A DNA stretch of 64,000 bases from Robiginitalea aurantiaca (GTDB lineage Bacteria; Bacteroidota; Bacteroidia; Flavobacteriales; Flavobacteriaceae), in assembly GCF_030380815.1 (NCBI RefSeq), contig NZ_JAUDUY010000001.1, forward strand, positions 558,001-622,000, read 5' to 3'. The position numbers and the translations under genes are program-made. Shown one piece after another: positions 1-64,000 of this stretch. Numbering within the stretch: position 1 is the first letter of the stretch; every line of letters begins with the position of its first letter. The notes beneath the pieces were generated by a model. That model was not told where the DNA came from, did no database searches, and saw nothing but the letters and a program-made list of their open reading frames with translations.

Positions 1-128
1 AACTCCTCGATGATCGGACCTACCATACGGCAGGGACCACACCAGGCTGCCCAAAAGTCAACTACAACAGGTTTATCACTTTTCAGGACTACTTCCTCGA
101 ATGAGGCATCTGTTATTTCTAAAGCCAT
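1..128 (-). CDS. trxA: Thioredoxin, N-terminal part, cut by window edge
   Basis: The reverse strand from the ATG at 126-128 reads [15 protein letters not shown] and then [15 protein letters not shown], which carries the thioredoxin active-site motif WCGPC. Thioredoxin is a cytoplasmic thiol-disulfide reductant that recycles oxidised proteins such as ribonucleotide reductase. Only about 42 codons are present because the gene runs off the left edge. It lies downstream of dnaE on the same strand with a 139-nt gap that holds its own -7 promoter element, so it is probably transcribed separately. Confidence 0.93.
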
Positions 129-150
129 TTTGTTAAAATTTAGATTACTG

Positions 151-158
151 CAAATTTA
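151..158 (-). promoter_or_regulatory. -7 promoter element of trxA
   Basis: The reverse strand reads TAAATTTG, a perfect match to the Bacteroidota -7 consensus TAnnTTTG, placed 22 nt before the trxA ATG. No clear TTG element is found 19-20 nt upstream. The rest of the gap back to the dnaE stop at 268 holds no convincing terminator hairpin. Confidence 0.55.
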
Positions 159-267
159 GTCAATTCTATACCTGCTTCCTTACAGGGTGGACATTCATTT
201 TCGCTATGCCCCTATTGAGTGTGCTTATACTGAATGCCTTTACCGTTAGGCGGTTGGCTTTCCGGAC

Positions 268-3200
268 CTAGTTCAGTTTAAAATGGATTTCCTGTTCTGC
301 GAGCTGGTGTAATAACTCCGAGCTGATTTGCACTTTCTGCTTGCGACTACTCAGGTTTACTTTGATCGCTTCTTCCATCTCATAGACCACAAAATTCAAA
401 GGATGTTTCCCTTTAAAAGCGCCCAGGGTATCCTGCAATTGTTGAATCCGTTGTTCGTGCAACTTTGCAATATCAAGCTGAATCGTCAGTTTTTTCGCAA
501 AAGACTCCATGACATCCTGTAGCAACAGGCATTGGTTGAATTGCAACCTGGGATCTCCCTTCTTACCGGTATCCCGATTTACCCAGCCTTCGCGCACAAA
601 GATCTTCAGGTATAAAAAGGAATTGATGGTAAGGAAGTGGCGAAACTTAAGGTACTCCTCCCCAAAAATCCGGAATTCGAAGCTGTCCGAATAATCCTCG
701 AGGGTAAAGGCAGCCCAGCCCTTACCATTACGGGATATGCGGTGCTGCACATCGGTGATAATTCCGGCCACCGATAATTCCCGGTTTACAAAGGATTCCA
801 TATTCTGGAAGGAACTGATGTCTGCATTGCAAAACGAATTTATCTCCGTTTTAAAGTCATCCAGAGGGTGTCCGGATATATAAATACCGACGACTTCTTT
901 CTCGCGTTTAAGGGTCTCAAGAGTGCCCCAGGACTCACAAGGTGGAATTTCAGGCTCTTCAATCTGTACCTCGCTGGCACCTCCGAACAGGCTTACCTGG
1001 GCGGAGTTTTCGCTTTCCTGGAATTTCGCACCGAAACGGATGACCTTTTCCAGGAAAGTAATCCCGTCATTCCCTGCTGAAAAGTACTGAGCCCGGTGGG
1101 CATTGCCCAAAGAGTCCAGACCACCTGCCAGCACGAGATTTTCAAAGGCCTTTTTGTTTGCTGCCCTGAGGTCTAGCCGCTTCGTAAGGTCAAAAACCGA
1201 TTGATACGGACCGTCTTTTTTGCGATTCTCTACGATGGTTTCCACAGCGGAGCGGCCTACGCCTTTTATGGCTCCCATTCCAAATCGGATCTGATTTTCC
1301 CGGTTTACGGCAAATTTGTAAAAGGATTCGTTGACATCCGGCCCGAGTACATCGAGTCCCATCCGCCGGCATTCCTCCATAAAGAAGGTCACCTGTTTGA
1401 TGTCGTTCATGTTATTCGAAAGCACTGCCGCCATGTATTCGGCAGGGTAGTGCGCTTTGAGGTAAGCTGTCTGATATGCGATGTACGCATAGCAGGTGGA
1501 ATGGCTCTTGTTAAAGGCATAGGAGGCAAAAGCTTCCCAGTCTTTCCAGATTTTCTCTAGGATTTCCCTTGGGTGGCCCCGTTCTTCGCCTCCGTCAAGG
1601 AACTGCGGTTTTAATTTCTGAAGCAGGGCAAAAATCTTTTTCCCCATCGCCTTTCGAAGCACGTCAGCCTCGCCTTTGGTAAAACCAGCCAGTTTTTGGG
1701 AAAGCAACATCACCTGTTCCTGATAAACCGTAATTCCATAGGTCTCTTTCAGGTACTCCTCCATCTCCGGAAGGTCATAGGTAATCTCTTCTTCCCCGTG
1801 TTTTCTCAGGACAAAGCTGGGAATGTACTCCATAGGTCCTGGCCGATAGAGCGCATTCATGGCAATCAGGTCATCGAACACCGAGGGTTTTAACTCCTTG
1901 AGATACTTCTGCATCCCGGGGGATTCGTACTGGAAAATACCGATGGTCTCACCCCTCTGGAAAAGTTCGTAAGTCTCGGCATCATCAAGCGGGAAATCAT
2001 CGGGAACCAGATCAATTCCCTGTCGTGCCTTAACGATTTTAACCGTATCCTTAATCAGGGTCAGCGTCTTAAGCCCGAGAAAATCCATTTTCAGGAGCCC
2101 GGCACTTTCAACAACAGAGTTGTCGAATTGGGTGACGTAAAGGTCCGAATCCTTGGCCGTGGCAACGGGTACAAAATTCGTGATGTCATCCGGGGTTATA
2201 ATCACTCCACAGGCGTGAATTCCCGTATTTCTAAGGGAGCCTTCCAGGACCCGTGCCATGTTCACCGTCTGTGCTTCCAGGTCATCCCCTTCAGAAATAC
2301 CCAACAGTTCATTGACTTTTTCGAATTCATCTGCCCGGAACTTCTTTTTTAACTCCGCCTTTTCCTTGCCAAAGATCTTACCGAGCTTAGACATGTTCGG
2401 GATCAGTTTGGCGATGCGATCTGCGTCCCCGAGGGGCAGGTCGAGAACCCTAGCCGTATCCCTGATAGACGATTTGGCTGCCATGGTGCCATAGGTAATG
2501 ATTTGGGCAACCTGATTGGAGCCGTACTTATCGATGACGTAATCCATGACCCGCGAGCGCCCTTCATCGTCGAAGTCGATGTCGATATCCGGCATGGAGA
2601 CACGGTCCGGGTTGAGGAACCGCTCAAAGAGTAAATCGTACTTTAAGGGGTCGATGTTCGTAATCCCGAGGCAATAAGCCACAACAGATCCTGCGGCAGA
2701 ACCCCTTCCCGGTCCTACGGATACCCCCATATTCCGCGCTTCGCGAATAAAGTCCTCCACAATCAGGAAATATCCCGGATAGCCTGAGTTTTCGATGGTT
2801 TTTAGCTCAAAATCCAGACGTTCCTGCAGCTCTGAGTTGATTTCTCCATACCGTTTTTCAGCCCCTTTGAGGGTTAAATGTCTCAAGTAGGCATTTTCAC
2901 CCCGTTTTCCGCCATCTGCCAAATCTTCAGCCACAGCAAAAGACTCCGGGATTTCAAAATTTGGAAGCAATACATCGCGGGCCAGCCCAAATGGGGTAAT
3001 CTTGTCGATAATCTCCTGAATGGAAACGATGCTTTCAGGGAGGTCCCGGAAGAGCTCCTTCATCTCCTGCTGAGACTTAAAGTAGTATTCCTGATTCGGT
3101 AATCCGAAACGATAACCGCGTCCCCTGCCCACTGGGGTGGCCTGTTTTTCTCCTTCCTTTACACATAGCAATATGTCGTGTGCCTCGGCGTCTTCTTTCG

Positions 3201-4629
3201 CGCAGTAGTAGGTGTTGTTGGTGGCCACAAGGGAGATTCCGTGCTTTTTGGCCAGGGAGATAAGCGTCGTATTGGCCCGGTCTTCATCTTCCTGTCCGTG
3301 GCGCATCAGCTCTACATATAAATCGTCTCCGAATGTCTCTTTCCACCAAAGCAGGGCTTCTTCAGCCTGCTTTTCGCCCTGGTTGAGGATTTTAGACGGC
3401 ACCTCTCCGTAGAGGTTTCCCGTAAGCACAATCAGGTCATCCTTGTACTGTTTGACAACCTCCCGGTCGATCCTGGGGACGTAGTAGAATCCTTCGGTAT
3501 AGGCGATGGATGACATTTTCGCCAGGTTGTGATATCCGTTTTTGTTCTTGGCGAGCATTACGATCTGGTAGCCGTAATCCTTCACGGATTTATTGTGGCG
3601 GTCTTCGCAGACAAAGAATTCACACCCGAGGATGGGGGTGATCGGATCCCTGCGCGTTTCTTCCGGCTCTGCTTCAAGACTCTTGTTAAAAGCATTGACC
3701 TCTTTGACAAAATGAAAGGCGCCCATCATATTGGCGTGGTCGGTCAGGGCGACGGCGGGCATTTCCAGCCGGGTAGCGGCGGCAACGAGATCTTTGATCT
3801 GAATGGTGGACTGCAATACAGAAAACTGAGAGTGGTTGTGCAGGTGTGCAAAGGGCACTTCCTCCAGGGTTTCTTCATTTTCCCGTATCTCAGCCTGGCT
3901 GAGTCCTGATTCTGGAGCGGCCGTTTTTCGCGCCAGGGCCTCGGAGGCCTTTTTCAGGTTTCGGTGTTTTAAGCCGAAAGGACCAATTACATCTGGGTTG
4001 GCCTGCCCGAAACGCTGGAGGTAGTCGGGTCCCTGATCCAGGACTTCGACTTTAAAGGATTTTCTTCTAAGGAGTTCCAGAAAACAACGGGAAGTGGCTT
4101 CCACGTCAGCACTTGCATTGTGGGCCTCATCGAAAGGTTTCCCAAAAAGATGGGCGTGGAGTTCAGTGAGCGTCGGGAGTTTGAACTTCCCACCCCTTCC
4201 TCCGGGGAGTTGGCAGAGCGTGGCGGTATCCTCCGTACAGGTATCCAGGACGGGGAGCGACTCCAGGGGATTTGCTCCTGAATTGCGAAAGAATTCAGCT
4301 CCCATCACATTGATGTCAAATCCTACATTTTGTCCGACCAGAAACTTCGTTTTTGCAAGGACCGACTCAAAATCCTGCAGTATTTCCTGAAGGGGTTTTC
4401 CGTCTTCTGTTGCCAGATCAGTCGAAATTCCATGGATTTGCTCTGCATCGTAAGGGATGTTAAAGCCCTCAGGCTTAACCAGAGCGTCGTAATGTTCCAA
4501 AAGCACGCCCATCTCATCGTGCAGCTGCCATGCGATCTGCACACATCGCGGCCAGTTTTCGGTATCGCTAATGGGGGCATCCCAACGTTTTGGGAGGCCA
4601 GTGGTTTCTGTATCAAAAATTAGGTACAT
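268..4629 (-). CDS. dnaE: DNA polymerase III alpha subunit with fused proofreading exonuclease
   Basis: This 1453-residue protein is the replicative polymerase. Residues 1-190 form a DnaQ-type 3'-5' exonuclease: ExoI motif DTETTG at 6-11 and ExoIII motif HNASAD with His170 and Asp175. A PHP domain starts near residue 258 (HLHNHSQ at 262-268). The polymerase core follows, with GPGRGSAAGS at 639-648 and the catalytic acidic motif PDIDIDF at 680-686. The C-terminal third has an OB fold (ELSVAGIITDVQHR region). E. coli DnaE is about 1160 residues and has no exonuclease, so the extra length is the N-terminal domain. The fusion order (exonuclease before PHP) differs from PolC, where the exonuclease sits inside PHP. 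It is followed by trxA on the same strand. Confidence 0.96.
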   Translation of the reverse strand: MYLIFDTETTGLPKRWDAPISDTENWPRCVQIAWQLHDEMGVLLEHYDALVKPEGFNIPYDAEQIHGISTDLATEDGKPLQEILQDFESVLAKTKFLVGQNVGFDINVMGAEFFRNSGANPLESLPVLDTCTEDTATLCQLPGGRGGKFKLPTLTELHAHLFGKPFDEAHNASADVEATSRCFLELLRRKSFKVEVLDQGPDYLQRFGQANPDVIGPFGLKHRNLKKASEALARKTAAPESGLSQAEIRENEETLEEVPFAHLHNHSQFSVLQSTIQIKDLVAAATRLEMPAVALTDHANMMGAFHFVKEVNAFNKSLEAEPEETRRDPITPILGCEFFVCEDRHNKSVKDYGYQIVMLAKNKNGYHNLAKMSSIAYTEGFYYVPRIDREVVKQYKDDLIVLTGNLYGEVPSKILNQGEKQAEEALLWWKETFGDDLYVELMRHGQEDEDRANTTLISLAKKHGISLVATNNTYYCAKEDAEAHDILLCVKEGEKQATPVGRGRGYRFGLPNQEYYFKSQQEMKELFRDLPESIVSIQEIIDKITPFGLARDVLLPNFEIPESFAVAEDLADGGKRGENAYLRHLTLKGAEKRYGEINSELQERLDFELKTIENSGYPGYFLIVEDFIREARNMGVSVGPGRGSAAGSVVAYCLGITNIDPLKYDLLFERFLNPDRVSMPDIDIDFDDEGRSRVMDYVIDKYGSNQVAQIITYGTMAAKSSIRDTARVLDLPLGDADRIAKLIPNMSKLGKIFGKEKAELKKKFRADEFEKVNELLGISEGDDLEAQTVNMARVLEGSLRNTGIHACGVIITPDDITNFVPVATAKDSDLYVTQFDNSVVESAGLLKMDFLGLKTLTLIKDTVKIVKARQGIDLVPDDFPLDDAETYELFQRGETIGIFQYESPGMQKYLKELKPSVFDDLIAMNALYRPGPMEYIPSFVLRKHGEEEITYDLPEMEEYLKETYGITVYQEQVMLLSQKLAGFTKGEADVLRKAMGKKIFALLQKLKPQFLDGGEERGHPREILEKIWKDWEAFASYAFNKSHSTCYAYIAYQTAYLKAHYPAEYMAAVLSNNMNDIKQVTFFMEECRRMGLDVLGPDVNESFYKFAVNRENQIRFGMGAIKGVGRSAVETIVENRKKDGPYQSVFDLTKRLDLRAANKKAFENLVLAGGLDSLGNAHRAQYFSAGNDGITFLEKVIRFGAKFQESENSAQVSLFGGASEVQIEEPEIPPCESWGTLETLKREKEVVGIYISGHPLDDFKTEINSFCNADISSFQNMESFVNRELSVAGIITDVQHRISRNGKGWAAFTLEDYSDSFEFRIFGEEYLKFRHFLTINSFLYLKIFVREGWVNRDTGKKGDPRLQFNQCLLLQDVMESFAKKLTIQLDIAKLHEQRIQQLQDTLGAFKGKHPLNFVVYEMEEAIKVNLSSRKQKVQISSELLHQLAEQEIHFKLN

Positions 4630-4716
4630 GGACAGCTTTCAGAAATTTGGAGCGGTTAAAAATATAGAAATGTAGCCGGCTATGGAAAGGGAGTTTTTAG
4701 GAGTTATTAACCAAAA

Positions 4717-4745
4717 AAAGACCCATTCTGGGTGAATGGGTCTTT
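4717..4745 (-). terminator. Intrinsic terminator after the DUF2383 gene
   Basis: A perfect 12-bp inverted repeat (AAAGACCCATTC and GAATGGGTCTTT) encloses a 5-nt loop. On the reverse strand it is followed by a T run (seven A on the given strand at 4713-4719). It lies 20 nt beyond the stop of the DUF2383 gene and ends that transcript before the start of dnaE. Confidence 0.8.
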
Positions 4746-4764
4746 CTTCAAACATTGCCACTGT

Positions 4765-5220
4765 TTAGGAGTGCAGTTCCTCGTACATTTTGGATGTATT
4801 CAATGCGGCCTGGATGGCATCCCGCTGTTGAATCAGCAGGCGTTCTGTGGTGGGTGGAAGACGGGTTTCTGAACTTTTGAGAATGTCGTTGTATTCTTCT
4901 AAGCTGGCGTTCTCTCCGCGTGCTACTTCTTCGAGGATTTGCTCTGTTTTGTCAGATCCCATCAGGGGTTTAAGTCTCATCCATACCCTGTGCAAGTCTC
5001 CTTTAAAACTACCTCCTTTTTCAGGTAACTGGCCGTACTCCATAATTTCAGCTTTCAGTTCAAACCCGAAAGCGCGGCGCTGTTTTACTTTATCGTTTAG
5101 AAATTCTTTGACGTAGGGATCTTTAACTTCATCAGCCGCAAGTTTGTAGCCTTTCTCAGCATCATACGTTTTTTCTAATAAATCATTTAGGCGATTGGTA
5201 ATCTTTTCTGTGTACTTCAT
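4765..5220 (-). CDS. DUF2383 (PA2169-type) four-helix protein
   Basis: A 151-residue, highly charged all-helical protein. The opening MKYTEKITNRLNDLLEKTYD, the middle KVKQRRAFGFELKAEI and the segment LHRVWMRLKP match the DUF2383/PA2169 family, which has a ferritin-like helical bundle of unknown function and is often linked to stress or stationary phase. No signal peptide or membrane segment is visible. The start is supported by a purine-rich stretch (GAGAGA) just before the ATG. It stands alone, with its own terminator at 4717-4745. The 296-nt gap upstream to rpsP is AT-rich and holds no other gene. Confidence 0.85.
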   Translation of the reverse strand: MKYTEKITNRLNDLLEKTYDAEKGYKLAADEVKDPYVKEFLNDKVKQRRAFGFELKAEIMEYGQLPEKGGSFKGDLHRVWMRLKPLMGSDKTEQILEEVARGENASLEEYNDILKSSETRLPPTTERLLIQQRDAIQAALNTSKMYEELHS

Positions 5221-5412
5221 TAATCTCTCGTCATTTTTAATTAATAGTAGATAACTGACTCTCAGTATCTTCCCTTATATGATAATAGATAAAATATTGA
5301 AAATCAAGTATTTAACACTTTTTTGTATTATTTTAACAATTTTGGGCTGTCAAGTCGGGCAAAAACCCTTCAAAAATTTTAAAAATCAGCATAAACAATA
5401 GGGAAAGAAACG

Positions 5413-5420
5413 TATATTTG
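5413..5420 (+). promoter_or_regulatory. -7 promoter element of the rpsP operon
   Basis: TATATTTG matches TAnnTTTG perfectly. No TTG lies at the usual distance upstream. The start codon of rpsP is at 5517, so the leader is about 90 nt long. It contains two small hairpins: GCTT-AAAG-AAGC near 5427-5438 and AGGGT-CGGGA-ACCCT near 5489-5503, the second just before the start codon. Confidence 0.6.
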
Positions 5421-5516
5421 CACCCGCTTAAAGAAGCAGGGAAGGGCGTGAAGCCATTACCCTAACGTTAAACAGAATTAATAACCAGGGTCGGGAACCC
5501 TACAAATTAATGTGAT

Positions 5517-6200
5517 ATGCCCGTAAAAATCAGATTACAGAGACACGGTAAGAAAGGGAAACCTATTTACTGGATCGTTGCCGCAGATGTCCGTTCCAAA
5601 AGGGATGGTCGCTACCTCGAAAAACTCGGAAGTTACAACCCCAACACAAATCCTGCCACTATTGACGTGAATGTCGATGCTTCAGTGACCTGGTTGGACC
5701 ATGGGGCACAGCCTACAGAAACGGCGCGTCGTATACTCTCCTATAAAGGAGTGCTAATGAAGCACCACCTTAAAGGAGGTGTTCGTAAAGGAGCCCTTAC
5801 CGAGGAACAGGCAGAGGAGAAATTCCAGGCCTGGTTAGAAGAAAAGACTAAGAAAGTAGCTGACAAGTCTCAGGGACTTGAGAAAGAAAAAGCAGCGGCC
5901 AGAGCGAAAGCGCTGGAAGCTGAGAAAGAAGTAAGCGAGAAGCGCGCTCAGGCCACAGCAGAGGCCCAAGCCGAAGCAGAAGCTGAAGCGGCTCCCGAGG
6001 CCGAAGCAGAAGCAACTCCTGCTGTAGAGGCGGCTCCTGAGGCTGCAGAAGTAGAAACTGCTGCTGAACCAGCAGCTGAAGCTACTGAAGAAAAAGCTCC
6101 AGAGGCTGCAACTGAAGCTCCTGAAGAAAAAGCACCCGAAGCTGCTGCTGAAACTTCTGAGGAGAAAGCTCCTGACGCGGAAGAGGCCGAAAAGAAATAG
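5517..6200 (+). CDS. rpsP: 30S ribosomal protein S16 with long Ala/Glu-rich tail
   Basis: Residues 1-85 are a standard S16 ([50 protein letters not shown]), a small-subunit assembly protein. Bacterial S16 is usually 80-90 residues; this protein is 227. Residues 86-115 add a charged segment ([18 protein letters not shown]), and 115-145 looks like a coiled coil. Residues 146-227 are almost only Ala, Glu, Pro and Thr, ending in three imperfect 12-residue repeats built on EEKAPEAA. Longer S16 proteins are usual in Bacteroidota, so the extension itself is a lineage trait, but the repeat tail is likely to vary in length. It is the first gene of rpsP-rimM-trmN, 12 nt ahead of rimM. Confidence 0.96.
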
Positions 6201-6212
6201 TACCGATAACCC

Positions 6213-6746
6213 ATGCAAAAGGAGGACTGCTTTTACTTAGGTAAGATCGTCTCCAAGTATGGATTCAAAGGGGAATTGCTGGCCAAATTGGATTCAGACG
6301 ACCCCGGACAGTACGAAGAACTGGAATCAGTTTTTGTTTCCCTCGGAAACAATCTGATTCCTTTTTTTATTCGCAGATGCCAGTTGCATAAGACCAACCT
6401 GCTGCGCCTTGCTCTGGAGGATGTAAGCTCTGAAGAGGCTGCGGAGCGCCTGATGGGTGCGCAGCTCTACCTTCCTCTGGCACTGCTGCCAGAACTTACC
6501 GGGAACCAGTTTTACTATCACGAGGTGGTTGGTTTCCGGCTTGTGGATCAACACCACGGGGATGTGGGAGAGATCAAAGGCGTCAATGACCAGGCAGCCC
6601 AACCCCTTTTTATGGCAGACAAGGACGGAAAGGAAGTGCTGATCCCGGTGAACGACAATTTCATCAAAAAGGTTGACCGTCAGGATCGCATTATTCATAT
6701 CCAAACTCCGGAAGGTTTGATCGATCTGTACCTTGGGGAATCCTGA
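6213..6746 (+). CDS. rimM: Ribosome maturation factor RimM
   Basis: A 177-residue protein with the RimM opening CFYLGKIVSKYGFKGELLAK and a C-terminal PRC-barrel region (QFYYHEVVGFRLVDQ, VLIPVNDNFIKKVD, EGLIDLYLGES). RimM binds S19 and helps mature the 30S head. Its position directly behind rpsP is the common bacterial arrangement. The ATG at 6213 follows the rpsP stop by 12 nt, which supports co-transcription. Confidence 0.95.
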   Translation: MQKEDCFYLGKIVSKYGFKGELLAKLDSDDPGQYEELESVFVSLGNNLIPFFIRRCQLHKTNLLRLALEDVSSEEAAERLMGAQLYLPLALLPELTGNQFYYHEVVGFRLVDQHHGDVGEIKGVNDQAAQPLFMADKDGKEVLIPVNDNFIKKVDRQDRIIHIQTPEGLIDLYLGES

Positions 6747-6788
6747 CTCCTGATTCCGGTGTTGATTCCACCGGTAAAAAAGCACTTG

Positions 6789-7502
6789 ATGAATCCTGAT
6801 TTTCGTTTTAAAGCATTCAGCATCCGCCAGGATCGCGGCGCCATGAAGGTGGGAACGGACGGCGTGCTTGTTGGGGCCTGGGCTTCCCTTGAACATAACC
6901 CGGATGCCATTCTGGATATTGGGGCAGGCACAGGTCTTATTGCCCTGATGCTGGCCCAGCGCTCCGGGGCCGAAATCATAGATGCCGTGGAGGCCGATGC
7001 TGAAGCCTTTGAAGAATGCGTGGAAAATTTTGAAGCTTCCCCCTGGGCCGACCGCCTTTTTTGTTACCATACAGGGTTTGCCGAATTCGCTTCTGAAATT
7101 GAAGAGCCCTATGCATTGATTGTGAGTAATCCACCTTTCTTCCAGGAGCAGGTTGGTAGTGGGAATCCCGCCCGTGATCAGGCGAGACAAGCCTCAGCCC
7201 TGCCATTTGAAACACTCATAGATGGGGTCGTCCGCCTCCTGGCACCCGAAGGTCGTTTTGCGCTCATCCTCCCGGTAAATGCGGAGGCTTCTTTTTTAAA
7301 GAAGGCGCAACGTCGCGGTCTATTTCCCAGAAGGCGCACAAGGGTGAAAGGGAATCCGCAAGCCTCTGTAAAGCGCATCCTCCTGGAACTCTCCCGTCAG
7401 GAGGAACCCTGCATTGAAAACACACTTACCATTGAATTGGAGCGGCATCAGTATACGCCCGAATACACCGAACTTACCCGGGAATTTTATTTAAAGATGT
7501 AA
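6789..7502 (+). CDS. trmN: tRNA1(Val) adenine-37 N6-methyltransferase
   Basis: An S-adenosylmethionine-dependent N6-adenine methyltransferase of the YfiC/TrmN6 family. The SAM-binding motif I is ILDIGAGTGLIALMLAQR and the catalytic motif IV is SNPPFF; the opening FRFKAFSIRQDRGAMKVGTDG is typical of the family. An in-frame GTG exists at 6759, but the ATG at 6789 begins at the conserved N-terminus (MNPDFRFK) and is preferred; this gives 237 residues. The enzyme methylates A37 next to the anticodon of tRNA-Val. It follows rimM by 42 nt and probably belongs to the same transcript. Confidence 0.88.
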   Translation: MNPDFRFKAFSIRQDRGAMKVGTDGVLVGAWASLEHNPDAILDIGAGTGLIALMLAQRSGAEIIDAVEADAEAFEECVENFEASPWADRLFCYHTGFAEFASEIEEPYALIVSNPPFFQEQVGSGNPARDQARQASALPFETLIDGVVRLLAPEGRFALILPVNAEASFLKKAQRRGLFPRRRTRVKGNPQASVKRILLELSRQEEPCIENTLTIELERHQYTPEYTELTREFYLKM

Positions 7503-7503
7503 T

Positions 7504-8391
7504 TCAGGCTCTTCGGTAATACGGTCGTGTCAGACAGGTCGGCCCCCCACCTCCTTTGACGCTTATCTCACTACCGGCATAGGTGATGACTTCTGCCCCT
7601 GCCGCCCTCAGGGCTGCTTCGGTCTGGGGATTTCCTTCAACCATAAGACATTTCCGCGGGCCAAGGGCAAGGACGTTGCAGCCCATGGTGTCGTATTCAT
7701 TTTCGGGAACCTCGACCAGTTTAAACCCGCGCTCGAGTAAAATGTTTCGAAAGGCAATGGGCATAAGCGGGGAGTAGACCACCGCCAGGTCGCGATCTAC
7801 CGGGCTGAGGATTGACATCAGGTGAAACACGTCCGAGGGACCTCTGAAATGCGGGAGTTCAGCCGTGATTACAGTTATCCCAAGGGGGTTTAAGAGGGCC
7901 TTTAATTGCTCGATACCCGAAATATTGGTCCGATAGGTGTGGCCAACGGCCAGGGTGCCTTCGTCCAGCCAGGCAACATCTCCACCTTCCAGTGTTCCCG
8001 GGGCTTCAATCGCTCCAAGAATAGGGATTCCACGGGCTTGAAAAAAGGCTTTATGGTCCGCAGGTTCCATACTTCGGGCTGGCTTCCCCATCCGACATAG
8101 AATCATCCCGTGATCCGTCGCAATAGAGGCATCCCGGCAGTAGAGACAGTCCAAAGAAAGGCCATCCCCTTTTGGCATATCCAGGACTTCCGAAGCCGAT
8201 GCCCCGAGGATTTTTTTAAATAGGCTGTACTGGGCCAATGCTACTTCATAATCTGGCCTGGAGAGGTAGTTCAGGGTTTCCCAGGAGGAATCCAGGGTAG
8301 CGGTATCTTGGAAGGCGTGTTCCACGGGTCTGATAAAAACAGAAGCCAGAGGCAGGTATTCGGACTGCGCGGTTAATAGTTTTGGTTTCAT
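7504..8391 (-). CDS. Dimethylarginine dimethylaminohydrolase-like hydrolase
   Basis: A 295-residue member of the guanidino-group modifying (amidinotransferase fold) superfamily. The predicted catalytic set is present: acidic residues in LEGGD (Glu135, Asp138), His190 in DVFHLMS and Cys286 in GGGGPTCLTRP close to the C-terminus. This arrangement is that of DDAH and arginine deiminase-type hydrolases, which cleave a substituted guanidine to citrulline plus an amine or ammonia. The exact substrate cannot be read from the sequence. Its start overlaps the stop of the permease gene by 4 nt, so the two are translationally coupled and the substrate is probably what the permease imports. Confidence 0.8.
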   Translation of the reverse strand: MKPKLLTAQSEYLPLASVFIRPVEHAFQDTATLDSSWETLNYLSRPDYEVALAQYSLFKKILGASASEVLDMPKGDGLSLDCLYCRDASIATDHGMILCRMGKPARSMEPADHKAFFQARGIPILGAIEAPGTLEGGDVAWLDEGTLAVGHTYRTNISGIEQLKALLNPLGITVITAELPHFRGPSDVFHLMSILSPVDRDLAVVYSPLMPIAFRNILLERGFKLVEVPENEYDTMGCNVLALGPRKCLMVEGNPQTEAALRAAGAEVITYAGSEISVKGGGGPTCLTRPYYRRA

Positions 8392-9707
8392 TCGTCAGGG
8401 TTGTTTTTCCATTTCATATAGACATAGACGGGAGTTCCGAGCATCAAAAGTATAAATCCCCATAAAACCGAGGCTTCCCCGGCTCCGTAAATCGCCCAAA
8501 GTGAAAAGGCAAAGGTGAGGCTCCCCAGTGTAAAGATTCCGGCAAGGGATTGGTTCCGCTTCGAATTTTGCAGGGACAGGACGACAAATGAGGCCGATGC
8601 GAACAGGTAAGGAATCAGGGTACAGAAGGTGGAGAGCAGGATCATAAAGCTAAACTGTTCCACCAGGCCATCCGTATAGTTCATCAGAACGACGCCACAA
8701 CTGAGGGAACTTCCGATGGCCATACCCCAAAAAGGGACTCCATGACGATTTTCTTTTCGGAATATCTCCGGAAAAAGTCCGTCTGCGGCTGTGGCTTCCG
8801 CGATCTGACTCTGAATAAAGATCCATCCGTTCAGGGCGCCAAAGGAGGCAATGGCAACACCGGCAGCCAGAATACCTTCTCCCAAACCTCCACTCATAAT
8901 ACGCATGGCGTCGGCAAAAGGTGCAGCAGAAACTGCGAGATCTGCGGAGGGGATCATCCCCATGATCACAACCGTACTCAATACGTAGACCGCCGTGGTG
9001 ATCAGGGTGCCGAGCATGGTGGCCCTTGGAATGGTTTTCCTGGGATTGCGGACTTTATCTGAGGGTACGGTAGCGCTTTCAACCCCTAGAAAAGAAAAGA
9101 AAGTAAGTGCCCCCGTCGCGGCAATGGCTTCAAGAGAAGATCCCTCACTGGTATTAAAGGGGACAAAATTGGAAGGGTCAAAGTAAAAGAAACCCCCTAT
9201 AATAATAATAACAATGGGTGCCAGTTTGAGGATCGTTGTCACGACCTGAAGTTTTCCGCTCGACCTGACCCCCCGGGAATTCACCCAGGTCAGGCCCCAG
9301 ATTGTCGCCAGGGAAACGGCTACCCCTACAAGTGGGTCGGTTTTGAAAATCGGAAAAAAAACGCTCATCGCACTGACAAACGCAATGGTAATTGCAGCAT
9401 TGGCGATCCAGATCGAAATCCAGTATCCCCAGGCAACCAGAAAACCGATGTAGTCCCCGAACCCGGCCCTTGCAAAAGCGTAGGGCCCTCCATGGCTTTT
9501 TGGGATCATTTTAGTCAGGGCACTGAAAACCCGGGCCAGTAAGATCGCGCCGACGGATGAAACCAACCATCCGAGAATACTGATTCCCCCAAAACCAGCA
9601 AGGGCTGCAGGCATCATAAAAATACCTGCGCCAATCATGTTTCCAATAACCAGGGCAGTGGTCATCCAAATGCCCAGGGTCTGCTTCCCGGAATCAGAGG
9701 CCATCAA
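8388..9707 (-). CDS. APC-family amino acid permease
   Basis: A 439-residue inner-membrane transporter with about 12 predicted helices. The family motif GNMIGAGIFMMPAAL lies in the first helix, and the next segments (GGPYAFARAGFGDYIGFLV, GVESATVPSDKVRNPRKTIP) are typical of the basic amino acid/polyamine antiporter branch of the APC family, the AdiC/CadB/PotE group. Transport of arginine or a related guanidino compound is inferred from its 4-nt overlap with the downstream DDAH-like gene. It is divergent from the Rieske oxygenase gene across a 57-nt AT-rich gap. Confidence 0.87.
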   Translation of the reverse strand: MMASDSGKQTLGIWMTTALVIGNMIGAGIFMMPAALAGFGGISILGWLVSSVGAILLARVFSALTKMIPKSHGGPYAFARAGFGDYIGFLVAWGYWISIWIANAAITIAFVSAMSVFFPIFKTDPLVGVAVSLATIWGLTWVNSRGVRSSGKLQVVTTILKLAPIVIIIIGGFFYFDPSNFVPFNTSEGSSLEAIAATGALTFFSFLGVESATVPSDKVRNPRKTIPRATMLGTLITTAVYVLSTVVIMGMIPSADLAVSAAPFADAMRIMSGGLGEGILAAGVAIASFGALNGWIFIQSQIAEATAADGLFPEIFRKENRHGVPFWGMAIGSSLSCGVVLMNYTDGLVEQFSFMILLSTFCTLIPYLFASASFVVLSLQNSKRNQSLAGIFTLGSLTFAFSLWAIYGAGEASVLWGFILLMLGTPVYVYMKWKNNPDE

Positions 9708-9734
9708 AAAGCAGGTTTACCAAAAAGAATTGCA

Positions 9735-9742
9735 TATTTTTA
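9735..9742 (+). promoter_or_regulatory. Candidate -7 element of the Rieske oxygenase gene
   Basis: TATTTTTA matches TAnnTTTG at seven of eight positions, 22 nt before the start codon in the 57-nt divergent gap. On the reverse strand the same gap offers TACATTTA for the permease. Both are AT-rich and could be chance matches. Confidence 0.3.
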
Positions 9743-9764
9743 AATGTACAAATAAATCTACGCC

Positions 9765-10856
9765 ATGGCCATGAATTTTACAATCAATCCGGATATCCGA
9801 AAGGCAGCCACCCTGCCGGCAACTTTTTACAGGGACCCGGAGGTTTTCGAAGCCCTTCGGGAGTGGGTTTTTTACAGGACCTGGCAATGGATAGGGGATG
9901 ACAGAGGACTGGAATCAGCGGGTGCTGTTGTTCCTTTTGTGTTATTGGAGGGTTTTCTCGATGAGCCCATGGTCCTTACCCGGGATGCCTCAGGGGATTT
10001 ACATTGTTTGAGCAATGTGTGTACCCACAGGGGTAACCTTGTGGTGGGAGCGGCCGGAAACTCACGGAAATTGATTTGCGGATATCACGGTCGCCGCTTC
10101 GATTTAAGTGGTGCTTTTGAACACATGCCCGAATTTTCCCAAACGGAGAATTTCCCGACAGCCTGCGACAATTTGCCGGCCTTTCCCCTTCGTAAATGGG
10201 GGCCCCTGCTCTTTGCAGGGATGAATCCGGAGTTTGATTTTCAGGAAGTCATCGATGCCATGAAGGAGCGGGTTGGATTTTTGCCCATGGAGCAATTTAT
10301 AGAAGACCCTTCGCGCCACAAGGAGTATTATATCAATGCCCATTGGGCACTTTACTGTGACAACTACCTCGAAGGATTTCACATTCCCTTTGTACACGAC
10401 GATCTCAATGCCGTCCTGGACTATGGAGACTACGAAACGGTCCTTTATAAGCATATGAACCTGCAAATCGGATATGCCGGAGATTCAGATATGGTTTTCG
10501 ACCTCCCTCCGGGGCATCCGGATTCAGGTAAAAAGGTTGCGGCCTACTACTACTGGGTCTTCCCGAATACCATGTTCAATTTCTACCCCTGGGGGCTTTC
10601 TATGAACCTGGTGCAACCCCTGGGTCCCAACCGCACCAAGGTATCCTTTAAGAGCTATGTGTACGATGTTTCCAAATTGGATCTCGGGGCGGGTTCTGGT
10701 CTGGATAAGGTAGAGATGGAAGATGAAGAGGTAGTGGAGGGAGTCCACAAGGGCATTCGTTCACATTATTACCAGGCCGGGCGTTTTTCACCCAGCCGGG
10801 AACAGGGCGTTCATCACTTTCATTCACTTCTGGCCGAATTTCTCAGTAAGGCATAG
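9765..10856 (+). CDS. Rieske-type oxygenase, alpha-subunit family
   Basis: A 363-residue iron enzyme. The Rieske [2Fe-2S] ligands are Cys86/His88 (CTHRGN) and Cys105/His108 (CGYHGR). The catalytic domain has the mononuclear iron site in CDNYLEGFHIPFVH (His206, His211). Family members (ring-hydroxylating dioxygenases, choline and carnitine monooxygenases) insert oxygen into small substrates and need a partner reductase; none is encoded next to it. Length and compact architecture resemble the carnitine/choline monooxygenase type more than naphthalene dioxygenases, but the substrate is unknown. Two in-frame starts, ATG 9765 and ATG 9771, are equally plausible. The 245-nt gap downstream contains no gene. 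Confidence 0.85.
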   Translation: MAMNFTINPDIRKAATLPATFYRDPEVFEALREWVFYRTWQWIGDDRGLESAGAVVPFVLLEGFLDEPMVLTRDASGDLHCLSNVCTHRGNLVVGAAGNSRKLICGYHGRRFDLSGAFEHMPEFSQTENFPTACDNLPAFPLRKWGPLLFAGMNPEFDFQEVIDAMKERVGFLPMEQFIEDPSRHKEYYINAHWALYCDNYLEGFHIPFVHDDLNAVLDYGDYETVLYKHMNLQIGYAGDSDMVFDLPPGHPDSGKKVAAYYYWVFPNTMFNFYPWGLSMNLVQPLGPNRTKVSFKSYVYDVSKLDLGAGSGLDKVEMEDEEVVEGVHKGIRSHYYQAGRFSPSREQGVHHFHSLLAEFLSKA

Positions 10857-11054
10857 CAGACATCAGTCATATCCGTCTGAAAATGAGGGAGGCATTTTCC
10901 CTTTTGAGAATTCCGGGGGAACGGAGAGCGCGCCGAAGTGCGCTGAGATTGCCGCAGGTAAATCCGTCTAGAAGGCGTCTTTCTCCCTGGAATTACAACC
11001 GGATTTTCATATTGCGGAACCTCCCTTTCCAAGATCGGATTCCACCTTTCTGTA

Positions 11055-11085
11055 TTGGTTTCTTTGGCGGCTTTAGCTACCTTTG
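11055..11085 (+). promoter_or_regulatory. Promoter of the acyl-CoA dehydrogenase gene
   Basis: TTG at 11055-11057, a 20-nt spacer and TACCTTTG at 11078-11085 match the two-part Bacteroidota promoter. The start codon is at 11102, giving a leader of about 12 nt. Confidence 0.7.
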
Positions 11086-11101
11086 ACACAAACAATGCAG
11101 G

Positions 11102-12280
11102 ATGAAACCAGATCTTTTTGAAGCCCCGGATTATTATCTACTCGACGACCTATTATCAGAGGAGCACAAACTTGTAAGGGACGCTGCCCGAAGCTGGGTC
11201 AAGCGGGATGTCTCTCCGATTATTGAGGAATATGCCCAGAAGGCGGAATTCCCTTCTCAAATAATCGGTGGGCTTGCCGAAATCGGCGCTTTTGGACCTT
11301 ATATTCCACCGGAGTACGGCGGAGCGGGGTTGGATCAGATCAGCTATGGACTCATCATGCAGGAAATCGAACGGGGAGACAGTGGGGTTCGCTCTACAGC
11401 TTCCGTACAGTCCTCATTGGTCATGTACCCTATCTATGCATACGGAACCGAGGAACAGCGAAAAAAATACCTTCCATCCCTGGCAAGTGGTGAAATGATG
11501 GGATGTTTTGGCCTTACCGAGCCGGATCATGGGTCCAACCCCGGGGGAATGACCACCAATTTCAGTGATAAAGGAGATCATTATCTGCTCAATGGGGCAA
11601 AACTGTGGATATCAAATGCCCCCTTTGCAGACATTGCTGTGGTTTGGGCCAAGAATGAAGAAGGACGAATCCACGGCCTGATCGTGGAGCGTGGGATGGA
11701 AGGGTTTTCAACCCCGGAAACCCATAACAAATGGTCCCTGAGAGCTTCGGCTACGGGGGAATTGATTTTCGATAACGTCAAAGTTCCCAAAGAGAACCTG
11801 CTTCCGGGCAAGAGCGGTCTGGGTGCTCCGCTGGGATGCCTGGATTCAGCCCGGTATGGTATTGCCTGGGGTGCAATTGGTGCTGCCATGGACTGTTACG
11901 ATACTGCCCTGCGGTACGCCGGACAACGCGTTCAGTTCGATAAACCGATTGCAGGAACACAGCTGCAGCAGAAAAAGCTTGCGGAGATGGTTACGGAAAT
12001 CACCAAAGCGCAATTGCTCGCCTTCCGTCTGGGACAATTGAAGAATGAAGGCAGGGCAACTACCGCACAGATTTCCATGGCGAAGCGCAATAATGTGGAT
12101 ATGGCCATCTCAATTGCCCGGGAAGCCCGGCAGATCCTCGGCGGAATGGGTATTACCGGAGAATATCCGATAATGAGGCACATGATGAACCTGGAATCCG
12201 TCATTACCTATGAGGGAACCCATGACATTCACCTTCTGATTACAGGCTGGGACATCACCGGTATCAGCGCATTTAAATAG
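11102..12280 (+). CDS. gcdH: Acyl-CoA dehydrogenase, glutaryl-CoA dehydrogenase type
   Basis: A 392-residue FAD enzyme. The segment STASVQSSLVMYPIYAYG is a signature of glutaryl-CoA dehydrogenases, as is GCFGLTEPDHGSNPGGM around the flavin. The catalytic Glu is in ITYEGTHDIH near the C-terminus, and the flavin/tetramer motif RQILGGMGITGEY precedes it. GcdH oxidises and decarboxylates glutaryl-CoA to crotonyl-CoA in lysine and tryptophan breakdown. No other gene of that pathway is adjacent, so the substrate call rests on family resemblance. It is transcribed from its own promoter and converges on the kinase gene with no gap between the two stop codons. Confidence 0.86.
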   Translation: MKPDLFEAPDYYLLDDLLSEEHKLVRDAARSWVKRDVSPIIEEYAQKAEFPSQIIGGLAEIGAFGPYIPPEYGGAGLDQISYGLIMQEIERGDSGVRSTASVQSSLVMYPIYAYGTEEQRKKYLPSLASGEMMGCFGLTEPDHGSNPGGMTTNFSDKGDHYLLNGAKLWISNAPFADIAVVWAKNEEGRIHGLIVERGMEGFSTPETHNKWSLRASATGELIFDNVKVPKENLLPGKSGLGAPLGCLDSARYGIAWGAIGAAMDCYDTALRYAGQRVQFDKPIAGTQLQQKKLAEMVTEITKAQLLAFRLGQLKNEGRATTAQISMAKRNNVDMAISIAREARQILGGMGITGEYPIMRHMMNLESVITYEGTHDIHLLITGWDITGISAFK

Positions 12281-13336
12281 TCAGGTCAGCAGGTTTTGTA
12301 CCCGTTGCTGCATCTGGTCCAGGGTCCTGCGTGCGGAATCGGCAGTACCGAGCAGCCGTTCGGCCCTGTCCCTGTTTTGTTTCGGGTAGGCAACCTTGTA
12401 ATACCGATCTCCGGACAAATAATCGGAAAGTGCGCGAATTCCATGAAGGGCGGGCATAAGCACCACGCCATGGCAAAGCCATTGAAGCTCGAAGGGCTGC
12501 ATTTCCAGCCCACCTTCTTTCCATCCTTTCAAATAGTTTTCAAATAGCTGAAGATCAGCCTTGCCTTTTGCAGGGATTATCCCGCTATTGGTTTCCGGAA
12601 ACAACATTCCCCTGGCAGTATCCCCGAAGTCGAAGAGCAGGTTGCCGGGCATCAGGGTATCGAGATCAATCAGGCAGAGTGCCTTTCCGGTGCGCGTATC
12701 AAATAGGATATTGCTCAATTTCGTATCGTTGTGACACACCCGCAAAGGCAGGTTTGCAAATGGAATCTGTCTGCAAAACGCATATAAGGATTCCGCCTGT
12801 TTTAACAGGGAATCGGCCTCTGTGAGCCGATCAGCGTCGGCTTCCTGAAGGGAAGTTTGCAACTGTGCATACCGCTTCTCGATATCGTGAAATCCGGGGA
12901 GGGTGGTGTGCAGGTCATCCGGGGATATTTCCGATACCAACCTGTGAAATGTCGCTACGATCCTGCCCGCTTCCCGCGCCATTTCTGGATTGGCGGGATT
13001 TTCATAACTTTTTGAATGAGGTATGTATAAAAAAATACGCCAAAGGGATCCTTCGGAATCAATTAAAAAGCGCCTTTCTTCTGAGTATTTTAGGAGCTCA
13101 AGAGATCGATAACCAGCACCTTTAAGAGCCGGTAGCACCCGTTCCAGGTTGTCCATCAGGCTTTCAGGATCCGGAAAGACCGATCGGTTTATCCGTTGCA
13201 GTACAAGGGCGTCCCCTTCTGGATTATGCACCCGGAAAGTATCGTTGATCAGGCCCTGTGTGAGGCGTTCCAGACGAATCCCAGGCCCGGAAACTCCAAA
13301 TTGATGTAGTATTTGAAGGGGCTGAAATTCATCCAT
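12281..13336 (-). CDS. Phosphotransferase resembling N-acetylhexosamine 1-kinase
   Basis: A protein of 351 residues with the aminoglycoside phosphotransferase/choline kinase fold. The catalytic loop is HNDTKLSNILFD and the metal site is LIDLDTLMPGNLLFDFGD; this pair closely recalls NahK, which phosphorylates GlcNAc and GalNAc at C1. The long open frame extends to 13438, but that would overlap the upstream gene; the ATG at 13336 (MDEFQPLQILHQFG) lies 13 nt after the upstream stop and is chosen. It follows a nucleotidyltransferase and is near a GH109 gene, which fits a sugar-1-phosphate route. Another sugar or amino alcohol substrate remains possible. Confidence 0.7.
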   Translation of the reverse strand: MDEFQPLQILHQFGVSGPGIRLERLTQGLINDTFRVHNPEGDALVLQRINRSVFPDPESLMDNLERVLPALKGAGYRSLELLKYSEERRFLIDSEGSLWRIFLYIPHSKSYENPANPEMAREAGRIVATFHRLVSEISPDDLHTTLPGFHDIEKRYAQLQTSLQEADADRLTEADSLLKQAESLYAFCRQIPFANLPLRVCHNDTKLSNILFDTRTGKALCLIDLDTLMPGNLLFDFGDTARGMLFPETNSGIIPAKGKADLQLFENYLKGWKEGGLEMQPFELQWLCHGVVLMPALHGIRALSDYLSGDRYYKVAYPKQNRDRAERLLGTADSARRTLDQMQQRVQNLLT

Positions 13337-13349
13337 TATCTTGGAGGGC

Positions 13350-14240
13350 TTAGGTGTTTTTCCAGAGGGGTGCAGGATATTTTCCAGCACTCGAAAGACG
13401 GGCCAGTTCGGCCATCGCTTTCTCCTTGTCAGCCGCATAGGTTATCCCGAACCATTTACTTTCTGAAGGGATGACCTCAACCTGGGCAGAGCCGGTCCTC
13501 AGCATGTCCTGTATGACAAACGGGAGGTAGATTTCCCCTTTGGCGGGATCTTCAAGTGTATTGAGGAATGCTTTGAAATCCGCTTCTATTTTTGGGAAAA
13601 TGGAAGGCTGGCAAACCCAGAAATTCATACTCACCAACTCCTCTCCGCTAAAATTCAGGCCACTGTCTGAATCCTTGATTTGTCCATCACTTTCGGCTAT
13701 CTCAAGGCGTTCGTCCACGGATAGAAGTGATTTTCCTTCCTGACTGCACACTCCTCTGGAGACCGATCCGTAAGGAGAGAGGGTGTCTTTCAGGGTATAG
13801 GCTACAATACCAAAAGCTTCATCGCTATCTGTTTTCTTTATGAAGTCGGCTGCATGTGAATAGGCGGCCTGCCCATAGTAGTCATCCGCATTGATCACTG
13901 CAAAGGGGTTGGAAATCACATTTCTGGCGGTCCATACCGCATGGGCTGTCCCCCAGGGTTTAGGTCGCTCCCCGGCAAACTGGCTGCCGGCAGGCAGGTC
14001 TGTAAGTTCCTGGGCCAGTACGTCAAGGCTTACCCCGGATGGCAGTCGCTCACTGAGGTACTCGCGGAGGTAGTCCACATTGTCTTTCTGGGTGATGACA
14101 ACAATGTGCTCAAAGCCGTTTGTAATGGCATCGTGAATACTGAATTCCATTAGAAATTCACCATTGGGCCCCATGTCATCAAATTGTTTGAGTTTGCCAT
14201 ATCGGCTTCCCCGGCCAGCGGCCATCAGAAGTAAAGTCAT
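13350..14240 (-). CDS. NDP-sugar nucleotidyltransferase
   Basis: A 296-residue GT-A fold nucleotidyltransferase. The opening LLMAAGRGSRYGKLKQF carries the nucleotide-binding GxGxR...K signature, and NADDYYG supplies the metal-binding Asp pair. Family members join a sugar-1-phosphate to UTP or another NTP. There is no left-handed beta-helix acetyltransferase domain, so it is not a full GlmU. It is the promoter-proximal gene of a two-gene unit with the kinase (13-nt gap), so it would use the kinase product. It is divergent from the GH109 gene. Confidence 0.8.
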   Translation of the reverse strand: MTLLLMAAGRGSRYGKLKQFDDMGPNGEFLMEFSIHDAITNGFEHIVVITQKDNVDYLREYLSERLPSGVSLDVLAQELTDLPAGSQFAGERPKPWGTAHAVWTARNVISNPFAVINADDYYGQAAYSHAADFIKKTDSDEAFGIVAYTLKDTLSPYGSVSRGVCSQEGKSLLSVDERLEIAESDGQIKDSDSGLNFSGEELVSMNFWVCQPSIFPKIEADFKAFLNTLEDPAKGEIYLPFVIQDMLRTGSAQVEVIPSESKWFGITYAADKEKAMAELARLSSAGKYPAPLWKNT

Positions 14241-14350
14241 ATATCTGTTTTTTTAGCGCCCATAAAAGTACTATTTTGAGATTGAAAACCGGAGATCCGC
14301 ATGGGATTTCCTACCTTCCGTATCCGGAATGAACCCTAAAATTAACGCTG

Positions 14351-15709
14351 ATGCAATCCAGACGCTCCTTCCTTGGGAAAATGGCCCTTACGACTTCTGC
14401 CCTGGGCCTGCTACCCCTCACGAATCACGCCTTTTCCGGCGAATTGGCCGAAACCCCATTGCGGGTAGGTCTTATTGGTGTAGGCCTTAGAGGAACCAAC
14501 CATCTCAATAATTTACTGCTGCGGGAGGACGTTGAAATTACGGCCCTTTGCGATACCGACCCGGAACGAATCCGTCTTTGCACCGGGCTTTTAGAAAAGT
14601 CGGGAAAGGAGAAGGCATTGACCTTTGGTGACCATCCGTATTCCTACAGGGACCTGCTGGCGTTAAGCAATGTGGATGCGGTGATCATCTCCACCCCCTG
14701 GGACTGGCATACCCCCATGGCAGTCGATGCCATGAAGGCCGGAAAGTATGCGGGTCTGGAGGTCTCAGCGGCTACCACCATGGAGGAGTGCTGGGATTTG
14801 GTCAATACGCACGAAGCCACCGGAACACACCTGATGCTGCTCGAAAATGTAAACTATAGACGGGATATTCTTGCCGTACTACGTATGGTACGGGAAGGGG
14901 TTTTCGGGGAACTCATCCATTTTAGATGCGGGTATCAGCACGATTTGCGGGAAGTGAAATTCAACAATGGTAAGCAACCCTATGGCGGAGGCGTGGAGTT
15001 CGGTGATAAGGCCACTTCAGAAGCCAAATGGAGGACGGCCTATTCACTGCATCGCAATGCCGATGTCTATCCGACCCATGGCCTTGGCCCCGTGGCCGTG
15101 ATGGCAGATATCAACCGGGGGAATCGCCTGGTCAGCCTTACCTCAAATGCCACCAAGGCCGTTGGACTGCACAATCACATTGTAAAAGAAGGAGGGGCGG
15201 ACCACCCCAACGCAGCCCTTAAATTCAAACAGGGAGATGTCATCACTTCTACCCTGGAGACCGCCCGGGGAGAGACCATCATCATCACCCATGACTGCAA
15301 CCTTCCCAGACCCTATTCCCTGGGGTTTCGGGTACAGGGGGCCAAGGGTCTCTGGGAAGTGGATGGAAGCCGCATGTACATCGAGGGGATCTCTGAGCCC
15401 CATCGCTGGGACGAGGCCGGCCCCTGGCTGGATAAATACGATCATCCGCTTTGGCAGAAGTACGGGGAGTTCGCTTCGGGTTCCGGCCATGGAGGAATGG
15501 ATTTCTTTGTACTGCACGCCTTTGTGGAATCGGCAAAAAGAAAGGTTGCCCCTCCAATAGATGTCTATGACGCAGCAGCCTGGAGTGCCGTAACACCCCT
15601 CTCAGAATTGTCTATTGCGGAAAACGGATCCTCTCAGGCCTTTCCCGATTTTACCCGGGGACGTTGGATGAATCGCACCCCACATGAGTGGATTACGGAC
15701 AAGTGGTAG
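14351..15709 (+). CDS. Gfo/Idh/MocA oxidoreductase-like GH109 glycosidase
   Basis: A 452-residue protein with a twin-arginine export signal (RRSFLGKMALTTSALGLLPL) and then a Rossmann fold (VGLIGVGLRGTNH). The segments ISTPWDWHTPMAVDAMKAGK, LENVNYRRDI, VREGVFGELIH and YPTHGLGPVA are characteristic of glycoside hydrolase family 109, whose founding members are NAD-dependent alpha-N-acetylgalactosaminidases. The product is expected to fold with NAD in the cytoplasm and be exported by Tat. Many Gfo/Idh proteins are ordinary dehydrogenases, so biochemical function is probable rather than certain. Placement next to a HexNAc kinase-like gene supports the glycosidase reading. Confidence 0.8.
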   Translation: MQSRRSFLGKMALTTSALGLLPLTNHAFSGELAETPLRVGLIGVGLRGTNHLNNLLLREDVEITALCDTDPERIRLCTGLLEKSGKEKALTFGDHPYSYRDLLALSNVDAVIISTPWDWHTPMAVDAMKAGKYAGLEVSAATTMEECWDLVNTHEATGTHLMLLENVNYRRDILAVLRMVREGVFGELIHFRCGYQHDLREVKFNNGKQPYGGGVEFGDKATSEAKWRTAYSLHRNADVYPTHGLGPVAVMADINRGNRLVSLTSNATKAVGLHNHIVKEGGADHPNAALKFKQGDVITSTLETARGETIIITHDCNLPRPYSLGFRVQGAKGLWEVDGSRMYIEGISEPHRWDEAGPWLDKYDHPLWQKYGEFASGSGHGGMDFFVLHAFVESAKRKVAPPIDVYDAAAWSAVTPLSELSIAENGSSQAFPDFTRGRWMNRTPHEWITDKW

Positions 15710-15720
15710 CGAGGCAAAAC

Positions 15721-15763
15721 TGATTTTTATCATGTGCTGCCCGGTGCCCTAGCTTTAGATTTG
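15721..15763 (+). promoter_or_regulatory. Fnr-type operator and promoter of hemN
   Basis: The palindrome TGAT-TTTT-ATCA at 15721-15732 matches the core of the Fnr box (TTGAT-N4-ATCAA). Exactly 23 nt later lies TAGATTTG (15756-15763), a perfect -7 element. Taking transcription to begin about 4 nt after it, the palindrome is centred near -41, the class II activator position. No TTG -33 element is present. hemN starts at 15781, giving a leader of about 14 nt. Confidence 0.75.
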
Positions 15764-15780
15764 TATGAAACAGCTTTAGA

Positions 15781-17139
15781 ATGTGTGATTTAGTTGCCAA
15801 ATACAACGTGCCTGGTCCGAGGTATACGAGTTATCCTACCGTCCCGTACTGGGATGTGGACTCTTTCACCGGAAAGGCCTGGAAGGAAAGTGTCGTCCGG
15901 GCTTTTTCGGAAAGCAATGAGAAAACGGGGATCAGCCTGTATATTCACCTGCCTTTTTGTGAGAGTATGTGTACGTTTTGCGGATGTCATAAGCGGATTA
16001 CCCGCAGGCATTCCGTGGAGGTACCCTATATCAGTTCCCTTTTAAAAGAATGGGAACTCTATCGGAAGCTCTTTGGCAAAAGGCCGGTAATCCGGGAATT
16101 ACACCTTGGCGGGGGCACACCTACCTTTTTCTCCCCGGAAAACCTCAAAATGCTTCTTGAAGGTATCTTCAGGTACGCAGAGCGACCCGAAGAATGGGAA
16201 TACAGTTTTGAAGGCCATCCTGCAAACACAACCCGGGAGCACCTAAAGGTACTGTATCAGGCGGGCTTCAGAAGGGTGTCCTATGGGGTGCAGGACTATA
16301 ATGAGACCGTTCAGCGCGCGATTCACAGGATTCAGACCTATGAGCAGGTGGCTGAAATCACAAAAATTTCCAGGGAGGAAGGTTTTACTTCAGTCGGCCA
16401 TGATATTATCTATGGCCTCCCTTTTCAGAAGGCTTCACACGTAGAAGAAACCCTTCAAAAAACCGCAGAGATACGGCCCGATCGCCTGGCTTTTTACAGT
16501 TATGCACATGTTCCCTGGCTCAAGGGAAATGGACAGCGCGGGTTTCAGGATTCCGACCTGCCCTCCCCCGATGAAAAGCGCCGGCAATACGAACTCGGTA
16601 AGGAAATCTTGGGAGCTGCTGGCTATCAGGAAATTGGGATGGATCACTATGCCCTGGAGACGGATAGCCTTTACCAGTCTATGATCAATGGGGGGTTGCA
16701 TCGTAATTTTATGGGATATACGGTTTCACGAACGCAGATGATGGTTGGACTTGGGGTTTCGAGTATCAGTGACAGCTGGTACGGATTTGCACAGAATGTA
16801 AAGAGTATCGAAGAATACGAACATCTGGTATCCTCAGGGATAATTCCGGTGTTTCGCGGACACCTGCTTTCTGAAGAAGACCAGCTGGTCCGCAGGCATA
16901 TCCTGGATCTGATGTGCCGTTTTAAGACCCGATGGGATAAAGGCCTTTCAGCGGAGCGCATTGCCGAAATCCGGGAGCGACTTTCGGAGCCCGAAGCAGA
17001 TGGGCTCCTCATCTTAAAGCCGGATACCGTTGAGGTAACGGAGCCCGGCAGGGTCTTTATCCGCAACATCTGTATGGCCTTTGACCTGCATTTGCACAAT
17101 AAAGTACCCGAAACAAGGTTATTTTCAATGACCGTTTAA
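15781..17139 (+). CDS. hemN: Oxygen-independent coproporphyrinogen III oxidase
   Basis: A 452-residue radical SAM enzyme that decarboxylates coproporphyrinogen III to protoporphyrinogen IX without oxygen. The cluster motif CESMCTFCGC (Cys60, 64, 67 and 69) is the HemN form with the fourth Cys, which distinguishes it from HemW. KYNVPGPRYTSYPT at the start is the family N-terminus, and LHLGGGTPTF is the SAM-binding GGGTP motif. The ATG at 15781 is preferred; an ATG at 15765 is out of frame and closes after four codons. A class II Fnr-type promoter precedes it, consistent with use under low oxygen. A usp gene follows after 16 nt. Confidence 0.96.
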   Translation: MCDLVAKYNVPGPRYTSYPTVPYWDVDSFTGKAWKESVVRAFSESNEKTGISLYIHLPFCESMCTFCGCHKRITRRHSVEVPYISSLLKEWELYRKLFGKRPVIRELHLGGGTPTFFSPENLKMLLEGIFRYAERPEEWEYSFEGHPANTTREHLKVLYQAGFRRVSYGVQDYNETVQRAIHRIQTYEQVAEITKISREEGFTSVGHDIIYGLPFQKASHVEETLQKTAEIRPDRLAFYSYAHVPWLKGNGQRGFQDSDLPSPDEKRRQYELGKEILGAAGYQEIGMDHYALETDSLYQSMINGGLHRNFMGYTVSRTQMMVGLGVSSISDSWYGFAQNVKSIEEYEHLVSSGIIPVFRGHLLSEEDQLVRRHILDLMCRFKTRWDKGLSAERIAEIRERLSEPEADGLLILKPDTVEVTEPGRVFIRNICMAFDLHLHNKVPETRLFSMTV

Positions 17140-17155
17140 CCCTAATCACTACACC

Positions 17156-17977
17156 ATGAAAACAATTATCGTACCCGTCGATTTCTCCCAACAATCCGAG
17201 TATGCCCTCGAAGTAGCATCTTCGCTGGCTAAAAAACACGATTCGGAGATAATCGTCCTGCATATGCTCGAACTGAATTACGCGATGATTTCCTCCTCCG
17301 AGGCCTATCATCCGGAACAAACGGTTTTTTTACTTAAAGTAGCTGAAAAGCGACTGGGGGAGTTTTTGCAAAAAGACTATTTGAAGGACATCAAGGTGAC
17401 CCCGGTAATCAAGCACTACAAAGTCTTTTCAGAAGTTAACGATGTAGCTGAAAGCAATAAGGCAGACCTGATCGTTATGGGGTCACATGGAACAGACGGA
17501 CTTCAGGAAATCTTTATCGGTTCCAACGCCGAACGCGTGGTTCGGAATTCAGATGTTCCTGTGATCGTTGTCAAAAAACCAAGACCTGGATTTAAGATCG
17601 ACACTTTCGTCTTTGCCTGCGATTTTAAAGAAGAAACACTGCCCGCCTTTAAAAAAGCAAAGGAGTTTGCCGATAAATTAGGCGCCGAATTCAAAGTGGT
17701 CTACATCAATACTCCCGGGGACAATTTCCTCAGTGATGGGGATATGAATCAGCAGATTTCAAAGTTCCAGGATCTTGCCAATACGGGACTTCAGGTAGAC
17801 AAGTACTGCGATTATAGCGTAGAACGCGGCGTGTTGAATTACTGTGAAAGTAACCATGCCGATCTGGTGGGTATCCCAACCCATGGGCGCAAAGGGATCT
17901 CCCATTTCTTTATGGGAAGTATCGGAGAAGATATTGCCAACCACTCACCGATTCCAGTGATCACCTTTAAATTGTAG
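17156..17977 (+). CDS. Universal stress protein, tandem UspA domains
   Basis: A 273-residue cytoplasmic protein with two Usp domains. The first begins MKTIIVPVDFSQQSEYALEV and ends with the ATP-binding glycine signature MGSHGTDGLQEIFIGSNAERVV; the second ends GIPTHGRKGISHFFMGSIGEDI. Tandem Usp proteins bind ATP or act as stress signalling factors. It is 16 nt downstream of hemN and has no separate promoter, so it should share the low-oxygen control of hemN. A strong terminator follows. Confidence 0.9.
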   Translation: MKTIIVPVDFSQQSEYALEVASSLAKKHDSEIIVLHMLELNYAMISSSEAYHPEQTVFLLKVAEKRLGEFLQKDYLKDIKVTPVIKHYKVFSEVNDVAESNKADLIVMGSHGTDGLQEIFIGSNAERVVRNSDVPVIVVKKPRPGFKIDTFVFACDFKEETLPAFKKAKEFADKLGAEFKVVYINTPGDNFLSDGDMNQQISKFQDLANTGLQVDKYCDYSVERGVLNYCESNHADLVGIPTHGRKGISHFFMGSIGEDIANHSPIPVITFKL

Positions 17978-18001
17978 AAAATTCATCGAATGAGTAACAA
18001 A

Positions 18002-18029
18002 GGGGCTGCAGGTGCAGCCCCTTTTTTTT
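18002..18029 (+). terminator. Intrinsic terminator of hemN-usp
   Basis: A perfect 8-bp stem GGGGCTGC/GCAGCCCC with a 4-nt AGGT loop is followed directly by eight T. It lies 25 nt after the usp stop and 11 nt before the end of the convergent CoA-transferase gene. Confidence 0.92.
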
Positions 18030-18039
18030 CGATTTTGGG

Positions 18040-19305
18040 TTATCCAAATCGCTTGTGAGCCTCAGCTTCAAGGGCTTCCCTGTGGTCCGGGTGTGCGATT
18101 GAAATCAGTTTCCGGGCGCGTTCCTGAAGGTTCTTCCCGAAGAGGTTTACCACCCCGAATTCTGTAGCTACATAGTGTACGTGTGCCCGTGTTGTGGTAA
18201 CCCCTGCGCCCGGCTTAAGCAATGGGGTGATCTTGGAAATGCCCTTGTTGGTAACGGAGGTGAGGGCTATGATCGGTTTTCCGCCCGGGGAAAGGGAGGC
18301 CCCCCTTATAAAATCCATCTGTCCGCCGACTCCTGAATATTGATAGGTCCCTATAGTGTCTGCACATACCTGCCCGGTAAGGTCGATTTCAATGGCACTG
18401 TTAATAGCCGTTACCTTTGGATTACGCCGGATGATGGTAGTATCATTCGTATACCCCGCTTCTTTAAAATGCACCAGGGGATTGTCATCGATAAAGTCGT
18501 AGAGCTCTTGAGAACCAGCGGCAAAACAGGTTACAATTTTATTGGTTTTAATCTCCTTTTCGGAACCTGTAATAACCCCTTGTTTAATCAGCGGAAGCAA
18601 ACCATCGGAAAACATTTCGGTATGTACGCCCAGGTTTTTGTGCCCGCTGAGGTTTTTCAGCACGGCATTCGGGATGCTCCCAATCCCCATCTGAAGGGTC
18701 GCCCCGTTTTCGATCAGGGAGGCGACATGTGCCCCGATTTTTGCTTCGGTTTCTGAAATCTCACCCTGTGGATAGGTATGAATGGGATTATCCATTTCCA
18801 CCAATGCATCGATCTGACTGATGTGTATTATCCCGTCCCCATGCGTTCTCGGTACCCTGGGGTTCAATTGGGCAATTACTTTTTTTGCAGTCTGTACGGC
18901 CGGCAGGGTAATGTCCACGGAAACACCCAGGGAACAATACCCGTGTTTATCGGGTGGAGATACCTGTACTACGGCAACATCGAGCGGGAGTAGGTTTCTT
19001 CTGAACAGCCAGTGAATCTCGCTGAGAAAAATAGGGATGTAGTCCCCCTGGTTTGTATTGACAGCCTTTCGAACGTTGCCTCCGACAAAGCATGAATTGA
19101 TTTTAAATGCCTTATTATACGGGGGCAGTGCGTAATTGACCACACCATCCGTGTGGATGGAAATCACCTCGACCTCCTCCAATTCCTCATACCGGCTGCA
19201 AATAGCGTTGACAAGGGTGTTTGGGGTCATGGCGGCTCCCTGAATGAAGATTCGGTTTCCGGATTTCACATAGGAAGCAGCGGTTTCCAGGGATACGATA
19301 TTCAT
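18040..19305 (-). CDS. Acetyl-CoA hydrolase/CoA-transferase family protein
   Basis: A 421-residue protein of the Cat1/4-hydroxybutyrate CoA-transferase family. Characteristic features are SPPDKHGYCSLGVSVD, LQMGIGSIPNAVL, the Glu of AIEIDLTGQVCADTIG that forms the CoA thioester in transferases, and the late segment GGQMDFIRGASLSPGGKPII. It moves CoA between acyl groups (acetate, succinate, butyrate and others) or hydrolyses acyl-CoA; the acids used cannot be deduced. It lies 38 nt behind the haloperoxidase-type gene and may be the last gene read from the oxidase cluster. It ends against the hemN-usp terminator. Confidence 0.85.
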   Translation of the reverse strand: MNIVSLETAASYVKSGNRIFIQGAAMTPNTLVNAICSRYEELEEVEVISIHTDGVVNYALPPYNKAFKINSCFVGGNVRKAVNTNQGDYIPIFLSEIHWLFRRNLLPLDVAVVQVSPPDKHGYCSLGVSVDITLPAVQTAKKVIAQLNPRVPRTHGDGIIHISQIDALVEMDNPIHTYPQGEISETEAKIGAHVASLIENGATLQMGIGSIPNAVLKNLSGHKNLGVHTEMFSDGLLPLIKQGVITGSEKEIKTNKIVTCFAAGSQELYDFIDDNPLVHFKEAGYTNDTTIIRRNPKVTAINSAIEIDLTGQVCADTIGTYQYSGVGGQMDFIRGASLSPGGKPIIALTSVTNKGISKITPLLKPGAGVTTTRAHVHYVATEFGVVNLFGKNLQERARKLISIAHPDHREALEAEAHKRFG

Positions 19306-19343
19306 AGGGCTATTTTTTAGGTTCTTAAGGGTATCCTTGCAGG

Positions 19344-20816
19344 TTACGAGCCCGAGGGGAGTCCCAGGTGTTTTTGATAAAACTTCCAGGCGTTTTGGGC
19401 AACGTCTCGCCCGAGTTCAAGGCCGGCAACATTGTCAGCTTCGATATGGTAACCGCCCATCACACGTGATTTTCCCGCCATTTCAGCAGTTTCGGTGAAG
19501 GTTGGGAATTTCAGGGTGACTGTATCCCCATAGTGTATGGGATCCAGCTCGGTCAATGCGCCAGGGACCAGTTTTACGGATTCACCGAAGTAATCGTCTT
19601 CCGTAAACAGGCGCAGGGCCTCGGCACAGGCTCCGCTAACTGTACTGTGGCCCGAGGTATAACTTGGAAATGGCGGACAAAGAAACACATCCGGCGAATA
19701 AGGCCGCCACTGCTCTCCAGGCATACTGATCATACCTTTACCAGGACCTCCCCAGGCCTGAATAACCTTGTCCTGGTAGTATTGGTGGACCAGGGCATAC
19801 GGGCGCGCATAATCGTAATACATTTTTGAATCCCAGGATGCGATAAAGGCATCCATGGCGGTAATCTGGTTCAGAAAGTACATTTTTACATCTTCATCAA
19901 GGGAGTGGGCATCCCTGCGGGAAACGTCCTGGGCAAATTTCAGCCAGTGGCCGGCCTGCTGAACGGACTTTGGCCCATCCCGCATAAATTCTACAAGTGC
20001 CTTGTCCGTATCTGTAAGACTGGCCTGGATCTCTATTACTTCCGCCACTTCCCGTTCAAGTTGTTCAGAACCGACCATTGGGGGAGGTCCTGGCCGAAAC
20101 TGGCTGGCAGAGTCAAGAGTGATTGGCCTTACATTTTGCCAATAGGGCGTCAGGCAACCCGGAGCAAATTTTTCGCCCTCGGCATTGGTGAAATACTTGG
20201 GTTGCCATCGGTTGATATCCACATTGCTGTCCGGGGAGTTTACGGGTGTATATCCCGTATAGTCAGAATAGGGGACACCATCAGAACCGGGGGCTTCCCC
20301 ATATTGATTTGCGCCGTCATTTTTCCGGGCTTCTATCACCGATAATGCCGCAAGATTGCCAATTCCTGCGGGAGTTTTTGGGTCAGTGCCCATGTCATCC
20401 GGATCCAGTCCCAGTTCGAGCATGTATTCCCGGAAAAGGGTTGTATCCGCATAGTAGTATTCATTGAGTGTCCGGAAAGCCGCGTAGCTGATAGCAATTT
20501 CCTTGTTGGAGCGGGTGTGTTCACCTTCGGGACGGCGTTCTACCGTTTGAAGGTATACCGGAATGGCTGTGGAATCGTATCGGGACCAGGCATCGAATAC
20601 GGCCGTAAAGATTAACCCGAGATATCGGGAAGTAACTGTGGGTCGGGGTGTAAAGCGCTCCGTGTCCAGGGCAGTGGCTTCCAGGGCCATTTGCCCCCAT
20701 TGGTAAGCCCGATTATGTACACCCGTGGGTTCTGTTTCCACAATTGCTTTTTCGGTTTCCTGCCTGCAGGAAATCAGTATTACTAAAACCAGAAAAGAAA
20801 TCCAGGATTTTTTCAT
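19344..20816 (-). CDS. Vanadium-dependent haloperoxidase-type lipoprotein (PAP2 family)
   Basis: The frame opens at 20867, but the ATG at 20816 gives a clean lipoprotein signal (MKKSWISFLVLVILISC, lipobox LISC) and is chosen, giving 490 residues. The PAP2/vanadium site is complete: KxxxxxxRP at Lys331/Arg338, the SGHS motif with His390, and SRVMGGYHIEAD with Arg451 and His457. His457 would bind vanadate in a haloperoxidase. The same residues also serve acid phosphatases, so haloperoxidase activity is a family-level inference. The product is probably anchored in the outer or inner membrane facing the periplasm. It follows the SafE-like gene by 38 nt, over an inverted repeat (CTTAA-N5-TTAAG at 20845-20859). 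Confidence 0.82.
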   Translation of the reverse strand: MKKSWISFLVLVILISCRQETEKAIVETEPTGVHNRAYQWGQMALEATALDTERFTPRPTVTSRYLGLIFTAVFDAWSRYDSTAIPVYLQTVERRPEGEHTRSNKEIAISYAAFRTLNEYYYADTTLFREYMLELGLDPDDMGTDPKTPAGIGNLAALSVIEARKNDGANQYGEAPGSDGVPYSDYTGYTPVNSPDSNVDINRWQPKYFTNAEGEKFAPGCLTPYWQNVRPITLDSASQFRPGPPPMVGSEQLEREVAEVIEIQASLTDTDKALVEFMRDGPKSVQQAGHWLKFAQDVSRRDAHSLDEDVKMYFLNQITAMDAFIASWDSKMYYDYARPYALVHQYYQDKVIQAWGGPGKGMISMPGEQWRPYSPDVFLCPPFPSYTSGHSTVSGACAEALRLFTEDDYFGESVKLVPGALTELDPIHYGDTVTLKFPTFTETAEMAGKSRVMGGYHIEADNVAGLELGRDVAQNAWKFYQKHLGLPSGS

Positions 20817-20854
20817 GACTAACAGTTTGATATACAGTATAATGCTTAAGATAT

Positions 20855-21556
20855 TTAAGGTTCGCACTCCATGGTTGTGGTTACCTGGTTTTGAGGTTGT
20901 TTTGGGGAAACATACGGAATTCCTAACCCCATACCTCTAAGAATAAAGAGAAGCCCGATCAGCACGACAAAAACGGGAATTAACTTCCGCACGGCGGGGA
21001 TTTTGGTCTTAAAAAGCTTCCCCATCAGGGCCGCCCCACTCATCAGGGGTATGGTTCCCAGTCCAAAAACCATCATATACAGGGCGCCCATGGGAGCAGA
21101 GGCCATGGCCATAGCGCCGACAAGGGCCATATAGACCAGGCCGCAGGGAAGGAATCCATTTAGGAATCCTATGCTCAGAAAAGCATCCGGATTTCCTTCC
21201 CTGAGTTTGGAGCCCATAGCGGACTGCAATTTTCCAAGAAGTCGATATACGGGCATGGCTGGCTTCCATTTCCGGAACGAATTACCGGGAATGAGCACCA
21301 GTAAGATCATTACCGCCCCAAGGACAATTGAAAGTTTCTGTTGAAAACCAAAGAGAAAAAGCCCTTTCCCGATAAGCCCAAAAACAAAGCCGATCAGGGC
21401 ATAGGCAAGCAGGCGACCAAAATGATATAGACCCAGTTGCAGGCCTCCTTTCAGCCGGTTTTTCCGGTTTAGGGGAAGCATAAAGGCTATGGGCCCGCAC
21501 ATTCCGATGCAATGCAGGCTTCCCAGTAATCCCAAAATTAATGCTGCTCCAAGCAT
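20855..21556 (-). CDS. SafE/TauE-like membrane protein of the cbb3 cluster
   Basis: A 233-residue integral membrane protein with about six helices, of the sulfite exporter/UreH-like transmembrane family. It has paired Cys motifs that could bind copper or undergo thiol exchange: HCIGMCGP near the N-terminus and NGFLPCGLVY in the middle. Members of this family close the cbb3 oxidase operon in many Bacteroidota and are thought to help copper delivery or maturation of the oxidase. A transport substrate is not established. It lies 42 nt after ccoH. Confidence 0.78.
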   Translation of the reverse strand: MLGAALILGLLGSLHCIGMCGPIAFMLPLNRKNRLKGGLQLGLYHFGRLLAYALIGFVFGLIGKGLFLFGFQQKLSIVLGAVMILLVLIPGNSFRKWKPAMPVYRLLGKLQSAMGSKLREGNPDAFLSIGFLNGFLPCGLVYMALVGAMAMASAPMGALYMMVFGLGTIPLMSGAALMGKLFKTKIPAVRKLIPVFVVLIGLLFILRGMGLGIPYVSPKQPQNQVTTTMECEP

Positions 21557-21598
21557 AGCGATTTTTATGCCTGCCGCCTCTGTGGGGTCGGCAGGACT

Positions 21599-22054
21599 TT
21601 AATCCTGGCTATATGTCATTTTGTGCTGAAAGAGATACGGTTTCCCTTTATAATTCCATTCGATGCGAATATCCCAGCGACCATCCAACAAGCGACTCTT
21701 GGGTATGAGCAATTGTCTTTCGGATAATTGAATTGGAGTTTTGAAGTCCAACTGCTTATTGGACGGTCTGTACAGGGATACAGTTCCTATTATTTTTTCC
21801 GGCTCAAACGCCTCTGGGAATCCGATGCGGATACCCTCAGAGGTTTTAGCTACTTGAATCCGGGCTCCGGTTTCATATAGGTTTCGGGCGGCATCGATAT
21901 CCTGCTGGTACTTCAGTTCCTGTTTGTAGTAATCCTCTGTAACCAGATCGTGATTGGATTCCGGATCCCGGAACGAGAGCACGACGAAATACAAAATGAA
22001 GATGATAAAGGCCACAAAAGCCAGGACAATTCCGGTTCCCCAATTGAATTTCAT
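21599..22054 (-). CDS. ccoH: FixH/CcoH-family cbb3 assembly protein
   Basis: A 151-residue protein with one N-terminal membrane helix (GIVLAFVAFIIFILYFVVL) followed by a periplasmic domain with the family segment DLVTEDYYKQELKYQ. FixH/CcoH stabilises the cbb3 oxidase during assembly. The gene starts 11 nt after the ccoG stop and sits in the standard order ccoP-ccoG-ccoH. Confidence 0.88.
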   Translation of the reverse strand: MKFNWGTGIVLAFVAFIIFILYFVVLSFRDPESNHDLVTEDYYKQELKYQQDIDAARNLYETGARIQVAKTSEGIRIGFPEAFEPEKIIGTVSLYRPSNKQLDFKTPIQLSERQLLIPKSRLLDGRWDIRIEWNYKGKPYLFQHKMTYSQD

Positions 22055-22065
22055 AATGTGTTGTT

Positions 22066-23481
22066 TTATCGGTATGAATGGGGCGCTAAAAAGCGCGCGG
22101 TGGTCGTCTCAACGAGTTCATCACCACTGTAAACCCCTATTTCTACTTTATCTTTATCCCCACTCAGGGCTGCGTTATTGATCTCAATAAATAAGGTTCC
22201 TTCAGACAATTCCTGAGCCGGAACATCAAAACCCGATCCCTTAACAAAGGTGATGGTCCCATTGTGTGAGAGGAGTTTAAAATTGATGTCCGGGATGGAC
22301 CGACTCGTTTTATTGATCAGTTTAAAGGTGTAAACATTGCTGATCATATTATTGTCCTTACGCTCATAGAGCTGGCCAGGAAGCCGCAGAACCGTGGCTT
22401 CCAGGTCATTTCTAAGAAACAGCATCCCAATTAGAACACTCATCAGTACCATCAGTACGGCGGCGTATCCCTTCATCCGGGGTGTAAACCGGAAAGGCAC
22501 TTTGTCCGAGATTTCAACCTCACTGGCATAGCGGATGAGTCCTTTGGGGTAACCTACTTTTTCCATAATGGTATCGCATTCGTCGATGCATGCGGTACAA
22601 TTGACGCACTCGAGTTGTGTTCCGTTACGGATATCGATTCCCGTTGGGCAAACATGTACACACTGAAGGCAATCGATGCAGTCTCCATGACCCATTGCGG
22701 ACCGATCCTCGTTCTTCCGGAATTTCTTTCGGCCGTTTTCGCCTTCACCCCTTTTGTAGTCATAGGCCACGACAACCGATTTGTCATCCAAAAGCACGCC
22801 CTGCATGCGTCCGTAGGGACAGGCTATAATGCAGACCTGCTCCCGGAACCATACAAATACAAAATAGAAGACTGCCGTAAAAATGAGGAGGGCGGTAAGG
22901 GTTCCGGTATGTTGTAAAGGGCCCTCCTTAATGTATGCGATGAGTTCATCACTCCCTATAAGGTAAGCGAGAAAGACATTGGCGATCAGAAAGGAAATAA
23001 TAAAAAAGATACTCCACTTCAGCAGCCGTTTCCGAATTTTCTGAGCATTCCAGGGTGCCCTGTCCAGGCGAATCTGCGCCCCCCGATCCCCGTCAATCCA
23101 GTATTCGATCCTGCGAAAAACCATTTCCATAAAAATGGTCTGAGGACACATCCACCCGCAAAAAATCCGGCCGAAAGCCACGGTAAAAAGGGCGATAAAG
23201 ATCACCCCAATAATCATGGAGATGACAAAGAGGTGAAAATCCTGCGGCCAGAATGGAAAACCAAAAATATTAAACTTGCGTTCCAGCACGTTGAACATGA
23301 GGAACTGGTTGCCATTCACCTTGACAAAAGGAGCGGCAAACAGAAAAATCAGCAAGACATAACTTACGTATTTTCGATAGGTGTAGAATTTGCCACTCGG
23401 TTTTTTAGGAAAAATCCAGGACCGTTTGCCTTCTTCTGAAATGGTGCTTATTGAATCCCGGAAATTTTCGTTTGATTCCAT
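22066..23481 (-). CDS. ccoG: CcoG/FixG cytochrome oxidase accessory ferredoxin
   Basis: A 471-residue membrane iron-sulfur protein. It has several helices in the first half, the motif GWMCPQTIFMEMVFR and, near residue 270, two [4Fe-4S] clusters: CIDCLQCVHVCP and CVNCTACIDEC. The C-terminal 150 residues form an immunoglobulin-like periplasmic domain. CcoG is understood to reduce copper for delivery to the cbb3 oxidase. It lies 36 nt after ccoP and is followed closely by ccoH. Confidence 0.94.
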   Translation of the reverse strand: MESNENFRDSISTISEEGKRSWIFPKKPSGKFYTYRKYVSYVLLIFLFAAPFVKVNGNQFLMFNVLERKFNIFGFPFWPQDFHLFVISMIIGVIFIALFTVAFGRIFCGWMCPQTIFMEMVFRRIEYWIDGDRGAQIRLDRAPWNAQKIRKRLLKWSIFFIISFLIANVFLAYLIGSDELIAYIKEGPLQHTGTLTALLIFTAVFYFVFVWFREQVCIIACPYGRMQGVLLDDKSVVVAYDYKRGEGENGRKKFRKNEDRSAMGHGDCIDCLQCVHVCPTGIDIRNGTQLECVNCTACIDECDTIMEKVGYPKGLIRYASEVEISDKVPFRFTPRMKGYAAVLMVLMSVLIGMLFLRNDLEATVLRLPGQLYERKDNNMISNVYTFKLINKTSRSIPDINFKLLSHNGTITFVKGSGFDVPAQELSEGTLFIEINNAALSGDKDKVEIGVYSGDELVETTTARFLAPHSYR

Positions 23482-23517
23482 ATGTTGACAACTTCATCGC
23501 ACCTTTTTCAGGTGGTT

Positions 23518-24489
23518 TTATTCCTCTTGTTCAAGAGGATTCAGGGCTTCCGTTTCCATAGGGGTATCTGCCATAGTAGAGTCTGTTTGTACCTCCGCTT
23601 CTTCTGCGGCGGCATTCTCATCGATCCAGATTTCGCCTTCCGGGTCTTTGGGATTTGCAGGGGTCGTTCCTTGCATCGACAGGATATAGCTGGATACCTG
23701 CGCCATTTCGCTGGGCTTTAGGGAGGTTTTCCAGGCGACCATTCCTTTCCCGGACCTGCCACCTTCAGAAACGGTGTTAAAGACATTTCGGATGCCTCCA
23801 CCGAGGATCCAGTACTCATCTGTCAGGTTGGGGCCAATTCCCCCGCCTCCGTCATTCATATGGCAAACCGCACAATTTCCCTGAAAGATGACTTCGCCTG
23901 CTTTCAGGTCTGAGGCTTCAGTGAGTAGTTCCACAGTATTGACATCCACAAGATCTTTAGCCGTTTTCTTGTATTCTTCGATCGCAATTCTCGCCTGGGC
24001 CATTTCCTGCTCGAACTCCGTATCCTGATCATAATCATTAAAAACGTGAAACCGGACCAGGTACACCACGCCGAAAACGATGGTGATGTAAAAAAGGTAA
24101 ATCCACCAAGGTGGTAACCGGTTGTCGAGTTCCCGAATTCCGTCGTAATTGTGATCCAGGATGATTTCCCCTTCTTCCTCTATAGGCCGGGAACCCAGGA
24201 GTTTCTGATAGACGCGTTTACCCCATGCCCATTCCCATCCCTGGCTTTTGGATTCCCGGTAGCGGGCTTTGGCCTCCTCTGAAAGCGTCTGGTACATGAT
24301 GTTTTCTATGGACTTCAGGATCAGTTCAATTGCGATTAGCAGCATCAGAACCAGTATCAGGAAGTATACAGTCATCGGATACGCGATAAAGGCCGGCTGA
24401 TCTCCTGAGTCGATAAAGTACTCCATCAGGAGGAAAATCGTGAAAAACAGCACGGGAACCCGTACCCAGGCGGGCGTTGAATTTCTCAT
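23518..24489 (-). CDS. ccoP: cbb3 oxidase subunit III, CcoP, single haem c
   Basis: A 323-residue membrane-anchored cytochrome c. Two helices near residues 10-60 are followed by a third (WWIYLFYITIVFGVVYLVRF) after the conserved CcoP stretch LDHNYDGIRELDNRLP. Only one haem-binding site is present, CAVCH at Cys206, with an axial Met probably supplied by GKGMVAWK. Classical CcoP carries two haem c groups, so this is a mono-haem form. The C-terminus is rich in Glu and Ala. The start overlaps the ccoQ stop by 4 nt. Confidence 0.9.
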   Translation of the reverse strand: MRNSTPAWVRVPVLFFTIFLLMEYFIDSGDQPAFIAYPMTVYFLILVLMLLIAIELILKSIENIMYQTLSEEAKARYRESKSQGWEWAWGKRVYQKLLGSRPIEEEGEIILDHNYDGIRELDNRLPPWWIYLFYITIVFGVVYLVRFHVFNDYDQDTEFEQEMAQARIAIEEYKKTAKDLVDVNTVELLTEASDLKAGEVIFQGNCAVCHMNDGGGGIGPNLTDEYWILGGGIRNVFNTVSEGGRSGKGMVAWKTSLKPSEMAQVSSYILSMQGTTPANPKDPEGEIWIDENAAAEEAEVQTDSTMADTPMETEALNPLEQEE

Positions 24490-24677
24490 TGGTCAAAAGG
24501 TTTTTGGTGTTGGTCGTCTAGTGGCATTTCTTCAAGTTCCTTGATCCGCTCTTTTGAGGTGGTAAAGACCCACCAAAAGAGGAGGGTAAAAAAGACGAAG
24601 AATATCAGGAGTGAAATCATCGGATAGGTCGCAATCCCTTCGATGCTTTCCAAATGGTGTTTTACAATTTTCATCAT
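24486..24677 (-). CDS. ccoQ: CcoQ-like small membrane subunit
   Basis: A 63-residue protein with one hydrophobic helix (PMISLLIFFVFFTLLFWWVF) and a charged C-terminal tail. Size, topology and place between ccoNO and ccoP identify it as the CcoQ-type subunit that stabilises the cbb3 complex. It starts 3 nt after ccoNO and overlaps ccoP by 4 nt. Confidence 0.8.
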   Translation of the reverse strand: MMKIVKHHLESIEGIATYPMISLLIFFVFFTLLFWWVFTTSKERIKELEEMPLDDQHQKPFDQ

Positions 24678-24680
24678 GGC

Positions 24681-26882
24681 TTAGCGGTTTTCAGAGGCGA
24701 CCTCCGTGTTCTGTTGAATCTTAATATCGGTCCCCAGGCGCTGCAGGTAGGCAATCATCGCGACGATTTCCCGGTCTTTCATTTCGATGAATTCCTCCCC
24801 ATTCTGCTGGGCATAGGTTTTCTCCTCCTCGTAACTCCTTACAAATTCAGGATCGGCGTAGAGGTTCTTTTCGATCTGTGCGGCCTGTGCAGCCATGGAT
24901 TCCTGCGCCCCGGCGATATCCTCTTCTGTGTAGGGTACGCCCAGGGTAACCATGGTCTTCATTTTGTCCACAGTGCCACTTCGGTCGTGACGGTTTCGGA
25001 TAAGCCATTTGTAGGATGGCATTATCGAACCAGATGAAGTGCTTTGCGGATCGTAAAAATGGTTCAGGTGCCAGTTGTCGGAGTACTTTCCGCCAACCCG
25101 TAGCAGATCGGGCCCGGTCCGTTTACTTCCCCATAGGAAAGGGTGGTCGTACACAAATTCACCAGCCTTGGCGTATTCCCCGTAACGCTCGACTTCGCTC
25201 CGGAAGGGACGCACCATTTGGGAGTGACAGCCTACACAGCCCTCTCGGATATACAGGTCGCGACCTTCGAGTTCAAGGGGCGTATAGGGGGTGACACTTG
25301 TGATGGTTGGGATATTCGATTTCACCAGCAAGGTTGGGATGATCTGAATAACACCACCGATAAGGATCGCCACTGTGGCCAGGAGTGTGAGCTGAATCGG
25401 TCTGCGCTCCAGCCAGGTGTGATATTTTTCTCCGGCTTTTCTTCTTCCTCCGATTCTGGAAAGTGCGGGAGCCTCGGCAAGTTCATCTTCCAACTTGCTG
25501 CCCGAGCGTATCGTTACAATGATATTGTAGAGCATTACCAGCATCCCTACCAGGTACATGGAACCTCCAATGGCACGCATCCAGTACATGGGCATGATTT
25601 CATTTACAGTTTCCAGGAAGTTTCCATAAACCAGGGTACCGTCAGGGTTGAATTCTTTCCACATCAGGGCCTGCGTAAACCCGGCGACGTACATGGGCAG
25701 GGCATAGAGGATGATCCCAAGGGTGCCAATCCAGAAATGGAAGTTGGCCATGCCCGTAGAGTGCAGTCGGGTTTTAAACATTCTCGGCACCAGCCAGTAA
25801 ATCATCCCGAAAGTAAGGAACCCGTTCCATGCGAGCGCTCCGACGTGGACGTGGGCAATAATCCAGTCACTAAAGTGAGCAATGGCATTGATGTTCTTAA
25901 GCGAGAGCATCGGGCCTTCGAAGGTGGCCATACCATAACCGGTAATAGCCACAACCATAAACTTCAGCACCGGACTCGTCCGTACTTTGTCCCAGGCACC
26001 CCTAAGGGTAAGCAGCCCGTTGATCATACCTCCCCAGGAAGGGGCGATGAGCATAATAGAAAAGGTAACCCCAAGGTTTTGTGCCCAGTCTGGCAAGGCG
26101 GAATAGAGTAAATGGTGGGGTCCGGCCCAGATATAGATAAATATGAGGGACCAGAAGTGAACTATGGAGAGTCTGTACGAATAGATAGGACGGTTTGCCG
26201 CCTTGGGAACGAAATAATACATCAGCCCCAGGAATGGCGTGGTCAGGAAAAAGGCAACTGCATTGTGACCATACCACCATTGTACCAGTGCATCTTGTAC
26301 ACCAGCATATACTGAATAACTTTTCATCGCACTCACAGGGAGCGCCAGGCTGTTAAAAATATGGAGTACTGCAACCGTTACAATGGTTGCCAGATAGAAC
26401 CAGATAGCCACATAGAGGTGGCGCTGCCGGCGCTTGAGCATGGTCCCGATGAAGTTCCAGCCGAAAATGACCCATACTACTGCAATCGCCAAATCGATTG
26501 GCCATTCGAGTTCAGCGTATTCTTTTGAAGACGTATACCCTAAAGGAAGTGTAATCGCAGCCGCCACAATAATGGCCTGCCATCCCCAGAAGTTAAAGTT
26601 ACTCATCCAGTCGCTGAACATACGCGCTTTGAGGAGTCTCTGGGTCGAATAGTAAACCCCTGCAAACAAGGCATTACCGACAAAGGCAAAAATAACTGCA
26701 TTGGTGTGCAAGGGGCGAAGGCGCCCAAAGCTCAGCCAGGAAATCCCATCCGTGAGGTTTGGGAAAATAAACATAAATGCCAGTAGCAGCCCTACCAGCA
26801 TCCCGACAACACCCCAAAGCAGCGTGGCATACAGGAATTTCTGTACGATTTTGTTGTCATAGTGAAATTGCTGAATCTCCAT
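24681..26882 (-). CDS. ccoNO: Fused cbb3 oxidase subunits I and II, CcoNO
   Basis: A 733-residue protein. Residues 1 to about 470 are the CcoN haem-copper core, with 12 or more helices and His-bearing segments LRPLHTNAVIF, WWYGHNAVAFF, GPHHLLYSALPDWAQN and SDWIIAHVHVGALAWN. After a linker and a further helix near residue 505 comes the CcoO part with haem-binding CVGCH at Cys549 and the segment GPDLLRVGGKYSDNWH. CcoN reduces oxygen and CcoO passes electrons to it. In Proteobacteria these are two genes; here they are one frame without a stop. It follows ccoS by 10 nt. Confidence 0.95.
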   Translation of the reverse strand: MEIQQFHYDNKIVQKFLYATLLWGVVGMLVGLLLAFMFIFPNLTDGISWLSFGRLRPLHTNAVIFAFVGNALFAGVYYSTQRLLKARMFSDWMSNFNFWGWQAIIVAAAITLPLGYTSSKEYAELEWPIDLAIAVVWVIFGWNFIGTMLKRRQRHLYVAIWFYLATIVTVAVLHIFNSLALPVSAMKSYSVYAGVQDALVQWWYGHNAVAFFLTTPFLGLMYYFVPKAANRPIYSYRLSIVHFWSLIFIYIWAGPHHLLYSALPDWAQNLGVTFSIMLIAPSWGGMINGLLTLRGAWDKVRTSPVLKFMVVAITGYGMATFEGPMLSLKNINAIAHFSDWIIAHVHVGALAWNGFLTFGMIYWLVPRMFKTRLHSTGMANFHFWIGTLGIILYALPMYVAGFTQALMWKEFNPDGTLVYGNFLETVNEIMPMYWMRAIGGSMYLVGMLVMLYNIIVTIRSGSKLEDELAEAPALSRIGGRRKAGEKYHTWLERRPIQLTLLATVAILIGGVIQIIPTLLVKSNIPTITSVTPYTPLELEGRDLYIREGCVGCHSQMVRPFRSEVERYGEYAKAGEFVYDHPFLWGSKRTGPDLLRVGGKYSDNWHLNHFYDPQSTSSGSIMPSYKWLIRNRHDRSGTVDKMKTMVTLGVPYTEEDIAGAQESMAAQAAQIEKNLYADPEFVRSYEEEKTYAQQNGEEFIEMKDREIVAMIAYLQRLGTDIKIQQNTEVASENR

Positions 26883-26892
26883 AGATCAATTT

Positions 26893-27087
26893 TTATTTTG
26901 GTTTATCCAGTTGGTTGAAATTTTGCGCATCAGGTTCCTTCTCGAGCAGCTCATCTTCAAAAAGCATGCGCACAGAAGGGGTGTAGGAGTCGTCATACTG
27001 ACCGCTCCTGACAGAAATAATAAAGGCTATAAAAAAGATTAAGGCCACCAAGATACTGATAGCCAGCAACATATAAATAACGCTCAT
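26893..27087 (-). CDS. ccoS: cbb3 oxidase assembly protein CcoS
   Basis: A 64-residue protein with one N-terminal helix (MSVIYMLLAISILVALIFFI) followed by SVRSGQYDDSYTPSVRMLF, the CcoS signature. CcoS is needed for insertion of haem and copper cofactors into the oxidase. It is first behind its own Fnr-type promoter, 74 nt downstream of ccoI, and heads ccoS-NO-Q-P-G-H. Confidence 0.92.
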   Translation of the reverse strand: MSVIYMLLAISILVALIFFIAFIISVRSGQYDDSYTPSVRMLFEDELLEKEPDAQNFNQLDKPK

Positions 27088-27107
27088 ACCCAGGCGGAAT
27101 TTGGTCG

Positions 27108-27150
27108 TAAAACTAGACGCTTTGTAAAGTTAAAAATATGATAAATATCA
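27108..27150 (-). promoter_or_regulatory. Fnr-type operator and promoter of ccoS-ccoNOQP
   Basis: On the reverse strand TGAT-ATTT-ATCA (27139-27150) precedes TAGTTTTA (27108-27115) by exactly 23 nt. The -7 element differs from TAnnTTTG only at its last base. The site lies between the ccoI stop and the ccoS start, so the oxidase genes have their own activated promoter in addition to any read-through from ccoI. Confidence 0.72.
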
Positions 27151-27161
27151 GTGTTCAAATG

Positions 27162-29537
27162 TTAAAGAATTTTTCTGCTGATCCAATTCGTGGCCAGGGT
27201 GGTAAATCCGACAATGCTGATCGAACTCAACGGCATGAGGATGGCGGCAATTACGGGTTCAAGTTGTCCGGTAACCGCAAAATACAACCCCACCACGTTG
27301 TACATGAGGGAAAACCCAAAACTCATGTAGATGATCTTCATCGCTTTTTTCGTGGTTTCCAGAAATACATTGAGTTTGGCAAACTGCCTGCTGTCGAGGA
27401 TGCCGTCACAGGCCGGGGTAAAGAGGTTTGCATCCTCACTGATGGCGATACCGACCTTGCTCTGTGCAAGGGCCCCGGCATCATTCAGGCCATCCCCCAC
27501 CATCAGGACTTCCTTTCCGTCCTGCTGTAATTCCCGGACAAACTGGAGTTTTTCTTTCGGTTTCTGATTGAAATACATAGGAGTCAGGGGAGGCAGCAGG
27601 TCTTCCAGGTATGCTTTCTCTGATTCGTTATCCCCGGAGAGTACCGCCAGGGCATAGACTTTGCTCAGATCTTCAAAGAGTTTGCCCGCCCCTTTCCTGT
27701 AGCTGTTGCGAATGACAAACCGCCCTTTATAGGTGTCGTTGGAACTGACGTGAACTTCAGATCCCCCTGTTTCAAGTGAGGGCATTCCAGTGACGAACTG
27801 ACTGGAGCCTACCCGGATATGTTCATCTGCCAACCTGCCTTCAAGGCCTTCCCCAAGGTGTTCTTCAAACCCGTCCAGGGGAACAATATTATAGGATGCC
27901 AATTGCTGATACAGCGTCTGACTCAGAGGGTGGCCGGATGCCCTGAGTGTGTTTTTTAATAAAATCGCCTCGGCTTCTGTGAGTTCGATACCGGTATAGT
28001 CGATGCTGTTCTTCCGGGTAGTGGTCAGCGTGCCGGTTTTGTCAAAAATAACCGTGTCTACCAGCGCCATGCGTTCCAGACTCTCCGTATCCTTGACGTA
28101 GAAACCTTTTTTTCCGAAGATTCTCAGCAGGTTCCCCAGGGTGAAAGGGGCTGCAAGAGCAATGGCGCAGGGACAGGCAATAATCAGTACAGCGGTAAGT
28201 ACATTCAGAGCACGGGAGGGATCAATAAAGAGCCAGATAGCTGCAGCCAAAAAGGCGATGGAAAGCACGGCTACTGTAAATCTTTTTCCAATGCGGTCAG
28301 TGAGATTCCGAAAGGCCGTCCTGTGGTTTTTGGAGAAGGCGGCATCGCTCCAGAGCTCTGTCAGGTAGCTTTGGGAAACGGGTTTGAGTACTTCGATCTC
28401 GATGGCTCCCTTTAACTGCTTTCCACCGGCATATAGCCGGTCTCCGCTTTGTTTGGAGACGGCTCTTGCCTCCCCGGTTACAAAGCTGTAATCTAATTTT
28501 CCCTCGCCCTTGAGCAGGATAGAATCTGCTGGGATAAGCGAGCCGCTTTTAATCAGTAACCGATCTCCGGTTTCAACCTGGTGGACTGGGATGTTTTCTT
28601 CTGACGCATCCGCTTTTAGACGGGTGACCGCAATCGGAAAATAAGAACGGTAATCCCGCTCAAATGATAAAAAGGAATAGGTCCGCTGTTGGAAGAATTT
28701 CCCGAGAAGGAGGAAAAAAACCAGTCCGGAAAGGCTGTCAAAAAATCCCTGCCCGAGATCAAAGGAGATCTCAACGGTACTGCGAATAAACAATACGAGG
28801 ATTCCCAGGGCGATGGGAACGTCGATGTTGAGCATCCCTGAGCGCAGGCTTTTGTAGGCCGAGGTCAGATATCCCGAACCTGAATAGAAAACCACGGGGA
28901 GGGAAAACGCGAACATAATCCAGTGGAAAAGGCCTTTGTATTTTTCAAGCCAGAATTCCCCGCTTTCGAAGTATTCCGGGAAGGAGAGAAACATGATATT
29001 TCCAAAGGCAAAACCCGCGATACCTAACTGGTAGATCAGTTTACGGTCCACTTTTTCCGATTCCCCCTCGTACTGCTCAAGGGTTATAGAGGGTTCATAT
29101 CCAATGGCATTTAACAGGCCTACCAATTCTTTTAGACTGATATGATCCGGATTGAAGTGGATGCGGGCTTCTTTCCGCGGAAAATCTACCTGGCTGCTGT
29201 AAACCCCTGAATTTAAACGACTCAGGTTTTCGAGGATCCAAATACAGGAACTGCAATGGATGTGAGGAATGTTGAAGGTGATCACAGAATGGGAACCATC
29301 CTGAAACTCCAGAAGGCGCTCTGCAATTAGCGGGTCATCCAGGAAGTCAAACTTACCATGCAGGGGTTCGGGGGTTTTGCCCGGGGCACCTTCGAGTTCG
29401 TAATAGTAACTCAGGTCGTTATCTCTGAATATGGCATAGACCGTCTTGCAACCGTTGCAACAGAAGGATTTTTCGTCGAACCGTATTTCCTCCGCCTCAC
29501 ATGGAAGTCCGCAATGAAAACAAGAAGTGTCAGTCAT
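27162..29537 (-). CDS. ccoI: CcoI/FixI copper-translocating P1B-type ATPase
   Basis: A 791-residue P-type ATPase that supplies copper for the cbb3 oxidase. The N-terminus has a Cys-rich metal-binding segment (CFHCGLPCEAEE and CCNGCKTVY) and an HMA-like domain with CSSCIWILENL. Then come the membrane region with the CPC ion-path motif (IACPCAIALAAPFTLGN), the phosphorylation motif DKTGTLT, the HP motif in SGHPLSQ and the hinge MVGDGLNDAGALAQ. All catalytic residues appear intact. It is divergent from fnr across 145 nt that hold a shared Fnr-type site. ccoS follows after 74 nt. Confidence 0.95.
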   Translation of the reverse strand: MTDTSCFHCGLPCEAEEIRFDEKSFCCNGCKTVYAIFRDNDLSYYYELEGAPGKTPEPLHGKFDFLDDPLIAERLLEFQDGSHSVITFNIPHIHCSSCIWILENLSRLNSGVYSSQVDFPRKEARIHFNPDHISLKELVGLLNAIGYEPSITLEQYEGESEKVDRKLIYQLGIAGFAFGNIMFLSFPEYFESGEFWLEKYKGLFHWIMFAFSLPVVFYSGSGYLTSAYKSLRSGMLNIDVPIALGILVLFIRSTVEISFDLGQGFFDSLSGLVFFLLLGKFFQQRTYSFLSFERDYRSYFPIAVTRLKADASEENIPVHQVETGDRLLIKSGSLIPADSILLKGEGKLDYSFVTGEARAVSKQSGDRLYAGGKQLKGAIEIEVLKPVSQSYLTELWSDAAFSKNHRTAFRNLTDRIGKRFTVAVLSIAFLAAAIWLFIDPSRALNVLTAVLIIACPCAIALAAPFTLGNLLRIFGKKGFYVKDTESLERMALVDTVIFDKTGTLTTTRKNSIDYTGIELTEAEAILLKNTLRASGHPLSQTLYQQLASYNIVPLDGFEEHLGEGLEGRLADEHIRVGSSQFVTGMPSLETGGSEVHVSSNDTYKGRFVIRNSYRKGAGKLFEDLSKVYALAVLSGDNESEKAYLEDLLPPLTPMYFNQKPKEKLQFVRELQQDGKEVLMVGDGLNDAGALAQSKVGIAISEDANLFTPACDGILDSRQFAKLNVFLETTKKAMKIIYMSFGFSLMYNVVGLYFAVTGQLEPVIAAILMPLSSISIVGFTTLATNWISRKIL

Positions 29538-29584
29538 TTTAGGGCGCTTATACGCTTTGAAATTATAAAAAGCTTACAATCCCG

Positions 29585-29660
29585 CAAAGGTGACGGAATG
29601 TTAAAGGAGAAAAGATGACACTTGTCAGCTTTTAAAGTATTCAAATTTTAGCTACTTTTA
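29585..29660. promoter_or_regulatory. Shared Fnr-type operator between ccoI and fnr
   Basis: The central palindrome TGAC-ACTT-GTCA is at 29616-29627. Toward ccoI, 23 nt separate it from CACCTTTG (29585-29592 on the reverse strand), seven of eight matches to the -7 consensus. Toward fnr, 25 nt separate it from TACTTTTA (29653-29660), again seven of eight. The half-site TGAC differs from TGAT at the other three sites by one base in each arm and keeps perfect symmetry. One bound dimer could serve both directions, including autoregulation of fnr. Confidence 0.6.
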
Positions 29661-29682
29661 TTAAAGAAAATCGACCATTCCA

Positions 29683-30372
29683 ATGGAGGAGCGTTGTGAG
29701 AATTGTATTGTTCGAAAATTCAACGCCTTACGGGCAATGAGCAAGGAGGAGTTGAAAGCAGTCAGCGACTCCAAAGTTTCCCGCAAGGTCAAAAAAGGGG
29801 AAGTCATTTTCGACGAAGGGGAAAAACTCAATGGTATTTACTGTGTCCGGGGAGGGGTTTCCAAATTGGCAAAACTTAGCCCGAACGGCAAAGACCAGAT
29901 TGTAAAACTCGCCTCCAAGGGAGAAGTACTCGGGCAGCGTTCAGTAGTTGCCGAGGAAAATTCCAACCTGAGCGCAACTGCGGTCAGTGATATGGAAATG
30001 TGTTTTATCCCAAAGGAGGCTATCATCAGTACATTGCATAAAAATCCTGACTTCACCTATGAGGTGCTTCGTCATATGGCCCACGACCTCAAGGAAGCCG
30101 ATGACGTCATCGTAAATATGTCCCAAAAGACGGTCAAGGAGCGCATAGCCGAAGCCCTCATCTATATGAAGAACAATTTCGGTGAAGATAAGGAAGGGTA
30201 CCTCGCCCTGGTATTATCAAGGGAGGACATCGCAAATGTTGTGGGTACTGCGACCGAATCCTGTATTCGAATCCTTTCTGAGTTTAAGAAAAAAGGATTG
30301 ATCAAAACTTCCGGAAAGCGCATGGCGATCCTGGAAGCGCGAAAGCTTCAGGATCTGGCCGACGGCTTCTGA
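29683..30372 (+). CDS. fnr: Crp/Fnr-family regulator with Fnr-like cysteines
   Basis: A 229-residue regulator with an N-terminal cyclic-nucleotide-binding-type beta-roll and a C-terminal winged helix (LSREDIANVVGTATESCIRIL). Cysteines are at 5, 8, 54, 107 and 194. CENC at 5-8 resembles the start of the Fnr cluster loop, and Cys107 in EMCFIP aligns with Fnr Cys122 (VCEIP), so an oxygen-labile iron-sulfur cluster is plausible; the spacing of the remaining ligand is not classical. In the recognition helix Glu192 and Arg196 match Fnr Glu209 and Arg213, which read the TGA core of the Fnr box. It sits divergent from ccoI and upstream of a usp gene, both with such boxes. Confidence 0.88.
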   Translation: MEERCENCIVRKFNALRAMSKEELKAVSDSKVSRKVKKGEVIFDEGEKLNGIYCVRGGVSKLAKLSPNGKDQIVKLASKGEVLGQRSVVAEENSNLSATAVSDMEMCFIPKEAIISTLHKNPDFTYEVLRHMAHDLKEADDVIVNMSQKTVKERIAEALIYMKNNFGEDKEGYLALVLSREDIANVVGTATESCIRILSEFKKKGLIKTSGKRMAILEARKLQDLADGF

Positions 30373-30429
30373 ATTTACTAAGGCTGCAGTTCATTACATC
30401 AAAGAATTTTCAGGCTTTTTTCGAAAAGA

Positions 30430-30472
30430 TGATCGATATCATACTTTCTCCCTATTTGAGAAACTACTTTTA
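30430..30472 (+). promoter_or_regulatory. Fnr-type operator and promoter of the second usp gene
   Basis: TGAT-CGAT-ATCA at 30430-30441 is followed after exactly 23 nt by TACTTTTA (30465-30472), one base from TAnnTTTG. The start codon is at 30488, so the leader is about 11 nt. No -33 TTG is present. Confidence 0.75.
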
Positions 30473-30487
30473 CATGTGTAGATTCAA

Positions 30488-31345
30488 ATGGGTATGCATC
30501 ATATTCTTATACCGACCGACTTTTCAGGCACTGCACTGAACGCAGTGAATTACGCCCTTTCCTTTTATAAAGGAGAACGGTGCGCATTTCATTTTCTCAA
30601 CACCTATACCCCAGACTTTGTTCACAGTCGTGTAATGGCCCTTGCTCATGGAGGGAATCAGGCTGAGGATGCCATGCAAATGGCCTCTGAAGAGGGTTTG
30701 CGAAATCTTATTGAATCGCTGTCGGCACAGGAGATGTATTCCCATCATGAATTTCATAGCGTATCCTCTTTCAACCTCCTTTCTGAAGAAGTGAAAGAGC
30801 AGGTTGCCCATTATCCGATTGACATGATCGTATCGGGCACCACTGGCGCGTCGGGTATCAAGGAAGTTTTCCTGGGCAGCAATACCGTTCGTATTTTAAG
30901 GGCTGCATCGGATCGACCTGTTTTGGTAATCCCCAGAGCCGCAAGATTTCGGGATGCCATAAAAATCGGACTGGTTACGGATTTTGGAGTCCCGTATTCT
31001 TCGGACCAAATTGAAGCTATCCTGGAATTTCAAAACAAGTTGGATGCGCAACTGGAAGTAATGCACATTGGCAGCCCGGCATCCTTAACCGGATTTCAGG
31101 AACTTCACAAACATCAGCTCTTTTTAGAACTCGAAAGGGCAGCGCCCCGGATGAGGTGGTGTAAACACCAGTCGAGTAAGGCCCAGGCCATCGAAGACTA
31201 TCTGGAAAGTTCCTCAGTTGAGATGCTGATTATGATTCGCAACGACCACCATCTGGTAGATGAATGGCTACGCGAGCCTGTGGTTAAAAGGGTGGCATTC
31301 CATACAAATGTCCCAATGCTTGTACTGCCTCCCGTTCAGCCCTGA
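30488..31345 (+). CDS. Universal stress protein, tandem UspA-like domains
   Basis: A 285-residue protein. The first Usp domain (HHILIPTDFSGTALNAVNYA) ends with the glycine signature SGTTGASGIKEVFLGSNTVRIL. The second half keeps the fold pattern (KIGLVTDFGVPYSSDQIE, MLVLPPVQP at the end) but lacks a clear ATP-binding glycine motif. Its own Fnr-type promoter points to induction at low oxygen, as for the hemN-linked usp gene. It converges on a small membrane protein gene with a 10-nt overlap. Confidence 0.87.
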   Translation: MGMHHILIPTDFSGTALNAVNYALSFYKGERCAFHFLNTYTPDFVHSRVMALAHGGNQAEDAMQMASEEGLRNLIESLSAQEMYSHHEFHSVSSFNLLSEEVKEQVAHYPIDMIVSGTTGASGIKEVFLGSNTVRILRAASDRPVLVIPRAARFRDAIKIGLVTDFGVPYSSDQIEAILEFQNKLDAQLEVMHIGSPASLTGFQELHKHQLFLELERAAPRMRWCKHQSSKAQAIEDYLESSSVEMLIMIRNDHHLVDEWLREPVVKRVAFHTNVPMLVLPPVQP

Positions 31346-31584
31346 TCTCCCCTTGGGTATTCTTCCCTTGGGATCGGCCGATCCTCATAGAAATCTTCGA
31401 AAGTCTTTGAGGTCGCATAAGAATCTGTAAGTACCTTGTAGACCATAATGATGACCAGGCCCTGGCCGAATACCGTGGCGTAAAAAATCCAGGAGAAGGC
31501 GAATCCCATTGCAGCGCCAATGGTAAGCATCAGCAGGAAAAAGGTGGTTATACCCACCCAGCTCATAGCAGAAATTTTCATTTT
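31336..31584 (-). CDS. Small two-helix membrane protein, function unknown
   Basis: The frame begins with TTG at 31602, but the ATG at 31584 (MKISAMSWVGITTFF) is preferred, giving 82 residues. Two hydrophobic helices (GITTFFLLMLTIGAAMGFAF and SWIFYATVFGQGLVIIMVYK) are followed by a short acidic and proline-rich tail. I do not recognise the family. Its 3' end overlaps the usp gene by 10 nt on the other strand, so both 3' ends could pair as antisense transcripts. It may be a genuine small conserved membrane protein given the strong helix pattern. Confidence 0.6.
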   Translation of the reverse strand, partial: KMKISAMSWVGITTFFLLMLTIGAAMGFAFSWIFYATVFGQGLVIIMVYKVLTDSYATSKTFEDFYEDRPIPREEYPRGDQG

Positions 31585-31718
31585 TATTTGCAAATTACGC
31601 AATATGAAGTGCTTGCCCTGTTAAAATAACCCTAAACCGGAAGCCTGGATATCCGTGATTGAATTCCACTAAAAGAGGAAAAACGAATGGGTTTTAAGGC
31701 GGACTGAAAAAGCTTTCT

Positions 31719-31726
31719 TATCTTTA
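31719..31726 (+). promoter_or_regulatory. Candidate -7 element of the RNA upstream of hmgA
   Basis: TATCTTTA matches TAnnTTTG at seven of eight positions and lies just before a run of three hairpins ending in a terminator. Confidence 0.4.
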
Positions 31727-31732
31727 CCGCGT

Positions 31733-31817
31733 TGTGTTGTATTTCCCGAGAGGGAAATCAGGTCTGCGACAAACTGTCGCGCCGATGAAAGGCTTTCCGT
31801 AAAGGGAGGCTTTTTTT
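31733..31817 (+). ncRNA. Putative structured small RNA or terminated leader
   Basis: Three hairpins follow one another in 85 nt. The first is a perfect 6-bp stem TTTCCC/GGGAAA closed by a GAGA tetraloop (31742-31757). The second is a perfect 6-bp stem GCGACA/TGTCGC with a 3-nt loop (31766-31780). The third is an 11-bp stem with three G-U pairs (31788-31798 with 31804-31814) running into seven T, an intrinsic terminator. There is no open reading frame of note. It lies 69 nt before hmgA on the same strand. It could be an independent small RNA or an attenuator-type leader of hmgA; the sequence matches no riboswitch class I know. Start is approximate. Confidence 0.5.
31788..31817 (+). terminator. 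Intrinsic terminator upstream of hmgA
   Basis: An 11-bp stem (three wobble pairs) with a GTAAA loop is followed by TTTTTTT at 31811-31817. It would stop any transcript entering from the left before hmgA. Confidence 0.7.
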
Positions 31818-31850
31818 GTGGAGGTATGCGGGGCTGAGGTCAAAATATCG

Positions 31851-31858
31851 TAATTTTA
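31851..31858 (+). promoter_or_regulatory. Candidate -7 element of hmgA
   Basis: TAATTTTA, one base from TAnnTTTG, lies between the terminator and the start codon at 31886, with a leader of about 24 nt. If real, hmgA need not depend on read-through of the terminator. Confidence 0.35.
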
Positions 31859-31885
31859 AGGCATTGATAAAAGCCCGTATTTATT

Positions 31886-33043
31886 ATGCCACTATACCAC
31901 AAACTTGGGAAAATACCCCATAAACGCCATACGACCTTTCGAAAAAAAGATGATAGCCTGTATTACGAGCAACTCTTTGGAACCATAGGATTTGATGGGA
32001 TGTCCAGCCTGCTTTACCACATCCACAGGCCCACTCAGGTAAAGGAGATCGGTGAAACTCTGGACGTAGCGCCAAAGGCAGCGGTGGAATACAATATGCA
32101 CTCCCGACTCTTTAAAGGATTGGAACTCGCTCCCAAGGATGACTACCTGGAGAGCCGCAGTGTGCTGCTCTTTAATACGGACGTCACCGTTGGCCTCGCA
32201 GCCCCCAGAAAATCCCAGACGGATTATTTTTATAAGAATGCAGATGCAGATGAACTTCTCTTTGTACACAAGGGCAGTGGTGTTTTAAAAACACTGTTGG
32301 GAGAAATTCCTTTTGAATACGGAGACTACCTGTTGATCCCACGCGGGATGATTTATCAGATCCATTTTGACGGCCCGGACAACCGCCTTTTTGTTGTGGA
32401 GTCCTATCATCCCCTGTATACGCCCAAACGCTATCGGAATTGGTTTGGACAGCATCTCGAGCATTCTCCTTTTTGTGAAAGGGATTTCAAATTGCCTCAG
32501 AATTTGCAGGCGTACGACGAAACCGGGGATTTTCTGATTAAGGTGAAAAAACAAGGTCAGCTCCATCATATGGTTTACGCTACACATCCTTTCGATGTGG
32601 TAGGCTGGGATGGATATAATTATCCCTATGGCTTCTCCATCCACGATTTTGAACCCATAACCGGGAGGGTGCACCAACCACCTCCTGTACACCAGACCTT
32701 TGAGACCAGCGCTTTTGTCGTTTGCTCCTTTGTTCCCCGTCTTTACGATTATCACCCACAGGCCATTCCAGCACCCTACAATCATTCCAACATCGATTCG
32801 GATGAGGTATTGTACTATGTGGATGGAGATTTTATGAGCCGAAAAGGGATTGACCAGGGTTACATTTCGCTGCATCCGGCAGGAATCCCCCATGGCCCGC
32901 ATCCCGGAACCTATGAAGGCAGTATTGGAAAAAAAGGAACCGAGGAACTCGCCGTAATGGTCGACACCTTCAAACCGCTGCAGGTCACTCAGGCCGCCCT
33001 GGGTCTTGATGATGGAAAATACTACCGCTCCTGGTTAGAATAA
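31886..33043 (+). CDS. hmgA: Homogentisate 1,2-dioxygenase
   Basis: A 385-residue cupin-fold iron dioxygenase that opens the ring of homogentisate to maleylacetoacetate in tyrosine and phenylalanine breakdown. Recognisable segments are MPLYHKLGKIPHKRHTTFRK at the start, DELLFVHKGSGVL, YGDYLLIPRGMIYQIHFD, HQTFETSAFVVCSFVPRLYD and LHPAGIPHGPHPG with the likely iron-binding histidines. It is shorter than the human enzyme (about 445 residues), as is usual for the bacterial short form. No other gene of the pathway is next to it. It ends in a 9-nt convergent overlap with hutG. Confidence 0.88.
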   Translation: MPLYHKLGKIPHKRHTTFRKKDDSLYYEQLFGTIGFDGMSSLLYHIHRPTQVKEIGETLDVAPKAAVEYNMHSRLFKGLELAPKDDYLESRSVLLFNTDVTVGLAAPRKSQTDYFYKNADADELLFVHKGSGVLKTLLGEIPFEYGDYLLIPRGMIYQIHFDGPDNRLFVVESYHPLYTPKRYRNWFGQHLEHSPFCERDFKLPQNLQAYDETGDFLIKVKKQGQLHHMVYATHPFDVVGWDGYNYPYGFSIHDFEPITGRVHQPPPVHQTFETSAFVVCSFVPRLYDYHPQAIPAPYNHSNIDSDEVLYYVDGDFMSRKGIDQGYISLHPAGIPHGPHPGTYEGSIGKKGTEELAVMVDTFKPLQVTQAALGLDDGKYYRSWLE

Positions 33044-34006
33044 ATCCGGGTAATGGAGAATCCTATGGATAATCCCTGATGCCAGGACCGCTGTTTGTGA
33101 ATCCCTGTCGTATTCCGGGTTGAGTTCAGCGATATCCACACTGATCAGCTTGTTGCTTTCGAGTACAACATCCAGTACCTGAAAGGCTATTTCAGGCGTA
33201 AAGCCCAACGGGGAAGGCGCACTCACTCCCGGGGCGTAAGCAGAGGCAAAACCGTCCAGGTCAATGGTGAGGTAAAGGGCGTCCAGTGCATCCAAAAATG
33301 TCCTGATTTTATCAAGGACCCCCGGTAGGGTCGAGGGTTTTAGTTCATCTCTGCCAATTAGGGTAGCATTGAGTTCTGAAGCCCGTTCCCACAGTTCCTG
33401 AGGATTTGCATCAGGGCGTACCCCGAGACAACAATACCGGAAATCCGTTGGAGCATCCGAACCTAATTTAGCGATTTGCAGAAAAGGACTTCCGGAGTGC
33501 GGAAGCGGATCTGGTTGTCTCAGGTCCAGATGCGCATCCAGATTAAGGATTCCTATTCGGGTGCCTTCCTTGAGTCCCGCAGCAAGACCGCTGTAATGAG
33601 CGTAGGCGATGTCGTGTCCTCCACCGATTCCCAAAGGAAAATAGCCATGCTGAATTAGGAGTTCGATGCCTTTTGAAAACCCTTCCTGCGTCTGTTCCAT
33701 ATTCCCGTCAGGACAGGTAAAATCCCCGGCATCCCATAGAAAGCCGGGACCGTCCTTTAAAAGCGGAAGTCGCCCCAATACGCCTCTTAAGGCCTGCGGA
33801 CCTGCTGCAGCCCCGGCCCGCCCCAGATTTCGGGACACTCCGGCATCACAGGAGTATCCAATCAGCACTGGCTGAAGGGTCGTTTGTTTTAGAATGGGTG
33901 CATTGCTGAGGTCGAGCGCCTGAATGTTTTCGTGGAGGTAGGCCCGGTCTGCGGAGGGTCTTCCCTTCCAAATGGAAAGCTCAGGCGCGCGATAGGTTGA
34001 ATGCAT
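33035..34006 (-). CDS. hutG: Formimidoylglutamase, arginase superfamily
   Basis: A 323-residue ureohydrolase-fold enzyme that splits N-formimidoyl-glutamate into glutamate and formamide, the last step of this histidine route. The binuclear manganese site is visible as GGGHDIAY, NLDAHLDLR and TIDLDGFASAYAPGV, followed by SVDIAELNPEYD. Arginase or agmatinase would share these motifs; the operon context with hutH, hutI and hutU decides for HutG. It begins 9 nt after hutU and is the last gene of the operon. Confidence 0.9.
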   Translation of the reverse strand: MHSTYRAPELSIWKGRPSADRAYLHENIQALDLSNAPILKQTTLQPVLIGYSCDAGVSRNLGRAGAAAGPQALRGVLGRLPLLKDGPGFLWDAGDFTCPDGNMEQTQEGFSKGIELLIQHGYFPLGIGGGHDIAYAHYSGLAAGLKEGTRIGILNLDAHLDLRQPDPLPHSGSPFLQIAKLGSDAPTDFRYCCLGVRPDANPQELWERASELNATLIGRDELKPSTLPGVLDKIRTFLDALDALYLTIDLDGFASAYAPGVSAPSPLGFTPEIAFQVLDVVLESNKLISVDIAELNPEYDRDSQTAVLASGIIHRILHYPDLF

Positions 34007-34015
34007 AGTTTGTTA

Positions 34016-36037
34016 TTAAAACAGGTTCTGGAAAAGGGATTCGTCGACGAGGTTCGGGAAAGTGATTTTTAATTCCGGGGTCCGTTCCATTTCCCTTTTT
34101 AGGGCTGTCATGGCATGTGGATTCCGCGCCCAGCTTCTTCGGGCAATTCCGTTATTCACATCGAAAAACAGCATGTTCTTCAGACGGCCTTCCGCCGCTT
34201 CGCTTCCATCGAGCAGAAGGCCAAAGCCTCCGTTTATGACCTCCCCCCAGCCAACGCCTCCACCATTGTGTATCGATACCCAGGTCGCTCCGCGGAAACT
34301 GTCTCCAATGACATTGTGCACAGCCATGTCTGCAGTAAACCGGCTCCCGTCAAAAATATTACTCGTCTCCCTGTACGGGCTGTCCGTGCCGCTTACATCG
34401 TGATGATCCCGGCCCAAAACAACCGGACCCGATAGTTTTCCCGCAGCAATAGCTGTATTAAATGCCTTCGCAATCGCTATCCTTCCTTCACTGTCAGCAT
34501 AGAGAATTCGGGCCTGGGACCCGACCACGAGTTTATTTTCTTCAGCCTCTTTAATCCAGAGGATGTTATCCTGTAACTGCTGCCTGATGCCTTCTGGAGC
34601 ATTTTCAAGCTGTTTTGTCATTACTTCCAGGGCAATCCGGTCTGTTGCTTTGAGATCCTCGGGTTTTCCCGATGCACAGACCCATCTGAACGGCCCAAAA
34701 CCATAGTCAAAACAAAGAGGCCCAAGGATGTCCTGTACATAGGAGGGATACCGGAAATCCACGCCATTGTCGGCCATCACATCTGCTCCTGCCCGGGAAG
34801 CTTCGAGCAGGAATGCATTCCCGTAATCAAAAAAATAGGTGCCCTTGGCGGTGTGGCGATTGATGGCTGTCACATGTCGCCTCAGGGATTCCTGTACTTC
34901 TTTTTGAAAACCCTCGGGATCATTTGCCATCATGGTGTTGGCTTCCTCAAAGCTTAGATTTGCCGGGTAATACCCGCCGGACCAAGGATTGTGCAGGGAA
35001 GTCTGGTCACTTCCCAGCGCGATATGGATCTTTTCATCTGCGAAGCGTTCCCAGACATGTACGACATTACCGACGTAGGCCAGGGAAATCGTTTCCTTCC
35101 CGGCTATGGCTTTTTTGGTGCGGTCTACGAGCTTATCCATATCTGTAAACAGCATGTCCACCCATCCCTGATCGAAGCGTTTCTGTGCGGCCATGGCATT
35201 TACTTCAGCACATACTGTGATACAGCCTGCGATATTCCCGGCCTTGGGTTGTGCCCCGCTCATACCTCCAAGTCCTGCGGTTAAAAAGACCTGTCCTTTA
35301 ATGGATTCATCCTTGGGAAGGACCCTCCGGAAGGCATTTAAGACCGTTATGGCTGTCCCGTGAACGATTCCCTGTGGTCCGATGTACATATAGGACCCTG
35401 CGGTCATTTGACCGTATTGGGTAACGCCAAGGGCATTGTAGCGCTCCCAATCGTCGGATGTGGAATAATTCGGGATCATCATTCCATTGGTAACCACCAC
35501 ACGAGGTGCTTCCGGAGTTGATGGAAACAGGCCCATGGGGTGTCCGGAATACATATGCAGGGTTTGAGTTTCGGAAAGTTCCGAAAGGTATTTCATTGTA
35601 AGCAGGTACTGGCCCCAATTCTGAAATACGGCTCCATTACCGCCATAGGTAATTAATTCATCCGGGTGTTGGGCTACCTTGGGATCCAGGTTATTCTGTA
35701 TCATCAGCATTATTGCAGCCCCTTCCCGGGTTTTTGCCGGGTATTCTGAAATGGGGCGGGCATACATAGGGTAGTCGGGTTTAAACCTATAGGCATAAAT
35801 GCGACCAAACTGCTTTAATTCCTCCAGGAATTCCGGAGCCAGGACAGGGTGCCATGCAGACGGAAAATAGCGAAGGGCATTTTTGAGGGCGAGTTTCTTT
35901 TCGGATTCGGACAGGATATCCTTGCGAACCGGGGCATGAGAGTATTCGGGGTTGCGCTCACGGGCGGGTGGGAGCTCAGTAGGAATCCCCTCTTGGATCT
36001 GTTGGCTAAAAGATAAAGTACTGGTATTTGATTTCAT
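34016..36037 (-). CDS. hutU: Urocanate hydratase, long form
   Basis: A 673-residue NAD-dependent urocanase that converts urocanate to imidazolonepropionate. Typical segments are GTDSPYRETSNIFDGSRF region (residues about 545-565), HNGGGVGWGEVINGGFG, the NAD-binding stretch VFLTAGLGGMSGAQPKAG and TYGGNGAVFQNWGQYLL. Common bacterial HutU is about 555 residues; this protein has about 100 more residues at the N-terminus and inside, like the animal enzyme. The length is in frame and all core motifs are intact. The start lies one nucleotide after the hutI stop. Confidence 0.95.
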   Translation of the reverse strand: MKSNTSTLSFSQQIQEGIPTELPPARERNPEYSHAPVRKDILSESEKKLALKNALRYFPSAWHPVLAPEFLEELKQFGRIYAYRFKPDYPMYARPISEYPAKTREGAAIMLMIQNNLDPKVAQHPDELITYGGNGAVFQNWGQYLLTMKYLSELSETQTLHMYSGHPMGLFPSTPEAPRVVVTNGMMIPNYSTSDDWERYNALGVTQYGQMTAGSYMYIGPQGIVHGTAITVLNAFRRVLPKDESIKGQVFLTAGLGGMSGAQPKAGNIAGCITVCAEVNAMAAQKRFDQGWVDMLFTDMDKLVDRTKKAIAGKETISLAYVGNVVHVWERFADEKIHIALGSDQTSLHNPWSGGYYPANLSFEEANTMMANDPEGFQKEVQESLRRHVTAINRHTAKGTYFFDYGNAFLLEASRAGADVMADNGVDFRYPSYVQDILGPLCFDYGFGPFRWVCASGKPEDLKATDRIALEVMTKQLENAPEGIRQQLQDNILWIKEAEENKLVVGSQARILYADSEGRIAIAKAFNTAIAAGKLSGPVVLGRDHHDVSGTDSPYRETSNIFDGSRFTADMAVHNVIGDSFRGATWVSIHNGGGVGWGEVINGGFGLLLDGSEAAEGRLKNMLFFDVNNGIARRSWARNPHAMTALKREMERTPELKITFPNLVDESLFQNLF

Positions 36038-36038
36038 T

Positions 36039-37316
36039 TTAACGCGTTTGATTCAGGATAAAATTGCCATTTTTCACCACTTGTGACGGGCGTAGTTTTC
36101 CCTGATGGTAAGGAATTTCGTTATAGTGCTTAGCATGGAAAATAGCGATATCCGCTTTTTGTCCCGGAACCAGGCGCCCGCGGTCACTCAGGCCCAGAGC
36201 AGCAGCGGCCCTGAAGGTAATCCCAGCGAGCACTTCGGCATTAGACAGCTTTTCAAACGCTCCCAGAATTGAAGCCTGGGTAAGCAAATCACCCATTGGT
36301 GCGGACCCGGGATTATAATCGCTGGCGATTGCCAGGCAGGCCCCGGCGTCGAGGAGGGCACGGGCCGGAGTGAAGCCACATCCCAGCCCGAGACTCGCTC
36401 CGGGAAGGGCCGTGGCAATTACCTCACTATTGGCGAGTGCCTGTATTTCTTTGGGACCGCTGGCCTCTAAATGGTCGGCACTTATAGCCCCGCACGAAAT
36501 GGCAACATCGCTGCCCCCGGCTGAAAACTGATCGGCGTGAAGGGTCAGGTCAAATCCCATTTCTTTACCTGCTCTGAGGTAAGGGATGATTTCTTCCGGA
36601 CTAAAGGCGCTTTGCTCAACAAATGCATCCAGGCGGGTGGTCAGGCGTTCGCCTATCAGGATTGGCAGAAGCTCTTTTACAATGATCTCAAGGTAGTCCG
36701 CCGGCTTTCCCTTGAAGTCCCTGGGGAAGGTGTGGGCAGCCAGACAGGTGGGAATTAAATCCATGGCGGTTTTTTCAGCGGCTGACCGGATCACTCTGAG
36801 CATTTTCAATTCTTCGGAAATGCTGAGGCCATATCCACTTTTCACTTCCAGGGTTGTGATACCTGATTGCATAAAACCCTGGATGCGCTCCAGGAGAAGT
36901 GACTCCAGAAACTCCGGATCAGCTTTTCGGGTCTGTTCCACAGTATCCCAAATTCCCCCGCCGGCCTGAGCGATTTCCAGATAGCTGGACCCACTGTTTC
37001 TCAGGGCGTAGTCCTGCGCCCGACTCCCGGCAAAACAACTGTGGGTATGCGCATCGACAAATCCGGGTAACCCTATACTGTGTGCTGGCAGTTCAACGGT
37101 CCTGACCTTATCAGAATGCACTTCTTTTACAAGCCGATCAAAAGGTCCGGTTTCTACAATAGTCCCACCCTCGATCAGGATTCCCGCATCCTCCATAACG
37201 GTGAGCTGCCCATCGGAAAGGCTACCCTTGAGGGGCAGGGTGTCCATGGTTACAAGCTGCGCGAAGGGCCCAATCAGGACTGAAGCCGTGTTTGAATTCG
37301 TATCTGGTTCCATCAT
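36039..37316 (-). CDS. hutI: Imidazolonepropionase
   Basis: A 425-residue amidohydrolase that opens imidazolonepropionate to formimidoylglutamate. The metal site is VDAHTHSCFAGSR; other segments are TTLEVKSGYGLS, LHADQFSAGGSDVA and ASDYNPGSAPMG, all typical of HutI. Two adjacent ATG codons are possible at the start (37316 and 37313). It lies 3 nt after hutH and 1 nt before hutU. Confidence 0.95.
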   Translation of the reverse strand: MMEPDTNSNTASVLIGPFAQLVTMDTLPLKGSLSDGQLTVMEDAGILIEGGTIVETGPFDRLVKEVHSDKVRTVELPAHSIGLPGFVDAHTHSCFAGSRAQDYALRNSGSSYLEIAQAGGGIWDTVEQTRKADPEFLESLLLERIQGFMQSGITTLEVKSGYGLSISEELKMLRVIRSAAEKTAMDLIPTCLAAHTFPRDFKGKPADYLEIIVKELLPILIGERLTTRLDAFVEQSAFSPEEIIPYLRAGKEMGFDLTLHADQFSAGGSDVAISCGAISADHLEASGPKEIQALANSEVIATALPGASLGLGCGFTPARALLDAGACLAIASDYNPGSAPMGDLLTQASILGAFEKLSNAEVLAGITFRAAAALGLSDRGRLVPGQKADIAIFHAKHYNEIPYHQGKLRPSQVVKNGNFILNQTR

Positions 37317-37319
37317 GGG

Positions 37320-38900
37320 TTAAAAAGTTTCAAAAACCTCATAAAGAGGTGTTCTTAAAGATACTTTTTGTTTTTCTGAAACAGAATCCAAAAGGCGAAT
37401 GAGGGCTTTGTTTCGGATGAGTTCAATACCCGCTTCAATATCCGTGGCAAACACGCGGTCTTCGGTTGCAAAAGACACCTTTGTGCGAACCAACTGATGT
37501 ACTTGGTCTAAAAACCATCCGGATTTCAAAGGCTTCCGGAATTCAAAGGCCTGTGCTGCTGTGAGCAGTTCAATTGCCAATATCTTTTCTACATTCTTAA
37601 TGACCCTCAGAGCCTTGCGTCCACTTATAGACCCCATACTGACATGATCTTCCTGTCCCATGGAGGTCGGGATGCTGTCCGTGCTTGCCGGATGGCATAG
37701 GCCTTTGTTTTCACTTGCCAGGGCCGCGGAGGTGTACTGAAGGATCATATAGCCCGAATTCAAACCGGTATCTTTCATCAGCAACTGGGGCAGGTCGGTA
37801 TTGTTGCCCTCTAAGGCGAGGTAAATGCGACGATCTGAAATATTCCCGATTTCGGAGGCTGCCATACAGGCGTAGTCCAGGGCCATGGCCAGAGGCTGTC
37901 CATGGAAATTCCCCCCGCTGATTGCCAGGTCCTCATCAAAAATCACCGGATTGTCGGTGATGGCATTGAGTTCGACCTCGAGGAGCTCTTTTAGATGCAA
38001 CCAGGCGTTCCGGGATGCCCCGTGAACCTGAGGGATGCAACGAAGGGAATACGGATCCTGTACGCGTTCGCAATTCACGTGGTCCTCAAGAATTTCTGAG
38101 CCTTTTAGAAGCCTTCGTATTCGTTCAGCTACGTGTAAATTGCCTTTAAAGGGGCGCACTTTGTGCAGCTTTTTGTGGAACGGCCTGACGGACCCCTGCA
38201 GGCCTTCAATCATCATTGCCCCAATGATATCTGCCTGGGATAAGCTCGCATGCATTTTTTCAAGAACTGCGACTGCGTGGGCCGCGATAAATTGTGTCCC
38301 GTTGATCAGCGCAAGGCCCTCTTTGGGTCCAAGTGAGATAGGGGGTAGACCCTTTTCATCCAAAACTTCCCCTGAAGGGAGCCGTTTCCCATCTGAGTCT
38401 ACTTCGCCCAATCCTATAAGAGGAAGAAACAAATGAGCGAGGGGTGCAAGATCTCCGGAGGCACCCACCGATCCCTGTGAAGGAACCCGGGGGGTGATTT
38501 CCATCTCAATGTGCCACAATATGCGGTCCAGGGTGGATTCCTGCACCCCGGAATAGCCCTTTGCCAGAGCGTGTATTTTAAGAATAAGCATCAGTCTGGC
38601 GATCTCCGGATCGATGGACCGGCCTACGCCCACACTATGACTTTTCAGGATGTTAACCTGCAGGGTTTCTGTATCCTTAGCCGAAATGCGCGTCGTGCAT
38701 AATGGCCCGAATCCTGTATTGATTCCATAAACAGGTTCCCCTTTTGAAACGATTTTTGCGACGATCTCAGCGCTGGCCCGTACCTTTTCACGTGCGGTAG
38801 GGGTCAGAATGCCCTTTAGCCTGCCACGGGCAATTTCAAGTGCCTTTCCCGCTGTCAGGTGGTCCTCCCCGTAGGCGAATTCCGCAGTCTTTTTGTGCAT
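37320..38900 (-). CDS. hutH: Histidine ammonia-lyase
   Basis: A 526-residue lyase that removes ammonia from L-histidine to give urocanate. The self-forming MIO cofactor motif Ala-Ser-Gly lies in GSVGASGDLAPLAHLFLPL; further signatures are VYGINTGFGPL, NGTQFIAAHAV and ISGGNFHGQPLAMALD. It is the first gene of hutH-hutI-hutU-hutG, all closely packed. An imperfect inverted repeat lies 9-29 nt upstream of the start codon. Confidence 0.95.
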   Translation of the reverse strand: MHKKTAEFAYGEDHLTAGKALEIARGRLKGILTPTAREKVRASAEIVAKIVSKGEPVYGINTGFGPLCTTRISAKDTETLQVNILKSHSVGVGRSIDPEIARLMLILKIHALAKGYSGVQESTLDRILWHIEMEITPRVPSQGSVGASGDLAPLAHLFLPLIGLGEVDSDGKRLPSGEVLDEKGLPPISLGPKEGLALINGTQFIAAHAVAVLEKMHASLSQADIIGAMMIEGLQGSVRPFHKKLHKVRPFKGNLHVAERIRRLLKGSEILEDHVNCERVQDPYSLRCIPQVHGASRNAWLHLKELLEVELNAITDNPVIFDEDLAISGGNFHGQPLAMALDYACMAASEIGNISDRRIYLALEGNNTDLPQLLMKDTGLNSGYMILQYTSAALASENKGLCHPASTDSIPTSMGQEDHVSMGSISGRKALRVIKNVEKILAIELLTAAQAFEFRKPLKSGWFLDQVHQLVRTKVSFATEDRVFATDIEAGIELIRNKALIRLLDSVSEKQKVSLRTPLYEVFETF

Positions 38901-39336
38901 AGTCTATACTTAAATAATAAATTATTAAGGGTGAATCTATTAGGGTTTATTCGCTTTAAATCAAAGGTTTAAGCGTGTCTCACCTGCCTTGCAATAATGT
39001 CGGGGTAGATGGCCTAAATATAAAGATGAATTTAAGAACTTAATTCGGAATGGGCGCAATCGAAAGGGGATATTGCCATGATGTTCGCCTGAGGGGATCA
39101 GGTAATAAAAGGTTCCCTCGCCAAGGCAACTACAGGGATTTTTTGCATGCCCGGCCCCGCTTGTTCAAAGTAGGGTTAAAGGGGGTGGATTGGTTCCAGG
39201 GCTGGCAAGGCCCCTAAACCTCAAACAAATCTATATGTCCAATCTGCTGGTAAATAAGCTGATCAACTGATGGAATTTCCCTAAATTGAAAGAGAATTAA
39301 AAGGCGAGAACTGTTCCTTCCCAACAGGGGTCGATT
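38901..39336. other. Intergenic region between hutH and the MscS gene
   Basis: These 436 nt contain no convincing gene on either strand. Just upstream of hutH is an AT-rich imperfect inverted repeat, CTTAA-N11-TTAAG at 38909-38929, a candidate operator. No perfect TAnnTTTG element was seen for hutH. The remainder, 38960-39300, has no clear repeat, tRNA or terminator hairpin. Confidence 0.5.
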
Positions 39337-40311
39337 GTGCCCTTTGAAGGTTTCAGAATTCGCCAAACCGATTTTAATACCGGAATTTTGGATTGGATTG
39401 AACAAATCAAATCGTGGATGGCAGACCATCCGACATCCGTGGCCCTGATCAGATACTTCGTCTGGGTGGTCGTGATCATTGGGTTTGTTCAGTTTTTAAG
39501 GAAACTCATCCGGAAAAACCAGCCAAACACAGATGCCAGGTATAAGTCCCAAAAGGTCATTGAAGTTACAGGATATGTTTTTATCCTGTTGTTGTCCATT
39601 TCGTACTTCACTGGAAACATAAAGGACTTCGCATTGGCAATTGGTTTGCTGACAGCCGGGATCACCATCACCCTTCAGGAACTGATACTGAGTATTGCAG
39701 GTTCCGTCTACATCTTTTTTATTCAGGTGTATAAACCCGGGGATCGGATTGAGATCAACGGCATCAAGGGGGATGTCATAGATATTGACAGTATTTATAC
39801 GACTATGATGGAGATCGGGGAGTGGGTTAGCAGCGACAATTATAGTGGCCGGATTGTCAAATTAAGCAACGCCTTTGTCTTTAAAGGTCCTGTTTATAAT
39901 TACTCGAGGGATTTTCCCTTTATCTGGGATGAGTTCAATATACCCGTGAGGTACGGATCCGATATTGAACTCGCCAAGGAGCTGATCGTGGGGATTGCCT
40001 CGGAGCAATTGTCGGGATACGTGAAAAATTCGATATCGGATTGGAAACGCGTAGTGGAGCGTTATTATATCGAAGATGCCCAGGTGGCACCCACCCTGGC
40101 CCTTACCATGACCGATAACTGGGTTCAGTTTAACCTGAGGTATATCGTGGATTACAAGAAAAGGAGGTATACAAAACACCTTCTCAATGAACTGATCTTA
40201 AAGGCTATAGAAGAAACGGATGGGAAAGTCGTATTGGCTTCGACAACCATTGAAGTAGTACGGGTCCCGACATTGAATATCGAGAAAGACCACACCAGTA
40301 AGCCCGGTTAA
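39337..40311 (+). CDS. MscS-type mechanosensitive ion channel
   Basis: A 324-residue membrane protein. Two helices (SVALIRYFVWVVVIIGFVQF and YVFILLLSISYF) precede the pore helix region DFALAIGLLTAGITITLQEL and the MscS beta domain start YKPGDRIEINGIKGDVIDID, followed by an alpha/beta C-terminal domain. Channels of this family open on membrane tension and release solutes during hypo-osmotic shock; some homologues carry other regulatory roles. The listed start is GTG 39337; the first internal ATG is 27 codons further on and would remove only a non-membrane segment, so the start is uncertain. Confidence 0.87.
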   Translation: MPFEGFRIRQTDFNTGILDWIEQIKSWMADHPTSVALIRYFVWVVVIIGFVQFLRKLIRKNQPNTDARYKSQKVIEVTGYVFILLLSISYFTGNIKDFALAIGLLTAGITITLQELILSIAGSVYIFFIQVYKPGDRIEINGIKGDVIDIDSIYTTMMEIGEWVSSDNYSGRIVKLSNAFVFKGPVYNYSRDFPFIWDEFNIPVRYGSDIELAKELIVGIASEQLSGYVKNSISDWKRVVERYYIEDAQVAPTLALTMTDNWVQFNLRYIVDYKKRRYTKHLLNELILKAIEETDGKVVLASTTIEVVRVPTLNIEKDHTSKPG

Positions 40312-40352
40312 GGGATGAAAGGGACCCCTGCGAGGGCGGGGATTGAAAGCGC

Positions 40353-40871
40353 CTACCCGTTGAGGAAAGGAAAGAATTCAGTGCGGTAATCCCAGAACCT
40401 GAAGAGGAAGATCCCGAGCAGGACCATAGAGACCACGAATTTCAGGAAGGTGCCTGTAAGGAACCCCACAAAGGAACCAAAAGCCGCCCTTAGTGCCTGT
40501 TTGTGGCTGGTTTTATTGATCAGTTCACCGACCACAGCTCCCACGAATGGCCAGATCACGATACCGGCAAGCCCGAGGACAGGAAAAACGATAGAGACAA
40601 GCAGGCCAATGGTGGTGCCTATCATACCGGCCCGGCTACCCCCAAATCTACGGGTCCCTGCAGCGGGTATCCAATAATCCAGTGCGACCACGCTCAAAGC
40701 AACTAATCCAGTGATGCCAATCAGCCACCAGTCATTGGGTACAGCTGAAGTCAGAAAAAGGAGTAAGAGTCCGATCCAACTGACGGGTGGGCCGGGAAGT
40801 ACAGGTAAAAAACTACCGAAAACCCCGAGGATTACGCAGAAGAAACCGAGAACCAATAATAGAATATCCAT
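40353..40871 (-). CDS. DUF456 membrane protein
   Basis: A 172-residue, Gly-rich integral membrane protein with about five helices. The motifs FGSFLPVLPGPPVSWIGLL, RRFGGSRAGMIGTTIGL and IVIWPFVGAVVGELI identify the DUF456 family, whose function is unknown. It stands alone and converges with the MscS gene. Confidence 0.85.
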   Translation of the reverse strand: MDILLLVLGFFCVILGVFGSFLPVLPGPPVSWIGLLLLFLTSAVPNDWWLIGITGLVALSVVALDYWIPAAGTRRFGGSRAGMIGTTIGLLVSIVFPVLGLAGIVIWPFVGAVVGELINKTSHKQALRAAFGSFVGFLTGTFLKFVVSMVLLGIFLFRFWDYRTEFFPFLNG

Positions 40872-41056
40872 GAGGTCTGACCGCTATATGTTGCCTATAA
40901 CCACTCAAAGTTACATATCTTTTCGCGGCCTTGCCATAGGCATATGCCTTCTCACGCTGCGCGGACAATGAGTCTGACCGGGTTTATGGAGCCCGGGGTG
41001 TTTTCATCTCTTAATTCCCTGAAAAAAATTGTAATTTCCGGCCGTATAGCAAATCC

Positions 41057-41545
41057 ATGAAGAGTTCGGTTGGTTTATATAGTGTAGTCCTGGCTTTGTG
41101 TCTTTCCTCCTGTGAATTCTTTGCTTCCCCTGAAACCAAGACCCGGCAGTTGGTGGAAGAGGAACTGAGTGCCATCGACTGGAATGAAGTTGACCAGTAC
41201 CCGCTGTTTGCCGCATGTGAGGAAACAGCATCCAAGCCGGAACAACAGAATTGTTTTGAACAGAATCTGGTTATGCACCTGGCGATGTCCCTTCAGGATT
41301 TTGAATTTCAGTCCGGTCAGGCACTTGCCGATACGTTATATGTGGATTTTATGGTGGATCATCAGGGAAGGATCTCAGTAGTGTCCATGGATAAAAACCC
41401 GGATTTCAGCAAAGAAAACCCCGAGTTTGAACGCATTGTCTCCAAAAGCCTGAGAAGTCTACCTAAATTAGAACCGGCCATAAAACGAGGTATTCCTGTA
41501 AGTGCTCGCTTCCGAATCCCCCTCGTACTACAAACAGATGACTAA
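41057..41545 (+). CDS. Small lipoprotein with TonB-like C-terminal region
   Basis: A 162-residue protein with a lipoprotein signal (MKSSVGLYSVVLALCLSSC, lipid-acceptor Cys19). The mature part has two Cys (ACEET and NCFEQ) and ends in a pattern of beta strands (ALADTLYVDFMVDHQGRIS and GIPVSARFRIPLVL) that resembles the C-terminal fold of TonB-type and energy-transducing proteins in Bacteroidota. No partner gene is adjacent. Its last 8 nt overlap the ruvC start, so the two genes are translationally coupled. Confidence 0.72.
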   Translation: MKSSVGLYSVVLALCLSSCEFFASPETKTRQLVEEELSAIDWNEVDQYPLFAACEETASKPEQQNCFEQNLVMHLAMSLQDFEFQSGQALADTLYVDFMVDHQGRISVVSMDKNPDFSKENPEFERIVSKSLRSLPKLEPAIKRGIPVSARFRIPLVLQTDD

Positions 41546-42104
41546 ACCCAAGCCATCAGAACTCATTATCCTGGGGATTGATCCCGGCACAACTATTATG
41601 GGATTTGGAGTAATCCGTGTCCGCGGGAAGGAGATGGAATTCATTCAGATGAATGAGCTCCTTCTCAGTAAGTACAAGGATCACTTTACCAAATTAAAAC
41701 TCATTTTTGATCGCACCTTGGAACTGATCGATACCTATCACCCGGATGAGATAGCTATAGAGGCTCCATTTTTCGGTAAGAATGTGCAATCCATGCTCAA
41801 GTTGGGTCGTGCCCAGGGTGTTGCTATGGCCGCCGGGCTTTCCCGCCAGATCCCCATTACAGAATACCTGCCAAAAAAGATCAAAATGTCCATTACCGGA
41901 AATGGAAATGCCAGTAAGGAACAGGTCGCCAGGATGCTACAAACTACCCTGGGTTTGCAAGCGCTCCCCAAAAACCTCGATTGCACGGACGGTCTGGCTG
42001 CAGCTGTATGTCATTTTTACAACAAGGGAAATCCCGAGATCGGCAAAAAATATACCGGCTGGGATTCGTTCATAAAACAAAACGAGGGCCGGCTTAAGAA
42101 GTAG
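41538..42104 (+). CDS. ruvC: Holliday junction endonuclease RuvC
   Basis: A 188-residue resolvase. Catalytic acidic residues lie in ILGIDPGTT, IAIEAPFFGKN and NLDCTDGLAAAVCHF. The frame is open from 41502, but the ATG at 41538 (MTKPKPSELIILGIDPG) gives the normal length and overlaps the lipoprotein stop as ATGACTAA. RuvC cleaves Holliday junctions in the RuvABC complex. ruvA and ruvB are not in the window. hemW follows after 236 nt with no gene between. Confidence 0.95.
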   Translation: MTKPKPSELIILGIDPGTTIMGFGVIRVRGKEMEFIQMNELLLSKYKDHFTKLKLIFDRTLELIDTYHPDEIAIEAPFFGKNVQSMLKLGRAQGVAMAAGLSRQIPITEYLPKKIKMSITGNGNASKEQVARMLQTTLGLQALPKNLDCTDGLAAAVCHFYNKGNPEIGKKYTGWDSFIKQNEGRLKK

Positions 42105-42340
42105 GGGGATCTTTGGGGGTTGGGGTTTGAAATTCGATTTGAAGAGATTATTGAAACTTGAGAATGGGTAGGGCCCCCACCCACCCGTGATTAAGATAAC
42201 CACTTCGCCTGCAAAGAACAATCACAATTCCTCCCGCTTCCTCCTGAAATCCCTATTTTTACCCTTCTAAATAACGAGGGGTTTTTGTATCGGGAAAGTA
42301 CACATATGGCTTTCCCAATACCTGATCCTTAAACAAGCCT

Positions 42341-43474
42341 ATGAGCGGCATTTACTTCCATATTCCTTTTTGCAAACAGGCTTGCCATTACTGTAATTTT
42401 CATTTTTCAACCTCCCTGAAACACAAGGATGCAGTCCTTCAGGCGATGAAAAAAGAATTGCACCATTATGCGAGGGAGGGGTGGCAGGGTCCTTTAAAAA
42501 CCTTGTATTTTGGCGGTGGAACACCTTCGATATTGACGGTAGAAGAAATTGAACATTTTATTGAGCTTGCCAGGCAATTATATGGATTAACCCCCGGGGC
42601 CGAGATTACCCTTGAGGCCAATCCGGATGACCTGAATGACGATAAACTGCGCGAGCTGGCAAAATCCCCGGTTAACCGGCTTAGCCTTGGCATTCAATCC
42701 TTTAACGCAAAAGAACTGACCTGGATGAACCGGGCCCATACCCCCCAACAGGCTTTGGAATCCCTGGAACTGACTGCGCATTTGTTTGAAAACTACTCCC
42801 TGGACCTGATCTACGGCATTCCTGGAAGCAGCATGCAACAGTGGGCGGCCAACCTCAATGAGGCCCTCCGGTTTAATCCACCTCATATTTCCGCCTATGC
42901 ACTAACGGTAGAGCCGCGGACGGCGCTTCGGTCCTTTATAGATAAAGGCGTGTCCGATGATGTTGATGAAGGGGCCACGCAGGAACAGTTCAACCACCTG
43001 GTGGATACCCTTACCGATCTTGGGTACGACCACTATGAAACTTCAAATTTCGCGCGCAATGGGTTTTACTCGCGCAATAACTCGGCCTACTGGCAGGGGG
43101 AATATTATCTGGGCATCGGTCCGGCGGCCCATTCCTTTGACGGAGCCCGCCGGTGGTGGAACCCCTCAAACAACCTGAGTTATGTCCGAACCCTGGAGAA
43201 AGGAGAACTACCCGCTGAGGTGGAAGAGCTTACCATCAGAGATCGTTACAACGAGGCGGTAATGACTGGTCTGCGAAGCCGCTGGGGTGTTTCCCTTGAA
43301 AAGATCCGCGAGCAATTCGGGGAGGTGTACCAGGCGTATCTGCTCGAACAGGCCGCACCTTATCTTCGGGATCAGTTCTTATTTCTGGATGAGGAAACGC
43401 TATACACGGCTGGGAAAGGGAAATTTTTAGCTGATGGGATTGCAAGTGATTTATTTATGATTAATTTGAAGTAA
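42341..43474 (+). CDS. hemW: HemW haem chaperone, radical SAM family
   Basis: A 377-residue radical SAM protein. The cluster motif is CKQACHYCNF (Cys11, 15 and 18) with Phe at the place where HemN has a fourth Cys, and GGGTPSIL binds SAM. HemW inserts haem into respiratory enzymes and lacks coproporphyrinogen oxidase activity. It is distinct from hemN at 15781. The next gene (cyclase family) starts 21 nt later and is probably co-transcribed. Confidence 0.93.
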   Translation: MSGIYFHIPFCKQACHYCNFHFSTSLKHKDAVLQAMKKELHHYAREGWQGPLKTLYFGGGTPSILTVEEIEHFIELARQLYGLTPGAEITLEANPDDLNDDKLRELAKSPVNRLSLGIQSFNAKELTWMNRAHTPQQALESLELTAHLFENYSLDLIYGIPGSSMQQWAANLNEALRFNPPHISAYALTVEPRTALRSFIDKGVSDDVDEGATQEQFNHLVDTLTDLGYDHYETSNFARNGFYSRNNSAYWQGEYYLGIGPAAHSFDGARRWWNPSNNLSYVRTLEKGELPAEVEELTIRDRYNEAVMTGLRSRWGVSLEKIREQFGEVYQAYLLEQAAPYLRDQFLFLDEETLYTAGKGKFLADGIASDLFMINLK

Positions 43475-43495
43475 AATCGCCGCGAGCCGAGGGTT

Positions 43496-44254
43496 ATGAA
43501 AGTGAAAATCACATTAGACAGTGCATCCTGGGAAGCAGACCTGAGCAAGGGGGTGGATGTTTCAATCCCGATTCAGGGCGGAGGCCGGGGCGTGCGTTGC
43601 TGGTGGGTTGATTACCCCAGTGTTAAACCCTTTCAACAGGGCGATTTTATCGGGAGCGTAAAGGCAGGAGCCCCGGTGAACTTTAATGATATTGCTTTTA
43701 ATCCTCATGCGCATGGAACCCATACGGAGTGTATGGGGCATATTACAGCGGAAGAGGAATCGATTCTTTCACATCCTCCGCCACCATGGATGCTGGCGCA
43801 ATTGGTTAGTGTTACCCCTGAAGTGAAACAGGAAGATCGGATTGTGACCCGCTCCGGGCTCCGGCAGGTTTTAGCAGAAACACTTCCCGAGGCTGTAATC
43901 CTTCGAACCCTTCCAAACCCGGAATCCAAACAGAACAAGGAATACTCCGGATCGAATCCACCCTATCTGGAAGCCGATGCGGCATCCTGGTTGTGCCAGA
44001 AAGGGGTGCTGCATTTGTTGCTTGACCTTCCTTCTGTAGACAGGGAAGAGGATGGGGGGTTACTTGCTGCTCACAAAGCGTTTTGGGACATTCCGAAAGC
44101 CCCAAGACCCGGCGCAACAATAACTGAATTGATATATGTTCCGGATGAGGTGCCGGATGGGATGTACCTTTTAAATCTGCAAATGGCCGCCTTTGAAAAT
44201 GATGCCAGCCCGAGCAGGCCAATTCTGTTTCCCCTGAAACCAAAAATGGAATAG
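43496..44254 (+). CDS. Cyclase-family hydrolase, kynurenine formamidase-like
   Basis: A 252-residue metal-dependent hydrolase. NPHAHGTHTECMGH carries the HxGTHxE zinc-binding motif of the cyclase/KynB family. KynB removes the formyl group from N-formylkynurenine in tryptophan breakdown. The protein is somewhat longer than KynB (about 210) and no other kynurenine pathway gene is adjacent, so the substrate is unproven. It follows hemW by 21 nt. Confidence 0.8.
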   Translation: MKVKITLDSASWEADLSKGVDVSIPIQGGGRGVRCWWVDYPSVKPFQQGDFIGSVKAGAPVNFNDIAFNPHAHGTHTECMGHITAEEESILSHPPPPWMLAQLVSVTPEVKQEDRIVTRSGLRQVLAETLPEAVILRTLPNPESKQNKEYSGSNPPYLEADAASWLCQKGVLHLLLDLPSVDREEDGGLLAAHKAFWDIPKAPRPGATITELIYVPDEVPDGMYLLNLQMAAFENDASPSRPILFPLKPKME

Positions 44255-44322
44255 GTCAGGACAAACCCCGGGAAGGGCCACCGGAAAATCTGGCCTTGTG
44301 ATTGCACTAAAATTCAAATTTG

Positions 44323-44988
44323 ATGGCTGAATTAGCATTAGGTTTACTTATTGGGGCACTGCTCATGTACTGGGGGTATTCCCTGCTGAATATTAAAAAG
44401 CAGAAGGAGCTTACAATTCAACAATCCTCGGTCCTGTTGGAGAAAGTACGATCCGTTTGTAAACTGATTTCCGTAGAAGGGGATTTTGCGGAAATTTACC
44501 GGTATGAGAACCGGAAAGGACATTTTATGAACCTCTTCAGTAGCAAGAAAAAGGCACTCATTGTAATCAACGCAAAAGCCAATATCGGATACGATTTCAA
44601 AAAACTAAAAGTTTCAGCAGACCCGGAGCGCAAGAAGATTATCCTGGGAAATTTTCCCCCTCCGGAAATCCTGTCCATTGAGCCGGAATTGGAATTTTAC
44701 GACATCCGGAATGATATATTCAATGCCTTTACACCTGACGATATGACGAGTATGAACAAGGAGGCGAAATTGCGTATACGTGAGAAGATCCCCGAAAGCG
44801 GCCTTATGGAAACTGCCAATCACGAGATGCTTGAGGCCATTCTGTTTATGGAGAAAATTGTGGAAACCCTTGGTTGGAAACTCGATTATGAAGCCCTCAA
44901 ATTAGATGGCCCGGTTGAACAATTGCTCAATCCCTCGGCAAAAAGTTACACCAAGGCCGAGAGAGGAGAATCAAAAAGCACAAACTGA
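44323..44988 (+). CDS. DUF4230 protein with N-terminal membrane anchor
   Basis: A 221-residue protein. The first helix (LALGLLIGALLMYWGYSLL) anchors it, and the rest (SVEGDFAEIYRYENRKGH, FSSKKKALIVINAKANIGYD, LSIEPELEFYDIRNDIFNAF) matches DUF4230, of unknown function and frequent in Bacteroidota. An in-frame TTG precedes the ATG at 44323 but is unlikely to be used. The Dabb gene starts 2 nt after its stop. Confidence 0.83.
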   Translation: MAELALGLLIGALLMYWGYSLLNIKKQKELTIQQSSVLLEKVRSVCKLISVEGDFAEIYRYENRKGHFMNLFSSKKKALIVINAKANIGYDFKKLKVSADPERKKIILGNFPPPEILSIEPELEFYDIRNDIFNAFTPDDMTSMNKEAKLRIREKIPESGLMETANHEMLEAILFMEKIVETLGWKLDYEALKLDGPVEQLLNPSAKSYTKAERGESKSTN

Positions 44989-44990
44989 AC

Positions 44991-45392
44991 ATGCGAACCA
45001 AACTATGTTTATACCTGATTCTTCTTATGCCTGTTGCCATCCTGGCACAGGATCTCAAGGACGAACGGGCCTTTGACCCTACCTATACCCATGTGGTCTA
45101 TTTCTGGCTTAAAAACCCTGAGAATGTGCAGGATCGTAAGGTGTTTGATGTTGCCCTTCGCAATTTGTTCAAGGATTCCCGATATACTCAGACCAATTTT
45201 CTGGGTGCCCCGCCCAAGGCTACCCGTGAGGTGGTCGATGATTCGTTTACCTTTGCGATGATCGTCACTTTTGAGTCCGCTGAGGCCCAAAAGGCCTATC
45301 AGACCGAAGCGGCCCACTTAAAATTTATCGAACAGACGAAACACCTTTTGGAGCGTTTTGTCGTTTACGATGCCCAAGGTCTGAAACCCTGA
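44991..45392 (+). CDS. Exported Dabb (stress-responsive A/B barrel) protein
   Basis: A 133-residue protein with a signal peptide (MRTKLCLYLILLMPVAILAQ, cleavage after AQ) and a Dabb domain: THVVYFWLKNPENVQDRKVF at the start of the barrel and FTFAMIVTFESAEAQKAYQ. The domain forms dimeric ferredoxin-like barrels in stress and biosynthetic proteins. Function here is unknown. It is exported to the periplasm and is tightly linked to the DUF4230 gene. Confidence 0.82.
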   Translation: MRTKLCLYLILLMPVAILAQDLKDERAFDPTYTHVVYFWLKNPENVQDRKVFDVALRNLFKDSRYTQTNFLGAPPKATREVVDDSFTFAMIVTFESAEAQKAYQTEAAHLKFIEQTKHLLERFVVYDAQGLKP

Positions 45393-45411
45393 ATCCTTAA
45401 AAATTAGAGCC

Positions 45412-45771
45412 GTGCATATTGAGGCCTTCAGAGATTATTGTTTAGCAAAAAAAGGTGTAACCGAGGGATTCCCTTTTGGTCAGGATGTTCTGGTATTCAA
45501 GGTTATGGGTAAAATGTTCGCCCTAACCGCCCTGGATCGACTTCCGTCCCAGGCGAATCTGAAGTGCGATCCAGAGCGAGCCATTGAACTGCGTGAGCGT
45601 TACGATGGACGCATTATCCCCGGATATCACATGAGCAAGGCAAACTGGAACACGATTTACCTGGAGGAGCTCCCCGAAAATTTAATCCGGGAACTCATCG
45701 ACCATTCATATGCACTTATCGTTGCCTCCCTGCCAAAGAAGTCCCTGTCGGCCCTCGAAAATTTAGAATGA
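45412..45771 (+). CDS. MmcQ/YjbR family protein
   Basis: A 119-residue protein with the MmcQ/YjbR pattern: HIEAFRDYCLAKKGVTEGFP at the start, VLVFKVMGKMFALTAL and HMSKANWNTIYL. The fold resembles a double-wing DNA-binding domain, and the family is often called DNA-binding without direct proof. It begins with GTG at 45412. Its last codons overlap the next gene by 4 nt (ATGA). Confidence 0.87.
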   Translation: MHIEAFRDYCLAKKGVTEGFPFGQDVLVFKVMGKMFALTALDRLPSQANLKCDPERAIELRERYDGRIIPGYHMSKANWNTIYLEELPENLIRELIDHSYALIVASLPKKSLSALENLE

Positions 45772-47564
45772 CGGATCCCAAGAGTTTATACGACAAAAAC
45801 ACGGCTCGGTATATCGACGGGGCCCGGCGACAAAAACGCAGGCTGCGGATTTCTTCGGGAATCCGCCTTTTTGTGTTTGCAACCATTGGGGTGTGCGCAT
45901 ATCTCGGGCTGAATGGGCAAGCTTTTTATGGAGTGGTTGCGGTTGCCTTTTTGGGCATTTTTGCCTACCTGGTCTCCCGGCATCAGGATTTAAAATATGA
46001 AGCGTCCAGACTGAAACAATTAATTGAGATCAACCAGGAAGAGCTTAAAGTGCTCAACGGAGATTTCAGTGCCTTTAAAGACGGATCTCAGTTTGCGAAA
46101 CCTGGACATCCTTATTCTGATGACTTGGATTTATTTGGCCCGAGCTCCTTTTTTCAGTACCTCAATCGAAGTGCACTTCCGGCCGGGCAGGAACTCCTGG
46201 CGACCTGGCTTTCCGCCAATGAGTTTCATGGAATAGTCCAAAAACAGGAAGCCATTCAGGAACTTACCCAGAGTGTGGACTGGCGCCAGAACTATATCGC
46301 TACCGCCCGCCTTATTCAAACCCCGTTTTCAACTTCAGCCCTTGCCAAGTGGTTTTCAGAACATGAACCAAAGATGCCCTCATGGTCCGGGTTCCTGCCT
46401 GCCGCATTTTCCAGCATCTCATTATTTTCTGCAGTTCTCACTGTATTCGGGATTCTGCCCCTGGGAGTTTTGATCGCACTCTTTTTTATCGGACTGATGA
46501 TCAGTTTACCTTTTATTAAAAAGATTGGAGAATTGGCACAAGCTACGGGTAAAATGCAGGAAACCTTCAGCCAGTACAGGCGGTTAGTGAGCCAGATTGA
46601 AGGTGAAACGTATCATTCTGAAGGGCTCAGGCAAGCCCAGAAGGCCTTATTGGGATCCGGGCAACCTGTTTCTGCCAAACTTCGAAAGTTCAGCCGGATA
46701 ATCGGAGCCCTGGACCAGCGAAATAACCTGATTATAGCCCTTTTTGGGAATGCATTTTTTCTCTGGGATATCCGGCAGGCAAGGGCTGTGGAGGACTGGA
46801 TAGCTGAGCATGGTGACGCTGTTGAATATTGGTTTCAGGCACTCGCCCATTTTGATGCCAGCTGTAGTCTTGCCAACTTTTCCTTTAACCACCCGACGTA
46901 TACCTATCCAATTGTTCAGGAGAAACAGAAGGTATGTATTCAGACAACCTACCTTGCTCATCCTTTGCTTTTTGAGACTCCGGTTTACAATGATTTTCAA
47001 TTGCAGAATGGGCACTTTATGGTGATTACCGGAGCGAATATGGCAGGAAAAAGCACCTTCCTAAGGGCCGTGGGTTTAAGCCTTGTCATGGCTAATATGG
47101 GACTCCCGGTACGTGCCAGGCGGATGGTCTATACGCCAATACCCATAATCACCAGTATGCGTACTTCGGATTCCCTTTCCCGTCATGAGTCTTACTTTTT
47201 TGCCGAACTCAAGCGGCTAAAAATAATTGTGGATCACCTTAGGGAGCGGCCTTATTTTGTGATTCTTGATGAAATCCTCAAAGGCACCAACAGCAAGGAT
47301 AAGGCCAGGGGTTCACAAGAGTTTTTGGAGCGGTTACTTAAACTGCAGGCCACTGGCCTGATTGCTACACATGACCTCAGCCTCTGTGAAGTCGCTACCC
47401 GAATCCCTGAAGTGCAGAATTTCTTTTTCGATGCGGATATCCGTGAAGGAGTCCTGCATTTCGATTACCTGTTGAAACCCGGAGTTTGTTCAAATATGAA
47501 TGCTTCTTTCCTGTTGCGTAAACTGGGTGTTGTGGAAGATGACGCGGAAGGTGATAAAATATAA
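45768..47564 (+). CDS. Membrane-anchored MutS-like ATPase
   Basis: A 598-residue protein. Two helices at about residues 26-66 and two more at about 205-245 place it in the membrane. The C-terminal third is a MutS domain V ATPase: Walker A GANMAGKSTFLRAV near residue 422, RTSDSLSRHESYFFAEL and Walker B YFVILDEILKGTNSKDK. The MutS mismatch-binding and connector domains are absent, so it is not a mismatch repair MutS. Homologues occur in Bacteroidota, with no established function. It is coupled to the YjbR gene by a 4-nt overlap. Confidence 0.86.
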   Translation: MTDPKSLYDKNTARYIDGARRQKRRLRISSGIRLFVFATIGVCAYLGLNGQAFYGVVAVAFLGIFAYLVSRHQDLKYEASRLKQLIEINQEELKVLNGDFSAFKDGSQFAKPGHPYSDDLDLFGPSSFFQYLNRSALPAGQELLATWLSANEFHGIVQKQEAIQELTQSVDWRQNYIATARLIQTPFSTSALAKWFSEHEPKMPSWSGFLPAAFSSISLFSAVLTVFGILPLGVLIALFFIGLMISLPFIKKIGELAQATGKMQETFSQYRRLVSQIEGETYHSEGLRQAQKALLGSGQPVSAKLRKFSRIIGALDQRNNLIIALFGNAFFLWDIRQARAVEDWIAEHGDAVEYWFQALAHFDASCSLANFSFNHPTYTYPIVQEKQKVCIQTTYLAHPLLFETPVYNDFQLQNGHFMVITGANMAGKSTFLRAVGLSLVMANMGLPVRARRMVYTPIPIITSMRTSDSLSRHESYFFAELKRLKIIVDHLRERPYFVILDEILKGTNSKDKARGSQEFLERLLKLQATGLIATHDLSLCEVATRIPEVQNFFFDADIREGVLHFDYLLKPGVCSNMNASFLLRKLGVVEDDAEGDKI

Positions 47565-47625
47565 GGTGGGAGAAATCCCCTGTTTGGAAATTGCGGCTAA
47601 GGTTGTTAAATTGTTTATAGGGGGA

Positions 47626-47640
47626 GGGGGCAACGCCCCC
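47626..47640. terminator. GC-rich hairpin between convergent genes
   Basis: A perfect 6-bp stem GGGGGC/GCCCCC with an AAC loop lies in the 131-nt convergent gap after the MutS-like gene. There is no T run, so it may be a weak or factor-assisted terminator. Confidence 0.4.
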
Positions 47641-47695
47641 ATTTATGAAACCCTCTACATAAACCTCTAATTCCTCAGGAACCCCATCATCTAAC

Positions 47696-48796
47696 CTACA
47701 TCCCTTTTACCTGCATCTCCTGAAACCGCTCTGCCTGTAAACGCATCAATTCTTCCGCCTTCTGCTTTTTGTATGCAAATACGGCTTCTTCCTCTGCGAT
47801 TTCACCATAGACCTTTTCATTTAATGCCCGGTCGGTCTCCAGGAGCTTCTTACGCTGGTCTACTTTCTGGGCTACCCAGGAGGCCACGGTAGTTTCTTCA
47901 TCCTCCAGCTTGTAATCATAGGGGCCTTTTGGCGTCATCAGTTTTACCAGGATGGGCGCTGTTTCTATGGCCAGGAACAACAGAAAGATAAAAAAGGAGG
48001 GAAACCAGGGAAGTTTGCCCAGGGCATCGATACGCGCCATAAGGCCATCGAAACCATCAATAACGGGCTGAGAAGTCGAAACCGCCTCGGTATACCCCAG
48101 TTCAAGCGTTTCGATTTCGGCTTCAATCTCGGAGATACGTCCGGTATTGGCCTCTTTCAGGGCTTTGAGTTCGGCAAGGGAGGCATCGTGCTTTTCCCGC
48201 TTCTCGGCATAAACCGGTCCTTTCCCAATGAGGAGTGTGCCTTTCCTTCCCTCGGCTTCAGAAATATAGGTTTCGTACAGCGTATCTGTGGCGGCCTCCT
48301 TCAGGCTGATTTCCTGTTTGAGTCCGGCAATTTCCGCTTTCTTCTGCTCAATAGTCGGCGTGAACTGAAGGGCCAGCTGCTGTTGGTTATCCAGGGTCAT
48401 CTGGTTTTTCTCCTCGAGCAATACCTGATTGATTTCTTTTTCGAAAATTTTCAATTCCAGGGGCTTTGAAATAACCACGGCAATAATAACGGCAAGCAGA
48501 ATCCTCGGACTTGCCTGAAGCATTTCTTTCCAGAAGCTGTCCCGTTTCCGGATGGTCGAGACAATAAAACGGTCCAGGTTAAAAATCAAAAGTCCCCAGA
48601 CCAGCCCAAATGGAATCGCCAGATAAACGGAATCAAAGACGGTATAAAGGGCATAAGATGCGGCGATAAACGCCATTAGGGCAGTAAAAAAGACGGTGGC
48701 TCCAATGCCGGCATATTTATTTTGTTCGCCCTCGGAGCACGTGTCGAGCAGGGCCCTGTCCGCACCGGAACAGAGCACAAAGAAGTTGCGTATCAT
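47696..48796 (-). CDS. DUF4407 membrane protein with coiled coil
   Basis: A 366-residue protein. Three or four helices in the first 110 residues (AGIGATVFFTALMAFIAASY, AIPFGLVWGLLIFNLDRFIV, RILLAVIIAVVISKPLEL) are followed by a long charged coiled coil (about residues 115-235) and a further helix (PWFPSFFIFLLFLAIETAPI) before a charged tail. This is the DUF4407 layout; function unknown. A 7-bp inverted repeat (TTTCCGT/ACGGAAA, about 48837-48857) lies between it and the upstream peptidase gene. Confidence 0.85.
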   Translation of the reverse strand: MIRNFFVLCSGADRALLDTCSEGEQNKYAGIGATVFFTALMAFIAASYALYTVFDSVYLAIPFGLVWGLLIFNLDRFIVSTIRKRDSFWKEMLQASPRILLAVIIAVVISKPLELKIFEKEINQVLLEEKNQMTLDNQQQLALQFTPTIEQKKAEIAGLKQEISLKEAATDTLYETYISEAEGRKGTLLIGKGPVYAEKREKHDASLAELKALKEANTGRISEIEAEIETLELGYTEAVSTSQPVIDGFDGLMARIDALGKLPWFPSFFIFLLFLAIETAPILVKLMTPKGPYDYKLEDEETTVASWVAQKVDQRKKLLETDRALNEKVYGEIAEEEAVFAYKKQKAEELMRLQAERFQEMQVKGM

Positions 48797-48896
48797 AATA
48801 GTGTTCGTTTTTTGATCTACCTATTAGAACGCAACCTTTCCGTTTTTGTTACGGAAAAATTCCTGAAATCCGTCCTTTGCGAAAAAATTATGGGGT

Positions 48897-50297
48897 TCAG
48901 ACCTCTTGATTTTGTGAAAGCTCTGTGTAGTATTTGTAGAAATAGGGGATGGTTTCAATGCCCTTAAGAAAATTCCAAACCCCGTAGTGTTCGTTGGGGG
49001 AATGAATGGCATCACTGTCCAGCCCAAAGCCCATAAGCACCGTTTTGGTTCCAAGGATATTTTCGAACATGGGTACAATGGGGATGCTCCCCCCACCGCG
49101 ATGCGGAATAGCAGGTTTGCCAAAAGTAGTTTCATACGCGCTGCTTGCAGCCTTATACCCGATATGTTCTATGGGCATCACGTAGGCCTGTCCTCCATGG
49201 TGGGGCCGCACTTCGACTTTGACCCCGGCCGGAGCCAGACTTTTGAAGTGATCGGTAAAAAGCACAGTGATTTTATTCCAGTCCTGGTGGGGCACCAGTC
49301 TCATGGAAATTTTGGCATGGGCCTGGCTGGGAATAACCGTTTTGGCTCCCTCCCCGATATAACCGCCCCAGATCCCATTCACATCAAGGGTGGGTCGAAT
49401 TGAATTCCGTTCATTGGTAACATATCCCGCTTCACCATGGACCGCCTCGATATTCAGAGCATTTTTATACGCCTCCAAATCAAAAGGTGCTTCTGCCATC
49501 AGTCTGCGCTCGTTGTCGCTGAGTTCCTCGACATCATCGTAAAAACCCGGAATGGCAACCCGATTGTCCTCATCGTGAAGGGAAGCGATCATTTCTGCCA
49601 GTATGTTGATGGGGTTCGCCACGGCCCCTCCATATAGTCCGGAGTGCAAATCCCGGTTCGGGCCCGTAACGGTTACTTCCACATAGCAAAGCCCTCTCAG
49701 CCCTGTGGTAACCGAAGGAACATCATTGGCGATGATCCCTGTATCTGAAATCAGGATGATGTCGTTTTCCAGTTTTTCACGGTTTTCCATCAGGAAGGCT
49801 TCCAGACTTGAACTGCCTACCTCTTCCTCTCCTTCTATCATGAATTTTACATTGCAGGGCAGGGTCCCGGTTCGGACCATACATTCAAGCGCCTTGATGT
49901 GCATGAACATCTGACCTTTGTCATCGCTGGCGCCGCGCGCATAGATGGCTCCATCCGGGTGGAGCGCCGTTTTTTGGATTACCGGTTCAAAAGGCGGAGA
50001 ATTCCAAAGTTCTACGGGGTCTGGTGGCTGCACGTCGTAGTGCCCATATACAAGAATTGTAGGCAGGGACGGATCGATCAGTTTCTCACCATAAACAATA
50101 GGATATCCCTTGGTTTCACATATTTCAACTCCATCGCATCCCGCTGCCCTGAGGTACTCCGAAACGGCTTCAGCCGTATTGAGCACATCCTGGGAAAAAG
50201 CCGAATCGGCACTTACGGATGGTAGTTTTAGCAATTCAATGAGTTCCTGAAGAAAGCGCTCCTTGTTTTCGGAGCAATAGGTATGCGGTTGATTCAT
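48897..50297 (-). CDS. M20-family dipeptidase
   Basis: A 466-residue zinc metallopeptidase of the M20 (PepV/carnosinase-like) group. The metal and catalytic motifs are VYGHYDVQPPDP, RGASDDKGQMFMHIKALE and IEGEEEVGSSS. It would cleave dipeptides or remove terminal residues from short peptides in the cytoplasm; no signal peptide is seen. It has its own promoter and is divergent from the hybrid kinase gene. Confidence 0.92.
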   Translation of the reverse strand: MNQPHTYCSENKERFLQELIELLKLPSVSADSAFSQDVLNTAEAVSEYLRAAGCDGVEICETKGYPIVYGEKLIDPSLPTILVYGHYDVQPPDPVELWNSPPFEPVIQKTALHPDGAIYARGASDDKGQMFMHIKALECMVRTGTLPCNVKFMIEGEEEVGSSSLEAFLMENREKLENDIILISDTGIIANDVPSVTTGLRGLCYVEVTVTGPNRDLHSGLYGGAVANPINILAEMIASLHDEDNRVAIPGFYDDVEELSDNERRLMAEAPFDLEAYKNALNIEAVHGEAGYVTNERNSIRPTLDVNGIWGGYIGEGAKTVIPSQAHAKISMRLVPHQDWNKITVLFTDHFKSLAPAGVKVEVRPHHGGQAYVMPIEHIGYKAASSAYETTFGKPAIPHRGGGSIPIVPMFENILGTKTVLMGFGLDSDAIHSPNEHYGVWNFLKGIETIPYFYKYYTELSQNQEV

Positions 50298-50317
50298 TGC
50301 AATTTTTTAGACAATCT

Positions 50318-50325
50318 CAAACATA
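50318..50325 (-). promoter_or_regulatory. -7 element of the dipeptidase gene
   Basis: The reverse strand reads TATGTTTG, a perfect TAnnTTTG match, 20 nt before the ATG of the dipeptidase. The opposite gene has only TATTTTTC at 50383-50390. Confidence 0.6.
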
Positions 50326-50434
50326 CAAAAAAGAAGTTTTTTATCGCACCTGCCCAATGTCCTATTATTCAGGACTTTTTCGTATTTTTCTAATCAAATA
50401 ACCACCACGACCCACACACACACAACCCAACACT

Positions 50435-53400
50435 ATGCAAAATTTTCGGATTCCTTCCCTTTCGGGCCTCAAGCTGGGCCTGTTTGGGTTTTTTGCTTTT
50501 TGCCTTGCCGCCGGAACGTCTCAGGAGCAGATCGGGAGACCCCTCATTACCAATTACAAATACCAGGAATACGGTAGAGCTCCCATAAACTGGTGGGCAA
50601 CAGAAGACAGCAATGGGATTATGTACTTCGCGAACCAGGGGGGACCCCTTCAGTTTGATGGAGTGAATTGGCGCCATATAGAAATTAATGGGTCGAGTCG
50701 AAGCATGGCCAAAGATGACAAGGGGACCATCTATATTGGTGGCGGCGGGGATTTTGGATATCTGACCACGGGAGCAAAAGGGGAAGTGGGATATGTCTCC
50801 CTATTGGATAAAATACCCGAGGAACATCGGATTTTTGCCGACGTATGGGAAATTGATTTTTATAAAGGTCGGATCATCTTCAGGACCGAGTTTAAACTCT
50901 ACGTGTGGGACGGGGAAACCATTAAAGTTATCACCTCTGAGCAGGGATATCACGTAGGGGCCATTGTAAACGACGTCTACTATCTTCGTATTTGGGATCG
51001 CGGATTGTGCGTTCTGACCGATGAAGACACCTTTGAGATTGTACCGGGAGGCGAACAGTTTGCCAGTGAACGTATCTATACAATGCTACCGTATGACGAC
51101 AAGATGCTCATTGGTACGCGAACCCAGGGTTTTTTCCTTTATGACGGTAAAACGTTTACCCCCTTTAAAACTGAAATCGATGATGAAATAAACGGGCTTT
51201 TATATCTTCCCGGACTGGCTTTAGATGATGGGAGTTATTTGTTCAATACTTTTGGCAGTGGGGCTTATCTCATGGATCACGATGGGAAATACATCCAAAA
51301 GTACACTCCTGAGAATGGTTTGCAAGACGGCAGTACTACATATACTTATGTAGATTCCCGGGGGGTGTTATGGATGACTTTATTTAATGGGATATCCAGT
51401 GTTAACCTGAATTCTACTTTTACAGCCGTGGATGGCAATATGGGTCTGAATACTGTAGTTTTCACAACCCGCAAGTTTAATGAGATTCTTTATTTCGCCA
51501 CCAATAATGGGGTAGCCTATCTGGAACCGGGTTCCAAGCAGGTTAAAGTTATACCGGGTACCAACGGGCAGGTGGGGAATTTTTTGGAATTCCGGAACCG
51601 ATTATATGCCTGTACCAACGGTGTCGGGATGTTTGAAATCAAGGGGACTACTATTGAGATGGTCCGTGCGGATAACAACTACGATTTCAGGGCCCGTATT
51701 ATCAACCAGTCAAAATCAGATTCCAGCCGGATCCTGGTAGACCACCAGCAAGGGTTAAAAAGTTTTTACTTCGATGAAAAGGTGAACCAATTTGTAGAAG
51801 AATCCTCCACCGCGAAATTGATTTCTGGTTCCGGGAATATTGAGGAGAATAGTGATGGAACCTGGTGGACGGACACTGGGGAAGAAGGAATTATGGTTAA
51901 GCTGATCCCCGCCTTTGTGGACGGAAAAATAGATCTGGAGGCCTCAGAGTATAAAAGATATACCCCGGAAAACGGGCTTCCGGACGCTGGGATAGGTGTT
52001 AATTTTATTGAAGAGGAAATGTATATTTTCTCAGGTGAGGTTGAAAAAACCTTTGGATACAATCCTGAAACGGATCGTTTTGAAGAGCGAAAATTTTTCT
52101 TTGATAAGTATTTAGATTGGGATCGCCCTGGCTCACCCCCAAGTAAGACTTCTGATGGTAAAATTATCTTCAATGCAGGTAGTGGAATTATGGTTGCCGA
52201 GAAAATCGATGGGGAGTACCAGGTGACCAATACAGAGACGTTCAGGGGAATCCAGAACAATAACATTTTTACGATATACTCTGAAGATGTCAGGGAAGAC
52301 GGCTCAAGGGTTATATGGTTTTCTGGCCCGGACGGAGCCATCCGCTATGAGGGCAATCTGGAAACACCGAGTATTCCCGATTTCCACACGGACATCCGGA
52401 GTATTGCAGTGGCAGGGGATTCTATTATCTATTCCGGGAATATTGCCATCCCTGAAGATATAACTATCTCGGCTGAGAATAATTCTGTCAACTTCGGATA
52501 CGCAGCACCTTTATATATCGGGCAGAAGGAAATGCTATACAGCACCCAACTCACTGGTTTTGACGCCAAATGGTCTGATTGGACCTTACAAACGTCAAGG
52601 GAATATATCAACCTGCCTCCGGGCAGCTATACTTTTAGTGTCAAGGCTAAGAATATCTACGGTGAGGAGTCTGAAGCAGCTTCCGTACCCTTCTCAATCA
52701 CTCCGCCCTGGTATCGCACCTGGTGGGCCTATGCCCTCTATGCCCTTGGGGCCCTGGCCTTGTTGTATTTTATCGTACGAGCCAGAACGCGTATCCTGGT
52801 CAATCAGCGAAAAGCACTTGAAGATAAGGTTGAGGTGCGCACCAAAGAAGTACAGCAGCGCCTCAATGAGTTGGCCACGGTGAATTCCGTGACCAAAGCA
52901 CTGAACGACAAATTGGAACTCGAGGAGCTTATTCAGTTGGTAGGAACTAAGATGAAGGATGTTTTTAATTCGGACATCACTTACCTGGCGATTCTCGACC
53001 ATGAAACAAACATGATCAATTTCCCCTATCAGGATGGGGATAATATGCCTCCCTTCAAACTTGGGGAGGGCTTAACCTCCAGGATCATTCAGTCCGGGGA
53101 GTCCTTACTGATCAACCGCGATGTGGATATCATGGCGGAGTACCAGAAACACGGCATTGAACAAACAGGGAAACAGGCGATCTCCTACCTTGGGGTACCT
53201 ATCCCTGTTGAAGACGATATTATCGGGGTCCTCAGCGTGCAGAGCACCCAACAGGAAAGCCGATTCAATGAGGAGGATAAAAAGCTCCTGAGTACCCTGG
53301 CGATTAATGTAGGGGTGGCCCTGCACAATGCAGAGCTCTTTGAGGAGGCCAAGGTGGCTAAGGCAAAAGCAGAGGAGGCCAATGAGGCCAAGAGCGCCTT

Positions 53401-54799
53401 TTTATCAACGGTAAGCCATGAGCTAAGAACTCCGCTCACCTCAGTGCTTGGGTTTGCCAAAATCATTCGTAAGCGACTTGTAGATAAGGTTTTCCCGGCT
53501 GTGAATGTGGAGGATCAGAAAATTAAAAAGACCATGAAACAGGTGAGTGAAAACCTGGATGTGGTGGTCTCAGAAGGGGAGCGGCTGACCAGCCTGATTA
53601 ACGACGTCCTGGATCTTGCGAAAATAGAATCCGGCCGTATGGAGTGGAATATGAAGCCCGTCTTTATGCAGGATGTTATCGGTCGCGCGGTTTCGGCAAC
53701 GTCAGCCTTGTTTGAGCAAAAGGACCTGAAGCTTCAAAAAAATGTTCCGGATAACCTTCCCCTGATCAGCGGGGATGAAGACAAACTGATACAGGTAGTG
53801 ATCAACCTGCTGTCCAATGCTGTTAAATTCACCGACAAGGGCTCCGTGGTCATTGAGGCTTACAAGGACAACAACCAGGTGATTGTTGAGGTGCAGGATA
53901 CGGGAGTAGGTATTGCTGAAGAGGACAAGCACAAGATTTTTGAACGGTTCCGACAGGCAGGGGATACCCTAACCGACAAGCCCAAGGGAACCGGGCTTGG
54001 CTTGCCTATTTGCAGGGAAATCATCGAACACCACGGAGGCATTATCTGGATGAACAGTGAGCCCAATGTGGGCAGTACGTTCTTTTTCTCTGTTCCCGCT
54101 ATGGGGCAGGATAGTGATCAGCCCATTAAACTGGATCGGATCCTTAGCAGCCTGAAAACACAGATCAAACATTCTTCGAGTAAAACTCTGGAGGATTCCC
54201 CAACCATATTGGTTGTAGATGACGATACCCCCATACGGTCATTGCTGCGACAGGAACTCTCGGACGCCGGTTATCAGGTAGAAGAGGCAGCCAACGGAAA
54301 GGCAGCCCTCGATGCCGTTCGTCTGAGCAAACCCGACCTGATTATTCTCGATGTGATGATGCCCGAGATCAATGGTTTTGATGTGGCTGCCGTATTGAAA
54401 AATGACCCGGCGACCATGGATATTCCTATTATAATCCTTTCGATCGTTCAGGATAAGGAACGAGGCTTCCGCATCGGAGTGGACCGCTACCTGACCAAAC
54501 CCATCGATACGGAAAAGCTCTTTCACGAAGTCGATGAACTTTTGGAACAGGGTGTATCCAAAAAGCGGGTCCTGGTAGTTGATGAAGATGCCTCAACGGT
54601 AAAATCCCTGACGGATGTGCTTACTGCTAGGGGTTACAAAGTGATGGAGGCCAACCCGGATAAACTCATGGAGATGGCATCGGAAATGAAGCCGGACATT
54701 ATCATGCTCAAATCCCTTGATAAACTCGAGAAGAAAGCCATTAAGGAACTCAAGTTTCAGGAGGGCATGGAAAACGTCATGTTCTTCGTGTACCAGTAA
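50435..54799 (+). CDS. Hybrid histidine kinase with periplasmic propeller sensor
   Basis: A 1454-residue sensor. A signal peptide (about residues 1-30) leads into about 640 residues of repeated strand motifs (ITNYKYQEYGRAPINWWA, YTPENGLQDG, YTPENGLPDA), a beta-propeller sensor of the type found in hybrid two-component systems, then a Y_Y_Y domain (GFDAKWSDW, LPPGSYTFSVKAKN). A single helix near 763-783 crosses the membrane. Inside are a GAF domain (about 825-970), HisKA with His995 (STVSHELRTPL), HATPase (NLLSNAVKF, GTGLGLPICREI) and a receiver with Asp1306 (LIILDVMMPE). A second receiver-like domain (about 1372-1454) has Lys1426 in place of the Asp. No DNA-binding domain is present. A response regulator and a cyclase follow. 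Confidence 0.92.
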   Translation: MQNFRIPSLSGLKLGLFGFFAFCLAAGTSQEQIGRPLITNYKYQEYGRAPINWWATEDSNGIMYFANQGGPLQFDGVNWRHIEINGSSRSMAKDDKGTIYIGGGGDFGYLTTGAKGEVGYVSLLDKIPEEHRIFADVWEIDFYKGRIIFRTEFKLYVWDGETIKVITSEQGYHVGAIVNDVYYLRIWDRGLCVLTDEDTFEIVPGGEQFASERIYTMLPYDDKMLIGTRTQGFFLYDGKTFTPFKTEIDDEINGLLYLPGLALDDGSYLFNTFGSGAYLMDHDGKYIQKYTPENGLQDGSTTYTYVDSRGVLWMTLFNGISSVNLNSTFTAVDGNMGLNTVVFTTRKFNEILYFATNNGVAYLEPGSKQVKVIPGTNGQVGNFLEFRNRLYACTNGVGMFEIKGTTIEMVRADNNYDFRARIINQSKSDSSRILVDHQQGLKSFYFDEKVNQFVEESSTAKLISGSGNIEENSDGTWWTDTGEEGIMVKLIPAFVDGKIDLEASEYKRYTPENGLPDAGIGVNFIEEEMYIFSGEVEKTFGYNPETDRFEERKFFFDKYLDWDRPGSPPSKTSDGKIIFNAGSGIMVAEKIDGEYQVTNTETFRGIQNNNIFTIYSEDVREDGSRVIWFSGPDGAIRYEGNLETPSIPDFHTDIRSIAVAGDSIIYSGNIAIPEDITISAENNSVNFGYAAPLYIGQKEMLYSTQLTGFDAKWSDWTLQTSREYINLPPGSYTFSVKAKNIYGEESEAASVPFSITPPWYRTWWAYALYALGALALLYFIVRARTRILVNQRKALEDKVEVRTKEVQQRLNELATVNSVTKALNDKLELEELIQLVGTKMKDVFNSDITYLAILDHETNMINFPYQDGDNMPPFKLGEGLTSRIIQSGESLLINRDVDIMAEYQKHGIEQTGKQAISYLGVPIPVEDDIIGVLSVQSTQQESRFNEEDKKLLSTLAINVGVALHNAELFEEAKVAKAKAEEANEAKSAFLSTVSHELRTPLTSVLGFAKIIRKRLVDKVFPAVNVEDQKIKKTMKQVSENLDVVVSEGERLTSLINDVLDLAKIESGRMEWNMKPVFMQDVIGRAVSATSALFEQKDLKLQKNVPDNLPLISGDEDKLIQVVINLLSNAVKFTDKGSVVIEAYKDNNQVIVEVQDTGVGIAEEDKHKIFERFRQAGDTLTDKPKGTGLGLPICREIIEHHGGIIWMNSEPNVGSTFFFSVPAMGQDSDQPIKLDRILSSLKTQIKHSSSKTLEDSPTILVVDDDTPIRSLLRQELSDAGYQVEEAANGKAALDAVRLSKPDLIILDVMMPEINGFDVAAVLKNDPATMDIPIIILSIVQDKERGFRIGVDRYLTKPIDTEKLFHEVDELLEQGVSKKRVLVVDEDASTVKSLTDVLTARGYKVMEANPDKLMEMASEMKPDIIMLKSLDKLEKKAIKELKFQEGMENVMFFVYQ

Positions 54800-54839
54800 A
54801 GGGAATTCAATCATAAATTTTTAAATGCAATAAGATCCC

Positions 54840-55217
54840 ATGGATAAAAAATTATTGATAGTCGACGATGAGGCCCATATAAGAATGCTTATCGAACAAA
54901 CCCTGGAAGATTTGGAGGATGAAGGAGTGGAGCTACTCTTTGCAGACAATGGGGCGGATGCCCTCAGGATTATTCAGGAAGAGCGGCCCAATCTGGTCTT
55001 TCTCGATGTGATGATGCCCAAAATGAATGGGATGGAAGTCTGCTATAAGGTAAAGAAAGAACTCAATATCACGGATACCTACATCATCCTGCTTACAGCA
55101 AAAGGACAGGAAGTGGACCGCCAAAAAGGTCTGGATATGGGCGCCAATAAGTATATGACAAAACCTTTTGACCCGGATGAGATGCTTTCAATCGCCGAAG
55201 AAATCCTAAACGTGTAA
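54840..55217 (+). CDS. Single-domain response regulator (CheY-like)
   Basis: A 125-residue receiver domain and nothing else. The acidic pocket is Asp9/Asp10 (LLIVDDEAH), the phospho-acceptor is Asp56 (VFLDVMMP), and the conserved switch residues Thr and Lys lie in LLTAKGQ and TKPFDP. It lies 40 nt after the kinase and 8 nt before the cyclase gene, so it probably relays phosphate from the kinase, most simply to control the cyclase. Confidence 0.92.
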   Translation: MDKKLLIVDDEAHIRMLIEQTLEDLEDEGVELLFADNGADALRIIQEERPNLVFLDVMMPKMNGMEVCYKVKKELNITDTYIILLTAKGQEVDRQKGLDMGANKYMTKPFDPDEMLSIAEEILNV

Positions 55218-55225
55218 ATTCATAA

Positions 55226-56911
55226 ATGAGTCTATCCACCGCAGATCGCGCTTTAAAGCATATTCTCAAAAGGGATAAGTCCGCCAGGGAAATCCTGGGA
55301 AGGCTATGCGACAGCTCAGGGGCCGCTTGCGCTTTTGAAACGGTTGACGGGCATTTGCTCTGGGGTTCGGAGGAGGTCTTTGAACACTCCCGGGATCTAA
55401 CGCACGAGGACAAGGTACTCGGTCGGTTTCGATATTCCTCAGACAAGGCCATGCTCATATTTGACACCTTGAACCTCCTCTTTCAAAAGGAATGGGAGAA
55501 AAAGAAAATTGGGAAAGAAGTCCTCGGGCTGTATCGGGAGATCAATATGATCTACGATTTAAGCGAACTGATATCGGAGAAAATCGATGCGGAATCCATC
55601 GCTAAGGTCACCCTGGAGGAGGCCTCACAGATCATAGATACCACCCACGCCCTCTTCCTGATGTACGATCCGGAAAAGGATACCGTCAGGCAGGTCGCCC
55701 GCCTGGGAGAGAACCCGAAAAGCCAGTCCTTTATCGAGGAACAGAAAGATGTGCTCAAGGAATTGATCACTCGGGGTGTATCCGCGATTGTCCCCGCAGA
55801 TCGCATAGCCAGGAACCCAGCTTTGAACCACCTGAAGACGGTCATGTATGCGCCTTTAAAAGTAAAGCACCGCACCTTTGGGATGGTTATTCTCGGCCAT
55901 GAGGAAGAGGTGGAGTATACGGCAGCAGAACTCAAATTGCTGACTACTATTTCGCTTCAGTCCGCCACGGCCATCGAAAGTGCCCACCTTTATCAGAAAG
56001 GCCTGAAGGAAGTACAGGACAGGGAAGAGGCTATCCGGAAAATCCACGATGTAAGCCAGAAATTCGTCCCCTCTGAGTTTATAAAATCCCTGGGTAAGGC
56101 TAAGATCACTGAGGTGTTTCTTGGGGATCTTGTGGAGCGCGAGGTTACCGTTGTTTTTGTGGACATACGGGGCTTTACCACGATCTCGGAAGGGCTTAGC
56201 CCTACGGATAATTTTTTATTCGTCAACGGCTTTAACAACCGCATGGGCCCCATTATCCGTAAGAACGGAGGCTTTATCATGCAGTATCTGGGTGATGGCT
56301 TTATGGCCCTCTTTACTGAAGGCTCCCAGGGCGCACTAACGGCTTCGGTGGAGATGCACAGGGAATTGCAGGAGTACAACAAGGAACGGGCCCAGAGGAA
56401 TCGCCTCCCGGTACACATTGGGGTAGGCATGCAAAGCGGGAAGCTGATTATGGGGATTACCGGTGACAATGAACGCCTGGATGCCGCCATTATATCAGAT
56501 ACCGTGAATACCGCTGCGCGGATTGAAGGCCTTTCCAAGCATTTTGGGACGTCCATTTTGCTGACCCAGGAATGCAAGGCAAACCTAACGGAGCCGGAAC
56601 AATTCGATTTCAGGTACCTCGGCCGGGTTCAGCCAAAAGGAAAAAAACAGCCCATCGATCTCTACGAGTGCATCAATGGAGATGCCGATGACCTTCGGGA
56701 ACACAAACTGACCAACCTGAAGACCTTCGATGATGCCATGACGCTTTTCCTGGATAAGGAATTTGCCATGGCTGCGGTAACCTTCCAGCAGATCTTTAAG
56801 CACAATACGGCAGACCAGCCCGCTAAATTATTCCTGAACCGGGCGGCCCAGCTCATCACCCAGGAGATTGAGGATAATTGGAAAGGTGTGGAGACCATGA
56901 CAACAAAATAA
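55226..56911 (+). CDS. GAF-linked class III nucleotide cyclase
   Basis: A 561-residue soluble protein. Residues 1-100 are unassigned, about 105-265 form a GAF domain, and 300-480 a class III cyclase domain. Metal-binding Asp313 (VVFVDIRGFTT) and Asp357 (YLGDGFMALF) are present, as are Asp425 and the transition-state pair Asn428 and Arg432 (DTVNTAARIEG). The Lys that normally selects adenine is replaced by Gln353 (MQYLGD). The active site is otherwise complete, so it should be catalytic, but ATP versus GTP is open. A helical tail of about 80 residues ends the protein. It follows the response regulator by 8 nt. Confidence 0.9.
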   Translation: MSLSTADRALKHILKRDKSAREILGRLCDSSGAACAFETVDGHLLWGSEEVFEHSRDLTHEDKVLGRFRYSSDKAMLIFDTLNLLFQKEWEKKKIGKEVLGLYREINMIYDLSELISEKIDAESIAKVTLEEASQIIDTTHALFLMYDPEKDTVRQVARLGENPKSQSFIEEQKDVLKELITRGVSAIVPADRIARNPALNHLKTVMYAPLKVKHRTFGMVILGHEEEVEYTAAELKLLTTISLQSATAIESAHLYQKGLKEVQDREEAIRKIHDVSQKFVPSEFIKSLGKAKITEVFLGDLVEREVTVVFVDIRGFTTISEGLSPTDNFLFVNGFNNRMGPIIRKNGGFIMQYLGDGFMALFTEGSQGALTASVEMHRELQEYNKERAQRNRLPVHIGVGMQSGKLIMGITGDNERLDAAIISDTVNTAARIEGLSKHFGTSILLTQECKANLTEPEQFDFRYLGRVQPKGKKQPIDLYECINGDADDLREHKLTNLKTFDDAMTLFLDKEFAMAAVTFQQIFKHNTADQPAKLFLNRAAQLITQEIEDNWKGVETMTTK

Positions 56912-56922
56912 TCGGTCACTCT

Positions 56923-56951
56923 TTGACAATTTTAAAATAACATTATCTTTG
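56923..56951 (+). promoter_or_regulatory. Promoter of tRNA-Leu(TAG)
   Basis: TTG at 56923-56925, an 18-nt spacer and TATCTTTG at 56944-56951 give a complete Bacteroidota promoter, 10 nt before the tRNA. It begins 11 nt after the cyclase stop. Confidence 0.85.
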
Positions 56952-56961
56952 CAGTCCTTTT

Positions 56962-57043
56962 GCAGGCGTGGTGGAATTGGTAGACACGCTAGACTTAGGA
57001 TCTAGTGCCGCAAGGTGTGAGAGTTCGAGTCTCTCCGCCTGTA
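56962..57043 (+). tRNA. tRNA-Leu, anticodon TAG
   Basis: An 82-nt class II tRNA. The acceptor stem GCAGGCG pairs with CGCCTGT (first pair G-T), with discriminator A. The anticodon stem CTAGA/TCTAG holds the loop CTTAGGA, anticodon TAG, reading CUA. A variable arm (TGCCGCAAGGTGT region) and the T arm with GTTCGAGTC are present. CCA is not encoded. It is flanked by its own promoter and terminator. Confidence 0.95.
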
Positions 57044-57052
57044 CAAAAGAAT

Positions 57053-57080
57053 AAGGCCTCCTTTTTGGGAGGCCTTTTTT
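57053..57080 (+). terminator. Terminator of tRNA-Leu(TAG)
   Basis: A perfect 9-bp stem AAGGCCTCC/GGAGGCCTT with a 6-nt loop runs into six T at 57075-57080. Confidence 0.9.
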
Positions 57081-57164
57081 ATGATCATTTGATTTGGGTG
57101 AGGAGTTCGGCCCGACTTGCTATGCGCAAAGGGATAGCCCTGAGACCCTGTTCTCTTTGCTGGG

Positions 57165-57980
57165 CTACTTCTTGACGATGCCGTGATTCGTCCATACACT
57201 TTTGTTTTTCCGCACTTCTTTTCGAATGGCCTGGTTCCTGGCGAGGGCTTCAGGGGTGAAATACCCGCGTTCATGATCCAAATGCACACAAACGGCGCTG
57301 TACCTGAGTTGTTTTGATTTAACCCCGAAATTTAAGAGGCGTTCGCCGAATTCCCGATCCTCACCCCCGTACTGCATTCGCTCGTCAAAACCGTTGACAT
57401 TACAGATGTCTTTCTTCCATCCGGAGGAGTTGTGCCCGTTCCAGCTGGCCTTTGTAGGCGTAAACGTATTGAAAATCGTGGATATAAATCCGCGGGCTTT
57501 AAGCTTGTTGTTTTTAAAGGTTTTAGGAATGCCCAACTCCTTCAACCATTTGATGTCGAAACAGTTTTGCTTTTCAATATCCTCCAGGGTTATCGCACTG
57601 GAAATGTTCATGGGCAACATATAATACCCCCCGGAAATAAAATAGGCCGGTTCTTTATTGATGTAGTGTACCTGAACAAAATCTTTGCGCGGGATACAAT
57701 CCCCATCGGTCATGATAATATACTCGGCCGTACAGGCCTGAATGGCTTTATTTAAAATTCTGCATTTCTGGAATCCATCGTCTTCCTGCCACACATGCTT
57801 GATTTCGTAGGAAACCTTTGCGCGCATCGTATCGATTAGTCGATGTGTTTCCTCTCCGGATCCATCATCTGCGATGACGAGTTCAAAATCCTTGTAGGTC
57901 TGACAATTAAAGCCCCATAAAACTTTTTTCAACCAGTCGGGCTTGTTATAGGTACTCACTATGACACTTACCGTGATCAC
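57165..57980 (-). CDS. Family 2 glycosyltransferase
   Basis: A 271-residue GT-A glycosyltransferase. It opens with the GT2 pattern VSVIVSTYNKPDWLKKVL and FELVIADDGSGEE; the metal-binding DxD is MTDGDCIP; the late motif YGGEDREFGERLLN is that of the chondroitin polymerase/galactosyltransferase-like branch. It uses a nucleotide sugar to extend a surface or capsular glycan, with unknown acceptor. The start is GTG at 57980, supported by AAAGGA seven nucleotides upstream. It has a full promoter and is divergent from another glycosyltransferase. Confidence 0.87.
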   Translation of the reverse strand: MITVSVIVSTYNKPDWLKKVLWGFNCQTYKDFELVIADDGSGEETHRLIDTMRAKVSYEIKHVWQEDDGFQKCRILNKAIQACTAEYIIMTDGDCIPRKDFVQVHYINKEPAYFISGGYYMLPMNISSAITLEDIEKQNCFDIKWLKELGIPKTFKNNKLKARGFISTIFNTFTPTKASWNGHNSSGWKKDICNVNGFDERMQYGGEDREFGERLLNFGVKSKQLRYSAVCVHLDHERGYFTPEALARNQAIRKEVRKNKSVWTNHGIVKK

Positions 57981-58009
57981 TGACGATCCTTTAATTTATG
58001 CTATTTTTA

Positions 58010-58038
58010 TAAAAGTAGTTTTTTGTATTTCATCTCAA
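58010..58038 (-). promoter_or_regulatory. Promoter of the GT2 gene
   Basis: On the reverse strand, TTG (58036-58038) is separated by 18 nt from TACTTTTA (58010-58017), which matches the -7 element except at its last base. The leader to the GTG start is about 25 nt. Confidence 0.55.
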
Positions 58039-58049
58039 GTTAAATTCTT

Positions 58050-59102
58050 ATGAATTCTGTGAGGCGGACCTATGTGGGTTCAACGATTTACCACATCTAT
58101 TTGGCTTTTTTACACATTTTGAAAAATAGTCCTGATAAGAAAACCAATAGAGGTGATAATCTTCTTTTTTTGGTCGAGAGTACGCCTATGATAGAATCGT
58201 TGATTCCGAATCTGAAGAAAAGTTTTTTCCGGGATGTACATATTATTTCAGAACGGAAAGATCATGTGGCTGATTTGGGAAAGTTCAATTATGCATTTAG
58301 AAGGCGAAAAAAACTCATCCCGTACCTGGAGGCTAAACACCCAATACTAAAGAAGGAAAAGGAATTTATTCAGAGCTCGGACCTCTTCCTCTGTGATACC
58401 GATTCTTCGAAAAGCTATTTTATTTATGAATTCGGCCAAAAGGGTATTAGTATGATCGAGGACGGTGCACGTACCTACCGACAACGTCACAGCCCGATAG
58501 AACAGTATATCAAGTCCTTTATAACCAAAACCCCGATAGGAGGGGGTTTCGACAGGGAAGTCAAGACGTTGTATGCCCAGTTCCCAGACCGATTGCCTTC
58601 GGCTTTGCAAAAAAAAGCGGTCGAGCTGAATATCAAAAAAGAAGTGGCCGGATTGGATGCAGAAACCAAACAGGAAATATTTGAAGTTTTCCTGCCAGCA
58701 GATTCATTTAAGGTTGAAGGAGATAACACTGCGCTGATTTTAACCCAGCCCTTGTCGGAAGATAAAATGATCAGGGATGAGGCAGAAAAAATAGCGATTT
58801 ATAAAGATGTCCTTTCCAGGGTGCCTCCAGAGATGAATATCATCCTTAAAATGCACCCCAGGGAGACGACACGATATGAAAAACACTTCGATAACATAAC
58901 CGTTTTGCCCGGCTTGTTTCCCATTGAAATTCTAGAATTGCGTTCGGGTTTCCATTTTGAACAGGGATACACCCTTTGGTCCACCGGCCTTTCGAATCTG
59001 GAAAATGTAAAAGAGCGATTCTTTTTAGGCAAGGATTATCTGGATAAAATTTCGGTTAAAGCAGTACGGGACCTGATCGAAAATATGGTTATCGAAAATT
59101 AG
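58050..59102 (+). CDS. Glycosyltransferase family 52-like (sialyltransferase-type) protein
   Basis: A 350-residue protein without membrane segments. The segments GISMIEDGARTYRQR, ALILTQPLSEDKMI, NIILKMHPRETTRYEKHF and GLFPIEIL follow the pattern of GT52 lipooligosaccharide sialyltransferases and related polysialyltransferases (EDG, TQPLsE and KxHPRE). The transferred sugar cannot be stated; a nonulosonic acid is possible. No CMP-sialic acid synthesis gene lies in the window. It is divergent from the GT2 gene over 69 nt, and the two probably modify the same surface glycan. Confidence 0.62.
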   Translation: MNSVRRTYVGSTIYHIYLAFLHILKNSPDKKTNRGDNLLFLVESTPMIESLIPNLKKSFFRDVHIISERKDHVADLGKFNYAFRRRKKLIPYLEAKHPILKKEKEFIQSSDLFLCDTDSSKSYFIYEFGQKGISMIEDGARTYRQRHSPIEQYIKSFITKTPIGGGFDREVKTLYAQFPDRLPSALQKKAVELNIKKEVAGLDAETKQEIFEVFLPADSFKVEGDNTALILTQPLSEDKMIRDEAEKIAIYKDVLSRVPPEMNIILKMHPRETTRYEKHFDNITVLPGLFPIEILELRSGFHFEQGYTLWSTGLSNLENVKERFFLGKDYLDKISVKAVRDLIENMVIEN

Positions 59103-59266
59103 AAAAGAAATACGGTCAAAAAGTTAAGAGTATCGGCTCTATTGGCCACCTTGGGCCTTAAAAAGCTATTCTGTTTTTTTAGGGCAACCCTTGATGCCCA
59201 GGCTTTGACAGAAGGGAATCCTTTAGATAATATAGCGACAGGTTACTGAACGCGGTGCGGCATAAC

Positions 59267-60979
59267 TCAATATCCGATGGCAGCGCCTTCAGGGCTGGAA
59301 GAATCGGAAGCCCCAATCAGGATCTTGTTTTCGGCATCGATTTGAATGCCCATCAATTCGCCCAGAGAATTGGTCGGGGTCAGGGTGTGATTCATGGCTT
59401 CAAGGGCTTTCCGGGTGTCCGGGGAAAGCAACAGCTTTTCGTATCGAATCTGGTCTGGCAGCCATTGATGGTGAATTTTCATGGATTCAATGGCCTTATC
59501 CACAGGCATGTCGTAAGCCAACACCTTCAGTACGGTTTGAAACACGGTATTTATGATGGTTTTACCCCCCGGACTCCCAATAATGAGATAGGGCTTCCCG
59601 TCTTTGGCTACAATGGTTGGGGTCATACTCGAAAGCATCCTTTTTTCAGGCTGAATGATATTTGGAGGTGTCCCAATCAGGCCGTCACCGGTAGTAAAGT
59701 TCGGCTTGGGATTAAAGTCACCCATTTCATTGTTAAATATAAACCCCAGCTTTTCGGATCCCATTCCGGAGCCATAGGGGTATTCCAGGGTATACGTTAA
59801 AGAAACGGCATTACCGTCCTTGTCTGCCACGGAGAAGTGTGTCGTACTGCTTCCATCATATATCTGTCCAAACTTGGTGGAATCACTTACAGAGGCCTTC
59901 GACATATCGATATTCTCAAAACGCTGCCTGGCAAATTCTTTAGATGTGAGTTTCGCTATTGGCGTATCCAAATTAAAATCAGGATCTCCCATATGTTCCG
60001 CCCTGTCTGCAAAAGCCCTTCGCATGACTTCGGCCAGGAGATGGACGTAGGCCTTTGAGTTGAATTCCAGGGAATCCAAACTGGCCTGTTCCATGAGGTT
60101 CATCATTTCAATGAGCGCTACCCCTCCTGAACTCGGTGGGGCCATGGAATAAATATCATAAGATTTAAAAGTGCCTTTAATCGGCTTGCGCTCCACAGCA
60201 GTATACCGCTGCAGGTCCTCCAGGGAGATAAGCCCTCCGTTATCCTTCATAAACCGGGCAATCTCCTGAGCAACTATCCCTTTATAGAAGCCGTCATGGC
60301 CGTGATCCCGAATTTCGATAAGGGTTTTTGCCAGTTCGGGTTGCCTCCAGACCTCGCCGAATTGCGTCATGACGCCATCCTGATTCTTAAAGTAGTTTTG
60401 CAAAAAGGGGACTGGGGAATTTGCCTCAAAATAGGCTCCTGCTCTTGCAAGGCTCCAGGGGAGTTCAAAACCATTTTTGGCAAGGTCTATGGCGGGTTGT
60501 ACCAAATCCGGCCAGGGAAGTACGCCATGCTTTTGATGTGCCAAATACAGGCCGGCCACCGTACCGGGTACCCCTACGGACTTCAGGCCAATGTGGTTGT
60601 TGGTCGATTCAGAACCGAAGAGATTGGTCCCGCTCTGCAGTTCCCCGTCAGCGTCCAAGAACATGTCTGCTGTGGCTTTCAAAGGGGCTTTTTCCCGAAA
60701 GTCAAAGGTGGTTGTAGTCCCTGTTGAATCCATAAAGACCAGAAACCCACCACCACCTATATTCCCGGCTGTGGGGTGGGTAACGGCAAGTGCAAAGGCA
60801 GTAGCTACAGATGCATCAATGGCATTACCTCCTTTTTTCAGAATAGCAACTCCTACTTCAGAGGCAATTTTATTGCTCGATACGACCATGCCGTTTTTGG
60901 CATAAACCTGCGCAGATACAGCTACTGGAGCAAGGGTGATGAACAACAAGAGAATACGTAACAGGTAATTTGATTTCAT
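59267..60979 (-). CDS. ggt: Gamma-glutamyltransferase
   Basis: A 570-residue N-terminal nucleophile hydrolase with a signal peptide (MKSNYLLRILLLFITLAPVA, cleaved after SAQ). The precursor self-cleaves before Thr379 in SSTTHFSVAD to give large and small subunits. Other signatures are GGNAIDASVATAFALAV, NIGGGGFLVF and SPGGKTIIN. It transfers or hydrolyses the gamma-glutamyl group of glutathione in the periplasm. A near-match -7 element (CATATTTG on the reverse strand, 61039-61046) lies 60 nt upstream. Confidence 0.94.
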   Translation of the reverse strand: MKSNYLLRILLLFITLAPVAVSAQVYAKNGMVVSSNKIASEVGVAILKKGGNAIDASVATAFALAVTHPTAGNIGGGGFLVFMDSTGTTTTFDFREKAPLKATADMFLDADGELQSGTNLFGSESTNNHIGLKSVGVPGTVAGLYLAHQKHGVLPWPDLVQPAIDLAKNGFELPWSLARAGAYFEANSPVPFLQNYFKNQDGVMTQFGEVWRQPELAKTLIEIRDHGHDGFYKGIVAQEIARFMKDNGGLISLEDLQRYTAVERKPIKGTFKSYDIYSMAPPSSGGVALIEMMNLMEQASLDSLEFNSKAYVHLLAEVMRRAFADRAEHMGDPDFNLDTPIAKLTSKEFARQRFENIDMSKASVSDSTKFGQIYDGSSTTHFSVADKDGNAVSLTYTLEYPYGSGMGSEKLGFIFNNEMGDFNPKPNFTTGDGLIGTPPNIIQPEKRMLSSMTPTIVAKDGKPYLIIGSPGGKTIINTVFQTVLKVLAYDMPVDKAIESMKIHHQWLPDQIRYEKLLLSPDTRKALEAMNHTLTPTNSLGELMGIQIDAENKILIGASDSSSPEGAAIGY

Positions 60980-61305
60980 AGTGCTTATTTCAATTCCATT
61001 TTTATAGCGCCTCCCCGATTTTCGTAAACGCCCTCGTGCAAATATGTTCTAAATTCTGATTCAATCTTTAATCGCTAAATCAGGGCTGAGGTTTGCCCCC
61101 GGGCCAACGTTAAAGTGCCGCCTTTTGAATTCCTTGATGATAATCATTCGGGAATATCGGTTTATTTGGCTGGATGTAAGTTCTTATCACACTTATTGTG
61201 CTGGTGCGGGAAATACATAAAGTAAATCCGTATTGGGTTCCATCCTTAAATTGGCTCATGAAAAATACTAAAATAAACGCTTGACTTATCTTTTGTTCCC
61301 GGGCT
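60980..61305. other. Gene-free region between ggt and the DUF6090 gene
   Basis: These 326 nt hold no convincing gene. A possible ggt promoter element lies at 61039-61046. A palindrome TGAT-GATA-ATCA at 61135-61146 resembles the Fnr boxes elsewhere in the window, but no TAnnTTTG lies 23 nt away on either side and it is far from ggt. No repeat or terminator of note. Confidence 0.5.
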
Positions 61306-62028
61306 TCAGGGTTTTTTTGCTAACTCTTTTTCGATCAATGTAATTACCCGCCCTGTTTCTTCTGCAGATTCTCTTTTTCTCAGGGTCGAAGATACGCGCA
61401 AGGCGCCCCTGAAGGTCCACATATTCAGGAACTCCTGATCGTGAATCAAGGCCTGGTAATCCACAGGTACATACATGTTGTTTACGGTTCTGAAATGCTT
61501 TTGCATCAGGGGTATAACAACTGCTGGCCATAGTTGATCCTCCAAACGCCTCGTTTCCTGCATGAGGTATGGATAGGTGACCTCGAAGAGTTCAATAACC
61601 CGCTGTCTCAGGGTATCCGATTCAATGAGTTCAAGCCCGGAGGATTTAAGTGTTTCGAAAGCCGAGGCAGTGAGGATGACATCCGGAACATAGCTTCCCC
61701 TTGTTATAAAAATCGGAACAGAATCTGTATAGGGTTCTTTGTGATCGATAATATCAATCATACGGTTAATGTAATTGGAGCCCTTTTGCTGAATGGCGAT
61801 ATCTTTTTCCAGATTCTCGATATTTGTTTCAAGGTTAAGTTTTAACTCCTTGAGCAAACTGACTTCACGGTGACGCTCTCTTTTACTTTCATTCCAGTTA
61901 TTGACCTGCAGGGCCAGCAGTATCCCAACCATTACAAGGGCAATTTCGCCAATCGCGTAGAGCAGGTATTTACTAAAGTGGTTTTGGGATAGAAACTTTT
62001 TACGGAGGTTTCGGAAAAATGAGATCAT
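61306..62028 (-). CDS. DUF6090 family membrane protein
   Basis: A 240-residue protein. The opening MISFFRNLRKKFLSQNHFSK, the helix LLYAIGEIALVMVGILLALQ and the start of a coiled coil VNNWNESKRERHREVSLLKE are the hallmark of DUF6090 proteins, abundant in multiple copies in marine Flavobacteriia and of unknown function. The C-terminal region is soluble and helical, on one side of the membrane. It lies upstream of ggt on the same strand, 326 nt away. Confidence 0.85.
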   Translation of the reverse strand: MISFFRNLRKKFLSQNHFSKYLLYAIGEIALVMVGILLALQVNNWNESKRERHREVSLLKELKLNLETNIENLEKDIAIQQKGSNYINRMIDIIDHKEPYTDSVPIFITRGSYVPDVILTASAFETLKSSGLELIESDTLRQRVIELFEVTYPYLMQETRRLEDQLWPAVVIPLMQKHFRTVNNMYVPVDYQALIHDQEFLNMWTFRGALRVSSTLRKRESAEETGRVITLIEKELAKKP

Positions 62029-62104
62029 GGATTTAAACCGGATTGTTAGTTTTTATGAGATAATACCCCGTTTGGTATTTACGACTTGTGCTAAGAACGG
62101 CTGC

Positions 62105-62470
62105 TTAAATCCGATCCAAATCCTTAATCGTAAGGTGATTTTTGGAGTCCCCGGTATTCGAGGTTGATGCGGGTTCAAAGAGCAGGACACAGGCCTCCTC
62201 CGGGGCGTAGGGTTTGTGATCTGTTCCTTTGGGGATAATGACAAATTCCCCTTTTTTCAGATGCAGGGTCTCAGAGATCAATTCGATAAACAGCTCGCCT
62301 TCGATTACATAAAACAGTTCATCTTCCCCCGGGTGTTTGTGCATCATGAATTCCCCTTTAAACTTTGCGATCTTTACGAATTGTCCATTGAGCTCGCCAA
62401 TGATTTTAGGGGACCAGTACGCGCTAAACAAGCCTAGTTTCTCATTGATATTCACTTTCTCGATTTCCAT
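62105..62470 (-). CDS. Single-domain cupin protein
   Basis: A 121-residue cupin. The first cupin motif is MMHKHPGEDELFYVIEGEL, with His, His and Glu ligands, and the second is GEFVIIPKGTDHKPYAP with the last His. A divalent metal should bind. The domain occurs in many small-molecule isomerases, dioxygenases and sensors, so no substrate is given. It lies upstream of the DUF6090 gene on the same strand, 76 nt away. Confidence 0.88.
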   Translation of the reverse strand: MEIEKVNINEKLGLFSAYWSPKIIGELNGQFVKIAKFKGEFMMHKHPGEDELFYVIEGELFIELISETLHLKKGEFVIIPKGTDHKPYAPEEACVLLFEPASTSNTGDSKNHLTIKDLDRI

Positions 62471-62767
62471 TTCTACATTCGTTTATCGGGAATTGGCTTT
62501 AATTGATTAATTCCAGGAACCCCAGGAGCCTGAAAGTTCCTTTGCTGCTCCTGCCTTTATTCAGGTGGTTTAGCCAAATAAACTCCACTGCCGGCCACAG
62601 GTAATACACTTTGTTAAGTCTGGTTTCTGAAGGTAATGAATCGCGGGGTATCTGGAAAGTATCCAGCTGCAGATCATCGGGCCCAGAGCTATTGAAAAGC
62701 CCTGATTCCAATTACTCAGGCCCTCTTTTGAGGTATAATTATATTAGTAAAATTGTCACCTGTTTTG
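62471..62767. other. Intergenic stretch with a doubtful short frame
   Basis: The 315 nt between the cupin gene and tRNA-Leu(CAG) contain a 70-codon reverse-strand frame at 62499-62711 that starts with TTG, has no ATG near its start and resembles no family I know (segment YYLWPAVEFIWLNH). It could be the degenerate tail of a lost gene or noise. Nothing else is visible. Confidence 0.35.
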
Positions 62768-62775
62768 TACTTTTG
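62768..62775 (+). promoter_or_regulatory. -7 element of tRNA-Leu(CAG)
   Basis: TACTTTTG is a perfect TAnnTTTG match 10 nt before the tRNA, the same spacing as for the other tRNA-Leu gene. The nearest TTG upstream is only 12 nt away, too close to be a standard -33 element. Confidence 0.65.
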
Positions 62776-62785
62776 TAGGGTTGAT

Positions 62786-62867
62786 GCAGGTGTGGTGGAA
62801 TTGGTAGACACGCTAGTTTCAGGTATTAGTGCCGCAAGGCTTGGGAGTTCGAGTCTCCCCACCTGTA
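62786..62867 (+). tRNA. tRNA-Leu, anticodon CAG
   Basis: An 82-nt class II tRNA. The acceptor stem GCAGGTG pairs with CACCTGT (G-T first), with discriminator A. The anticodon stem CTAGT/ATTAG holds the loop TTCAGGT, anticodon CAG, reading CUG. T arm GTTCGAGTC. CCA is not encoded. It shares a 25-nt identical run and two 13-nt runs with tRNA-Leu(TAG) at 56962. Confidence 0.95.
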
Positions 62868-62876
62868 CATCTGAAG

Positions 62877-62901
62877 ACCCGTCTGTTAGGCGGGTTTTTT
62901 T
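62877..62901 (+). terminator. Terminator of tRNA-Leu(CAG)
   Basis: A 7-bp stem ACCCGTC/GGCGGGT (one G-T pair) with a 5-nt TGTTA loop runs into a T run to 62901. Confidence 0.82.
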
Positions 62902-63011
62902 ATGCCCTACAGTGAGCGCACTCCCTGAAGTTTTTGTAGTGGGGAAATAAACCAGATTCTCCGGCCCGCCCATAGTCTGTAATGACTTATTTTTGTTTCA
63001 AAGTTTAGGGC

Positions 63012-63971
63012 ATGACCGCAATAGAGACTGCAGCTGGGATCATACAAAAAGGAGGGGTAGTGGCCTTTCCCACTGAAACGGTGTATGGACTTGGTGCCAA
63101 TGCCCTGAATCCAAGAGCAGTGGCACGGATTTTCGAATTAAAAGAGCGCCCTTCTTTTGATCCGCTCATCGTGCACATTGCAGATATGGAGCAGCTTAAG
63201 GTGCTTAGCTCGTCTGAAGATCCCCGAATTTGGAAACTCGCTGAAGCGTTTTGGCCCGGACCTCTTACGCTGGTCTTGCCAAAGACCGAACAGGTCCCGG
63301 ATATCGTGACTTCCGGTTTGCCCTCAGTAGGTATTCGTATGCCGGATCACCCCATGGCTCTGGATTTGATTCGGGAATCAGGCTGCCCGATAGCGGCCCC
63401 CAGTGCAAACAAATTTGGCCGGCTGAGTCCAACGAAAGCAGCCCATGTAAAACATCATTTGCCGGAGGCCGACTATATTCTGGATGGGGGAGCTACCCGC
63501 ATAGGATTGGAGTCCACGATTATCCGTTTAGAACCTGATGGATTTCAAATTCTGAGACCCGGAGGAATTACCCGGGATGAGCTGGTAAAAGTACTTCCCG
63601 AATCGTTAAAACGCGCGAGGGTCGGGAGTCCTGAGGCTCCCGGAATGCTGGAGTCCCATTATAGCCCATCCAAACCATTTTATTTGTTTGAACCAGAAAT
63701 GCTTTCCAGTATTGTGCCTTCTGAGGCTGGGTATATCAGTTTTCAGGGTGAGATTCCCGCAGCGTTCAAGAAGGCCTTTACACTTTCACCTGCAGGTGAT
63801 CTGACAGAGTGCGCCACAAAGATTTTTTCAGTCATGCACGAGTTGCAGGAGTCAGATGTTGCAGTGATCCTTGCTGAAGCCGTTCCCGAGGAGGGAATAG
63901 GTATCGCAATCATGGATCGACTCAGAAAAGCAGCACATCCCTGGGATGGTGATCCGCAGGCTCCACAGTAG
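63012..63971 (+). CDS. tsaC: L-threonylcarbamoyladenylate synthase, Sua5 type
   Basis: A 319-residue enzyme that makes threonylcarbamoyl-AMP from threonine, bicarbonate and ATP for the t6A37 modification of tRNA. The YrdC domain (about 1-200) has VAFPTETVYGLGANAL, FELKERPSFDPLIVHI, FWPGPLTLVLPK and PIAAPSANKFGRLSPT. After a linker (LESHYSPSKPFYLF) a C-terminal Sua5 domain follows, which separates it from the short TsaC form of about 190 residues. It is preceded by tRNA-Leu(CAG) and its terminator. Confidence 0.95.
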   Translation: MTAIETAAGIIQKGGVVAFPTETVYGLGANALNPRAVARIFELKERPSFDPLIVHIADMEQLKVLSSSEDPRIWKLAEAFWPGPLTLVLPKTEQVPDIVTSGLPSVGIRMPDHPMALDLIRESGCPIAAPSANKFGRLSPTKAAHVKHHLPEADYILDGGATRIGLESTIIRLEPDGFQILRPGGITRDELVKVLPESLKRARVGSPEAPGMLESHYSPSKPFYLFEPEMLSSIVPSEAGYISFQGEIPAAFKKAFTLSPAGDLTECATKIFSVMHELQESDVAVILAEAVPEEGIGIAIMDRLRKAAHPWDGDPQAPQ

Positions 63972-64000
63972 TTTTTAAATCTCTAGGCCTGTTCCAGGAG

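Follow-up and report, generated by a model that had tools for sequence, protein, structure and literature searches.

A CRP/FNR-type box at one fixed distance from the -7 element marks candidate class II promoters in Robiginitalea aurantiaca and other Flavobacteriaceae

Four promoters with one architecture

Within a 64,000-nucleotide stretch of Robiginitalea aurantiaca DNA (assembly GCF_030380815.1, contig NZ_JAUDUY010000001.1, positions 558,001 to 622,000; hereafter the window), a first-pass annotation proposed that the hemN, ccoS, ccoI, and usp promoters share an Fnr box exactly 23 nt from a -7 octamer. Activator-dependent initiation is known mainly from Proteobacteria. Do these sites belong to an activator-dependent promoter class, and which protein reads the box?

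Direct reading and a script both placed each of the four palindromes exactly 23 nt from its octamer (Table 1). The CRP/FNR-type two-fold palindrome TGAY-N4-RTCA was found by script at all four sites, and three of the four octamers were one base off TAnnTTTG, as annotated. In total, the window contained 10 TGAY-N4-RTCA palindromes; four of these had nAnnTTTR 23 nt to one side, and they were exactly the four reported. The frame encoding 64 aa next to the second box is taken here to be ccoS; its promoter probably also serves ccoNO, ccoP, and ccoG. The Usp gene behind hemN, which had no composite site of its own, probably belongs to the hemN operon. The copper model TIGR01511 scored under its cut-off for the ccoI product, and copper specificity is suggested by the gene's place.

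According to PMC9723704, the flavobacterial sigma-A octamer of Flavobacterium psychrophilum sits at -12 to -5, and in this species oxygen limitation raises the levels of the cbb3 oxidase and of enzymes for haem synthesis. With the octamer in that position and a 23-nt spacer, the box centre is therefore predicted at -41.5, the class II CRP/FNR position.

Table 1. Features of the window: putative activator boxes, -7 octamers with predicted starts, and genes.
Feature	Position	Strand	Sequence or evidence
hemN promoter, putative activator box	15721..15732	+	TGATTTTTATCA; direct reading, script
hemN -7 octamer	15756..15763	+	TAGATTTG; -12 to -5; predicted start 15768; position rule from PMC9723704
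hemN, oxygen-independent coproporphyrinogen III oxidase	15781..17139	+	TIGR00538, 409 bits (cut-off 325)
Usp gene, 16 nt behind hemN	17156..17977	+	PF00582
ccoG	22066..23481	-	TIGR02745 over cut-off
ccoP-like cytochrome c subunit	23518..24489	-	TIGR00782, 106 bits, under cut-off 180
ccoN-ccoO fusion, cbb3 oxidase	24681..26882	-	PRK14485 over cut-off
ccoS, 64 aa	26893..27087	-	Sequence; N-terminus MSVIY
ccoS -7 octamer	27108..27115	-	TAGTTTTA; predicted start 27103
ccoS promoter, putative activator box	27139..27150	-	TGATATTTATCA (minus-strand reading); direct reading, script
ccoI-type heavy-metal P-type ATPase	27162..29537	-	PF00122, PF12156, others
ccoI -7 octamer	29585..29592	-	CACCTTTG; predicted start 29580; begins with a base other than T
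Putative activator box between ccoI and regulator gene	29616..29627	. (reported - for ccoI)	TGACACTTGTCA; script
Octamer on regulator-gene side of that box	29653-29660		TACTTTTA at 25 nt
Fnr-type CRP/FNR regulator, 229 aa	29683..30372	+	Cys5, Cys8, Cys54, Cys107; E192, I195, R196
usp promoter, putative activator box	30430..30441	+	TGATCGATATCA; direct reading, script
usp -7 octamer	30465..30472	+	TACTTTTA; predicted start 30477
usp, universal stress protein	30488..31345	+	PF00582

Composite sites across the genome

A genome-wide search for the composite motif had been set beforehand as a check. The pattern TGAY-N4-RTCA-N23-TAnnTTTR gave 25 matches in the 3.46-Mb genome and none in the reversed control. 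When spacers of 8-38 nt were allowed, 24 of 46 matches fell at 23 nt and reversed patterns gave four; hemN appeared in this wider search under a nearer octamer, TAGCTTTA, at spacer 17. Each of the 25 sites was followed, after 7-118 nt, by the start of a frame encoding 25 aa or more. About two dozen genes carry the same box at one exact distance, and several of them serve low-oxygen life.

The base before TGA was A at 9 sites, C at 13, G at two, and T at one. The E. coli Fnr consensus is TTGAT-N4-ATCAA, so the palindrome annotated as an Fnr box was real but its sequence, (A/C)TGAY-N4-RTCAT, was not that of E. coli. The octamer ended in A in 20 of the 25 composites. A weak preference for A was seen in the sequence logo 12-14 nt upstream of the box.

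None of the four window promoters had a clear -33 TTG, as first described, but this did not extend to the whole class: TTG was present within -36 to -30 in 7 of 25 composites against 2.3 expected from DNA upstream of boxes, and the promoters are therefore not uniformly without it. The proposed low-oxygen regulon likewise stood for the respiratory core around the regulator gene, but only 8 of the 25 promoters preceded genes whose low-oxygen or energy role is obvious. The other 17 preceded genes without an obvious low-oxygen role, including MlaE, GH3, a DUF285-repeat protein, unknowns, and two that were unscanned.

Spacing and conservation in Flavobacteriaceae

Among 149 genomes of the family, spacers of 22, 23, and 24 nt gave 215, 2140, and 245 matches, respectively, indicating rigid spacing to the core promoter, and the reversed spacer-23 pattern gave 79. 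Most of the Flavobacteriaceae use the same box-to-octamer design. Promoters were compared across species for usp, ccoS, fnr, and ccoI in 80 relatives. Composites at 23 nt were found for usp in 78 relatives, ccoI in 73, ccoS in 72, and fnr in 55.

For the box between ccoI and the regulator gene, octamers were recorded on both sides. All 65 relatives with a box near fnr had an octamer at 23 nt towards ccoI, and in none of the 65 was a ccoI-side octamer found at 15-22 or 24-31 nt. Fifty boxes in relatives served both ccoI and fnr at 23 nt. None of the 73 ccoI composites of relatives had an octamer starting with T; the odd CACCTTTG is therefore conserved. Of 30 orthologous loci, 29 (all except L054) had a box no more than 400 nt ahead of the Fnr-type gene. 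By eye, the 23-nt octamers fit nAnnTTTR on the ccoI side in 27 of 29 loci (misses: L035 and L050), and TAnnTTTG on the fnr side in 8 of 29.

Together, the counts from the genome, the family, and the cross-species comparison support the annotated class II geometry and point to activator-type promoters. The box could instead be a repressor operator, or act in both ways, with the regulator blocking polymerase rather than recruiting it. CRP/FNR proteins do also repress, and the TACTTTTA that belongs to the regulator gene in the window is 25 rather than 23 nt away from the box. Operators, however, tolerate varied positions, while 2140 sites keep one rigid distance, and this distance, the TTG missing at -33 in 18 of 25 composites, and the predicted centre at -41.5 are marks of class II promoters. 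We regard the operator reading as very unlikely.

The Fnr-type regulator

The annotation had placed the regulator gene among its targets. An Fnr-like gene does start at 29683, but its product is not Fnr proper. Over cut-off were PF00027, PF13545, and PF00325, that is, a cNMP-binding fold with a Crp-type helix-turn-helix; the NCBIfam Fnr model PRK11161 gave 102.6 bits, below its curated cut-off of 228. Three of the four Fnr cluster ligands were aligned, with an N-terminal CxxC and Cys107 aligned to Cys122. The alignment put Asn14 at the equivalent of Cys29, leaving the four-ligand Fnr set incomplete. Cys54 was invariant in 80 of 80 Fnr-type proteins of relatives and could be a substitute cluster ligand. 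Recognition residues E192/I195/R196 were present in 30 of 30 Fnr-type proteins from orthologous loci; Ile195 occupies what we take to be the Ser212 position of Fnr.

A receiver-CRP fusion as second candidate reader

The genome encodes six proteins with cNMP-binding domains. One is a fusion of a PF00072 receiver with the CRP/FNR domains PF00027, PF13545, and PF00325, all over cut-off. All 29 proteins obtained from 30 loci had receiver residues D9, D52, and K104, including the phospho-acceptor, and also recognition residues E318/I321/R322, giving an E-x-x-I-R common to the Fnr type. Just upstream of the fusion gene in this genome lies a gene for a 1101-aa PAS/HisKA/HATPase protein, in which a GAF match fell under the Pfam cut-off. 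The fusion therefore has the receiver, Asp, Lys, and partner kinase of a two-component response regulator.

Presence of the regulators was scored at E <= 1e-55 (Fnr type) and E <= 1e-40 (fusion). Genomes with both regulators had a median of 26 sites; the median was 10 where only the Fnr type was present (n=53), 15 where only the fusion was present (n=30), and 0-1 where both were missing. Both single-regulator sets had their spacing peak at 23 nt: 36 of the 150 matches listed for Fnr-only genomes, from 6 of 13 genomes searched, and 67 of the 150 listed for fusion-only genomes, from 8 of 13. The logo of those 67 fusion-only sites, with octamers ending TTTA, showed no obvious difference by eye from the own-genome logo. 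In a regression over the 149 genomes, the Fnr type added 8.4 (s.e. 1.4) sites and each fusion copy 10.8 (0.9), with an R2 of 0.59 and no correction for kinship; relatives are not independent samples. Genome size was rejected as the cause, adding 1.2 (s.e. 0.8) sites per Mb. Some Fnr-positive genomes had very few sites (minimum 1).

The 30 genomes with the fusion and without the Fnr type had 6-37 sites each, and a single-regulator reading was dropped for this reason. Two different regulators, the Fnr type and the fusion, probably read one box, as judged from site counts and recognition residues. That the box is read mainly by the fusion or by another CRP/FNR protein, with the gene at 29683 having other targets, would fit the fusion-only genomes, the shared recognition residues, and the six cNMP-binding proteins. 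Against this, the fusion is absent from 83 of 149 genomes, Fnr-only genomes still have 10 sites at the median and show the peak at the same spacing, and a box lies upstream of nearly every orthologous Fnr-type gene; we hold it to be improbable.

The 28 genomes without either regulator gave 17, 75, and 31 matches at spacers 22, 23, and 24. Fifty-five of the 75 came from three genomes that lacked both regulators by the cut-offs: G147 (73% complete, 16 sites), G048 (82%, 29 sites), and G138 (99%, 10 sites). The other 25 genomes gave 11, 20, and 20, with no peak. This bears on chance, base composition, or coding constraint as the source of the pattern. The palindrome is short, and in relatives the background at spacers 22 and 24 is about 1.5 matches in each genome. 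The reversed pattern (25 vs 0 in this genome; 2140 vs 79 in the family), the neighbouring spacers, and the missing peak in regulator-free genomes other than those three nevertheless rule out this explanation, which we give virtually no credence; the annotation's view that the spacing is hard to explain by chance was borne out.

Proposed model

The sites are very probably class II activator-dependent promoters, with the Fnr-type protein and the fusion as candidate readers. A CRP/FNR-superfamily dimer would bind (A/C)TGAY-N4-RTCAT centred at -41.5 and, once bound, would help sigma-A RNA polymerase to start at the -7 element TAnnTTTR, mostly without a -33 TTG. At the window promoters the activator would be the Fnr-type protein, active at low oxygen. 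Less surely, the fusion may read the same kind of box when phosphorylated by the adjoining PAS kinase. With both readers on one kind of box, two signals would meet on one promoter class. Several counts speak against the model: the 17 sites ahead of genes of no obvious low-oxygen role, the TTG near -33 in more composites than expected, the sites in G147, G048, and G138, and the scarcity of sites in some Fnr-positive genomes.

A fuller form of the model has, in our judgement, an even chance of being right. Flavobacteriaceae would run this class by two sensors with the same recognition residues, one an Fnr type whose four invariant cysteines (two at the N terminus, Cys54, and Cys107) form an unusual set and the other a phospho-relay receiver-CRP fusion, at about ten promoters per regulator gene. 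At the core locus, a single dimer box would drive divergent transcription of ccoI and the regulator gene, centred at -41.5 for each, and a conserved non-T at -12 would keep the ccoI promoter away from consensus.

On the preferred reading, the -41.5 register is kept by most of a family that belongs to another phylum and has a different core promoter, so strictly that the sequence of over 100 genomes reveals the box, the start site, and the likely regulon. The site counts in genomes that have or lack each regulator open the two-sensor regulon to direct testing. At -12 and -5, promoter-specific bases provide a set of mutations for asking how an activator compensates for a weak -7 element.

Comparison with known systems

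E. coli class II CRP/FNR promoters such as nirB likewise keep one rigid register beside the core element, with the box centre at the -41.5 that is predicted here. In nirB, 22 nt were read from TGATTTACATCA to TAAGGT, which is presumably the -10 element, with the box presumably at -41.5. Here, unlike in E. coli, the core is the Bacteroidota -7 octamer, the outer box base is A or C instead of T, and polymerase and sigma factor are those of another phylum.

The [4Fe-4S] oxygen sensor Fnr resembles the 29683 product in its CRP/FNR domains, CxxC, Cys107 (Cys122), and the cbb3, hemN, and usp genes that follow the boxes; Asn14, the extra Cys54, the presumed Ser212 replacement, and the low Fnr model score set the two apart. 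In the FixL-FixJ-FixK system of rhizobia, low-oxygen genes are controlled by a CRP/FNR-type regulator that receives its signal from a PAS kinase. The fusion shares the PAS kinase and CRP/FNR-type output, but whereas FixJ has a LuxR-type output and FixK is separate, receiver and CRP/FNR DNA-binding part form one chain here.

Among the literature matches listed, no title or opening of an abstract described, for Flavobacteriaceae, a promoter class of this kind or a partner of the receiver-CRP type. Flavobacteriales CRP/FNR homologues of one community were assigned to carbon sensing, MalR-like, in PMC8510549. HcpR/CrpPg of Bacteroidota belong to the CRP/FNR superfamily in the same phylum; PMC1274295 gives the HcpR2 motif as GTAAC-N4-GTTAC, and HcpR is without the Fnr-type cysteine motif.

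Composite sites in the genome

Reading of the sequence confirmed the four boxes and octamers reported in the window at the hemN, ccoS, ccoI and usp promoters, each with a 23-nt spacer. Among the ten TGAY-N4-RTCA palindromes of the window, only these four had nAnnTTTR at 23 nt. The first-pass annotation had judged the common spacing hard to explain by chance, and a genome-wide search (3,462,382 bases in 52 contigs, the window being contig 11, 558001-622000) bore this out: TGAY-N4-RTCA-N23-TAnnTTTR gave 25 matches and the pattern read backwards none. The ccoI site is absent from the 25 because its octamer starts with C. When spacers of 8 to 38 nt were allowed, the search gave 46 matches (4 with reversed patterns): 24 had 23 nt, and no other length occurred more than three times; hemN entered this search at spacer 17 because the nearer TAGCTTTA was reported. 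All 25 sites had a frame of 25 aa or more beginning 7 to 118 nt downstream of the octamer. Seven boxes fell within mechanical ORFs of at least 80 aa, such ORFs being no evidence of genes. The logo of the 25 sites read (C/A)TGA(T/C)NNAN(A/G)TCAT(T/A)T and, after the spacer, TANNTTT with a final A in 20 sites and a final G in five.

The sigma-A box of Flavobacterium psychrophilum, TAnnTTTG, is placed at -12 to -5 (PMC9723704). By this rule a 23-nt spacer would put the palindrome at -47 to -36, centred on -41.5, where CRP and FNR bind at class II promoters. E. coli nirB, used for comparison, has 22 nt between TGATTTACATCA and TAAGGT, which we take to be its -10 element. A -33 TTG was absent from 18 of the 25 sites; in the other seven TTG lay within -36..-30, an excess over the 2.3 predicted from the sequence preceding the boxes, so a weak -33 element may be present at some promoters of this class.

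Genes behind the sites

The proposal of a low-oxygen regulon was supported, with amendment: a clear low-oxygen core was present among the targets, the low-oxygen/energy set accounting for 8 of the 25 sites, but two thirds had no obvious oxygen link. The predicted hydrogenase operon points to hydrogen metabolism under low oxygen. Other products were TauE, MlaE, CDP-alcohol phosphatidyltransferase, YtxH, pyridoxamine oxidase-like, GNAT/YoaP, GH3 and DUF285-repeat proteins, and seven had no Pfam match (L005, L007, L015, L016, L017, L020, L025); the product scan covered the 25 sites except L002 and L014. On contig 50, phosphotransacetylase and acetate kinase genes adjoined the divergent usp gene, but the box there (L022) had no octamer 23 nt away in their direction. 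Oxygen limitation induces the cbb3 oxidase and haem-synthesis enzymes in F. psychrophilum (PMC9723704); Fnr and Crp are not named in the main text of that study.

Genes and loci at or near composite sites and regulators
Feature	Locus	Position	Description
hemN			downstream of composite; low-oxygen/energy set
ccoS-ccoNO operon			downstream of composite; low-oxygen/energy set
Four usp genes	L010, L011, L021, L022		downstream of composites; low-oxygen/energy set
[NiFe] hydrogenase operon with HypF	L006, L175	L175: contig 11, 375001-384000	downstream of composite; low-oxygen/energy set; L175: small and large subunit, cytochrome b561, maturation protease, HypF
PAS kinase with fusion regulator	L024		downstream of composite; low-oxygen/energy set
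Kinase and receiver-CRP genes	L173	L173:796-5173 (contig 50)	one base between the genes; the pair behind the L024 site
cNMP-binding-domain gene	L026	contig 50, 273-524	near contig end; best domain score in genome
Fnr-type regulator gene (fnr)		window, 29683	
Acetyl-CoA hydrolase/transferase family gene		window, 18040-19305	near cco locus; nearest model butyryl-CoA:acetate CoA-transferase, score below its cut-off
Homogentisate 1,2-dioxygenase-like gene		window, 31886-33043	downstream of usp

The cco-fnr-usp locus in relatives

Thirty orthologous loci were compared, one per genus and our own included, with regulators 58 to 100% identical. In 29, the regulator gene had a box no more than 400 nt upstream, and in 27 of these 29 nAnnTTTR, read by eye, stood exactly 23 nt from the box towards ccoI, with T as its first base in one locus only. 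Among 80 named relatives (Robiginitalea, Muricauda, Maribacter and others; mostly close kin, not independent samples), 65 had a box within 400 nt of fnr; the octamer towards ccoI was at 23 nt in all 65, and at 15-22 or 24-31 nt in none.

The loci of the 80 relatives contained 303 composites, which were sorted by simple sequence tests of the downstream frame (hemN lies outside these loci). The 78 usp composites all began the octamer with T and 77 ended it with A. The same was seen for ccoS (T in 72 of 72, A in 70), and fnr composites had T in 55 of 55 and a final G in 53. At ccoI the first base was C in 60, A in seven, G in six and T in none of 73, with a final G in 72; the apparent outlier octamer CACCTTTG is thus the rule at this promoter. 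There were 19 other composites and six without an assigned frame. A contig end shortened six of the eight loci without a ccoS composite. Fifty boxes served two promoters at once, ccoI on one side and fnr on the other, each with a 23-nt spacer; on the fnr side of the window's own box, TACTTTTA stood at 25 nt rather than 23.

In the remaining 15 relatives an extra gene separated ccoI from fnr, a second CRP/FNR-like gene (L094, L096, L097, L105, L107, L108, L110, L115, L117, L136, L146, L149, L150, L157, L169). No CxxC was found in the first 70 residues of its 15 products (the L149 sequence being partial). The invariant recognition Arg was replaced by Asn in 13, Ser in L136 and His in L157, so this protein would be expected to recognize another box or to play a modifying role.

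Candidate regulators

The 29683 product contained cNMP-binding and Crp-type HTH domains and was related to FNR-type regulators of known structure. Its Cys5, Cys8, Cys54 and Cys107 were invariant in 80 of 80 relatives. In alignment with FNR, for which we assume the E. coli numbering, Cys5, Cys8 and Cys107 matched Cys20, Cys23 and Cys122, and Asn14 stood in place of Cys29. Given this Asn and a score of 102.6 bits against the curated Fnr model, which requires 228, the product is classed by sequence as Fnr-like and may plausibly sense oxygen through an iron-sulfur cluster. The recognition-helix residues Glu192, Ile195 and Arg196 were kept in 30 of 30 Fnr-type proteins.

Six proteins of the genome had a cNMP-binding domain. 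One, on contig 50, was a 356-aa receiver-cNMP-HTH_Crp fusion, adjoined by an 1101-aa kinase with PAS, HisKA and HATPase domains (a GAF match was below cut-off). A composite preceded the kinase gene (L024), and the pair is likely a self-activating two-component operon. In 29 of 29 fusion proteins, extracted from 30 loci, receiver Asp9, Asp52 and Lys104 and recognition-helix Glu318, Ile321 and Arg322 were invariant. CRP-type positions 180, 181 and 185 belong to the DNA-contacting part (PMC1274295), in which, by our own mapping, the three helix residues would fall. The Fnr-type protein and the fusion were 30% identical over 197 residues. The frame of L026 was only 140 aa, and its DNA-binding part is probably outside the assembly.

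Site number and regulator content

In the family survey (149 genomes, one per genus), 137 genomes had at least one composite. The total was 2140 at spacer 23, with 79 for the reversed pattern and 215 and 245 matches at spacers 22 and 24. The Fnr type (E <= 1e-55) was found in 89 genomes and the fusion (E <= 1e-40) in 66. Median sites were 26 with both regulators (n = 36), 10 with the Fnr type only (n = 53), 15 with the fusion only (n = 30), 1.5 with a weak Fnr-type match (n = 2), 1 with neither but another CRP/FNR match (n = 10) and 0 with no match at all (n = 18). When only genomes of 2.5-4.5 Mb were considered, median site numbers were 26, 10, 16 and 1 (both, Fnr only, fusion only, neither; n = 30, 39, 27, 11). 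Sites rose with fusion copies, both without the Fnr type (1, 14 and 24.5 for 0, 1 and 2 copies; n = 28, 22, 8) and with it (10, 25, 33 and 41 for 0-3; n = 53, 28, 6, 2).

Three genomes departed from this trend, with 10-29 sites but neither regulator by these cut-offs: G147 with 16 (73% complete), G048 with 29 (82%) and G138 with 10. Since G138 is 99% complete, there may be a third protein that reads the box. The 28 regulator-free genomes had 17, 75 and 31 matches at spacers 22, 23 and 24; minus these three (n = 25), the counts were 11, 20 and 20, without a peak. The peak at 23 was present in both Fnr-only genomes (36 of 150 among the matches listed, other spacers 1 to 12; 6/13 genomes) and fusion-only genomes (67 of 150 among the matches listed, others 0 to 7; 8/13 genomes). 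Shared recognition residues and site counts together suggest that the two regulators have one box in common.

That CRP/FNR proteins exert class II control is well established. Here, an active Fnr-type dimer would bind the box and most likely recruit sigma-A polymerase to a -7 element unable to work well alone, and the fixed distance would reflect simultaneous contact. The conserved lack of T at -12 in ccoI promoters, like the promoter-specific final base, may tune how strongly a promoter depends on its activator. By the open-access literature searched, three points appear to be new: the extent of class II control with a -7 octamer in Flavobacteriaceae, the divergent box common to two genes, and the receiver-CRP fusion as a candidate second reader.

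Distribution in the phylum

The phylum survey covered 392 genomes. All 46 members of the same family carried composites (675 sites against 27 for the reversed pattern), as did all eight from the same order (48 against 2), 44 of the 51 from the same class (234 against 22) and 103 of the 287 in the rest of the phylum (289 against 49). Four genomes of one family held 112 of the 289 sites outside the class. Genomes G413, G448, G521 and G525, of one genus in a distant lineage, had 25-33 composites each and none for the reversed control, against 0-8, mostly 0, in other genomes outside the class.
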